IMG/VR virus record: IMGVR_UViG_3300034198_014533
Location: 1 to 25,016 of that record
Length of the DNA stretch: 25,016 bases
Source: a virus
Strand: one strand, 5' to 3'
Shown: positions 1 through 25,016 of the stretch, piece after piece
Layout: each line of letters starts with the position of its first letter
Position numbering within the stretch: position 1 is the stretch's first letter
Translations under genes and position numbers: made by a program
Notes under the pieces: model-generated
What the model was told of the DNA's origin: nothing
Seen by the model: only the letters and a program-made list of their open reading frames with translations
The model's database searches: none

Positions 1-22
1 CCTACATCAATCAAATTAAGTA

Positions 23-37
23 TATAAATATTTATTA
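23..37 (+). promoter_or_regulatory. Candidate phage late promoter motif (TATAAATATTTATTA)
   Basis: An AT-rich element ends 15 bases before the ATG at 53. It contains both the recurrent AATATTTATT core seen before many genes here and an exact TATAAATA, the T4 late -10 consensus. The role is inferred from recurrence and position only. Confidence 0.45.
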
Positions 38-52
38 CTATAACGTAATATT

Positions 53-1261
53 ATGGATAATAATGTTTTTTCAAAAGAATGGTGGAGCAATGCAATAAAT
101 GAAATATTGGTTGATGAATCTTTATCTTTAAATGACTTTAGTGAAAAAGATAAGAAAATAATCCAAAATATGTATAGCATTGAAGATATACAAAGATTTT
201 TATGGATAATTAAAGGATTTAAATTAAATAGACATGAAGATGGTTTTGGAATAGCATTCAAAACCCAAACAGGAACAGCATCTCCTGAGTTGGCTGAAAA
301 GATGAATAAATGGATAAGTAAAAAATTCCCGGGAAGTGGAATAATAGTAAAATATGAACCTACATATAAAGATATTGGTTTTCTCTACAGAAAAAATATA
401 AAAGAAATACAACTAGGTCGTGAACCATCACCATATCAAGAATATATAAGAGATAATGAAGATAAAATAGAAGCCGCTGCTGCTCATTTTAATTACCCTA
501 TACCTGACCTACAATATGCTTTCTTCTTAGGTAAAGAAGTAGTATTAAGTGATGATATATGGAGTAAATTAGAAAATAGTGATTCTTATAAAACTAAATC
601 ATTAGAAGATGTTATTAAAAAAGCTAATGAACTTAAAATTAATATTAAACCATATATAGATGCTATTAAGAATGATACTGAATTACCATTTCCTTTAGTA
701 TTTAATTATATGCCTAATAAATATTATTTAGTAGGAGGTGATGTAGTATTATCTTTATATAAAGCATTAAATGTTATTCCGGTAGCGTTAATGGCTACTC
801 TAGATTTACAAGATAAAAAAGACATATCTAAAAAAGAATATGAATTAAAAGAACTTGAAGATCAAATAGAAGTAGACACAGTAAAAACCAAAGATGAACG
901 AATAGATATACTTAGTAATTTTTTAAAATTCGCTGTTAAATTCTTAAATCTATCAAATCTACCCAAAGGACTAACACTATCATACGACACTAAACAAGCC
1001 AAACATAGACATACATTCGGATACTTCAACCCCGAAAATGATAAAATATGGTTATATGTTAAAGATAGAAACACAGCTGATATATTACGTACTTTAGCAC
1101 ATGAATTAATTCATCTAAAACAAGCAGAAGAAGGTAGAATAGACCATACTAGTGGTGATACTGGTTCTCCTATTGAAAATGAAGCAAATGCTATGGCTGG
1201 TGTATTATTGAGAAATTTTGGTGTAAACCATGAAGAAATATATGAAGGATTAAACAAATAA
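53..1261 (+). CDS. HExxH metallopeptidase-like phage protein
   Basis: A 402-aa protein whose C-terminal part has the zinc-metallopeptidase signature HELIH at residues 350-354, followed by an acidic ENEANA segment (E377-x-x-A380). This gives the HExxH...ExxA layout of gluzincin/ImmA-like peptidases: two histidines and a downstream glutamate would bind zinc, and E351 would be catalytic. The N-terminal two thirds is charged, with no domain I recognise, and there is no signal peptide or membrane segment, so it should act in the cytoplasm or inside the virion. It starts 15 bases after a late-promoter-like motif and lacks the short [LI]xE tag that heads many later proteins, although an INEILVDE segment near residues 16-23 is vaguely similar. 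The substrate is unknown; a tail or head maturation role and a host-directed protease are both possible. Confidence 0.7.
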   Translation: MDNNVFSKEWWSNAINEILVDESLSLNDFSEKDKKIIQNMYSIEDIQRFLWIIKGFKLNRHEDGFGIAFKTQTGTASPELAEKMNKWISKKFPGSGIIVKYEPTYKDIGFLYRKNIKEIQLGREPSPYQEYIRDNEDKIEAAAAHFNYPIPDLQYAFFLGKEVVLSDDIWSKLENSDSYKTKSLEDVIKKANELKINIKPYIDAIKNDTELPFPLVFNYMPNKYYLVGGDVVLSLYKALNVIPVALMATLDLQDKKDISKKEYELKELEDQIEVDTVKTKDERIDILSNFLKFAVKFLNLSNLPKGLTLSYDTKQAKHRHTFGYFNPENDKIWLYVKDRNTADILRTLAHELIHLKQAEEGRIDHTSGDTGSPIENEANAMAGVLLRNFGVNHEEIYEGLNK

Positions 1262-1277
1262 TTCTAAAAAATAAGTT

Positions 1278-1748
1278 ATGAAATATACAATATATTGCGA
1301 TCTAGATGGCGTTCTAGTCGATTTTAACAAAGGTTATTACGAGTTAACAGGTACAGATACCACAAATTATATAAAAGGAGATAATGCTTTTTGGACTCCT
1401 ATTGACAATGCAGGTCCTGAATTTTGGGCTAATCTAGATTGGATGTCCGATGGTAAAAGACTATGGCATTACATCAGAAAATATAACCCATATATATTAT
1501 CATCCCCTTCTCGTAGTGCTACATCTAAAGTAGGTAAAGCAGCATGGTGCTCAATAAATCTATTTAATCAATACAAAAAATTACTTTTATACCCTCGCCA
1601 TGAAAAACAAACATTCTCAGCACATAACCATATATTAATAGATGATTTAGAAAATACAATTAATGAATGGAATAAAAAAGGTGGTATAGGTATATTACAT
1701 ATATCAGCTGAAAATACTATTAATGAACTTAGAAAATTAGGAATATGA
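1278..1748 (+). CDS. HAD-superfamily 5'-nucleotidase-like phosphatase
   Basis: A 156-aa protein with the HAD motifs in order: motif I DLDGVL (D8 nucleophile, D10 acid/base), motif II as LSSPS around residues 74-78, a lysine-containing stretch near 84-87, and motif IV IDDLENT with D122/D123 binding Mg2+. Length and the opening YCDLDGVLVDF fit the 5'(3')-deoxyribonucleotidase (NT5C) group, which dephosphorylates (deoxy)nucleoside monophosphates; phages use such enzymes in nucleotide salvage. Substrate choice cannot be read from sequence. The gene follows the peptidase gene by 16 bases and overlaps the next start by 4 bases (ATGATGA region at 1745), suggesting one transcript. Confidence 0.8.
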   Translation: MKYTIYCDLDGVLVDFNKGYYELTGTDTTNYIKGDNAFWTPIDNAGPEFWANLDWMSDGKRLWHYIRKYNPYILSSPSRSATSKVGKAAWCSINLFNQYKKLLLYPRHEKQTFSAHNHILIDDLENTINEWNKKGGIGILHISAENTINELRKLGI

Positions 1749-2335
1749 TGAATAATGATTCAATGTTACAACGTGATTGGAAGGATAGAGATGTTCAACG
1801 TATGCGTAATATTATTAAAAAAGATTACGATGCTAAAACAACAACCCAAGTAGGATATACTAAATCACAAGAAGAACATATTGAGGGTGATGTATGGGAA
1901 GAAAATGGTAAAAAATGGACTATTAAAAATGGTCTTAAACAAACCATGACTCGTTTCGATGAATTGAAGAAATTAGTTTCGCTACCATTAACATGCCCAA
2001 CATGTCATAAACCCATGAAATCATCTCATGCTAATAAAATAATGTGGTCTATGCATAAAATGTGCGTTAACTGCGTAGTTGATATGGAAGCTCAATTAAA
2101 AAAAGAAGGTAAATTTGATGAATATGCCAAAAATATGATAATAAATGGCATGAAAGAACATATCAAAGAATTAGAAGAAATGATGCTTGAAATAGCATTA
2201 AACCCATCAGAAGAATCGTTTGTTACTGAAGCCGGTGATATAGAAACATGGAAAGGTAAAGGTATAAATAAAGAACAAATAGCCCAAGAACTACAAGAAT
2301 ATATACAAAAATTAAAAGATATTACCGAATCGTAA
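1745..2335 (+). CDS. Conserved phage protein with a CxxC...CxxC zinc finger
   Basis: A 196-aa protein. Its middle holds CPTC (residues about 80-83) and CVNC (about 104-107), with histidines between, so a four-cysteine zinc-binding knuckle is likely. The N-terminus (NWKDRDVQRMRNII-like) and the segment GDVWEENGKKWTIKNG resemble a family I associate with T4-like phages of aquatic origin, but I know no function for it. The C-terminal third is strongly helical and acidic, possibly a coiled coil. It overlaps the HAD gene by four bases. Start alternatives at codon 1 or 2 (ATGATG) are equally plausible. A nucleic-acid or scaffolding role would be a guess. Confidence 0.65.
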   Translation: MMNNDSMLQRDWKDRDVQRMRNIIKKDYDAKTTTQVGYTKSQEEHIEGDVWEENGKKWTIKNGLKQTMTRFDELKKLVSLPLTCPTCHKPMKSSHANKIMWSMHKMCVNCVVDMEAQLKKEGKFDEYAKNMIINGMKEHIKELEEMMLEIALNPSEESFVTEAGDIETWKGKGINKEQIAQELQEYIQKLKDITES

Positions 2336-2344
2336 TATTTATTG
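2334..2344 (+). promoter_or_regulatory. Candidate late promoter motif (AATATTTATTG)
   Basis: A copy of the recurrent AATATTTATT core, beginning inside the stop codon of the previous gene and ending 24 bases before the ATG at 2369. The role is inferred from repetition across the window. Confidence 0.45.
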
Positions 2345-2368
2345 GCATAATTTACTGATTTACAAAAT

Positions 2369-3001
2369 ATGACTGAAGCCATAATAGTAAGTATCACAGC
2401 AATAATTACTGCCGCTCTAACAAGTGTAATAGGACCAATAGTAGTTAATTACTTTACTGAACGAAAAAAGAATAAAAAAGATCTAATTAAAGAATCATTA
2501 GAAACCAATATGTTGGTTACTAATAAATTAGAAACAATATTAAACGAACATGGCGCCGACCGTGTTTGGATATCTCAATTTCATAATGGTGGCCATTTCT
2601 ACCCAACAGGTAAATCAATACAGAAATTTAGCATGGGTTATGAAATAGTTAGCCCCGGCACAACCTCAATACAAGCCAGTTTCCAAAACATTCCTATTAG
2701 TTTATTTTCTAGATCTATGAATCATATTCTAGAAAATGATGTTATATCTATATCTGATTATAAAGATGAAAGTATAGCAACATATGGTTTAAAATATACC
2801 GCTAGTGAGATGGGTTGTAAAAGTGCATATATGTTTGCATTAAAAACAATAGATAACAAATTTATAGGTGTAGTAGGTATTGATTTTGTAAAACGTAAAA
2901 GAACATTAGATGATGAAGAAATAAATCATTTAAAAAACGAAACAGCATTAATATGTGGTGTACTAACTAATCTTCTAGAATCCAAAAAACAACATGATTA
3001 A
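2369..3001 (+). CDS. Membrane-anchored GAF-like domain protein
   Basis: A 210-aa protein. Residues about 3-28 form one hydrophobic helix (IIVSITAIITAALTSVIGPI), followed by a positively charged ERKKNKK patch, so the bulk should face the cytoplasm with the N-terminus anchored in the inner membrane. The soluble part (about 60-205) contains VWISQFHNGG, a long variable loop, and a final strand pair FIGVVGIDFV followed by a helix. This is the general layout of GAF/PAS-type ligand-sensing domains, which otherwise occur in signalling proteins. It has no kinase, cyclase or DNA-binding output domain. It sits between the zinc-finger gene and the first tagged gene, whose ATGATTAA supplies this gene's stop codon. 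Function is unknown; membrane sensing or superinfection control is speculative. Confidence 0.6.
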   Translation: MTEAIIVSITAIITAALTSVIGPIVVNYFTERKKNKKDLIKESLETNMLVTNKLETILNEHGADRVWISQFHNGGHFYPTGKSIQKFSMGYEIVSPGTTSIQASFQNIPISLFSRSMNHILENDVISISDYKDESIATYGLKYTASEMGCKSAYMFALKTIDNKFIGVVGIDFVKRKRTLDDEEINHLKNETALICGVLTNLLESKKQHD

Positions 3002-3287
3002 ACTAACAGATATACTACAAGAAATAGAAAAAGGAGTAGATGTTTTTAAAGATAACCTAGAAGACCATAGCAATATGCATTATAGAGACCATGTTAAAGC
3101 CATCATTGAGCACGCTGAAAAAGCACTAGCAACCAGTGAACCTAAAATAATGCATAGTAACATAGCAGAAATTTTAAAACATGCTGAATCCGCTCATAAT
3201 AAAATATATAATAACGGTGATACAAGTGGTGTTCATAGTGGAGGAGGTCATGTAGCTGGATTTCACGCAAATAATGCTGATTTTTAA
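2994..3287 (+). CDS. Small tagged protein (IKLTDILQE N-terminus), putative internal virion protein
   Basis: A 97-aa protein that opens with MIKLTDILQE, the first of six closely related N-termini in this window ending in [LI]xE. Residues after the tag are helical and histidine-rich (several H at about 24-70), ending in a flexible Gly/His/Asn tail (HSGGGHVAGFHANN). No known domain. The ATG overlaps the stop of the GAF-like gene (ATGATTAA), so translation is probably coupled. By analogy with T4 internal proteins the tag may direct packaging into the prohead and be removed after E10. That is inference; the tag itself is seen directly. Confidence 0.65.
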   Translation: MIKLTDILQEIEKGVDVFKDNLEDHSNMHYRDHVKAIIEHAEKALATSEPKIMHSNIAEILKHAESAHNKIYNNGDTSGVHSGGGHVAGFHANNADF

Positions 3288-3289
3288 TT

Positions 3290-3535
3290 ATGATTAAACT
3301 AACAGACATATTAACAGAAAATTATGGTGGTGAAGGTGAAATGATTTTACCTCCTAATCATAAAGCAGGTTTAAAAGTACCTAAAGGTGGCTCATGTTGT
3401 GCCAATTGCAAATGGTGGAATAAAGAAAATCAAGTATGTAATAACACATACTATGCTGATTGGGCAGGTACAAATAAAATACCTTATGCTGCTGATGAAT
3501 ATTGTACAAACTGGTGGGAACCCATATCAAAATGA
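3290..3535 (+). CDS. Small tagged Cys-rich protein resembling high-potential iron-sulfur proteins
   Basis: An 81-aa protein starting MIKLTDILTE and followed by VPKGGSCCANCKWW (C36, C37, C40), C50 and a final DEYCTNWWEP with C72. The pattern C-x2-C ... C ... C next to aromatic residues, with PYAADEYC before the last cysteine, resembles the HiPIP (4Fe-4S) fold, though spacing differs from classical HiPIPs (C-x2-C-x9-C-x21-C here). It could equally be a structural zinc protein. It starts two bases after the previous stop, and its stop overlaps the next tagged start (AATGA). An electron-transfer protein carrying a packaging-type tag would be unusual. Confidence 0.6.
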   Translation: MIKLTDILTENYGGEGEMILPPNHKAGLKVPKGGSCCANCKWWNKENQVCNNTYYADWAGTNKIPYAADEYCTNWWEPISK

Positions 3536-3888
3536 TTAGACTAACCGACATACTATTAGAAATGCTCCTAGAAGACAGATGTAAACGCATTGCCGATCGC
3601 AAATACGATAAACCATCCGCTTATAAATCAGGAGCTATTGTTAGATGTCGTAAAGGACATATTTGGAAAGACTTAAAAGAAGATGAATCATTACATAAAT
3701 GGTTCAAACGCTCAGGTACACCTGGTAAAGAAGGTGGATGGGTTGATTGCAATACTTGTAGAGACGGTAAATGTAAATCATGTGGTAGAAAAGCAGGAGA
3801 AAAACGTTCAAAATACCCTTCATGCAGACCAACACCTGCACAATGTAAACAACCAGGTAAAGGTAAAAAATGGGGAAAAACAAAATAG
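3532..3888 (+). CDS. Small tagged basic Cys-rich protein, putative internal virion protein
   Basis: I place the start at the ATG at 3532, which overlaps the previous stop as ATGA, rather than an upstream in-frame codon at 3502. From there the protein begins MIRLTDILLE, matching the tag of its two upstream neighbours. About 118 aa. After the tag come a Lys/Arg-rich region, the pair CNTC...CKSC (probable zinc knuckle) and GEKRSKYPSCRPTPAQC, ending in a very basic PGKGKKWGKTK tail. High positive charge plus zinc knuckles suggests DNA contact, fitting a protein packaged with the genome. Function unknown; the WVDCNTC and YPSCRPTPAQC segments look like a conserved phage/virus family I cannot name with certainty. 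Confidence 0.65.
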   Translation: MIRLTDILLEMLLEDRCKRIADRKYDKPSAYKSGAIVRCRKGHIWKDLKEDESLHKWFKRSGTPGKEGGWVDCNTCRDGKCKSCGRKAGEKRSKYPSCRPTPAQCKQPGKGKKWGKTK

Positions 3889-3928
3889 GTTTTCAATATT
3901 ATTTAATTAAATAAAAATAAGATGGACG

Positions 3929-4159
3929 GTGACAGTAAAAGGGAAAAAAATAGATCTAGAGATATGGATGCATATTTGTCTAATGGTGGCGATGTTCTTC
4001 AACCCTTTTGGATTCGACGCTTTATTCGCTATGGTGATGAGATTGACAGGTTCCTTTTGGATTACGGACTTGGTTTTCTATTGCCTTTCGGGACTTTTCT
4101 TTGGTTTATATTTCTTATTGCGTAAACGTTTTAAAAAAATAAGTAAAAATGAAGAATAA
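3929..4159 (+). CDS. Small two-helix membrane protein
   Basis: A 76-aa protein, chosen over an overlapping ORF that starts at ATG 3922 in another frame because this frame gives clean biology. It has two hydrophobic segments (IWMHICLMVAMFFNPFGF and about 42-66), an NPFG turn between them and a basic tail (RKRFKK). The likely start is GTG 3929, with ATG 3968 (residue 14) as an alternative. Its stop lies inside the next gene (overlap 4149-4159). A holin or another small inner-membrane protein is possible, but nothing in the sequence proves lysis function, and its distance from the spanin-like pair argues for caution. Confidence 0.55.
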   Translation: MTVKGKKIDLEIWMHICLMVAMFFNPFGFDALFAMVMRLTGSFWITDLVFYCLSGLFFGLYFLLRKRFKKISKNEE

Positions 4160-4763
4160 TGATTGTGGCTGTAATGGCCCTAAATTAGCACTTAGAGAAG
4201 GATATGAAAATATCTTAATATCTGAAGGATTAAAATATCATATAGTTGAAGGTATTCCCTTATATGAAAACATTTATCGCCCACAAAGCGATAGCTTCCT
4301 TTCTTTATTTGTAGAAGCTAGACAACTATATGAAAATGGTTTATTAGGTCTAACAGAACAAGACTCCTACTATTTTGAAAATAGTGATTTAGGTAAATTT
4401 GGAATTTATGAAGGTATGAAAGTACCATTAGATTACCCTATGTCTTTAGAATATCTAAATGAAGTATTAGAAGAAAAACAAAAAACCAAGAAAAAACACC
4501 CACCATTAAATAAACCACATCGTGGTGGTGCTAAAAAATTCTACGTTTACGTACGTAAACCAGGTGGTGGAATTAAGAAAGTATCATTTGGGCAAGTAGG
4601 TATGTCAGCTAAAATAAATAACCCTGTAGCTCGCCGCGCATTCTCAAAACGCCATAATTGCCCCCAGAAAAAAGACAAAACTAAAGCATCTTATTGGAGC
4701 TGTAGACTTCCTCGTTACAGTTCATTGCTGGGTCTAAAATCGAATTTTAGCGGATATTGGTAA
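4149..4763 (+). CDS. Conserved phage protein with basic His/Cys C-terminal domain
   Basis: A 204-aa protein in two parts. Residues about 1-110 are acidic and contain repeated EG(Y/L/M/I) turns, with a GKFGIYEGMKVPLDYPM segment. Residues about 115-195 are strongly basic: FYVYVRKPGGGIKKVSFG, then ARRAFSKRHNCPQKKDKTKASYWSCRLPRY, with two cysteines and a histidine. This second module looks like a recurring phage domain, perhaps a small metal-binding fold, that I cannot name reliably. The start ATG lies inside the end of the two-TM gene. There is no [LI]xE tag at the very N-terminus, which has CGC near residues 6-8. A head-associated structural role is possible but unproven. Confidence 0.6.
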   Translation: MKNNDCGCNGPKLALREGYENILISEGLKYHIVEGIPLYENIYRPQSDSFLSLFVEARQLYENGLLGLTEQDSYYFENSDLGKFGIYEGMKVPLDYPMSLEYLNEVLEEKQKTKKKHPPLNKPHRGGAKKFYVYVRKPGGGIKKVSFGQVGMSAKINNPVARRAFSKRHNCPQKKDKTKASYWSCRLPRYSSLLGLKSNFSGYW

Positions 4764-4769
4764 ACCCAG

Positions 4770-4779
4770 TATATTTATC
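4770..4779 (+). promoter_or_regulatory. Candidate late promoter motif (TATATTTATC)
   Basis: A variant of the recurrent motif in a 27-base gap, ending 11 bases before the ATG at 4791. Confidence 0.35.
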
Positions 4780-4790
4780 AATATTAATAC

Positions 4791-5405
4791 ATGAAAATAA
4801 ATTACTTAAAAAAATATATTAAAGAAGAGCTAGACCAAATATTAGAAATATTTGATAAATCCTTACCCAACATAGAAAAAATATCCCCCACTAGCTATGT
4901 CGTAGGGAATGGGGATAATATCGAAGCCAAATATAATTTTAGAAGAACTAACATAAATGATGATAAATGGGACATATCATGGAGTTTTACAGATAACAAT
5001 AAAAACACCACACCTGAAGCATGGAAACAAATAACAGCTACTTCATATAAAATATTATCCGATTTTATTAACACCAAACATCCTCAATCTATTGAAATAT
5101 CAGGTGATACAGATTCTAAAACCAATTTGTATAAATCGCATTCATTTATAAACAAACTACAAAACCTACTCAATAACCAATATATTATTGATAATTCATT
5201 ACCATACTCAGTGGTGATAAATAAGATTAACCATATTGCCCAGCCCAATATTACTAAACGTATGAATAATATGAATGAATCATACTTGCAATCCCGTAGG
5301 TATTGGGAAGAGGGTAATGTATATTCAAAAAGCAAAATAGAACAAACCAGCGCCATTAAAAAAATAGTAAAACGTATTATAATAGAACATCTATATAACA
5401 TATAA
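4791..5405 (+). CDS. Tagged phage protein of unknown function
   Basis: A 204-aa protein. The first 20 residues (MKINYLKKYIKEELDQILEI) form an amphipathic basic-then-acidic helix with two possible [LI]xE sites (IKE12, ILE19), in line with the looser tags of this window. The body is a mixed alpha/beta Asn/Lys/Ile-rich sequence with WDISWSFTDN and ISGDTDSKTNLYKSHSF segments that I cannot assign to a family. The C-terminus ends in a basic helix (IKKIVKRIIIEHLYNI). It starts after a late-promoter-like motif and ends one base into the next ATG (TAATG at 5403-5407). Possibly another packaged protein. Confidence 0.6.
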   Translation: MKINYLKKYIKEELDQILEIFDKSLPNIEKISPTSYVVGNGDNIEAKYNFRRTNINDDKWDISWSFTDNNKNTTPEAWKQITATSYKILSDFINTKHPQSIEISGDTDSKTNLYKSHSFINKLQNLLNNQYIIDNSLPYSVVINKINHIAQPNITKRMNNMNESYLQSRRYWEEGNVYSKSKIEQTSAIKKIVKRIIIEHLYNI

Positions 5406-5665
5406 TGAAACCATATATTAACATAGAAGAAACAAATGATTATATCATACGTGAATTCGATGAGAACATAGATCCCATCGAATTGATGTGGCATCGTGAT
5501 AGAGAAAATCGATTAGTAGAAGCGGTAGAACCAACAGATTGGTTATATCAAGAAGAAAATAAATTACCTATATCTATGGATAAACCAATATTTATACCGG
5601 CAGGTGTATGGCACCGCACTATTAAAGGTAATGGTAATCTACGCATAAAAATTAATAAATTTTAA
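5405..5665 (+). CDS. Small cupin-like protein
   Basis: An 86-aa protein. The segment MWHRDRENR (H30, D32, E34) and the later FIPAGVWHRTIKG (H70), followed by a short beta strand LRIKINKF, match the two-motif metal-binding layout of a minimal cupin barrel, in which H30, an acidic residue and H70 could bind a metal. Similar short cupin-like proteins occur in T4-like environmental phages, with no known substrate. No signal or membrane segment. It overlaps the previous stop by one base, so probably shares its transcript. The enzymatic role, if any, is unresolved; a structural or ligand-binding role is equally possible. Confidence 0.6.
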   Translation: MKPYINIEETNDYIIREFDENIDPIELMWHRDRENRLVEAVEPTDWLYQEENKLPISMDKPIFIPAGVWHRTIKGNGNLRIKINKF

Positions 5666-5675
5666 ATATTTATAC
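5664..5675 (+). promoter_or_regulatory. Candidate late promoter motif (AAATATTTATAC)
   Basis: A recurrent-motif copy directly after the cupin-like gene, ending 17 bases before the ATG at 5693. Confidence 0.45.
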
Positions 5676-5692
5676 ATATAAAATAAACCAAA

Positions 5693-6187
5693 ATGAAAGT
5701 ATCACAATTCCGCGAATTAATAAAAGAAGCCATAGCTGACCGTTTAAAAATGATAGACGAAGCCGGTGATAAAGCAGCAATCCAAGCTAAAATTAACAAA
5801 ATAGATGAAGATATTAAAGAAGCACATAATATAAAATCAGGCATTCCTACTAATCTTTCACATTTTGTTACTCCTGAAAAAGTAAGTGATATGATGGATG
5901 AAATAGAAGCATCTATTACTGAACTTGAAAGCAAGAAAAAAGAACTTGAAGACCAAATGTCACAAATGGACAAACCAGTTAAAGAAGGTAAGAAAAAACC
6001 ATCAGCTGGTATGACTAAAAAAGAAAAATCAACATTGTCTAAAAAAGCACATGCTGGTAAAGACATTGGTAAAAAAGGTAAAGGCTTTGAAAAAGTAGCT
6101 AGTACCGCTGCAAAACAATATGGTTCAAAAGAAGCTGGTGAACGTGTAGCAGCCGCTGCAATGTGGAAACAAGCCGCTAAAAAATAA
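5693..6187 (+). CDS. Tagged basic coiled-coil protein, putative internal head protein
   Basis: A 164-aa protein. Residues 1-13 ([13 protein letters not shown]) give an LIKE|A site very like the T4 internal-protein tag, whose cleavage also follows an [LI]xE and precedes Ala. Residues about 25-95 are a heptad-like coiled coil ([25 protein letters not shown]). The C-terminal 60 residues are Lys/Ala/Gly-rich and very basic ([19 protein letters not shown] ... [17 protein letters not shown]), resembling a common phage C-terminal module with histone-like composition. A DNA-associated packaged protein fits both ends. It begins a new block after a late-type motif. Confidence in the gene is high; in function, moderate. 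Confidence 0.7.
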
Positions 6188-6192
6188 TAACA

Positions 6193-6570
6193 ATGATCAA
6201 ACTATCAGAACTATTAGACCCGGTGGGTAAAGAAGATGATGATATTAACAACGATGGAAAAGTAGATAAAACAGATAAGTATCTTCTTAATCGTCGCAAA
6301 ACAATATCACAAAATATAGATGAAAATATGAAATGTGATACATGTGGGGGTGAACATCCCAATGAACATCACCATGACCATGAAGCATCTATGGCTAAAG
6401 GTGAACTACGTGACATGATAAAAAACGGAGCACAATTATATAACATGATCCAACCCGAACAAAACTTACCAGGTTGGGTATCAGCATATATAACACTTGC
6501 TTCTGATTATATGCATAGTGTAGTTGAGTATATGACTGAAAAGTCTATTGAAAAAAATAACTATGAATAA
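6193..6570 (+). CDS. Tagged EF-hand/dockerin-like and His-rich protein
   Basis: A 125-aa protein starting MIKLSELLD, a variant of the IKLTDIL tag in which the cleavage glutamate is replaced by D9. A calcium-binding loop follows immediately at 17-28: D17-x-N19-x-D21-G-x-V-D25-x-x-D28, matching the EF-hand/dockerin spacing 1,3,5,9,12. Next is [17 protein letters not shown], two Cys plus a His cluster that could bind zinc or another transition metal. The rest is helical. It lies five bases after the coiled-coil gene, and its last codons contain the ATG of the next gene. The combination of two metal sites with a packaging-type tag is unusual. Confidence 0.65.
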
Positions 6571-7126
6571 ACAACTTATATTAGAAAAATATATAAAAGT
6601 TGCTGTACGTAAAGCTCTTAAAGAGCAAGAACAACAGCAACAAAAAGCAGAAAAAGCGATGTATCTAATATATCGCTTCCCTGGCCTTAAAAAAGTAATA
6701 GAGGACTTAATGTCTCCTGCTTTTGGTCGTTTTGTTAGTGACATAAAAATAACAGCCCCTAAACCAACAACCTTCAGCATCAGCTTAATCAATGGTGAAG
6801 AATTTAGTGTGACATATGTTGGTAGAGATAATTTTAGAGTAAAAATAGCAGGTAGAAAATATGATCCTAGTAATATAGGTGAACTAGAAAGAGCATCACA
6901 AGCTATAGCAGATGTATTAGCATTAAATTATGCTCCTTCTACTACTAAAGCAGAAGACCAAACAACAGAACAAGCTGCTGCTCCTTCTGGACCACCCGCT
7001 GGTGAATTAGCAGCCGATTTAACAGCAGCTGGTGAAACAACTACACCTCCACCAACAGAAACACCAGCTGAAACACCACCAATTGAAACACCTGAAGAAA
7101 AATCTAAAGAAACACCAACTGCTTAA
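6563..7126 (+). CDS. Tagged protein with Pro/Thr/Glu-rich tail
   Basis: I choose ATG 6563, inside the previous gene's last codons, over an upstream TTG at 6548; the N-terminus then reads [21 protein letters not shown], with [LI]xE sites at LILE and ALKE. About 187 aa. The middle (about 35-125) is a compact alpha/beta stretch with [17 protein letters not shown] and [13 protein letters not shown]. The last 60 residues are a low-complexity Pro/Thr/Glu/Ala tail with repeated TPPPTE/ETPP units, likely disordered. No family recognised. It fits the same tagged set as its neighbours; the first 30 nt overlap suggests translational coupling. Confidence 0.6.
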
Positions 7127-7137
7127 AATATATAATT

Positions 7138-7362
7138 ATGAATAGTATGAAAAACAATATGGATGAAGCAAAAGCAACATCTATTAAAGTAAATGATACT
7201 TTTACATTAGCCGGAGACTTAGGCAAATTTGTAAAAGGAGAAAAAGTTAAAGTAATATCAGTAAAACCATCAGGAGCTGATATAGAAATTGTTTTATCTA
7301 ATGGAAAAGACACTGATAACTTCTTCATAGATAGAAATGATGATTTTGAAGAATTAACTTAA
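7138..7362 (+). CDS. Small beta-rich protein of unknown function
   Basis: About 74 aa from the first ATG; two more in-frame ATGs at 7147 and 7159 are possible starts, and the folded part begins after residue 14. The remaining 60 residues alternate hydrophobic strands (FTLAGDLG, KVKVISVKPSG, DIEIVLSNG, NFFIDR), compatible with a small SH3-like or OB-like barrel. There is no tag, cysteine or membrane segment. It closes the block before the TATCTTTA promoter region. Confidence 0.5.
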   Translation: MNSMKNNMDEAKATSIKVNDTFTLAGDLGKFVKGEKVKVISVKPSGADIEIVLSNGKDTDNFFIDRNDDFEELT

Positions 7363-7381
7363 GTAAGTTTTTTTCCTCAAA

Positions 7382-7399
7382 AAATATTTATTATCTTTA
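7382..7399 (+). promoter_or_regulatory. Candidate promoter: AAATATTTAT joined to a Bacteroidota-like TATCTTTA
   Basis: In the 58-base gap before the exonuclease gene, the recurrent AAATATTTATT core runs into TATCTTTA (7392-7399), resembling the Bacteroidota -7 element TAnnTTTG. The expected TTTG about 19 bases upstream reads TTTT. The start codon is at 7421. The same CAAAAAAT-ATTT-TATCTTTA context is seen at 14229-14248. Confidence 0.5.
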
Positions 7400-7420
7400 A
7401 CTTTAACCAAAATATTCGTT

Positions 7421-8182
7421 ATGAATAAAATCAAAAGATTATTCTTCGATATTGAAACTAGCCCTAATATAGGTATATTCTGGACAGCAGGATATAAGCA
7501 AAATATAAGCTATGACAATATAATAAAAGAAAGAGCCATTATTTGTATTTGCTACAAATGGGCAGGCGAAGAAAAAGTACATTCGTTAACATGGGATTCA
7601 AACCAAAACGATAAAAAATTACTAGAAAGCTTTATAAAAGTAGCTAACCAAGCGGATGAATTAGTAGGACATAATGGAGATAAATTCGATTTACCATGGG
7701 TTAAAACTCGTTGTCTATATCATGAAATTCCCACCTTTCCCAACTACGTTACAATAGATACATTAAAACAAGCACGCTCCAAATTCCGATTCAATAGTAA
7801 TCGTCTAGATTATATAGGTAAATTTTTAGGATTAGGCGAAAAAATACATACCAGTTTTGATTTATGGAAAGATGTTGTATTAAATAAAGACAAAAAAGCA
7901 TTAAATCAAATGGTTGAATATTGTAAAGGAGATGTAGAGTTACTTGAAAAAGTATACAATAGAATATCACCATACGTCCCTCACAAAACACACGTTGGTG
8001 TGCTAAATGGAGGTGAAAAATACTCATGCCCATCATGTGGCTCAGATGACATGAAAATAGCTAAAAAACGTATATCAGCCACAGGAATGTCTAAAGTACA
8101 ATTACAATGTCAAGGATGTGGTAAATATCATACTATATCAAGTTCTGTATATGACAAATATTTATTGGAAAACCCAAAATAA
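7421..8182 (+). CDS. DnaQ/RNase H-like 3'-5' exonuclease with C-terminal zinc ribbon
   Basis: A 253-aa protein. The N-terminal domain carries the DEDD motifs: FFDIET (D10, E12), then VGHNGDKFDLPW (D87 and D90), then YCKGDVELLE (Y167, D171), the layout of DnaQ-like/YprB-type 3'-5' exonucleases that use two metal ions to remove nucleotides from DNA or RNA ends. A linker leads to a C-terminal zinc ribbon, CPSC (C203, C206) and CQGC (C230, C233), likely a nucleic-acid clamp. There is no polymerase domain, so this is a stand-alone nuclease. It has its own promoter-like region and no packaging tag. The 3' end of the gene also encodes the motif at 8156-8168 preceding the next gene. Confidence 0.82.
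   Translation: MNKIKRLFFDIETSPNIGIFWTAGYKQNISYDNIIKERAIICICYKWAGEEKVHSLTWDSNQNDKKLLESFIKVANQADELVGHNGDKFDLPWVKTRCLYHEIPTFPNYVTIDTLKQARSKFRFNSNRLDYIGKFLGLGEKIHTSFDLWKDVVLNKDKKALNQMVEYCKGDVELLEKVYNRISPYVPHKTHVGVLNGGEKYSCPSCGSDDMKIAKKRISATGMSKVQLQCQGCGKYHTISSSVYDKYLLENPK
8156..8168 (+). promoter_or_regulatory. Candidate late promoter motif inside the exonuclease gene end (AAATATTTATTGG)
   Basis: A copy of the recurrent motif within the last codons (KYLLEN) of the exonuclease gene, ending 19 bases before the tagged gene at 8188. Its spacing matches the intergenic copies. Confidence 0.4.
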
Positions 8183-8187
8183 TTAAA

Positions 8188-8256
8188 ATGACACAATTAA
8201 TCAAAGAAGCCAAACGCTTACAAAAACTAGCTGGTATTAGCGAAATAAAAATAAAC
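8188..8256 (+). repeat. 69-nt direct repeat, copy 1 (tag-coding block)
   Basis: The first 69 bases of the gene at 8188 are identical to those of the gene at 8643-8711 and encode the shared N-terminus through ISEIKIN. Identity ends abruptly and the proteins then differ completely. Confidence 0.9.
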
Positions 8257-8625
8257 CAGCCTTCCATACTTGATAGAATACTTAAAGAATATATTCAATT
8301 TTCCAAAAATATTTCAGTCGAACATTATAGTAATGAAGAATTAAAATTTTTGGAAGATATTAGCCCTGCCACTTCTGTAGAAGATCTAGCTAAAAAAATT
8401 CAATATATAGATAATTGCCTCACAGAAATGGTAGGTGATTATCTTGGGATGTTTTTTGAGGAGGTCGTACTAAAATTCTTAATAGATGATATATTTCCTA
8501 AACTAAAAGTACCACAAAGTATTGCAAAGGAATTACTAAATACTTTAGATGAATTATATGAAAGGGGGAAAAAGAATGGTTACGAAAAAGATTCTTATGA
8601 TAGTTATTTAAAAACTTTAACATAA
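8188..8625 (+). CDS. Tagged protein (LIKEAKRLQKLAGI type), unknown body
   Basis: A 145-aa protein. The first 23 residues (MTQLIKEAKRLQKLAGI then SEIKIN) are shared exactly with the next gene and form a basic amphipathic helix with an LIKE site and a second ISE site. The body is acidic and helical (ILDRILKEYIQFSKNIS, NEELKFLEDISPATSVEDL), with no recognised domain. After the tag the text EIKINQP is nearly the same as that following a different tag in the gene at 10097. Probably one of the packaged set; body function unknown. An 18-base gap separates it from its tag-sharing neighbour. Confidence 0.65.
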   Translation: MTQLIKEAKRLQKLAGISEIKINQPSILDRILKEYIQFSKNISVEHYSNEELKFLEDISPATSVEDLAKKIQYIDNCLTEMVGDYLGMFFEEVVLKFLIDDIFPKLKVPQSIAKELLNTLDELYERGKKNGYEKDSYDSYLKTLT

Positions 8626-8642
8626 TACTTATCTAAAAAACA

Positions 8643-8711
8643 ATGACACAATTAATCAAAGAAGCCAAACGCTTACAAAAACTAGCTGGTATTAGCGAAA
8701 TAAAAATAAAC
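8643..8711 (+). repeat. 69-nt direct repeat, copy 2 (tag-coding block)
   Basis: Base-for-base the same as 8188-8256. The lack of even synonymous differences points to recent duplication or gene conversion. Confidence 0.9.
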
Positions 8712-9290
8712 AAACCATTAAATGTGCGTTTTATAGCTACTGTTCCTTATTTATATAGAGGATGGGTTAAAATAGATGGTGTTAATGTTGAGTACAGTGT
8801 AGGGGGTGATGAATTAGATATATTAATAGGATATAATCTTGATTTACTTGAAAAATATGGAGGGTATTTAAATAACGGAGATGAAAATTATTATCCGGTA
8901 GAAGAAAGTAAAAAAGCATGTGAACATATTATACATCATTTTACACCTATCCAAGGAAAAATACAACAAGATGATTACGATGTATCATACATATCTATCC
9001 CTTTTCCAGAAGTTAAAGGATACATAGAGTATGATGGACCTATATATAAAGGTAATTATACATTCGAATGGAAAGGAAAAACTATAAGATTTGAAAGAGC
9101 TCCTGAACTTGACCAACCGGGAAATTTCGGTAAATATGCTTATAACATATATGACACTAATAATAAACTAATAAAAATAATATATTCTCCTAATGAAGAT
9201 ATAAACAGCTACATGGCCTATCAAGAAGATAATTCGACAGTAGATAAAAATAGCGTAGCTTCTTTATTTAAATCATATTATAATACATGA
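8643..9290 (+). CDS. Tagged protein (LIKEAKRLQKLAGI type), beta-rich body
   Basis: A 215-aa protein. Residues 1-23 are identical to the upstream neighbour. The body is different: beta-rich with many Tyr and Gly residues (YRGWVKIDGVNVEYSVGGDE, YIEYDGPIYKGNYTFEWKG), suggesting a beta-sandwich or barrel. No family recognised, and no Cys cluster or membrane segment. The stop overlaps the next start as ATGA at 9287. The shared tag on an unrelated body is the clearest evidence in the window that the N-terminus is an exchangeable module. Confidence 0.65.
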   Translation: MTQLIKEAKRLQKLAGISEIKINKPLNVRFIATVPYLYRGWVKIDGVNVEYSVGGDELDILIGYNLDLLEKYGGYLNNGDENYYPVEESKKACEHIIHHFTPIQGKIQQDDYDVSYISIPFPEVKGYIEYDGPIYKGNYTFEWKGKTIRFERAPELDQPGNFGKYAYNIYDTNNKLIKIIYSPNEDINSYMAYQEDNSTVDKNSVASLFKSYYNT

Positions 9291-9697
9291 CCGAACTAGA
9301 TAATATTCTATATAAACTAATCGAATTCCAACACTGCCACCCAAACATATACATAGGTGGCAGCATTTCATTAATATTACAGAAAGCTATACCTTATCGC
9401 ACCCCTAAAGATGTCGATATAATATCACCGGATAAAACACACATATATGACATATTTAATATAGAATCAGAAAATAAACACCCTCTTATTAGGCAATATA
9501 GATATAATAATTTAAAATTTGAATTATTTATCAACCCTAAAGCAGAATATATAGAATATAAATATAATAATAATATATTAAAAATATCGCCTATATATGA
9601 AGTATTTGAATGGAAACATAAGAGACAAAATATTTATAATGGAAAACATGCAGTTGATATAAATTATTATGAAACCACAATTAATCAAGGAAGCTAA
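9287..9697 (+). CDS. Minimal nucleotidyltransferase-like protein
   Basis: A 136-aa protein with GGS (24-26) on a helix start, then R38-x-P-K-D42-V-D44, the hG[GS]...DxD signature of the polymerase-beta-type nucleotidyltransferase fold, and a later FELFINP strand where a third acidic residue (E or D) is normally found. Such small enzymes transfer NMPs to proteins, RNA or small molecules; toxin-antitoxin MNT/AbiE-type proteins share the fold. The partner cannot be told from sequence. There is no tag at its own start. Its last residues (ETTINQGS) are the tag-coding DNA of the next gene read in another frame. Confidence 0.65.
   Translation: MTELDNILYKLIEFQHCHPNIYIGGSISLILQKAIPYRTPKDVDIISPDKTHIYDIFNIESENKHPLIRQYRYNNLKFELFINPKAEYIEYKYNNNILKISPIYEVFEWKHKRQNIYNGKHAVDINYYETTINQGS
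9628..9640 (+). promoter_or_regulatory. Candidate late promoter motif inside the nucleotidyltransferase gene (AAATATTTATAAT)
   Basis: A recurrent-motif copy 28 bases before the tagged ATG at 9669, inside coding sequence. Support is weaker than for the intergenic copies. Confidence 0.3.
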
Positions 9698-10100
9698 ACG
9701 CTTACAAAAACTAGCTGGTATCTTAACAGAACAAGATGAAACTCCTGATCTAACACCAATAGATCCGGATCCTTCCCAAATTCAACAACAAAAATCAGAA
9801 CCTGCTGATACTCCTGAAACACCCGCTGGTGTTATAAGTAAAGATGAAGCTAAACAATTAATTAAAGCTACTAAAGGTAAATTCTTTACAGTAACTTTTA
9901 TTAAAAAAGATGGTAACCCGCGCGTAATGAATGCTAAATTAGGTGTAAAAAAATATCTAAAAGGTGGTGAACTCCCATATGATCCTGAAGAAAAAGGATT
10001 AATACCTGTATATGATATGCAAAAAGGAGCATATAGATCAGTAAATGTAAGTACTATCACTAATTTAAAAATCGGTAATAAAGAATATCAAGTACAATGA
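9669..10100 (+). CDS. Tagged protein (LIKEAKRLQKLAGI type), beta-rich body
   Basis: A 143-aa protein starting MKPQLIKEAKRLQKLAGI then LTE, with LIKE and ILTE cut sites. The coding DNA 9676-9721 differs from the 8192-8237 copy by only two bases in 46, so it belongs to the same tag family. A Pro/Glu/Asp-rich linker (about 24-55) leads to a small domain starting SKDEAKQLIKATKGKFFTVTFIKKDG, with short strands and a final NLKIGNKEYQVQ. The domain is unknown; KFFTVTFIKKDGNPRVMNAKLGVKK looks like a small beta-barrel seen in phage proteins. The start overlaps the nucleotidyltransferase gene by 29 bases, and the stop overlaps the next ATG (ATGA). Confidence 0.65.
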   Translation: MKPQLIKEAKRLQKLAGILTEQDETPDLTPIDPDPSQIQQQKSEPADTPETPAGVISKDEAKQLIKATKGKFFTVTFIKKDGNPRVMNAKLGVKKYLKGGELPYDPEEKGLIPVYDMQKGAYRSVNVSTITNLKIGNKEYQVQ

Positions 10101-10567
10101 TAAAACTAACAGACATACTAAACGAAATTAAAATAAATCAACCGGGAAAAATAGAAAATGATAAAGATTTATTCAACTTTCTAAAAGGAAATATCCGAAA
10201 ATTTGCAGAACATGAATTAACAAGCCGTGATGACGTATACAGCATAGTAATAAATGAATTTATCGAATCACCCCCTAATATATTTACAGACGATGAGTTA
10301 AATGAAATAGAAGACAATACTTGGGAAGAATTAGATAATACTCTAAAAACAAAATTAAAACCATACTTAATAGATATCCTGGTAAACATAGGATTAACAT
10401 TTTTTCAATACGACGACAATACCAACAAAATTACTAGTGCAGTTTCATGGGATACAGAAATAGGACTAATATACTCATATTCAGACGAAGCAGATCCAGG
10501 TAGTTATACGTGGGATGAAGATGAGTTTCTAGGAAAAAAATTTTATTCATTATCGTTTGACATATAA
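10097..10567 (+). CDS. Tagged protein (IKLTDILNE) with hybrid linker, unknown body
   Basis: A 156-aa protein. The first 10 residues (MIKLTDILNE) are of the IKLTDIL type, but IKINQP follows at once, the linker that elsewhere follows the LIKEAKRLQKLAGI tag (gene at 8188). The body is acidic and helical (LFNFLKGNIRKFAEHELTSRDD, DELNEIEDNTWEELDN), ending in Tyr/Asp-rich strands. In general build it resembles the 8188 protein (acidic, NEE/DEL-E segment near residue 60), so the two may be distant homologues carrying different tags. Start and previous stop overlap as ATGA. Confidence 0.6.
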   Translation: MIKLTDILNEIKINQPGKIENDKDLFNFLKGNIRKFAEHELTSRDDVYSIVINEFIESPPNIFTDDELNEIEDNTWEELDNTLKTKLKPYLIDILVNIGLTFFQYDDNTNKITSAVSWDTEIGLIYSYSDEADPGSYTWDEDEFLGKKFYSLSFDI

Positions 10568-10575
10568 TTTAAATA

Positions 10576-11403
10576 ATGATAAAACTAACAGATATATTAA
10601 CTGAATTAATATTAAAAGAAGAAGAAAAATACTATCATGGTACTTTTTATTATTTCAAATGTTTTCGCGCAGCAGGGATAGGTGGGGGGGCGGGATCTCA
10701 AATATTTGGTTGGGGGATATATTTTGGTAAAGATTTTAATGTAGCAAAATCATATTCTGCTATGAGGAAAGATATAGCAAAATCATTAACTCTTTTTCAA
10801 GGAAAAAATCCATCTGAAATGGCATTTGAATATGATAACATAGTATTCGAAAGAATCCCATCAAAATTAAAAACTAAAGAAGAACTTATTGAATATGCTA
10901 AAGAAGTAATTGAACTTCTAGAAGAAGATGGAGACCCAGAAGGGTTAATTCCTGAATATAAAAGATTTATAGAAATAATTAATGAATTAGATATAAAAAA
11001 TGAAGGGATGAGTTATGTTTATGAAGTTTTATTACATAAAGGTAAATCACCTGATCAATATGAGTATTTAGATTGGGATTTACAATCAACCCCTCAAAGT
11101 CAAGTAGATAAAATAAATAAACAAGCTCAAAAAGAAGGATGGAAAGATTTTTATGTATCTACTGAAATGAGTCCTGGAGAAATATATAAATATATAAACT
11201 CATACATTATTAACAATAAAGTCAATAAGTATAGAATAAGACAAGAACACCAAATTTCATTCCCAGCAGGAAAAGATACATCTTTATTTTTATTAGCAGC
11301 AGGAATAGATGGAAATACTCATGGTAATGGTGGTGTAAGGATAATATTTGATGAAAAAGCCATAGAAATAATTAATGTTTGTAAAATGAATTATAAAAAA
11401 TGA
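10576..11403 (+). CDS. ADP-ribosyltransferase-like protein with packaging-type tag (Alt-like)
   Basis: A 275-aa protein. It opens MIKLTDILTE, then KYYHGTFYYF (H21), then GWGIYFGKDFNVAKSYS (Y49, Y60), the HGT ... G-x-GIYF ... A-x-x-Y signature of PARP/diphtheria-toxin-type ADP-ribosyltransferases, in which H and Y hold NAD+. A long helical insertion (about 75-190) follows, and the C-terminus has LLAAGIDGNTHGNGG and IIFDEKAIEIINV, the usual final strand pair. The catalytic glutamate normally found just before the last VxFD strand is not obvious (GGVRIIFD), so activity is uncertain. T4 Alt, a capsid-packaged ADP-ribosyltransferase that modifies host RNA polymerase after injection, has the same architecture: tag plus ART. 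The stop overlaps the next ATG. Confidence 0.7.
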   Translation: MIKLTDILTELILKEEEKYYHGTFYYFKCFRAAGIGGGAGSQIFGWGIYFGKDFNVAKSYSAMRKDIAKSLTLFQGKNPSEMAFEYDNIVFERIPSKLKTKEELIEYAKEVIELLEEDGDPEGLIPEYKRFIEIINELDIKNEGMSYVYEVLLHKGKSPDQYEYLDWDLQSTPQSQVDKINKQAQKEGWKDFYVSTEMSPGEIYKYINSYIINNKVNKYRIRQEHQISFPAGKDTSLFLLAAGIDGNTHGNGGVRIIFDEKAIEIINVCKMNYKK

Positions 11404-13358
11404 TAATCAATCGCCCTCTAAAACACATATTATTAGAATACAGCGAAAAAGTCTTTAAAACCAAAATAGAGCAATGGGATAAAGAAACTAAAGGTACTGT
11501 TCAAGATGCTGAAAATACATTTAGAAATGCTATATTAAATTTTGAAAAAATCAAAGATAGAATTTTTAAAAGATTAACAGACAATGTTAATCCTCTTAGA
11601 AATATGCCCACTAAATTTATAGCAAGTGACAAAAATCCTAAACCCAAAGACCCCAGAGATATAATGAATTATACATGGAACGACATGGAAAGGTTGTTTG
11701 ATGCTTGGGGCCCTATAGAGAAAGAAAAAAAAGGTAGTGAATTCAATACGGTTGAAGATGCTCACCTACTAAAAATAAACAACGTACCTTTAACATACTC
11801 AGGAAATGGAATATTTGTTTATGAAGGATCTTCTAAAGAACATTGTATAAAATTAACTTACGCTTTTAAATATAAAGATAAAAATGAAATTAAACCATAT
11901 AATTTTTGTATAGGACGAGTAGAATCTGGTGCTAATAGATATACTAAATATAGATTTGGTGGAGAACTATCAACTGGAGCCCTATATAGATCATTTTATT
12001 TCGTAGCAGACTCAACCCAATCTCCAGGATTAAAAATGAACGACAAAGGTGCTATGGAGTTTGAAAATTGGTATCATTTTTTTGTAATACATGTTTTTGA
12101 AAATGGCCAATTTGGTGTAACTGATGCCGTTAATGTGTATGGTCACGGTCATGAAATTGATGGGAATGGAAAAGGAATAAGTTGGGAAGACATAGGAAAT
12201 TTTATGATCAAACATGGAAAAGAAAGTGGTCGACAAGCTTGGGATAAAATAAAAAACCATAAAGATATTTTTAAATATATTAGTCCTTCTGAAGAAGAAG
12301 AAGAAGAAAACATAGCTGTTGGAGGAAGATTAAATTTTGATACCTTTGAAAAACTAAACTATAATTTAAAAGCATCATATATAAACAAAAGAGCAGAAGA
12401 CCCTAATTTCTTCACCCCCCAGATGTTTAGAATGTTAAATAAAGAATTAAAAAATTTAGCTCTAAACGCCGGATACCAACCATCATTAAATGATTTGAAA
12501 GATCAAAATAATGAAATTAGCAACTCTCTAGCCAGATTATATGCTAAAAAACAATTTAGAAAAAATGTAACAAGTAGAAATGAATCAAAATATGTTACTA
12601 ATCTTATTCCTTTACCTTTTATAAAATATTTAGACGAACCAAACAAAGAAATATATTTAGAAACATTTGATGATAATCTTACATTTGATTATATAGAAAA
12701 ATATTTCGGGGAAGAAACAGCTAAAAAATACGTTAATGAACAAACTAAAAAATTAGATTATTTACCTCAATCTGCCTTTAAGTATATTAATGATCCTAAA
12801 ATAAAAAAACTATATTCTATTTATAGTAAATTATTCAAAAATTGGGTTTTTTCAAAAGATACAAATATAAGTGAAAAAGAGCTTGAACAAAAAACATCAA
12901 TGCCTTTACAACAAATTACCCCATACCCTATAATATACGATGATTGGAAAGAATTAACTACTGAGGATAAAAAAATAATTTTAGAGTTAACAAATACATC
13001 AAATTCAAACAAAAAATATTTAACTCTTAATTATGCTGTACCATTTTTTATTAAAGATGAAAATAAAACTTATGCTTTATTACCTTTAGATGAAAATAAA
13101 GAAAAATGGGTATTAGTTGACATAAATACTAATAATGTAATACTTGAATTAGATGGAGATATATCAACATTAAATGATAATTTATTAATTTATGGGTATC
13201 CTTCCTATGGTGATGGTAATTATCAAAGAATATATTCTTTATCTGATTTAAAAACAAAAGATAAACCTGTTTCTTTAAAAGAATCAATATATGATAAATT
13301 AACACATATCGATTGGGATAAACGTAGATTATTACATAGAGCCGGTATAATAAAATAA
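11400..13358 (+). CDS. Large tagged phage protein of unknown function
   Basis: A 652-aa protein, the largest complete gene here. The N-terminus (MIINRPLKHILLE then Y) again ends in an [LI]xE site. Residues about 100-275 form a region rich in aromatic residues (HCIKLTYAFKYKDK, RSFYFVADSTQSPG, ENWYHFFVIHVFENGQFGV, GHGHEIDGNGKGISWEDIG) that looks like a folded alpha/beta domain. An acidic break EEEEEEN sits near 298-304. The second half is helical, then beta-rich, ending in DKRRLLHRAGIIK, which echoes the KRLQKLAGI motif found in the N-terminal tags. No family with a known function recognised. It follows the ART-like gene with an ATGA overlap, so the two may be co-made and co-packaged. Confidence 0.65.
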   Translation: MIINRPLKHILLEYSEKVFKTKIEQWDKETKGTVQDAENTFRNAILNFEKIKDRIFKRLTDNVNPLRNMPTKFIASDKNPKPKDPRDIMNYTWNDMERLFDAWGPIEKEKKGSEFNTVEDAHLLKINNVPLTYSGNGIFVYEGSSKEHCIKLTYAFKYKDKNEIKPYNFCIGRVESGANRYTKYRFGGELSTGALYRSFYFVADSTQSPGLKMNDKGAMEFENWYHFFVIHVFENGQFGVTDAVNVYGHGHEIDGNGKGISWEDIGNFMIKHGKESGRQAWDKIKNHKDIFKYISPSEEEEEENIAVGGRLNFDTFEKLNYNLKASYINKRAEDPNFFTPQMFRMLNKELKNLALNAGYQPSLNDLKDQNNEISNSLARLYAKKQFRKNVTSRNESKYVTNLIPLPFIKYLDEPNKEIYLETFDDNLTFDYIEKYFGEETAKKYVNEQTKKLDYLPQSAFKYINDPKIKKLYSIYSKLFKNWVFSKDTNISEKELEQKTSMPLQQITPYPIIYDDWKELTTEDKKIILELTNTSNSNKKYLTLNYAVPFFIKDENKTYALLPLDENKEKWVLVDINTNNVILELDGDISTLNDNLLIYGYPSYGDGNYQRIYSLSDLKTKDKPVSLKESIYDKLTHIDWDKRRLLHRAGIIK

Positions 13359-13369
13359 AAACAAATAAT

Positions 13370-13603
13370 ATGATAAACCCAACAGACACAATAACAGTAG
13401 ACGTACCTTTATTTATACGTTTATTAGAATACGCTCGTGAAGATGCCAAAACAGACATGGATCTTCATAAAGTAACAGAAAATGTATTATCGTTAAGCCA
13501 AAATGGCAAAACATTAACCATGGATCAATATGATTCTATTATGGGAAGCGCCGAAGCTATAGACGAGATGAAAAAACTACAGCGATTAGCTAATATTGTC
13601 TAA
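13370..13603 (+). CDS. Small conserved-looking phage protein of unknown function
   Basis: A 77-aa protein with an N-terminal VDVPLFIRLLEYAREDAKTDMDLH stretch, typical of a small helical bundle, and a C-terminus MKKLQRLANIV that resembles the KRLQKLAGI segment of the type-B tags. No domain of known function. It has no N-terminal tag. It starts 11 bases after the 652-aa gene and is followed by a motif-containing gap. Confidence 0.55.
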   Translation: MINPTDTITVDVPLFIRLLEYAREDAKTDMDLHKVTENVLSLSQNGKTLTMDQYDSIMGSAEAIDEMKKLQRLANIV

Positions 13604-13618
13604 TATTTATTATAAATA
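13602..13618 (+). promoter_or_regulatory. Candidate late promoter (AATATTTATTATAAATA)
   Basis: The recurrent AATATTTATT core is fused to an exact TATAAATA (13611-13618), ending 16 bases before the ATG at 13635. Either half could be the functional element. Confidence 0.5.
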
Positions 13619-13634
13619 ATTAAAACAAAGTAAA

Positions 13635-14054
13635 ATGAATACAAAATTAATACAGCGAATTATAAAAGAAGTCATAGAAGAAATGTCTCTTCCGGAAATG
13701 GCTCGTTTTGCCGGTACCGGGGGTGCATATAAGGTAACAGATAAAGGTAAAGATATACTTAAACAAATTAAAGCAGAAGGTAACATACCTAGTGATAGTG
13801 GACTTAATGCTAGTAAAGTAGCAGTATTAGTATGGGTATATAAAGCAGAAAATGAAGGAAAACGCGTACAAAAAATGGATTATGCTCGTGAAAAAGGAGT
13901 ATTACAACCATCTGTAAACCCACTATTCAACGATTTAGAAATGAAAGGATTTATATCTAAAGAAGGATACATGCCCCCAACACCTAAAAAAGAACCAGGA
14001 ACTACCAGACCACAACCAGATATAAAATCTATGTTTGATGACATAGATATATAA
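13635..14054 (+). CDS. Tagged winged-helix DNA-binding protein
   Basis: A 139-aa protein. MNTKLIQRIIKEVIEEM gives a basic amphipathic start with IIKE and VIEE sites. The centre (about 45-112) reads as a winged helix: helix ASKVAVLVWVYKAENEG, helix MDYAREKGVLQPSVNPLFNDLEMKGFIS with the typical recognition-helix/wing ending (L..LE.KGFIS), similar to MarR/replication-type wHTH domains. A Pro-rich acidic tail follows (PKKEPGTTRPQPD ... SMFDDIDI). A DNA-binding protein with a packaging-type tag could be injected to act on host or phage promoters at once, but this is inference. The late-promoter-like motif directly upstream suggests late synthesis. Confidence 0.65.
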   Translation: MNTKLIQRIIKEVIEEMSLPEMARFAGTGGAYKVTDKGKDILKQIKAEGNIPSDSGLNASKVAVLVWVYKAENEGKRVQKMDYAREKGVLQPSVNPLFNDLEMKGFISKEGYMPPTPKKEPGTTRPQPDIKSMFDDIDI

Positions 14055-14057
14055 ATA
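14050..14057 (+). promoter_or_regulatory. TATAAATA element before the structured non-coding stretch
   Basis: TATAAATACTT at the stop codon of the wHTH gene matches the T4 late promoter start TATAAATACT. It would fire into the gene-free 14058-14253 stretch, so it is a candidate promoter for the small RNA proposed there. In such AT-rich DNA a chance match is quite possible. Confidence 0.3.
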
Positions 14058-14125
14058 CTTAAGCCATTGATAAAAAAGAATTAATAGAAGATTTTATCGG
14101 TTATCTTCAAAGCCAATCATTATAA

Positions 14126-14216
14126 GATATATAACGTATAGACAGATTCATAGCCTGTCGCTCGAAAGAGATAAAATTATGGAGCTGTGGCCCAATCGAA
14201 AGATTGGGCTCTCTTT
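14126..14216 (+). ncRNA. Candidate structured RNA with tandem GAAA-loop hairpins
   Basis: The stretch 14055-14253 has no credible gene. Three hairpins follow each other: GACAG (14141-14145) with CTGTC (14155-14159); CTC-GAAA-GAG (14161-14170); and GGCCCAATC-GAAA-GATTGGGCT (14189-14210), a nine-pair stem closed by a GNRA tetraloop and followed by TCTCTTTATTT. The last hairpin could be an intrinsic terminator. Together they could be a small RNA or a leader element. It is not a tRNA. Ends are approximate. Confidence 0.4.
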
Positions 14217-14220
14217 ATTT
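14189..14220 (+). terminator. Probable rho-independent terminator
   Basis: A nine-pair stem 14189-14197/14202-14210 (one G-U) with a GAAA loop and a T-rich tail CTCTTTATTT. It would stop transcripts arriving from the wHTH gene or the structured stretch before the promoter at 14218-14248. Confidence 0.6.
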
Positions 14221-14248
14221 GAGATGTCAAAAAAATATTTTATCTTTA
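14218..14248 (+). promoter_or_regulatory. Bacteroidota-like promoter (TTTG-N19-TATCTTTA)
   Basis: TTTG at 14218-14221, a 19-base spacer and TATCTTTA at 14241-14248 match the Bacteroidota promoter pattern TTTG-N19-TAnnTTTG except for the last base. It lies right after the terminator. The ATG at 14254 is only five bases downstream, so the transcript would be nearly leaderless. Confidence 0.5.
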
Positions 14249-14253
14249 ATTTT

Positions 14254-14727
14254 ATGAATATATTTTATATAAACGAAGATCCAATTATTGCTGCTCAAGA
14301 GCTAGCAGATGATCATATTCGTAAAATGCAAATAGAATCCGCACAAATGTGCTGCACCGCACATTGGGAATCAGGTGTAGAAGCACCATACAAACGAGCT
14401 CATGTAAACCACCCATCAACAAAATGGACTAGAGAATCAATACAACATTATCGTTGGCTTGTACAACATGGTTTAGAAGTATGTAATGAATTTACTAAAC
14501 GTTATGATAAATACCATAAAACACAAGGTGTATTAGAATGGTTACGTGATAATGAACCCAATATTCCTGATAATGGGTTTACACCACCACCTCAATGTAT
14601 GCCTGATGAATATAAAAAAGAAAATACATTAGAAGCATATAAAGAATTTTACATTAAAGACAAAATAGGCATTAAAAAATTAAATTACAACAAATTAAAT
14701 AACAAACCAGAATGGATAAAAGAATAG
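14254..14727 (+). CDS. Conserved phage protein, possibly distant from DenV-type pyrimidine-dimer glycosylase
   Basis: I start at ATG 14254 (MNIFYINEDPIIAAQELADDH), not the upstream ATG 14179, because the extra 25 residues would be coded by the terminator hairpin and promoter. About 157 aa. Notable blocks are AQELADDHIRKMQIESAQM, HVNHPSTKWTRES and FTPPPQCMPDEYK; this pattern belongs to a phage family I have seen often without a proven function. The ELADDH motif, the middle helix with TKWTRESIQHYRWL and the final PEWIKE are faintly like T4 DenV (ELADQH ... TWYKYY), so an endonuclease V-like DNA-repair role is a weak possibility. The last 16 bases overlap the next gene. Confidence 0.6.
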   Translation: MNIFYINEDPIIAAQELADDHIRKMQIESAQMCCTAHWESGVEAPYKRAHVNHPSTKWTRESIQHYRWLVQHGLEVCNEFTKRYDKYHKTQGVLEWLRDNEPNIPDNGFTPPPQCMPDEYKKENTLEAYKEFYIKDKIGIKKLNYNKLNNKPEWIKE

Positions 14728-16019
14728 TAATAGTAGGAGCAGGTGTATCTACCCAATATGGAGTACTTCACCTACTGAAAAATGGGTATAACCCCAAACT
14801 AATAACCATCATAGAAAAAGGAGATTCCATATATAATAGAAAACCATCAGATGTAATGAGTGGTGCAGGGGGTGCCGGTACATATAGTGATTTTAAAGTA
14901 TTAGAATCATGGTCTCAAGGAGGGATATTTACACCTGAATATGTAGATTTAGAAACAGCAAACGGATTAGCTAAAATAGTTAAAGGGTACATACATGAAT
15001 ATCACCCTGATCCTTCTAAAATAATGTACACCCACCCTGAAGAAATACCACAATGGTTAAAAGATTCACCATTTGAATTAAAACAATCACCCTGCTTCCA
15101 TTTAGGCACAGATTATGGTCGCCAACAAGTTCAAAATATATTTGAGTATTTTGACAAAGTAGGAGTTAACCAACACTATAACTCAGAAGTAGTAGATATT
15201 AATTTTAATTTAAAAGAAGTAGAATACATAGCTGATAATGAACCCCAAGAACACAAAGTAATAACATATGATAAACTAATATTAGCCGGTGGTAAATCAG
15301 GTGTTGATTTTCTGGATAAAATTATTAAGAAATACAATTTAAAAACAACACCTAGAGCAGCACAAATAGGAGTGAGATATGAAACTGATGGTAAATATTT
15401 TGAAGAATTAACCAAATTTGCTTACGACTTTAAATTATATAAAAAATGGAATAATATATCTGGGCGCTCATTCTGTGTAAATAATTATGCTGCTTTTGTT
15501 GCTCCTGAGATAACTTATGGTAAATTATCATTTAATGGGCATGCATATAAAGATCCTCTTAAATATAATGGGTTAACAAACTTTGGCATTATGCTAGAAA
15601 TTAAAGAAGAAATTGAGTTCCCTTTTGATTTCAAACAAAAACTAGTATCCTTCTTCAATAAAGAAGGAAAATCAGCATCCTATTCTCCCATAGATAGAAA
15701 ACCATCTCTTACAGATGAAAATAAAGAGATGCCGTGCTACCCAACTACTCTGGAATACTTTAAAGAAGGATACGGAAAATATGCTGATTATATAATGGAG
15801 TTTATTGAGGATTTAAATAAAACATTCAATATCAACAATGACTATATAATGTATCTTCCCGAAGTAAAATACATCTCAAACACAATAATATTCAACAACT
15901 CAGATTTCTCATTAGCTGATTACCCTGATGTACACATTCAGGGAGACAACGGAATGAGTAGAGGTATATGGATAGCGGCAATATCTGGTTTATATGTAGC
16001 CGAGAGCATGCTAAAGTAA
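14712..16019 (+). CDS. FAD-dependent dehydrogenase-like protein (COG2509-like)
   Basis: A 435-aa protein. An N-terminal Rossmann dinucleotide motif, IVIVGAGVS (G9-x-G11), binds FAD. Further on are MSGAGGAGTYSDFK (about 50-63), the GGAGT/FSDGK-type block of uncharacterised FAD-dependent dehydrogenases, and LILAGGKSGVDFL (second FAD contact). The middle has RAAQIGVRYET and SFCVNNYAAFVAPE, and the C-terminus has IQGDNGMSRGIWIAAISGLYVAE, all in the order seen in that family. It is a full-length enzyme with no signal peptide. The substrate is unknown, even in bacteria. No tag. In a phage it is an auxiliary metabolic gene, possibly acting in redox or nucleotide/cofactor chemistry. The start overlaps the previous gene. 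Confidence 0.78.
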   Translation: MDKRIVIVGAGVSTQYGVLHLLKNGYNPKLITIIEKGDSIYNRKPSDVMSGAGGAGTYSDFKVLESWSQGGIFTPEYVDLETANGLAKIVKGYIHEYHPDPSKIMYTHPEEIPQWLKDSPFELKQSPCFHLGTDYGRQQVQNIFEYFDKVGVNQHYNSEVVDINFNLKEVEYIADNEPQEHKVITYDKLILAGGKSGVDFLDKIIKKYNLKTTPRAAQIGVRYETDGKYFEELTKFAYDFKLYKKWNNISGRSFCVNNYAAFVAPEITYGKLSFNGHAYKDPLKYNGLTNFGIMLEIKEEIEFPFDFKQKLVSFFNKEGKSASYSPIDRKPSLTDENKEMPCYPTTLEYFKEGYGKYADYIMEFIEDLNKTFNINNDYIMYLPEVKYISNTIIFNNSDFSLADYPDVHIQGDNGMSRGIWIAAISGLYVAESMLK

Positions 16020-16066
16020 TATTCTAACAGGGTGTTGTTCTGATGGGAAAATATATATTTATGCAT

Positions 16067-16708
16067 ATGACTAATATATATTTTCTTTCAAAAAACAATA
16101 TTCCTTTTTATATAGGGAAAACCAAAAACCCAACCCGCCGTAAGCACAGGCATCATATTACACACGGGGATGATATTAAATTAGAGGTTGTAGATACATG
16201 TGGTGATGATAAAGAAACATGGAAATTTTGGGAAAAATATTGGATACATCAATTTAAATCTTGGGGTTTCAAATTAACAAATAAAAACAACGGAGGAGGT
16301 GGGCCTACTTTATATTCTGAAGAGCATAAACAAGCAATGCGAAAACCACGCAAAGAAGGAACAGGAGCTAAAATAAGCGCAACTTTAATAGCAAATAATC
16401 ACTCCAAATATTATACAAAAGAAATACGCCAATATATATCTGATAAATTAAAAGGTATACCAAAACCTTTCACAGAGGAACATATAAGAAATATATCAAG
16501 GGCTAATTTAGAATCTAAAGGTAAAACAATAGAATGTTATGATTTAAATGACATATTCATCAAAGAATTTCCATGCTTACGAGAAGCACAATTATGGCTA
16601 CTAAACAATAAACCATCGGCATCTCAAAATGTAAGCAAACAAATAAAAGATTGTTGCGTGGGTAGACAAAACAAATGCCATGGCTACAAATGGAAATATA
16701 AACAATAA
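16067..16708 (+). CDS. GIY-YIG homing endonuclease
   Basis: About 213 aa from ATG 16067 (in-frame alternatives 16043 and 16061). The start MTNIYFLSKNNIPFYIGKTKNPTRRKHRHH contains the GIY-YIG core in the form IYF ... FYIGKT, with R and H residues following and a later WEKYWIHQF where the family has its metal-binding Glu. The second half has TEEHIRNISRANLES and ECYDLNDIFIKEFPCLREAQ, the small NUMOD-type DNA-binding repeats common in such enzymes. It probably inserted between the dehydrogenase and the Pro-rich tagged gene as a free-standing mobile gene. A TATATTTATG motif lies just before the chosen ATG, which weakens start assignment. Confidence 0.8.
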   Translation: MTNIYFLSKNNIPFYIGKTKNPTRRKHRHHITHGDDIKLEVVDTCGDDKETWKFWEKYWIHQFKSWGFKLTNKNNGGGGPTLYSEEHKQAMRKPRKEGTGAKISATLIANNHSKYYTKEIRQYISDKLKGIPKPFTEEHIRNISRANLESKGKTIECYDLNDIFIKEFPCLREAQLWLLNNKPSASQNVSKQIKDCCVGRQNKCHGYKWKYKQ

Positions 16709-16718
16709 ATATTTATTG
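16703..16718 (+). promoter_or_regulatory. Candidate late promoter; 16-bp perfect palindrome CAATAAATATTTATTG
   Basis: The recurrent motif extended into a perfect inverted repeat, ending 15 bases before the ATG at 16734. Nearly the same palindrome precedes the portal gene. Confidence 0.5.
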
Positions 16719-16733
16719 TCAAAATAACAGACA

Positions 16734-17090
16734 ATGAATATAGAGCAATTACGCGAAGCTATACGAAAAATAATCAAACAAGAATTATCTGAAAACCAAC
16801 CAGCCCCTAGTAAACCTAAACCAGGAACAGAACCTACTATACACCCTGGCAAACCTGGTGAAAAGCCAGGTCCTCGCCGCCCTCTTATCAAACCAACAAT
16901 TCAACCTAAGCCTAAAGCCGGATCTAAAACAATGAAAGAAAACGAGATGATTGATAAAATCACTGATCGTTTTAAAAAGTCTAAAATGAACGAAGCTGCT
17001 GAAACAGGATGGCAAAAAGGGTATGAAGAAGGATATAAAGAAGGATATAAAGATGCTACATCTAATAAAACTAATAAATTTAAAAAATAA
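16734..17090 (+). CDS. Tagged Pro/Lys-rich protein, putative internal virion protein
   Basis: A 118-aa protein. MNIEQLREAIRKIIKQELSE provides a basic amphipathic tag with possible sites after AIRK/KQE or ELSE. Residues about 21-70 are low complexity, rich in Pro, Lys and Gly (PSKPKPGTEPTIHPGKPGEK). The end has ENEMIDKITDRFKKSKMNEAA and a short GY-E-E repeat (KGYEEGYKEGYKD). No fold recognised. Basic and disordered, it fits a packaged DNA-contacting protein. The stop shares one base with the next ATG. Confidence 0.6.
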   Translation: MNIEQLREAIRKIIKQELSENQPAPSKPKPGTEPTIHPGKPGEKPGPRRPLIKPTIQPKPKAGSKTMKENEMIDKITDRFKKSKMNEAAETGWQKGYEEGYKEGYKDATSNKTNKFKK

Positions 17091-18103
17091 TGGCACAATT
17101 ACTAGAAGTAGACTACGAAAAAATATTCAGCCCTAAAACAATGGCTCTCCTGAAAAATAAATCAGGTGAATCTCTAAAACAAATGTTAGGTGATAAAAAT
17201 CTAAGGACTGTTATGAAACGCTCTACAGAATTATTACCTAAAATAATAGAGGCTGAAGAAGGTTATCGTGATGAATTAGAAATGATAGCAACCCAAATAG
17301 TAACAGAAGCATACCCTATTATAGATTACGCTAACATAAAAATAGATGCTAAAATAGTAAAAATGGGTGAAATAGATGTTCCTATGGGAGGAAACGATAA
17401 TGAAGAAGATCCTTTATCTCTTCAATCTAATGAAGAGTTAAAAGCCAAACGTCGTATAATAAACGGTATTTCTCAAGGAGCATCAATTAGAGGAGCATTC
17501 GCCTTCCTCATCTTCAGAGAACATTTAGACGATATTAGTCCTGAATTAATAGATAAATATAATGAAATATTAAAGCTTGCTTTTGGTATATATGATAATG
17601 AAGAGGCTATTGCTATGTTATTAGCTATGCTTGCTCAACAAAAGAAAATAGAAGGTGGTGAGAGTGATATGGAATATAATGAAGAAGATGAGCAGTTTGT
17701 AATTAAGGCTCGTGCATTGTGTTTCCCTATGTTAGTTCATGAAATAGTAAAAGGATTATATGAGATATTAGGCTCCCAAGGATTTACAACAATCCAGGGA
17801 CCTGAAGCTCAAGATGTAATTACAAAAGTAGATGTATTAACTAGTGAACCTCGTGACTTACAATATGGTAAGTTTATATATGATGCTTTAAATAAATTAT
17901 ATATAGAAAGTAATATAGATGATGCTCGTGTACGTGAATTATTCTTTACCGAAGTATATAAATTAGAGGATAATGAATTTATACCATTTATAGAAAATGC
18001 TATAAACAATAAATTAACACCTGATCAAAAGAAATGGGCTACTGATGCTATGAAGGATATAGCTAGTGATTTATCTAAAGATGATCTTCCATTTAATGTT
18101 TAA
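17090..18103 (+). CDS. Phage protein of unknown function, predicted helical
   Basis: A 337-aa, mostly helical, acidic protein. A central block (about 121-150: AKRRIINGISQGASIRGAFAFLIFREHLDDIS) and a later FPMLVHEIVKGLYEILGSQG are the most distinctive parts. No motif for an enzyme, no membrane segment and no N-terminal [LI]xE tag. Its location among head-region genes upstream of terminase and portal makes a virion structural role plausible, but I do not recognise it. It overlaps the previous stop by one base and ends just before a late-promoter-like motif. Confidence 0.6.
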   Translation: MAQLLEVDYEKIFSPKTMALLKNKSGESLKQMLGDKNLRTVMKRSTELLPKIIEAEEGYRDELEMIATQIVTEAYPIIDYANIKIDAKIVKMGEIDVPMGGNDNEEDPLSLQSNEELKAKRRIINGISQGASIRGAFAFLIFREHLDDISPELIDKYNEILKLAFGIYDNEEAIAMLLAMLAQQKKIEGGESDMEYNEEDEQFVIKARALCFPMLVHEIVKGLYEILGSQGFTTIQGPEAQDVITKVDVLTSEPRDLQYGKFIYDALNKLYIESNIDDARVRELFFTEVYKLEDNEFIPFIENAINNKLTPDQKKWATDAMKDIASDLSKDDLPFNV

Positions 18104-18114
18104 TATATTTATTG
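18102..18114 (+). promoter_or_regulatory. Candidate late promoter motif (AATATATTTATTG)
   Basis: A recurrent-motif variant, starting in the previous stop codon and ending 12 bases before the GTG start of the HNH gene. Confidence 0.4.
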
Positions 18115-18126
18115 TAAATATATAAT

Positions 18127-18819
18127 GTGAAGATATGTAATAAATGTAAGCAAGAAAAACTATTTAAATATTTCTCAATAAAGCGTGCTTCAAAGGATGG
18201 TTATGGAAATACATGCAAACAGTGTGTTAAAGAATATAATAAAACATATGATTTTAAATCATACAATTTGGAAAATAAAGATAGAAGGTCAAAACAGGCT
18301 TCCCAATATTATCAAAAGAATAAAGAACATATTTTAAATAATTCTAAAACTTATTTTGACAATCACAAAGAAGAACACAGAAGCAGAAATAAAGATTGGT
18401 ATAATAAAAATAAAGAACACCACCAAACCAAAATTAAAATATACATACAAAAAAGACTAAAAGAAGACCCATTATTTAAACTCAAGGAAACCCTCAGAAA
18501 AAGAATGTATGATCTCCTAATAAAAAACAAAATACCTAAAATATATTCCGCCTCTACTTTATTAGGATGCACCACAGAAGAATGTAAACAACATCTTGAA
18601 CAGCAACTTAAACCCGAAATGAATTGGGGAAATCATGGCATCGTTTGGGAAATAGATCATATTATACCCTGCTCATCATTTGATCTAACAAACATAGAAC
18701 AACAAAAACAATGCTTTCATTACACTAACCTACAACCATTATTTAAAACAACAGAAATAGCAAAATCATTTGGATACATAGGAGAGATGGGTAATAGAAA
18801 TAAGCATAATAAGATTTAG
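18127..18819 (+). CDS. HNH homing endonuclease with N-terminal zinc finger
   Basis: A 230-aa protein starting at GTG 18127 (the overlapping ATG at 18125 stops at once). The N-terminus has C4-x-x-C7 and C30-x-x-C33 in a CNKCKQEK...CKQC finger, the usual DNA-binding knob of phage HNH enzymes. The middle is a basic coiled stretch (YQKNKEHILNNSKTYFDNHKEE). The C-terminal catalytic part has WEIDHIIPCSSFDL (D177-H178), CFHYTNLQPLF (N201), matching the H-N-H metal finger that cuts DNA. Likely a free-standing intronless homing gene, the second mobile endonuclease within 2.1 kb. It has its own motif-type promoter. Confidence 0.82.
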   Translation: MKICNKCKQEKLFKYFSIKRASKDGYGNTCKQCVKEYNKTYDFKSYNLENKDRRSKQASQYYQKNKEHILNNSKTYFDNHKEEHRSRNKDWYNKNKEHHQTKIKIYIQKRLKEDPLFKLKETLRKRMYDLLIKNKIPKIYSASTLLGCTTEECKQHLEQQLKPEMNWGNHGIVWEIDHIIPCSSFDLTNIEQQKQCFHYTNLQPLFKTTEIAKSFGYIGEMGNRNKHNKI

Positions 18820-18824
18820 ATTAA

Positions 18825-18856
18825 TTTGATTCTTCAAAAAATTTTTATTACCTTTA
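18825..18856 (+). promoter_or_regulatory. Bacteroidota-like promoter (TTTG-N20-TACCTTTA)
   Basis: TTTG at 18825-18828 and TACCTTTA at 18849-18856, 20 bases apart. The spacer holds CAAAAAATTTTTAT, like the other two sites of this type. The ATG at 18879 lies 22 bases downstream. Confidence 0.5.
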
Positions 18857-18878
18857 TATATAAAATATAAAAATATAA

Positions 18879-19112
18879 ATGGAAACCAAAAAAATTAAAA
18901 CAGCCAACGGTACTATAATCCACTACTGGAATGGTAAAATGCACAACTGGGATGGCCCAGCATATATACCTGAAGGTAAAACAAGTAAAGGTGAATATTA
19001 TCTATTTGGTATAAAACATACCAAAGACGAATGGTTAGAAAAGAAAAGAGACGTAAACGGACAACCTTTCTATAAAACCTCAGTTGGTAAACAAGCAGGA
19101 AGTAGAGTATAA
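18879..19112 (+). CDS. Small protein with MORN-like Gly/Trp/His repeats
   Basis: A 77-aa protein. NGTIIHYWNGKMHNWDGPAYI and GEYYLFGIKHTKDEW look like two MORN-type beta hairpins (x-YWNGK-x-HNWDGPA). A final DVNGQPFYKTSVGK follows. I know of similar small phage proteins but no function. The stop is immediately followed by a terminator hairpin, and a promoter-like site is directly upstream, so it forms a single-gene transcription unit. Confidence 0.55.
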   Translation: METKKIKTANGTIIHYWNGKMHNWDGPAYIPEGKTSKGEYYLFGIKHTKDEWLEKKRDVNGQPFYKTSVGKQAGSRV

Positions 19113-19139
19113 GAGGATTGTCAAAATCCTCTCTTTAAA
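19112..19139 (+). terminator. Rho-independent terminator
   Basis: A perfect eight-pair stem AGAGGATT (19112-19119)/AATCCTCT (19125-19132), five-base loop and a CTTTAAAT tail, starting at the last base of the stop codon. Confidence 0.75.
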
Positions 19140-19154
19140 TTTATATTAAAAGTT

Positions 19155-19403
19155 ATGAAATTTACTCGCATTTTTGATGATCAAGCAGACCAAACAAAAG
19201 AAACATGGACCTACGACACAGATATTTTCTCAAATGGACCTATATCTGTAGAAATAGAATACCCTACTCGATACAAAACACCAGAAGAATTATTACAAGT
19301 ATCTAATAGTAAATTACCCATAACTAAACAACAATGGATAAATCCAGCTAATGGTAAATTAGTAGGATATACACGCGCTAAAGCATTAGGATTAATTAAA
19401 TAG
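19155..19403 (+). CDS. Small phage protein of unknown function
   Basis: An 82-aa protein with no motif I can name. It has an acidic N-terminal half (DDQADQTKETWTYDTDIF), a central YPTRYKTPEELLQVS segment and a C-terminus NPANGKLVGYTRAKALGLIK that could be a small turn-helix. It lies between the terminator at 19112-19139 and the kinase gene (five-base gap), so it is probably transcribed with the kinase. No promoter-like motif as clear as the others precedes it. Confidence 0.5.
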   Translation: MKFTRIFDDQADQTKETWTYDTDIFSNGPISVEIEYPTRYKTPEELLQVSNSKLPITKQQWINPANGKLVGYTRAKALGLIK

Positions 19404-19408
19404 ATAAT

Positions 19409-19930
19409 ATGAAAATAGGATTATGTGGAACTGTATCAGTTGGAAAAACAACATTGGTTCAAGCATTAAAAGAATTAGATCAATTTAAAGATTATGAAAT
19501 AGCCACAGAACGTAGCAAATATTTACGCGATCAAGGTATTTCATTAAATGATGACTCGACAGTAAAAGGTCAATTAGTGTTTGCTGCTGAACGCTCATTA
19601 GAATTAATGAAACCAAACATTATAACTGACAGAACAGTATATGATGTGTGTGCTTTTACATTAAGCGCTCGTTCAATAGAATGGAGTACTAAAGAACATT
19701 TTACTGAAGTATTAATGACCCTATCAAAAGAATATGATGTTATTATCTATGTGTCACCTGAAGGAGTTGATATAGAAGATAACGGAGTTCGTACGATAGA
19801 TCCGGAATATCGCAATAAAATAGATCGTACTATAAAAATGATGTTAGAAGAGTGGCCACCAACTAAATTAATTGAAGTTAAGGGTACCACCGAAGAGCGC
19901 ATAGCTACTATTATTTCTAATTTAAATTAA
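19409..19930 (+). CDS. NadR/AAA_28-like P-loop kinase
   Basis: A 173-aa protein. The Walker A motif is GTVSVGKT (7-14). Further on is NIITDRTVYDVCAFTLSAR, the D-R-[ST]-x-x-D lid region seen in NadR-type and (deoxy)nucleotide kinases. Then come YDVIIYVSPEGVDIEDNGVRTIDP and a C-terminal helix. The fold is of the thymidylate-kinase class, and NadR-type domains phosphorylate nicotinamide riboside. The substrate could be a nucleoside, a nucleoside monophosphate or nicotinamide riboside. Length is normal for the domain alone. It shares a transcription unit with the small gene before it, and has no tag. Confidence 0.75.
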   Translation: MKIGLCGTVSVGKTTLVQALKELDQFKDYEIATERSKYLRDQGISLNDDSTVKGQLVFAAERSLELMKPNIITDRTVYDVCAFTLSARSIEWSTKEHFTEVLMTLSKEYDVIIYVSPEGVDIEDNGVRTIDPEYRNKIDRTIKMMLEEWPPTKLIEVKGTTEERIATIISNLN

Positions 19931-19940
19931 TATTTATTAT
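19929..19940 (+). promoter_or_regulatory. Candidate late promoter motif (AATATTTATTAT)
   Basis: A recurrent-motif copy starting in the kinase stop codon and ending 15 bases before the ATG at 19956. Confidence 0.45.
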
Positions 19941-19955
19941 TATAACATACCAAAT

Positions 19956-21083
19956 ATGAAAAAATCTAAACTAATTGAATTAATTAATGAGGCTTTTAAT
20001 GAAGTATTACAAGAAGATGTAACCGCTGCTGTAACTACTAAATCGGGTACAAAATTTACCAAAGTCAAAAACCCATCTGAACTAAACCCCCTAAAATCAG
20101 ACCCAAATGTTTCTAGCATCGAAACAACAGCAGGCCAGAAATTAAAAGAAACAGAACAATTAGATGAAGCTGCTAAATTTAGTATAGCTGATCAAACAAA
20201 AGCCCAAACACTAATAGACGCAATATCAGGAGCTAATAAAGAAAGAATACAAAAAATAGTAGATGCTATAAATGATTCTCCTGCAGGATCATTAACAGGT
20301 GGTAAAATAGCTGCGGCTTTAGGATTGAATTCACAAGGTCCCATATATAATCTTCTATTAAAAATGGAAGAAGCCGGTATATTATCTACAACAAATAAAA
20401 TATCTTTAAGCAAAAAAACCACACCACCACCACCAACAGCACCTACTACTCCTGGTGAAACACCTGAAGATGAAGATGATGATACAACCGAATTACCATT
20501 AAGTGGTGAAGCCGGTTTATTTCTAGGTGGTGATCAAGATTTAGAAAAGACACTTAGCCCATACTTTGGAGGAGAAGAAACACCTGAAGAAACACCCGAA
20601 GAAACATCAGTATCTACTTCAATACCATCAACACCAGCATCAAAAGCAACTGATTTCTTCCTAGACAATGAAAGATTATTCCAAAGACTAATCAATACAT
20701 ACACAGCATCTAGAATGAAAGTCAGAGAAGAAAAAACACCAGGTGATGTATCATCATCAGATATGTCTTCTGCTGAAAAATCTAGAAAAGAAAGATCAGT
20801 AGCTGGAATAGATGCTATGATAGATCAATTTATAGAAAAAATAAAAGCCGAAGATGAAGATACACAAAAATCAATCATGAATATGCTTGAAAAGAAATTA
20901 GCTAGTGTAAACGCTTCAGGTTTGTATAAAAGAATATCAAATAAAGTAGGACACACATCAGCATCGACAACAACTCCTGAGATAGTACCTGTATCTGAAG
21001 AAGATGAAGATTTTGAAGAAGAAAACAATACATTAGATGAGATAGTGTTAAATCGTTTTAGAAAAATAGCAAATATAAAATAA
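19956..21083 (+). CDS. Tagged winged-helix protein with acidic low-complexity linker
   Basis: A 375-aa protein. MKKSKLIELINEAFNEVLQE gives a basic then acidic amphipathic start with LINE|A and VLQE sites, the former followed by Ala as in T4 internal proteins. At about 80-150 lies a winged-helix-like domain (KERIQKIVDAINDSPAGSLTGG, AAALGLNSQGPIYNLLLKMEEAGILS), the second such domain in the tagged set. A long Thr/Pro/Glu/Asp linker with ETPEE repeats (about 155-225) follows, then a charged helical region and a C-terminus NRFRKIANIK recalling the KRLQKLAGI segment. Unknown function; DNA binding inside or after delivery from the capsid is the inference. It lies between the kinase gene and the spanin-like pair. 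Confidence 0.65.
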   Translation: MKKSKLIELINEAFNEVLQEDVTAAVTTKSGTKFTKVKNPSELNPLKSDPNVSSIETTAGQKLKETEQLDEAAKFSIADQTKAQTLIDAISGANKERIQKIVDAINDSPAGSLTGGKIAAALGLNSQGPIYNLLLKMEEAGILSTTNKISLSKKTTPPPPTAPTTPGETPEDEDDDTTELPLSGEAGLFLGGDQDLEKTLSPYFGGEETPEETPEETSVSTSIPSTPASKATDFFLDNERLFQRLINTYTASRMKVREEKTPGDVSSSDMSSAEKSRKERSVAGIDAMIDQFIEKIKAEDEDTQKSIMNMLEKKLASVNASGLYKRISNKVGHTSASTTTPEIVPVSEEDEDFEEENNTLDEIVLNRFRKIANIK

Positions 21084-21084
21084 T

Positions 21085-21429
21085 ATGAAATATAAAACAT
21101 TAGTAAATGTTATAGTAGCAGTATTACTACTAATAGGACTATATGAAATATATAGTCTATTTCAAGATAATACTACCAAATACCAAAAATATGAACACAC
21201 TATAGATAGTTTAAATCATGAAGTAGTAAAACTAGACTCAGTTCATGTTAAACAAGATAGTATTATAGTTGTCTATAAAGATAGTGTTGTTTATATGGAT
21301 AACATTATTGAAAAAGAAAAAATAAAATATGTTGAAATTAAAAGTAAATACAATGAAATACGCAATCACGTTGCTAATTACACTCACACTGAGCTTGACA
21401 GCTTTTTCTCAAAGCGTTACGGATACTAA
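21085..21429 (+). CDS. Inner-membrane spanin-like protein (Rz-like)
   Basis: A 114-aa protein. One N-terminal transmembrane helix (LVNVIVAVLLLIGLYEIYSLF, about 6-26) is preceded by K residues. The remaining 85 residues form a charged heptad-like coiled coil (TIDSLNHEVVKLDSVHVKQDS). Size and topology fit an Rz-type inner-membrane spanin, which spans the periplasm and fuses inner and outer membranes in the last step of lysis. The start of the next gene lies inside this one in another frame, the nested arrangement typical of Rz/Rz1 pairs. Assigned by architecture only. Confidence 0.6.
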   Translation: MKYKTLVNVIVAVLLLIGLYEIYSLFQDNTTKYQKYEHTIDSLNHEVVKLDSVHVKQDSIIVVYKDSVVYMDNIIEKEKIKYVEIKSKYNEIRNHVANYTHTELDSFFSKRYGY

Positions 21430-21769
21430 TAATATAGTTATTCCTACATGGGTAGCTAAACAAATAGCTTTAGATTTGGTTTCTGGTGATAGTGCCAAAG
21501 AAGAATTAGTAGTTACAAAAACTGTACTAGAATTAACTGAAAAGAAAGTAGAATATAAAGATAGCGTAATATCTGGTCTTACAAATAAGAATCAAACATA
21601 CGCTCAACAGATATTGTTATATAAAGAAAAAGAAAAACAATATGCTGAATATACTAAAAAATTAAAGAAAGAAAACAAACACGCTAAATTTAAAAATAAA
21701 ATAGCGGGTATATTTGGTACTTTAGCCTTAATTGGTGGTGCATTATATGCTTGGACTGCTATTAAATAA
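21353..21769 (+). CDS. Periplasmic spanin partner-like protein with signal peptide and C-terminal membrane segment
   Basis: I start at ATG 21353 rather than 21329, because MKYAITLLITLTLSLTAFSQ is then a clean signal peptide with a Bacteroidota-style FSQ ending. No lipobox cysteine is present, so it is not a classical Rz1 lipoprotein. About 138 aa: signal peptide, a stretch with IPTWVAKQIALDLVSGDSAK, a coiled coil (about 45-105) and a C-terminal hydrophobic segment IFGTLALIGGALYAWTAIK. It overlaps the Rz-like gene by 77 bases. A membrane anchor at the C-terminus recalls u-spanins, so an alternative lysis mode is possible. It ends before the terminator. Confidence 0.58.
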   Translation: MKYAITLLITLTLSLTAFSQSVTDTNNIVIPTWVAKQIALDLVSGDSAKEELVVTKTVLELTEKKVEYKDSVISGLTNKNQTYAQQILLYKEKEKQYAEYTKKLKKENKHAKFKNKIAGIFGTLALIGGALYAWTAIK

Positions 21770-21795
21770 TAACCCCTGCTTCCTTTCGCATAAAT

Positions 21796-21824
21796 AGCTC
21801 AACCTTAACGGTTGGGCTTTTTTT
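21796..21824 (+). terminator. Rho-independent terminator
   Basis: A nine-pair stem AGCTCAACC (21796-21804)/GGTTGGGCT (21810-21818) with a TTAAC loop and a T-tract (21818-21824). It ends the lysis-gene transcript before the terminase promoter. Confidence 0.85.
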
Positions 21825-21838
21825 ATATATTTATATAC
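21825..21838 (+). promoter_or_regulatory. Candidate late promoter motif (ATATATTTATATAC)
   Basis: The recurrent motif directly follows the terminator T-tract and ends 16 bases before the terminase ATG at 21855. A fresh start is needed here, which strengthens the promoter reading. Confidence 0.5.
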
Positions 21839-21854
21839 AACCAACAGTGAAAAC

Positions 21855-23435
21855 ATGAGTGAGCATCAAAATATAAAAGATATAATTAGGAGTGAATATT
21901 TAAAATGTGCTATAGATCCTGTTTATTTTTTTAAAAAATATTGCTATATATCACACCCTAAAAGAGGCCGTATATTATTTAATTTATACCCTTTCCAAGA
22001 AGACGTTTTAAGAGCATTTAAAGAAAATAATTATTCTATAATAAATAAATCAAGACAATTAGGTATATCTACATTAGTTGCTGGTTATTCATTATGGACT
22101 ATGCTATTCAATAAAGATAAAACTATCCTATGTATAGCCACTAAACAGGTAACCGCAGCTAACATGGTTGAAAAAGTACAATTTATGTACCAAAATTTAC
22201 CATCATGGTTACGAGGCACTAAACCCGAATCTAACAATAAATTATCATTAAAATTACCAAATGGATCACAAATAGTAGCTACATCTGCATCTAGTGATGC
22301 TGGTCGTTCATACGCTGTATCGTTATTAATAATGGATGAGGCTGCTTTTATTGAAGGTATTGATAAAATATATACTTCAATTATCCCTACCTTAGCAACT
22401 GGTGGTGGATGTATTGCATTATCTTCACCTAACGGTGTTGGTAACTGGTTCCATAGAACATGGGAAGAAGCAGTAATACATAAAAATAATTTCTACCCTA
22501 TAGAATTAAAATGGAATCTACACCCAGAACGAGATGAAAAATGGGAAACATCAGAACGAGCAAATATGTCTGCTCGTGAATTTGCTCAAGAATACGATTG
22601 TGACTTTTTAGGATCGGGTAATTCATTAGTTGAAAACGAAACATTAGACTTTTATGAACAAACATATATCCAAGATCCTGTAGAACGTAGATTTATGGGA
22701 GGTGATTTTTGGATATGGCAGTATCCTGACTATAGCAGACAATACTTAATAAGCGCCGACGTTGCTCGTGGAGATGGATCTGACTACTCAACATTCCATG
22801 TTATAGATGTTGAAGCCTGTGAGCAAGTAGCAGAATATAGATCACAAATAGGAACACGTGAATTTGGACATATGCTAGTATCAGTAGCAAGTGAATATAA
22901 TAACGCATTAGTAGTAGTAGAAAATGCTAATATTGGTTGGGATGTTATAAACACTATTATTGAGAGAGGCTATAATAACATGTATTATTCACCTAAATCA
23001 TATGGTGATATGTCTATAGACAAATACTTAGCAAAAATGGAAGCTGAACAAACAGTTCCTGGTTTTACTATGAGTCAAAGAACAAGACCGCTTGTTATCT
23101 CAAAATTAGAGTCGTATATTCGAGAAAAGGCATTTGTGTTTCGTTCTAAACGTTTATTAGCTGAATTAAGAGTATTTATATGGTTGAATGGTAAAGCCCA
23201 AGCACAACAAGGATATAATGATGACTTAGTGATGGCTTTAGGAATAGGACTATTTACAAGAGATACGGCTTTAAAATTTGCTGTTCAAGGTAAAGATATA
23301 GCTAGAGCAGCATTAGATGGATTTGCAAAAACAAGTTATACATCATTATACCCTACTATGCCTAATGGCTTCGCAAACCCATATAATATACAAATAAATG
23401 GGCAAACAGAAGATATAACATGGGTGCTAGGATAA
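21855..23435 (+). CDS. Terminase large subunit (T4 gp17-like)
   Basis: A 526-aa protein, the ATP-driven DNA-packaging motor with a nuclease domain. N-terminal ATPase: Walker A SRQLGIST (66-73), Walker B LLIMDE (157-162) with E162 as the catalytic residue, and motif III ALSSP (188-192). C-terminal RNase H-like nuclease: ISADVARGDGSDYST (D302), VVVEN (E356) and YNDDLVMALG (D456/D457), the three acidic metal-binding groups. Length is slightly below T4 gp17 (610 aa). It docks on the portal encoded next. It has its own motif and follows a strong terminator. No small terminase subunit is recognisable nearby. Confidence 0.95.
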   Translation: MSEHQNIKDIIRSEYLKCAIDPVYFFKKYCYISHPKRGRILFNLYPFQEDVLRAFKENNYSIINKSRQLGISTLVAGYSLWTMLFNKDKTILCIATKQVTAANMVEKVQFMYQNLPSWLRGTKPESNNKLSLKLPNGSQIVATSASSDAGRSYAVSLLIMDEAAFIEGIDKIYTSIIPTLATGGGCIALSSPNGVGNWFHRTWEEAVIHKNNFYPIELKWNLHPERDEKWETSERANMSAREFAQEYDCDFLGSGNSLVENETLDFYEQTYIQDPVERRFMGGDFWIWQYPDYSRQYLISADVARGDGSDYSTFHVIDVEACEQVAEYRSQIGTREFGHMLVSVASEYNNALVVVENANIGWDVINTIIERGYNNMYYSPKSYGDMSIDKYLAKMEAEQTVPGFTMSQRTRPLVISKLESYIREKAFVFRSKRLLAELRVFIWLNGKAQAQQGYNDDLVMALGIGLFTRDTALKFAVQGKDIARAALDGFAKTSYTSLYPTMPNGFANPYNIQINGQTEDITWVLG

Positions 23436-23450
23436 TAAATATTTATTGAC
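23434..23450 (+). promoter_or_regulatory. Candidate late promoter with AATAAATATTTATT palindrome
   Basis: A 14-bp perfect palindrome (23434-23447) continuing as GAC, starting in the terminase stop region and ending 15 bases before the portal ATG. Nearly identical to the site at 16703. Confidence 0.5.
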
Positions 23451-23465
23451 ATACAAAAACATATT

Positions 23466-25016
23466 ATGGCAGATAACGCTAGTAACAACACCGGTTTATT
23501 TACACGTCTAACACGTCTGTTTTCTACAGATGTTATCATTAGAAACGTTGGAGGTAAACAATTAAAAGTATATGACGTTGACCAAATTCAAGCATATGGT
23601 AACGTTAAAACAAACGCTCTAATAGACAGATTTACAAAATTACATAGATATGGCGCCAACATGCCATATAACCCAACTATGAACTACCAAACACTTCGTA
23701 TCCAGTTATACACTGACTATGAAGCAATGGACACTGAATCTATTATAGCCTCTGCATTAGATATAATTGCAGATGAAGCAACATTGAAAAATGAAAATAA
23801 AGAAGTAATACAGATTAAATCACCTGACGAAAATATTCAAAAAATATTATATAATTTATTTTATGATATTTTAAATATTGAATTTAACCTATGGATGTGG
23901 ACCCGCAATATGTGTAAATATGGTGATTTTTACCTACACTTAGACATAGCCGAAAAATATGGAATATACAATGTAACACCAATGTCAGTATATGATATGG
24001 TTCGCGAAGAAGGACAAGATCCATCAAATCCGAATAAAGTTACATTCAAAATAGACCCAATGGTTATAGCAGCAGGTGGTATTAAATCTCGCTCTACTGA
24101 TAGAGAAGGTAGAATATCATTTGAAAATTATGAGATAGCACACTTTCGCCTATTAACAGACGCTAACTATTTACCATATGGTAGATCATTTATAGAACCA
24201 GCACGTAAAACATATAAACAATATGTTCTAATGAAAGACGCGATGATGTTACACCGTGTCGCTCGCGCCCCAGAAAAACGTGTATTCAAAATTAACGTTG
24301 GTAATTTACCTCCTAATGAGATAGATGGATACATGCAAAAACTAATGCAAAAAACCAAGAAAACACCTTATATTGATCCTCAAACAGGTGAATATAATCT
24401 TAAATACAACATGATGAACATGATGGAAGATTATTACATACCTGTACGTGGTAATGACACTTCAACTAATATTGATACAATAAAAGGTCTAGAATATAAC
24501 GCAATAGATGACGTAAATTTCTTACGTGATGAAATGTTAGCAGCATTAAAAGTACCTAAAGCTTTCTTCGGATTTGAAAAAGATTTAACTGGTAAAGCAA
24601 CATTAGCTGCTGAAGATATTCGTTTCGCCCGCACAGTAGAACGCGTACAACGTATTATTATATCAGAATTATATAAAATGGCACTTGTGCATCTATATGT
24701 TCAAGGATATGATGGTGATGCTTTAAGTAATTTCGAATTAAGTCTAACAACTCCATCAATAATATTTGAACAAGAAAAAGTAGCATTATGGAAAGAAAAA
24801 ATAACGTTAGCTAAGGATATTATAGATAGTAAATTATTACCGTCTGATTGGGTATATCATAATATATTTGAATTATCCGAAGATCAATATGATGATTTCC
24901 GTGATATGGTTATTGAAGATATGAGACGCAATTTCCGTATAGGCCAAATAGAAAACGAAGGTAATGACCCAGCTAAAACAGGTAAATCATACGGTACACC
25001 ACACGATTTAGCATCA
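23466..25016 (+). CDS. Portal protein (T4 gp20-like), 3' end outside the window
   Basis: Open from ATG 23466 to the window edge, 517 codons with no stop, so the protein is C-terminally incomplete here (T4 gp20 is 524 aa). The start MADNASNNTGLFTRLTRLF leads to a domain with DYEAMDTESIIASALDIIADEA, then TRNMCKYGDFYLHLD, then APEKRVFKINVGNLP and PYIDPQTGEYNLKYNMMNM, then VPKAFFGFEKDLTGKATLA, all in the order known from T4-type portals. The portal ring is the DNA entry channel at the head vertex, the docking site for terminase and the nucleator of head assembly. It comes straight after terminase; the T4 order 17-18-19-20 has sheath and tube genes in between. Confidence 0.93.
   Translation, partial: MADNASNNTGLFTRLTRLFSTDVIIRNVGGKQLKVYDVDQIQAYGNVKTNALIDRFTKLHRYGANMPYNPTMNYQTLRIQLYTDYEAMDTESIIASALDIIADEATLKNENKEVIQIKSPDENIQKILYNLFYDILNIEFNLWMWTRNMCKYGDFYLHLDIAEKYGIYNVTPMSVYDMVREEGQDPSNPNKVTFKIDPMVIAAGGIKSRSTDREGRISFENYEIAHFRLLTDANYLPYGRSFIEPARKTYKQYVLMKDAMMLHRVARAPEKRVFKINVGNLPPNEIDGYMQKLMQKTKKTPYIDPQTGEYNLKYNMMNMMEDYYIPVRGNDTSTNIDTIKGLEYNAIDDVNFLRDEMLAALKVPKAFFGFEKDLTGKATLAAEDIRFARTVERVQRIIISELYKMALVHLYVQGYDGDALSNFELSLTTPSIIFEQEKVALWKEKITLAKDIIDSKLLPSDWVYHNIFELSEDQYDDFRDMVIEDMRRNFRIGQIENEGNDPAKTGKSYGTPHDLAS

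Follow-up and report, generated by a model that had tools for sequence, protein, structure and literature searches.

In phage T4, the internal proteins and Alt carry a short N-terminal capsid-targeting sequence that is cut by gp21 after (L/I)-x-E, and the cargo set of this phage consists of IPI-III plus Alt. A map of the T4 sequence has assigned targeting mainly to residues 4 and 7, and processing to residues 8 and 10 (PMC9026906). At the hypervariable ip loci of T-even phages one leader is carried by many unrelated bodies, and at least 10 Ips, found by leader search, are reported in PMC12373910, citing Repoila 1994. In giant phages of the SPN3US/phiKZ type, the prohead protease removes N-terminal propeptides of head and internal proteins (PMC10052503); these propeptides are mostly much longer than the tags described below and have cleavage data. 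Analogous leaders (MKTFKQF..E, MKKFSEIIE, MINFSKYITE) occur in Kyanoviridae (cyanophage, Methylophilales phage), and those of Melnitz-1 precede DUF6267-like and cytidylyltransferase-like bodies.

We analysed a window of 25,016 nucleotides (positions 1 to 25,016 of the IMG/VR virus record IMGVR_UViG_3300034198_014533), all features of which are given on the + strand. Judged by its terminase large subunit (21855..23435), which anchors the assignment and is 54% identical to that of the nearest isolate, Flavobacterium phage immuto, the virus is a relative of T4 within the T4 superfamily. The sixteen starts listed as tagged by the sequence-only reading all correspond to genuine, well-spaced genes. 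At least 14 window proteins had been said to share N-terminal tags, and a three-class classifier indeed finds them on 14 of the 37 called proteins against about 0.2 expected (0, 0 and 0.22 for classes 1, 2 and 3, from internal segments of the same proteins). The regular expressions of this classifier were composed after data inspection, and three analyses that do not depend on them agree with it: sharing between pairs of N-termini, direct repeats, and comparison of bodies. Eleven N-terminus pairs have at least 7 identities among residues 2-11, and none was found in each of 1000 draws of internal 10-mers. The top two direct repeats between 2900 and 21200 are tags, one of 75 nt in three copies (D1, class 2) and one of 31 nt in five (D2, class 1), the latter beginning at the ATG and stopping just past the E codon. 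The bodies behind the tags, which had been called unrelated, give no match to one another in the window at E<0.05.

Class 1 has the consensus MIKLTDILxE and five members in the window: MIKLTDILQE on a 97-aa protein (2994..3023), MIKLTDILTE on an 81-aa Cys-rich protein (3290..3319), MIRLTDILLE on a 118-aa protein whose immuto homologue has a class-3-like tag (3532..3561), MIKLTDILNE followed by IKINQP, the linker seen behind class-2 tags (10097..10126), and MIKLTDILTE on a 275-aa protein (10576..10605). The body of this last protein is weakly ADP-ribosyltransferase-like, which recalls T4 Alt: its Pfam match to ART-PolyVal (E=0.0073, 17.5 bits) lies below the cut-off of 31.2, a sequence search of the PDB gave no ADP-ribosyltransferase, its AlphaFold model has low confidence (pLDDT 45), and a single relative was found. 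All five fit the T4-type pattern of about 10 residues, with hydrophobic residues at 4 and 7, I/L at 8 and E at 10. Of 61 proteins picked solely by residues 1-8, at loci that had not been chosen for tags, 51 have E at residue 10; residue 9 varies freely, and beyond residue 10 nothing exceeds 21%. All 61 have L4, I/L7 and L/V/I8, positions at which the selection on residues 1-8 itself favoured hydrophobics. E10 and I/L at residue 8 also occur in T4 IPII/IPIII (MKTYQEFIAE) and gp24 (MAKINELLRE), and the conserved positions of class 1 coincide with those mapped for targeting and processing in T4, at a length of 10 in both. Between the five E10 copies of the window, codons 1-8 and 10 differ at five codons, synonymously except for one K/R change, and codon 9 varies freely, which argues that selection acts on the peptide.

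Class 2 has the form KRLQxLAGI..E. The tags at 8188..8244 and 8643..8699 (both MTQLIKEAKRLQKLAGISE) are near-identical across 75 nt and are followed by IKINQP and IKINKP, respectively; the third member is MKPQLIKEAKRLQKLAGILTE (9669..9731). In 360,095 residues, the class-2 core RMQxLAGI is found 23 times at the N-terminus, 18 times at the C-terminus and never internally. It forms the C-terminus of a putative scaffold in 9/9 genomes, encoded in all nine between the protease and capsid genes and just upstream of the latter. This distribution is a new observation, and the class-2 tag has the look of a copied scaffold tail. The scaffold is identified by gene position and composition: the protein is acidic in the six members aligned, two members gave no scaffold match in Pfam or PHROG, and the model is helical with low confidence (mean pLDDT 55), a disordered part being followed in it by a short helix at the tail. 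The scaffold-position protein of Microcystis phage Mel-JY01 ends in ERMKKLAGIVK, similar to the class-2 core.

The class-2 motif also has a C-terminal form, overlooked by the sequence-only reading, which stands in the window at the end of the gene 13370-13603 (KKLQRLANIV, 13571..13600, 77-aa protein). Weaker variants end the genes 11400-13358 (RRLLHRAGIIK, 13323..13355, 652-aa protein) and 19956-21083 (NRFRKIANIK, 21051..21080, 375-aa protein, with homologues ending in RMQYYAGIIK or similar).

Class 3 is a looser category in which a few false positives are expected; each of four long IMG/VR relatives has 5 to 9 members where 1.1-1.6 are expected. Its six members in the window are MKINYLKKYIKEELDQILE (4791..4847), whose ILE site is retained in a homologue; a tag at 5693..5728 that resembles the N-terminus of the putative scaffold, LFKEAIAD; a tag kept in 8 records (6563..6625); MNTKLIQRIIKEVIEE (13635..13682); MNIEQLREAIRKIIKQELSE (16734..16793), with LxE (LNE/LSE) at residue 20 of its homologues; and MKKSKLIELINEAFNEVLQE (19956..20015), the site of which is conserved in homologues. 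Two further proteins are backed as tagged by comparison with relatives, each with a reservation. The one at 6193..6219 has the targeting half of class 1 but lacks a cleavable E, and its homologues bear E9, E10 or a class-2 tag. The other (MIINRPLKHILLE, 11400..11438) falls outside the three classes but its site is kept in a relative (ILLE^YSEK and ILQE^YTDK).

The likeness to the T4 capsid-targeting sequence and the (L/I)-x-E rule proposed with it survive these sequence tests, the tags being shared, modular and ended at E, but the bare motif near an N-terminus is not diagnostic. Among the window proteins, 62% have an [LI]xE whose end falls at residue 8-22, as do 25% of those of T4 and 21% of those of crAss001, compared with about 16% of internal segments; the motif was dropped as a criterion on the T4 and crAss001 values. 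The classifier, in turn, overlooks the IPs of T4 itself, owing to the F/Y in their leaders. The genes that had been listed as untagged are so in the window, including the terminase and the portal gene (23466..25016), which is cut by the window end and whose N-terminus was inspected. The HAD nucleotidase of this list, however, is apparently tagged in immuto and in another relative; tag absence is therefore not a fixed property of this enzyme, and HAD-like enzymes were dropped as a clean untagged control.

The window is a fragment without the protease, scaffold and capsid genes, for which the evidence comes from relatives; a protease search in its own record was uninformative, since the record is just this fragment. 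A gp21-type protease had been predicted just downstream of the portal, and a PF03420 (S77) prohead protease is found shortly after it in 15 of 16 relatives (E=4.8e-31 in one of them), a few kb downstream. Two of these are contigs with a portal 87% identical to that of the window. The N-terminal segments of the relatives' major capsid proteins end in NQAKQL[VI][TS]E^A (NQAKQIVSE^A in immuto), where T4 gp23 has SFLTE^A (LTE65^A) at the matching place. The motif [VI][TS]E^A, which corresponds to the gp23 maturation site, is present in 11/11 MCP-type sequences of relatives, matched to T4 by eye rather than by a joint alignment.

Across relatives, homologous bodies bear different tag classes and homology resumes at E, the predicted cut. 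For example, bodies homologous to the one at 9669 are joined at E to class-3 tags in two relatives (G006 and G010). The same classifier tags 15-20 proteins in each of four relatives of 160-172 kb, 6 in immuto, among them those at 24569, 25061, 103366 and 111675, 2 of 81 in Mel-JY01, none of 44 in crAss001, and 49 kb of the distant relative Rhodothermus phage RM378 held no tag repertoire. Tagged genes crowd within 20 kb of the terminase in three genomes (p=5e-8, 2e-3 and 4e-6). The 130 tagged proteins of related loci fall into at least 68 body families, among which are zeta-toxin/AAA kinase-like, 5'-nucleotidase, acid phosphatase and S33 hydrolase bodies. In the IMG/VR set, too, DUF6267 bears a tag. 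The counts of 14-16 tagged genes in a 25-kb fragment and 68 body families, against IPI-III plus Alt, agree with the earlier claim of a cargo more diverse than that of T4.

The system shares with T4 IPI-III and Alt a short N-terminal peptide, unrelated bodies behind a common leader and a gp21-type protease (here in relatives). It differs in its three tag classes, in its many enzyme-like bodies, in the C-terminal counterpart that the tag has in the putative scaffold and in some further proteins, and in that presence in the virion is predicted for it. It resembles the T-even ip loci in placing one leader on many unrelated bodies, yet belongs to another phage lineage, has far more bodies per lineage and interchanges tag classes on one body. 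The Kyanoviridae leaders differ in having the aromatic (F/Y) form of T4, and no class-2 tag was seen among the few genes read. None of the tag peptides (MIKLTD, RMQQLAG, LQKLAGI and others) is named in the literature searched; the letters of the T4 IP leader are likewise absent from it, so that such a letter search proves little.

Could the resemblance between N-termini arise by composition? AT-rich N-termini are often helices of Lys, Leu, Ile and Glu in which [LI]xE is common, as its frequency in T4 and crAss001 illustrates, but exact sharing in 11 pairs against none in the random draws, and a class-2 core that is never internal, make this hardly credible as a general explanation: it is contradicted for classes 1 and 2 and may still account for some members of class 3, though few. 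The tags are also the strongest DNA repeats of the stretch, with near-identity over 75 nt between 8188 and 8643, and the linker IKINQP after E accompanies two of their classes. They might then be recombination or translation-start cassettes spread by gene conversion, with a functionless peptide. The almost exclusively synonymous changes around a free codon 9, and the replacement of one class by another, with unrelated DNA, on the same body, render this very improbable.

Two other explanations grant the peptide a function. Amphipathic N-terminal helices serve many roles, and these could be docking peptides for the membrane, the replisome or a host protein, with no link to the head. We regard this as improbable, given that the class-2 core is the C-terminus of the gene directly upstream of the capsid gene, and given the E boundary, the protease and the matching capsid site, the clustering near the terminase and the agreement with the T4 positions. 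It is unlikely, though less so, that the tags mark helpers of the prohead core or scaffold, comparable to T4 gp67/gp68, which would be loaded and then mostly degraded or expelled during maturation, with little or no delivery to the host. Many of them are small, charged and without assigned function, and several are encoded in relatives between the portal and capsid genes, the place of gp67/68 in T4. Enzyme-like bodies in relatives, the weak ADP-ribosyltransferase match in the window and the high turnover of bodies fit cargo better than structural helpers. Some tagged proteins, notably those encoded between portal and capsid in relatives, could nevertheless be degraded prohead-core helpers.

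The tags thus probably form a system for loading the prohead that is modular and removable and enlarges on the one of T4, and each would be a loading peptide of the same working type as the T4 capsid-targeting sequence. Binding, cleavage, packaging and injection of the tagged proteins are what we infer. The amphipathic peptide would bind the core or shell of the assembling prohead, so that the tagged protein is enclosed; the S77 protease would then cut after (L/I)-x-E, a site predicted from conservation and swap junctions, and release the body within the head. If the T4 IPs and Alt are a guide, surviving bodies may travel with the DNA into the next host. The scaffold's C-terminal tail appears to be the model of the class-2 tag, and some class-3 tags resemble the scaffold N-terminus, so cargo may enter the head by posing as scaffold. 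Tags are exchanged from one body to another at the predicted cut. About sixteen otherwise unrelated proteins with such tags suggest an extensive, exchangeable protein set that is packaged along with the viral DNA. We propose more tentatively, as an idea that may well turn out otherwise, a general cargo delivery, in this lineage of T4-superfamily phages, of dozens of unrelated, fast-exchanging proteins, in which removable peptides imitate both ends of the scaffold and mimicry serves as a reusable packaging code.

If this is true, the tags reveal from sequence alone which of hundreds of genes of unknown function in a widespread group of environmental phages enter the particle and probably the host. 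They would provide a list of candidate first-minute effectors, such as kinases, nucleotidases and the ADP-ribosyltransferase-like protein, and of anti-defence proteins, as well as new peptide tags to load foreign proteins into phage heads. The question of how cargo is recognised by T4-like proheads would also receive an answer that can be tested, with a class-2 tag that appears to copy the tail of the scaffold.

The genes whose starts the sequence-only reading had listed were recovered as real by gene calling in the window, and their bodies, described there as unrelated, have no mutual similarity. Its proposal of T4-like tags ending in (L/I)xE holds in that N-termini fall into shared classes beyond chance, the bare (L/I)xE alone being a weak criterion; the tag of gene 6193 (genes are named by start position) lacks the E. 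Class 1 reads MIKLTDILxE, with the E at residue 10; class 2 reads ..LIKEAKRLQKLAGI..E, with the E near residue 20; and class 3, the loosest, covers longer amphipathic peptides with (L/I)xE at the end. Patterns composed with the data in view place 14 of the 37 called window proteins in one of these classes; internal segments of those proteins predict about 0.2. Two results are independent of these patterns: in 11 pairs, N-termini agree at 7 or more of 10 residues (0 in 1000 random draws), and a repeat finder run over 18 kb puts two direct repeats at the top, which are the tags of classes 2 and 1, the class-1 repeat spanning the ATG to just past the GAA codon of the E.

The window, a 25,016-base virus record, is all that exists of this genome in the record. 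Its terminase shares 54% identity with that of Flavobacterium phage immuto, those of Mel-JY01, RM378, and T4-like cyanophages being more distant relatives; its portal has at least about 600 IMG/VR relatives, mostly 81-88% identical among the matches listed. Genes were called in the window, immuto, four relatives of 160-172 kb, and five partial ones, with T4 serving as the positive control and half of crAss001 as the negative one; those of IMG/VR relatives were called by a simple script, and some starts may be wrong.

Eleven records hold 130 tagged proteins in 68 body families, and a pattern scan of 120 IMG/VR stretches gave at least 122 long class-1 ORFs in at least 51 body families. Tagged genes are concentrated within 20 kb of the terminase. 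Recognised bodies include zeta-toxin/AAA kinase-like proteins, a 5'-nucleotidase, an acid phosphatase, and an S33 hydrolase; that of 10576 has a weak ADP-ribosyltransferase-like match, under the curated cut-off. The HAD nucleotidase of immuto has a tag-like N-terminal extension, MKKVMGNLADLLLEE (L083:9856-9915), absent from the window homologue. The C-terminal metalloprotease-like domain of window 53-1261 has a tagged cytidylyltransferase-like domain as its fusion partner in relatives G009 and G011. Other genes of the window include a pyrimidine dimer DNA glycosylase-like one (14179-14727; PF03013 above cut-off), which, judged by homologues, probably starts 75 bases downstream; a dehydrogenase-like single ORF (14712-16019), matched in G007 and G010 only in its C-terminal part, as a separate ORF; and homing-endonuclease-like genes (16043-16708 and 18127-18819) inserted in the block, with homologues placed elsewhere in several relatives.

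Homologous bodies bear different tags. The class-2 tag of 9669 (..ILTE^QDE..LTPIDP, ^ marking the predicted cut) is replaced in G010 and G006 by class 3 (..LKE^QED..PI.PGPGQEP); 6193 is class 1 without E, against class 2 in G010 (LLTE^SLDPVGKED); the 4149 family is untagged in the window and class 1 or class 3 in relatives (TLKE^AFFIGEDD, VINE^AFFIGEDD); and the tag of 3532 differs from that of its immuto homologue. One class-1 and two class-2 tags of the window are followed by the linker IKINQP/IKINKP. Four close-set genes of a relative (L216:3733-7900) have different bodies behind the same tag-plus-linker, MIKLxDILNE-YK(I/V)NxP. An EF-hand-like stretch of 27 residues (window 6220-6300) is shared by many phage proteins that otherwise differ, among them an 841-aa immuto protein (residues 636-672).

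Among 61 proteins opening MI[KR]Lxx(I/L)(L/I/V), from loci fetched for the portal gene rather than for tags, 51 have E at residue 10; residue 9 varies freely, and beyond residue 10 no position has any one residue in more than 21%. In four of the ten others the E stands at residue 9, as part of LLE. The variable codons of the five class-1 copies of the window are synonymous, one K/R apart, except codon 9, which differs freely. A protease site whose P1 is constrained and whose P2 is free would leave such a pattern.

Evidence on protease, capsid, and scaffold comes from relatives. The predicted gp21-type protease is encoded just downstream of the portal (Peptidase_S77) in 15 of 16 relatives' records. 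The N-terminus of their capsid protein is conserved as far as NQAKQL(V/I)(T/S)E^A, the T4 gp23 counterpart being SFLTE^A at residue 65. LITE is conserved in protease C-termini of the IMG/VR relatives listed; in T4, C-terminal processing of gp21 itself is expected (PMC9026906).

The class-2 core, (R/K)(M/L/W)Q.(L/I/Y)A(G/N)(I/L), occurs in 360,095 residues 23 times within 30 residues of the N-terminus, 18 times within 20 of the C-terminus, and never elsewhere in proteins. Every one of the nine genomes that include the region has it at the C-terminus of an acidic protein whose gene immediately precedes that of the capsid protein, in the place of T4 gp22; further C-terminal cores lie in the families of 19956 and 13370. 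The scaffold-position protein of Mel-JY01 has a similar tail, though few tags occur in the stretches read. Several class-3 tags match LFKEAIAD, which is N-terminal in the scaffold-position protein (16 N-terminal occurrences including the protein's own, 1 internal). As this protein has no scaffold match in Pfam or PHROG, it is called 'scaffold' from its gene position and its composition. Mimicry of scaffold ends may be the way in which class-2 tags, perhaps along with some of class 3, gain entry to proheads.

For T4, a ten-residue stretch of IPIII is enough for packaging; residues 4 and 7 are important in targeting, and 8 and 10 in processing. The leader was put forward there as a means of incorporating a variety of proteins (PMC9026906). 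Such Ips number at least ten among T-even phages; those named Ip1-3, from T4, inhibit GmrSD enzymes (PMC12373910). The principle is therefore already known; within the literature searched, what appears to be new is its scale, the additional classes of tag, and the identity with the scaffold ends.

Follow-up and report, generated by a model that had tools for sequence, protein, structure and literature searches.

The closest described counterparts of the peptides discussed here are the capsid targeting sequences (CTSs) of phage T4, found on IPI, IPII, IPIII, and Alt, where a short N-terminal peptide ending in L/I-x-E heads proteins that are otherwise unrelated, a gp21-type protease acts, and the cargo is variable and has anti-defence roles (PMC9026906, PMC12373910, PMC9391042). 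T4 gp21 cleaves after L/I-x-E, and in the CTS positions 4 and 7 serve targeting and positions 8 and 10 processing (PMC9026906). The T4 proteins Ip1-3 are injected restriction-enzyme inhibitors that have only the leader in common (PMC12373910). A review of T4 places the CTS in IPII and IPIII and reports it absent from other core proteins; because the structure of the core is unresolved, the binding partner of the CTS is still an open question (PMC9958956). Other phages offer partial likenesses. In the giant phage SPN3US, the diverged head proteins gp53 and gp54 are identical over their first 15 residues and are cut by the prohead protease (PMC5694885), but they are paralogs with related bodies and have much longer propeptides than those described here. 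In phage P1, a reporter can be directed into the head by no more than the first 30 residues of DarB (PMC9024508), yet the Dar proteins have no common consensus, and no L/I-x-E tag set has been reported for them.

We analysed a 25-kb metagenomic virus record, itself a fragment (the window; the ORFs and tag copies given for it are all on the plus strand). Two adjacent genes in it open with the same peptide, MTQLIKEAKRLQKLAGI-SE, which is a member of a set of N-terminal peptides found among the T4-type relatives of Flavobacterium phage immuto. Judging from the sequences, we consider it probable (roughly 85%) that these peptides are T4-type CTSs on injected cargo and that they have been copied locally by recombination. 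The likeness to the T4 tag is one of character, as the peptides are too short for a homology claim. New here, and different from T4, is a set of such size and variety (several classes of tag on a far greater number of bodies), together with the swapping of tags on orthologs and the match between one class of cargo tag and the C-terminus of the scaffold; the copying at the DNA level is also new.

We infer the following course of events. Tag-bearing proteins would be drawn to the core of the prohead and become enclosed, a prohead protease of the gp21 family would cut after the hydrophobic-x-E with which the tag ends, and the bodies so released would remain in the head and be injected with the DNA. 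New bodies would be acquired through recombination at the tag DNA, and in the window two tag-body units and a further ORF at 9287 would have been gained ahead of a resident tagged gene at 9669. If so, the tags would allow injected phage proteins to be searched for, and their duplications would show a route by which cargo is gained.

Tag classes, cleavage motif and cargo

Two classes of tag are found in the window. Class A, MIKLTDILxE, heads the ORFs at 2994-3287 (MIKLTDILQE), 3290-3535 (MIKLTDILTE), 3532-3888 (MIRLTDILLE), 10097-10567 (MIKLTDILNE, 10097-10126), and 10576-11403 (MIKLTDILTE), and class B, or LAGI, is RLQKLAGI with E within a few residues and heads ORFs 8188, 8643, and 9669. Related phages add classes C and D, which are short and loosely defined, and stricter clustering gives about 92 body clusters for class A, about 55 for B, 42 for C, and 17 for D. 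In the loci gathered, tag peptides stand at 210 of 3041 ORF starts and at 7 of 5771 internal Met positions, counts that overstate the independent events given that the loci are mutually related. The class A pattern was found in at least 118 stretches of viral contigs, as against a single one in 257 Gb of bacterial and archaeal genomes, and the literature searched held no mention of the MIKLTDIL peptide. At L041:7084-7953 (minus strand), both tags stand in series on one protein, MIKLTDILNE-VRRFQQLAGLTE.

The sequence features by which a CTS can be recognized are largely present. The tags are short peptides (10-19 residues) on unrelated proteins, and their ends correspond to L/I-x-E. Class A tags end in hydrophobic-x-E in 85 of 94 cases (controls, 77 of 2722), and for class B a hydrophobic-x-E lies within seven residues in 38 of 41 (controls, 10.8%). 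Since the initial locus search required E at the motif position, these counts were taken on loci found through the exonuclease gene and on whole records, in which only the ORF that retrieved the record had been preselected for E. MIKLTDILNE aligns without gaps with MKTYQEFIAE of T4 IPII and IPIII, position by position in character. Read against that peptide, class A also fits the hydrophobic or aromatic positions 4, 7, 8, and 10, whereas LAGI positions do not correspond; the T4 targeting positions, which can be matched for class A only, are thus the one feature that does not fit throughout. In two sets of related records, which include many fragments, the gp21 family (PF03420) scored above the cut-off in 13 of 21 and 11 of 20, with the records of L139 and L128 among the positives. 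The window itself ends short of the protease, scaffold, and capsid genes, and their presence is therefore inferred from relatives; it does hold the T4-type terminase large subunit (21855-23435).

Most of the first 125 tagged proteins that were scanned had no Pfam match. Among those that did are a Tad3 Thoeris inhibitor, whose domain starts at residue 11, directly behind MRLVDILKE, an Fe/Mn superoxide dismutase, and proteins with matches to the zeta-toxin/nucleotidase, RNase T, and nucleotidyltransferase families. Such cargo is in keeping with the restriction-enzyme inhibitors Ip1-3 that T4 injects; we found no paper on Tad3 in the literature searched. In the window, ORF 10576 has a weak match to an ADP-ribosyltransferase (ART-PolyVal) below the Pfam cut-off, and its matches among solved structures were designed helical proteins, which we dismissed as composition effects. 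Two cases may be singled out: at L098:7744-8442 (minus strand), a class A tag heads an Fe/Mn superoxide dismutase, a candidate head-delivered enzyme, and the tagged protein at L134:961-1695 looks like a polyprotein, as it joins a Tad3 domain, an LLKE site, and another body that elsewhere stands alone as a tagged protein. In G003 (L246, L247), L132, L133, and L128, many tagged bodies start with [IY]-[KT]-[VI]-x-x-P after the cleavage E.

Tagged genes resemble phage morons in being extra gene units acquired between conserved genes, and LAGI genes often have a promoter-like box of their own; unlike a moron, the unit here also bears a protein address tag. The box AATATTTATT has 11 matches on both strands of the window, where 1.3 would be expected, and one of them (8157-8166, plus strand) lies some 30 nt upstream of the start codon of ORF 8188. 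Plus-strand matches start at 27, 2334, 7383, 8157, 13602, 16708, 19929, and 23438, and several ORF starts follow at 25-37 nt. Across phages, TATTTAT occurs upstream of 22 of 41 LAGI-tagged genes (54%) and of 15% of untagged genes. We rejected the idea that the box is a general promoter of head genes, as it precedes none of 22 capsid genes and 1 of 22 scaffold genes.

The LAGI motif and the scaffold C-terminus

In the isolates immuto and Mel-JY01, the gene order is terminase, portal, protease, a scaffold-like ORF, and the capsid protein, and the scaffold-like ORF ends in ..SRWQKLAGIIK and ..ERMKKLAGIVK, respectively. The ORF before the major capsid protein (MCP) gene, which we regard as the scaffold from its position and its acidic, helical character rather than from a family match, ends in R-[MWLF]-x-x-[LI]-A-[GN]-[IL] in both isolates and in 20 of 22 IMG/VR loci, several of which are closely related; the two exceptions end in ..KLAFGK and ..FKSLVNYNK. 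The LAGI peptide is thus N-terminal on the cargo and C-terminal on the scaffold. Because the same peptide closes the scaffold ORF beside the MCP, we propose for the LAGI class that recruitment would proceed by imitation of the scaffold; the match suggests as much, and it points to a testable partner or a shared receptor. More tentatively, and at somewhat less than even odds in our view, LAGI tags might mimic the peptide that joins the scaffold to the capsid or core, and the tag DNA might serve as a recombination port through which injected effectors are plugged in behind a standard head address and existing effectors exchange their addresses.

The C-terminal version of the motif is found on other ORFs as well. 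Those in the window are a 652-aa ORF at 11400-13358, which ends in ..RRLLHRAGIIK and whose L128 ortholog ends in ..KRILKLAGILR, an ORF at 13370-13603 (..MKKLQRLANIV), and one at 19956-21083 (..NRFRKIANIK). The records of L219 and L221, which have the divergent scaffold ends, hold no LAGI cargo, as would be expected if tag and scaffold co-varied; LAGI cargo is likewise absent from the record of G004, which has a normal scaffold end. A more specific version, in which cargo tags follow the variant scaffold end LAFGK, was unsupported: G022 has LAFGK cargo, and its scaffold ends in RMRELAGLKK.

These observations also bear on the alternative that the tag is some other sorting or interaction peptide, for instance one for oligomerization or for a compartment made by the phage, and not a head-targeting peptide. 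In low-confidence predictions of the proteins of ORFs 8188 and 8643, the LAGI tag is modelled as a short helix, a form that is common among interaction peptides. Against this stand the terminal hydrophobic-x-E sites and the gp21 protease of related records, the same motif at the C-terminus of the scaffold, and the location of tagged genes between the protease and capsid genes, so that we consider this alternative unlikely.

Duplication, exchange and gain of tags

The preliminary description had reported that positions 8188-8256 and 8643-8711 are identical and that the identity stops abruptly before unrelated bodies, and both points hold. All 69 of 69 nt agree from the two ATGs onward, with one more identical nucleotide to the left, and the identity breaks off at codon 23. 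Copy 1 (8188-8256) comprises MTQLIKEAKRLQKLAGISE (8188-8244) and the shared mature start IKIN; the segment is thus a composite of a 19-aa tag ending in ISE and the residues with which the mature body opens, IKIN[Q/K]P, and IKINQP also follows a different tag in ORF 10097 (MIKLTDILNE-IKINQP). Beyond the shared segment, BLASTP detects no similarity between the protein of ORF 8188 (8188-8625, 145 aa) and that of ORF 8643 (8643-9290, 215 aa; best E = 6). Neither has a known family or relatives that we could find in viral contigs, nor did we find a solved-structure match for 8643. Single-sequence AlphaFold models give an all-helical body for 8188 (pLDDT 61) and a mixed alpha/beta body for 8643 (pLDDT 38), both at low confidence. 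The third copy, MKPQLIKEAKRLQKLAGILTE (9669-9731), heads ORF 9669 (9669-10100; WYL_2/phrog_2267) and, again as first described, differs from copy 1 at two of the 46 nt in 9676-9721 (44/46).

Could the two genes have arisen through an ordinary tandem duplication, after which the bodies diverged past recognition while selection kept the tag? They are adjacent, and paralogs may exist elsewhere, as three LAGI ORFs in G003 appear, by eye, to have a common GDKL-type body start; duplication of tag and body together may thus occur in addition. For 8188 and 8643, however, all 23 codons of the shared peptide are identical and the bodies lack any similarity, down to predicted secondary structures that differ, if at low confidence. 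Two independent genes would encode this peptide with the same codon at every position with a probability of about 8.5e-9, as calculated from codon usage at N-termini in these phages, and total divergence of the bodies cannot go together with fixed synonymous sites in the tags. Furthermore, L139 repeats the pattern with an exact 90-nt tag duplication on two adjacent genes with different bodies, where the similarity reaches into the upstream DNA. We therefore regard tandem duplication as a quite improbable account of this pair. Least credible is that the repeat is an artefact of metagenomic assembly, or a DNA identity imposed by an RNA-level element at the gene start, since, even though the record is metagenomic and 69 nt is less than a common read length, the third copy has diverged, the 90-nt case in L139 is independent, and the tags occur on hundreds of ORFs, most of them varying synonymously.

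Local copying of tag DNA, the reading we prefer, can be compared with the fate of this site in related phages. In 20 relatives with both anchors, the DNA polymerase exonuclease subunit (7421-8182 in the window, the left syntenic anchor) is followed by the ortholog of 9669, either directly (15 relatives) or with one small unrelated ORF between them (5 relatives). ORFs 8188, 8643, and 9287 stand at this site in the window only, and, as none of the 20 relatives has the 1.5-kb tagged block, the block was gained in the window. ORF 9287 (9287-9697) is an untagged member of that block and runs into the tag DNA of 9669, where its stop codon lies; this is compatible with a recombination junction at the tag. 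The tag of 8188 matches that of the resident 9669 at 44/46, more closely than the tag of any ortholog of 9669 does (at best about 43/51).

Tags are also exchanged on orthologous bodies. ORF 10097 has a class A tag and its homolog L128:10208 a class B tag, the switch falling at the E before IK[IV], and, beside the exonuclease, the tag on the ortholog of 9669 is of class B in five relatives, of class C in others, and of class D in L143. Further swaps were found for 13635 (compared with L129:7241), for 3290, whose related body L016:5343 has a class D tag, and in the 6193 family.

Such movement had been anticipated in the preliminary description, which viewed the tag as a mobile DNA module and suggested looking in relatives for gain or loss of tagged bodies at this locus and comparing synonymous conservation in tag-coding and flanking DNA; beside the gain of the block, the synonymous sites also speak for it. 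Within a locus, two tags of the same class use the same codon more often (168 of 220 for LAGI and 310 of 459 for MIKLTDIL) than N-terminal controls (49%). Class B pairs less than 1.5 kb apart share 70% of the codons for equal residues and distant pairs 52% (p = 0.006), and class A shows no effect of distance. The class B excess is confined to near pairs, and a few pairs of this class have therefore been copied locally and recently. Movement as a DNA module is shown for these few copies, since most of the similarity of tags across phages is maintained at the protein level.

Insertions of another sort may have occurred in related phages. In L139 (9758-11928) and L143 (7896-10094), window ORF 14712 has an ortholog that is split in two, and an ORF related to window ORF 16043 lies between the pieces or next to them, an arrangement that looks like the insertion of a homing endonuclease.

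Follow-up and report, generated by a model that had tools for sequence, protein, structure and literature searches.

The genes described here probably encode cargo of the phage head that carries exchangeable capsid tags and is processed by the prohead protease, as a variant of the internal-protein system of T4. The window, i.e., the whole stretch of 25,016 bases that was analysed, is an entire IMG/VR record from a T4-like phage and contains three copies of the hexapeptide IKINxP directly after a glutamate, behind two unrelated tags (RLQKLAGIxE in the genes at 8188 and 8643, MIKLTDILNE in the gene at 10097). The hexapeptide is more than a linker: it is the start marker of cargo modules and occurs after three tag classes as well as inside predicted polyproteins. 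For gene 10097, the swap of the tag is an evolutionary fact.

The terminase large subunit (TerL, gp17 family) places the contig in a T4-like head gene cluster. By TerL, the nearest deposited records are the Flavobacterium phages immuto (54% identity), in which TerL is followed by gp20, a prohead core serine protease (Peptidase_S77, E=8.9e-35), and the Gp23 capsid protein (E=6.3e-84). Tagged proteins of immuto include MADNFNLRSFLTENKLT and ...FRRMQKLAGIITE. The window contig stops 5' of the protease gene, and the protease attributed to this phage is deduced from its relatives: homologues of the immuto S77 protease are encoded in G001, G003, G004, and G023, and homologues of the immuto Gp23 capsid protein in G003, G004, and G023. 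In three phages, KQ(I/L)VxE, which includes a conserved V-x-E, stands where the propeptide of the capsid protein is expected to end, and a conserved L-x-E is common to the proteases, close to the C-terminus; both motifs are as would be expected for gp21-like cutting and self-cutting. An unbiased set of 80 related loci was selected solely via one conserved head-cluster gene.

In T4, residues 4 and 7 of the 10-residue capsid targeting sequence of IPIII serve targeting, residues 8 and 10 direct processing, and gp21 cleaves after L/I-X-E (PMC9026906). MIKLTDILNE is likewise a short N-terminal peptide with hydrophobic residues at positions 4, 7, and 8 (L4, I7, L8), a glutamate at position 10, and an L/I-x-E end. 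In the 80 related loci, this tag A (MIKLTDILxE) is exactly 10 aa long in 94 of 100 distinct cases. Two further classes were found, namely tag B (KRMQxLAGIxE) and tag C (FNLKKFL...ENKLxxE). Tag B resembles the C-terminus of acidic scaffold-like proteins whose genes lie between those of the protease and the capsid protein (RWQKLAGIIK in immuto, RMQKLAGIKN in G003, RMQKLAGLK in G004, and RMKKLANIK in G023; acidic scaffold-like ORFs with such an end are L123:26604-27845 and its homologues in L195, L215, and L318), which suggests that tag B may borrow a scaffold contact. The tags vary between relatives on other bodies as well. Homologues of the WYL_2/phrog_2267 protein at 9669 carry a FDLKRFL tag instead of tag B (L254 and L292), and those of the HAD-like protein at 1278 carry MIKLIDLLNE (L248, L257, L258, and L260). 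Tag A is also present on a zeta-toxin-like P-loop protein (L238:551-1342) and a SET-domain protein (L234:10231-11037), which are candidate injected effectors. The window ORF at 6193-6570 resembles a tag A protein whose cut site lacks two residues compared with L259. Tag-like sequences were also observed at the C-termini of the window proteins at 11400-13358 (HRAGIIK), 13370-13603 (LQRLANIV), and 19956-21083 (RKIANIK), where they may serve for targeting or processing; in T4, Alt also undergoes processing at its C-terminus.

According to the initial annotation, different tags meet the same linker in the window, at a predicted cleavage glutamate. Translation bears this out, as the three proteins read MTQLIKEAKRLQKLAGISE-IKINQP (8188), MTQLIKEAKRLQKLAGISE-IKINKP (8643), and MIKLTDILNE-IKINQP (10097), where the hyphen marks the predicted cut; the tag ends in RLQKLAGISE in both 8188 and 8643. 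The position before the cut (P1) is the last residue of an L/I-x-E site, since P3 is L, I, or V in 90 of 100 sites against a background of 22.5% (p=8e-47), in agreement with the proposed junction at what remains a predicted cut. Over 83 sites from related records, the typical residues are L/I (P3) and E (P1), followed by I/V, K, V/I, N, K/N, and P from P1' to P6'. When distinct IKINxP-type sites were tabulated by the preceding tag, both in the relatives and in viral contigs that were scanned with patterns anchored on the cut site, 22 followed LAGI, 9 followed LTDIL, and 2 followed FNLKKFL, so the hexapeptide is not confined to one tag. Another ~70 sites, a few of them due to chance, are internal to long ORFs and have no tag. 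The description of a shared linker therefore holds as far as different tags have it in common, but falls short for the untagged sites between polyprotein modules and for a wording that differs between genomes. Neither the capsid-protein cut site nor most of the tagged proteins have the motif, so IKINxP is not required for cleavage in general. The hexapeptide is also found in an unrelated protein, as microvirus-like capsid proteins start with MSIFNEIK[IV]NKP (MSIFNEIKINKP; L008, L170, L173, L178, L179, L180, and L182).

Table 1. Tags, post-glutamate motifs, cargo bodies, and neighbouring genes in the window
Feature	Coordinates	Strand	Evidence
Metallopeptidase-like protein	53..1261	+	family match
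HAD-like protein without N-terminal tag in the window	1278..1748	+	BLAST
Tag A, MIKLTDILQE	2994..3023	+	translation
Tag A, MIKLTDILTE	3290..3319	+	translation
Tag A, MIRLTDILLE	3532..3561	+	translation
Tag B, MTQLIKEAKRLQKLAGISE, ending at the predicted cut Glu	8188..8244	+	translation; scaffold ends R[WM]QKLAGI of relatives
IKINQP motif of gene 8188	8245..8262	+	DNA pattern
Cargo body of 8188, no confident family match	8263..8625	+	family searches
Tag B of gene 8643; DNA identity to 8188 (69 nt) extends through the first four linker codons	8643..8699	+	codon comparison
IKINKP motif of gene 8643	8700..8717	+	DNA pattern
Cargo body of 8643, no family match, unrelated to 8188	8718..9290	+	family searches, comparison
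Tag B, ...RLQKLAGILTE, on WYL_2/phrog_2267 protein, without IKINxP	9669..9731	+	family matches
Tag A, MIKLTDILNE, T4-type capsid-targeting-like, ending at the predicted cut Glu	10097..10126	+	translation
IKINQP, start of the predicted mature cargo (P1'-P6')	10127..10144	+	DNA pattern, permutations
Cargo body of 10097; homologue L234+9712 with LAGI tag	10145..10567	+	body alignment
Tag A, MIKLTDILTE, on protein with weak ART-PolyVal match (E=0.0073, below Pfam cut-off)	10576..10605	+	
Stand-alone version of a G001 polyprotein module body; C-terminus ...LLHRAGIIK	11400..13358	+	sequence comparison
Small protein, C-terminus ...KLQRLANIV	13370..13603	+	translation
Conserved head-cluster protein, uninterrupted in the window	17090..18103	+	alignment and structure model
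TerL, gp17 family	21855..23435	+	profile/sequence matches

The bodies of 8188 and 10097 are non-homologous, so the window by itself presents a linker common to two tags, and only the relatives reveal that a single protein has exchanged its tag. For this comparison, everything through the glutamate was removed before the bodies were aligned. The body of 10097 (MIKLTDILNE) then matched that of L234+9712 (QRMQQLAGIKE) at 44% over 154 aa (E=2.5e-30), with the alignment beginning at residue 1 after the glutamate in both proteins. Further families with differing tags also align from residue 1 (L190+2261/L192+15275, L234+6349/L192+15685, and L131+2628/L190+7108), and near-identical alignment starts were obtained for L259+735/L287+4214 and for window 9669/L292+12966. 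With four families in which different tags precede bodies that align from the first residue after E, the proposal that the tag is exchangeable exactly up to the cut site is upheld.

The same junction separates modules that are joined in long proteins. In a relative with a gene content like that of the window (L062, record G001), eight (L/M)xE-I(K/Q)(I/V)(N/K)KP sites are present in one protein of 1,615 aa; a 1,795-aa protein in G004 has up to 16 sites that lie 80-172 aa apart, and several more polyproteins are predicted in G003 and G005. Modules of these chains also occur as separate proteins. The G001 module at 1109 matches the stand-alone L127 protein (KRLQQLAGINE tag) from the cut onward (E=1e-16), as does the module at 199 with L207-9674 (RMQELAGLTE tag, E=5e-8). 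The body at 11400 is a separate gene in the window, an internal module in G001, and stands behind MIRLANIFKE in L250 (read by eye). Similarly, the homologue of 13370 in L062 runs on through SLNE into another body, and the metallopeptidase-like body at 53 is a polyprotein module in G003 or is fused to the HAD-like body of the adjacent gene in L282, where the two form one protein (HAD by BLAST, upstream part by eye).

Clustering by BLAST divided 87 modules into 58 families, so that unrelated mature bodies, as known for T4 internal proteins, are found here too, though a distant fold common to the modules may lie beyond such clustering. Most modules match no family. In G003, a 974-aa ORF contains cytidylyltransferase-like and DUF5661 domains (Pfam) and modules resembling ART and the window metallopeptidase; no peptidase match was found in the G001 and G004 polyproteins. 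When 50,697 records of deposited phages were searched with tblastn, the G004 polyprotein and window 10097 gave no match, and the G001 polyprotein gave one partial, marginal match. Some polyproteins start with MNE-IKINKP and carry no known tag with which they would reach the head, which speaks against their being cargo.

Modules have also entered a conserved head-cluster protein. In an alignment of the homologues of 17090, the IKINxP modules of relatives are found at three places, namely in two loops and at the C-terminus, and directly follow LxE. At the first loop, the modules of G003, G005, and G011 follow directly after LDE and end in another LxE, after which the conserved sequence resumes; G001 reads SLDETLTPEG there, without insert. 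The second loop is uninterrupted in G011 (IINE-QQSGIT) and reads IINE-VKINNP... or IINE-IKVKQP... in G003 and G005, and at the C-terminus further modules follow after tag C (G001) or tag B (G009). An earlier AlphaFold model of 17090 with 5 sequences was poor (pLDDT 54.7) and was redone with 56 sequences (mean pLDDT 83.9); in the new model, the insertion points are located in loops, low-confidence or turn regions. The fold had no match in the PDB and one uncharacterised viral structural match (A0A6J5Q1V8). The predicted cuts at the inserts would split a conserved head-cluster protein at two loops, which is a point against the cargo model. Inteins or mobile-DNA inserts were rejected as an explanation, as the inserts start with IKINxP, have no Cys/Ser start or HN end, and have unrelated bodies. 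A separate observation is the ORF from 1991 in L203 (G005), where TerL is interrupted by an intein-like insert of ~380 aa (CFSGDTIVY... to ...YGIVHN-C) that is unlike the IKINxP inserts.

The wording after the cut depends on the genome. Favoured words are VKVNNP in G003, IKVNKP/IQINKP in G001, and IKV(N/K)xP with A, T, or S at P5' in G004, and the residues at P1', P2', and P5' depend on the genome (permutation p<0.001, a test that is weakened if modules within one genome are related). L234 (G009) has I(T/K)(I/V)N(K/N)P behind both tags, and in G023 (174 kb) and G024 A(R/K)(I/V)xP is found behind tag A, tag B, another N-terminal helix, and at internal sites. Related modules seem able to differ in wording between genomes, as suggested by a first module that reads IKINKP in G001, VKIQTP in L250, and ARIVP in G023 (alignments 26-30% identical). 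It is conceivable, albeit doubtful at present, that a cognate factor of the phage recognises each genome's own post-cut word (IKINxP, AR[IV]VP, or I[TK][IV]NKP), which would label a mobile class of cargo. If true, a module with the word after L/I-x-E would join the head cargo singly behind whichever tag, in a polyprotein, or within a head-cluster protein, which would amount to a modular, genome-specific cargo code in T4-like phages.

From these sequence comparisons, the following pathway can be proposed. The genes would encode cargo for loading into the phage prohead, where a short helical tag of class A, B, or C would bind the scaffolding core. A gp21-type serine protease of the phage would then cleave after the Glu of L/I-x-E, and the mature protein would remain in the head to be ejected together with the DNA. 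Tags would be freely swapped exactly up to the cut because all that precedes the glutamate is discarded and any tag that reaches the core suffices. As everything before the glutamate is disposable, cargo could likewise be gained, lost, split, and fused at L/I-x-E, which would have given rise to polyproteins of up to ~16 modules and to modules within the head-cluster protein. The hexapeptide (IK[IV]NxP, AR[IV]VP, or I[TK][IV]NKP, depending on the phage) would mark the start of a mobile cargo class; its probable role is that of a signal on the mature N-terminus or of a component of a longer protease site that keeps the junction accessible. Once ejected, the cargo may act on host defence or host enzymes, for which the ART-PolyVal, zeta-toxin-like, and SET-domain bodies behind tag A are weak hints.

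Other explanations of the hexapeptide were considered. The chance recurrence of a short AT-rich sequence is barely credible. Although an unrestricted scan of viral contigs for EIKINxP returned, among the matches listed, mostly unrelated chance ones, including the microvirus capsid proteins, the degenerate DNA pattern for EIKINxP (exact matches at 8242, 8697, and 10124, all on the + strand) had a mean and a maximum of 0 in 100 dinucleotide shuffles. Moreover, the ORFs of related records contain E[IV]K[IV]N.P 66 times, and 2,519 permutations of the motif elements average 0.1 (two permutations scoring 44 and 21 only overlap the real motif), and in the unbiased 80 loci the general motif was found 60 times against 0 on the opposite strand. 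The shuffles and permuted motifs refute chance for the tagged and polyprotein sets. It is also unlikely that tag and hexapeptide were copied as one DNA cassette, in which case the shared hexapeptide would be a functionless by-product of recent duplication. Such a copy does account for 8188 and 8643, which are identical over 23 codons (69 nt, tag and linker) and have unrelated bodies, and in G001 (0.80 vs 0.67) and G003 (0.83 vs 0.70) codon identity at the sites slightly exceeds what codon usage predicts. However, 10097 has just three of seven linker codons in common with 8188 (4.6 expected from codon usage), so these two match at the protein level and not through a recent DNA copy. Codon identity equals the expectation in G023 (0.519 vs 0.519) and nearly so in G005 (0.685 vs 0.654), the motif is present at untagged internal sites, and homologous modules are worded differently across genomes. 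As sole cause, recent DNA copying is ruled out by the codon comparison.

A further possibility, to which we give tentative credit, is that the hexapeptide belongs to the recognition site of the protease, with a prime side of gp21 that has diverged per phage and weak-tag modules that need the hexapeptide to be cut. This is a sub-case of the prohead-protease reading given at the outset and differs from it in the role of the hexapeptide. The strict coupling to L/I-x-E, the occurrence at internal sites, and the genome dependence of P1', P2', and P5' (in modules that may be paralogous) are in its favour, but the cut sites of the capsid proteins read ANVT, NSTT, and SNTT, and most tagged proteins do without the motif, so the same protease must accept other sequences. 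It is rather improbable that E-IKINxP stays uncut and serves, as an extended strand, to link the domains of large multidomain structural proteins or to dock these domains on the inner shell. Alternating hydrophobic residues followed by proline would suit such a strand, and modules are found within loops of a conserved protein; yet Glu at P1 with L/I/V at P3 corresponds to the specificity of T4 gp21, and equivalent bodies are encoded by genes of their own in some cases and joined to others at LxE in further ones.

T4 already provides examples of unrelated internal proteins that have a leader in common (PMC3012670, PMC12373910). The T4 internal proteins IPI, IPII, IPIII, and Alt, with gp21, resemble the genes described here in the 10-residue N-terminal tag ending in L/I-x-E, the S77 protease (seen here in relatives of the window), the unrelated mature bodies behind a shared leader, the T4-like head cluster, and the Alt-like ADP-ribosyltransferase candidate. 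Unlike in T4, there are several unrelated tag classes in one phage with swaps on the same body, a genome-specific hexapeptide after the cut, and cargo in polyproteins and inside a head-cluster protein. Polyvalent proteins of phages and conjugative elements are multi-domain, injected proteins whose release is attributed to embedded peptidases (Iyer et al. 2017, PMC5512222). They too unite dissimilar domains in a single chain, metallopeptidase-like and ART-like ones among them (resemblances of this kind come from G003 in the present set), and are thought to enter the host with the DNA. Here, in contrast to the proposed embedded-peptidase release, the repeated L/I-x-E junction would fit a prohead protease acting in trans, and a conserved word stands at the start of each module. 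In phiKZ and SPN3US, inner head proteins destined for ejection are cut C-terminal to a Glu motif, some of them repeatedly, but the propeptides are mostly long and discarded, and several functional cargo modules per chain are not described in the passages of these sources that were consulted (PMC5694885, PMC10052503). In the Dar system of P1, an N-terminal targeting sequence of DarB sends an anti-restriction protein into the head (PMC9024508), but there is neither a leader common to the Dar proteins nor a polyprotein with repeated cut words. No precedent for phage polyproteins cut by the head protease was found in the open-access journal literature searched, nor were same-body tag exchange and genome-specific post-cut words.

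In this group of uncultured T4-like phages, the loading of a phage head with polyproteins by means of a repeated predicted cut signal would apparently be a new mode. The lack of sequence similarity between their bodies makes injected phage proteins difficult to detect, and the rule of L/I-x-E followed by a hexapeptide provides a simple finder for them, which should bring to light many candidate proteins of T4-like phages for anti-defence and host takeover. The tags and junctions are also suggested for packing several proteins together into phage heads.
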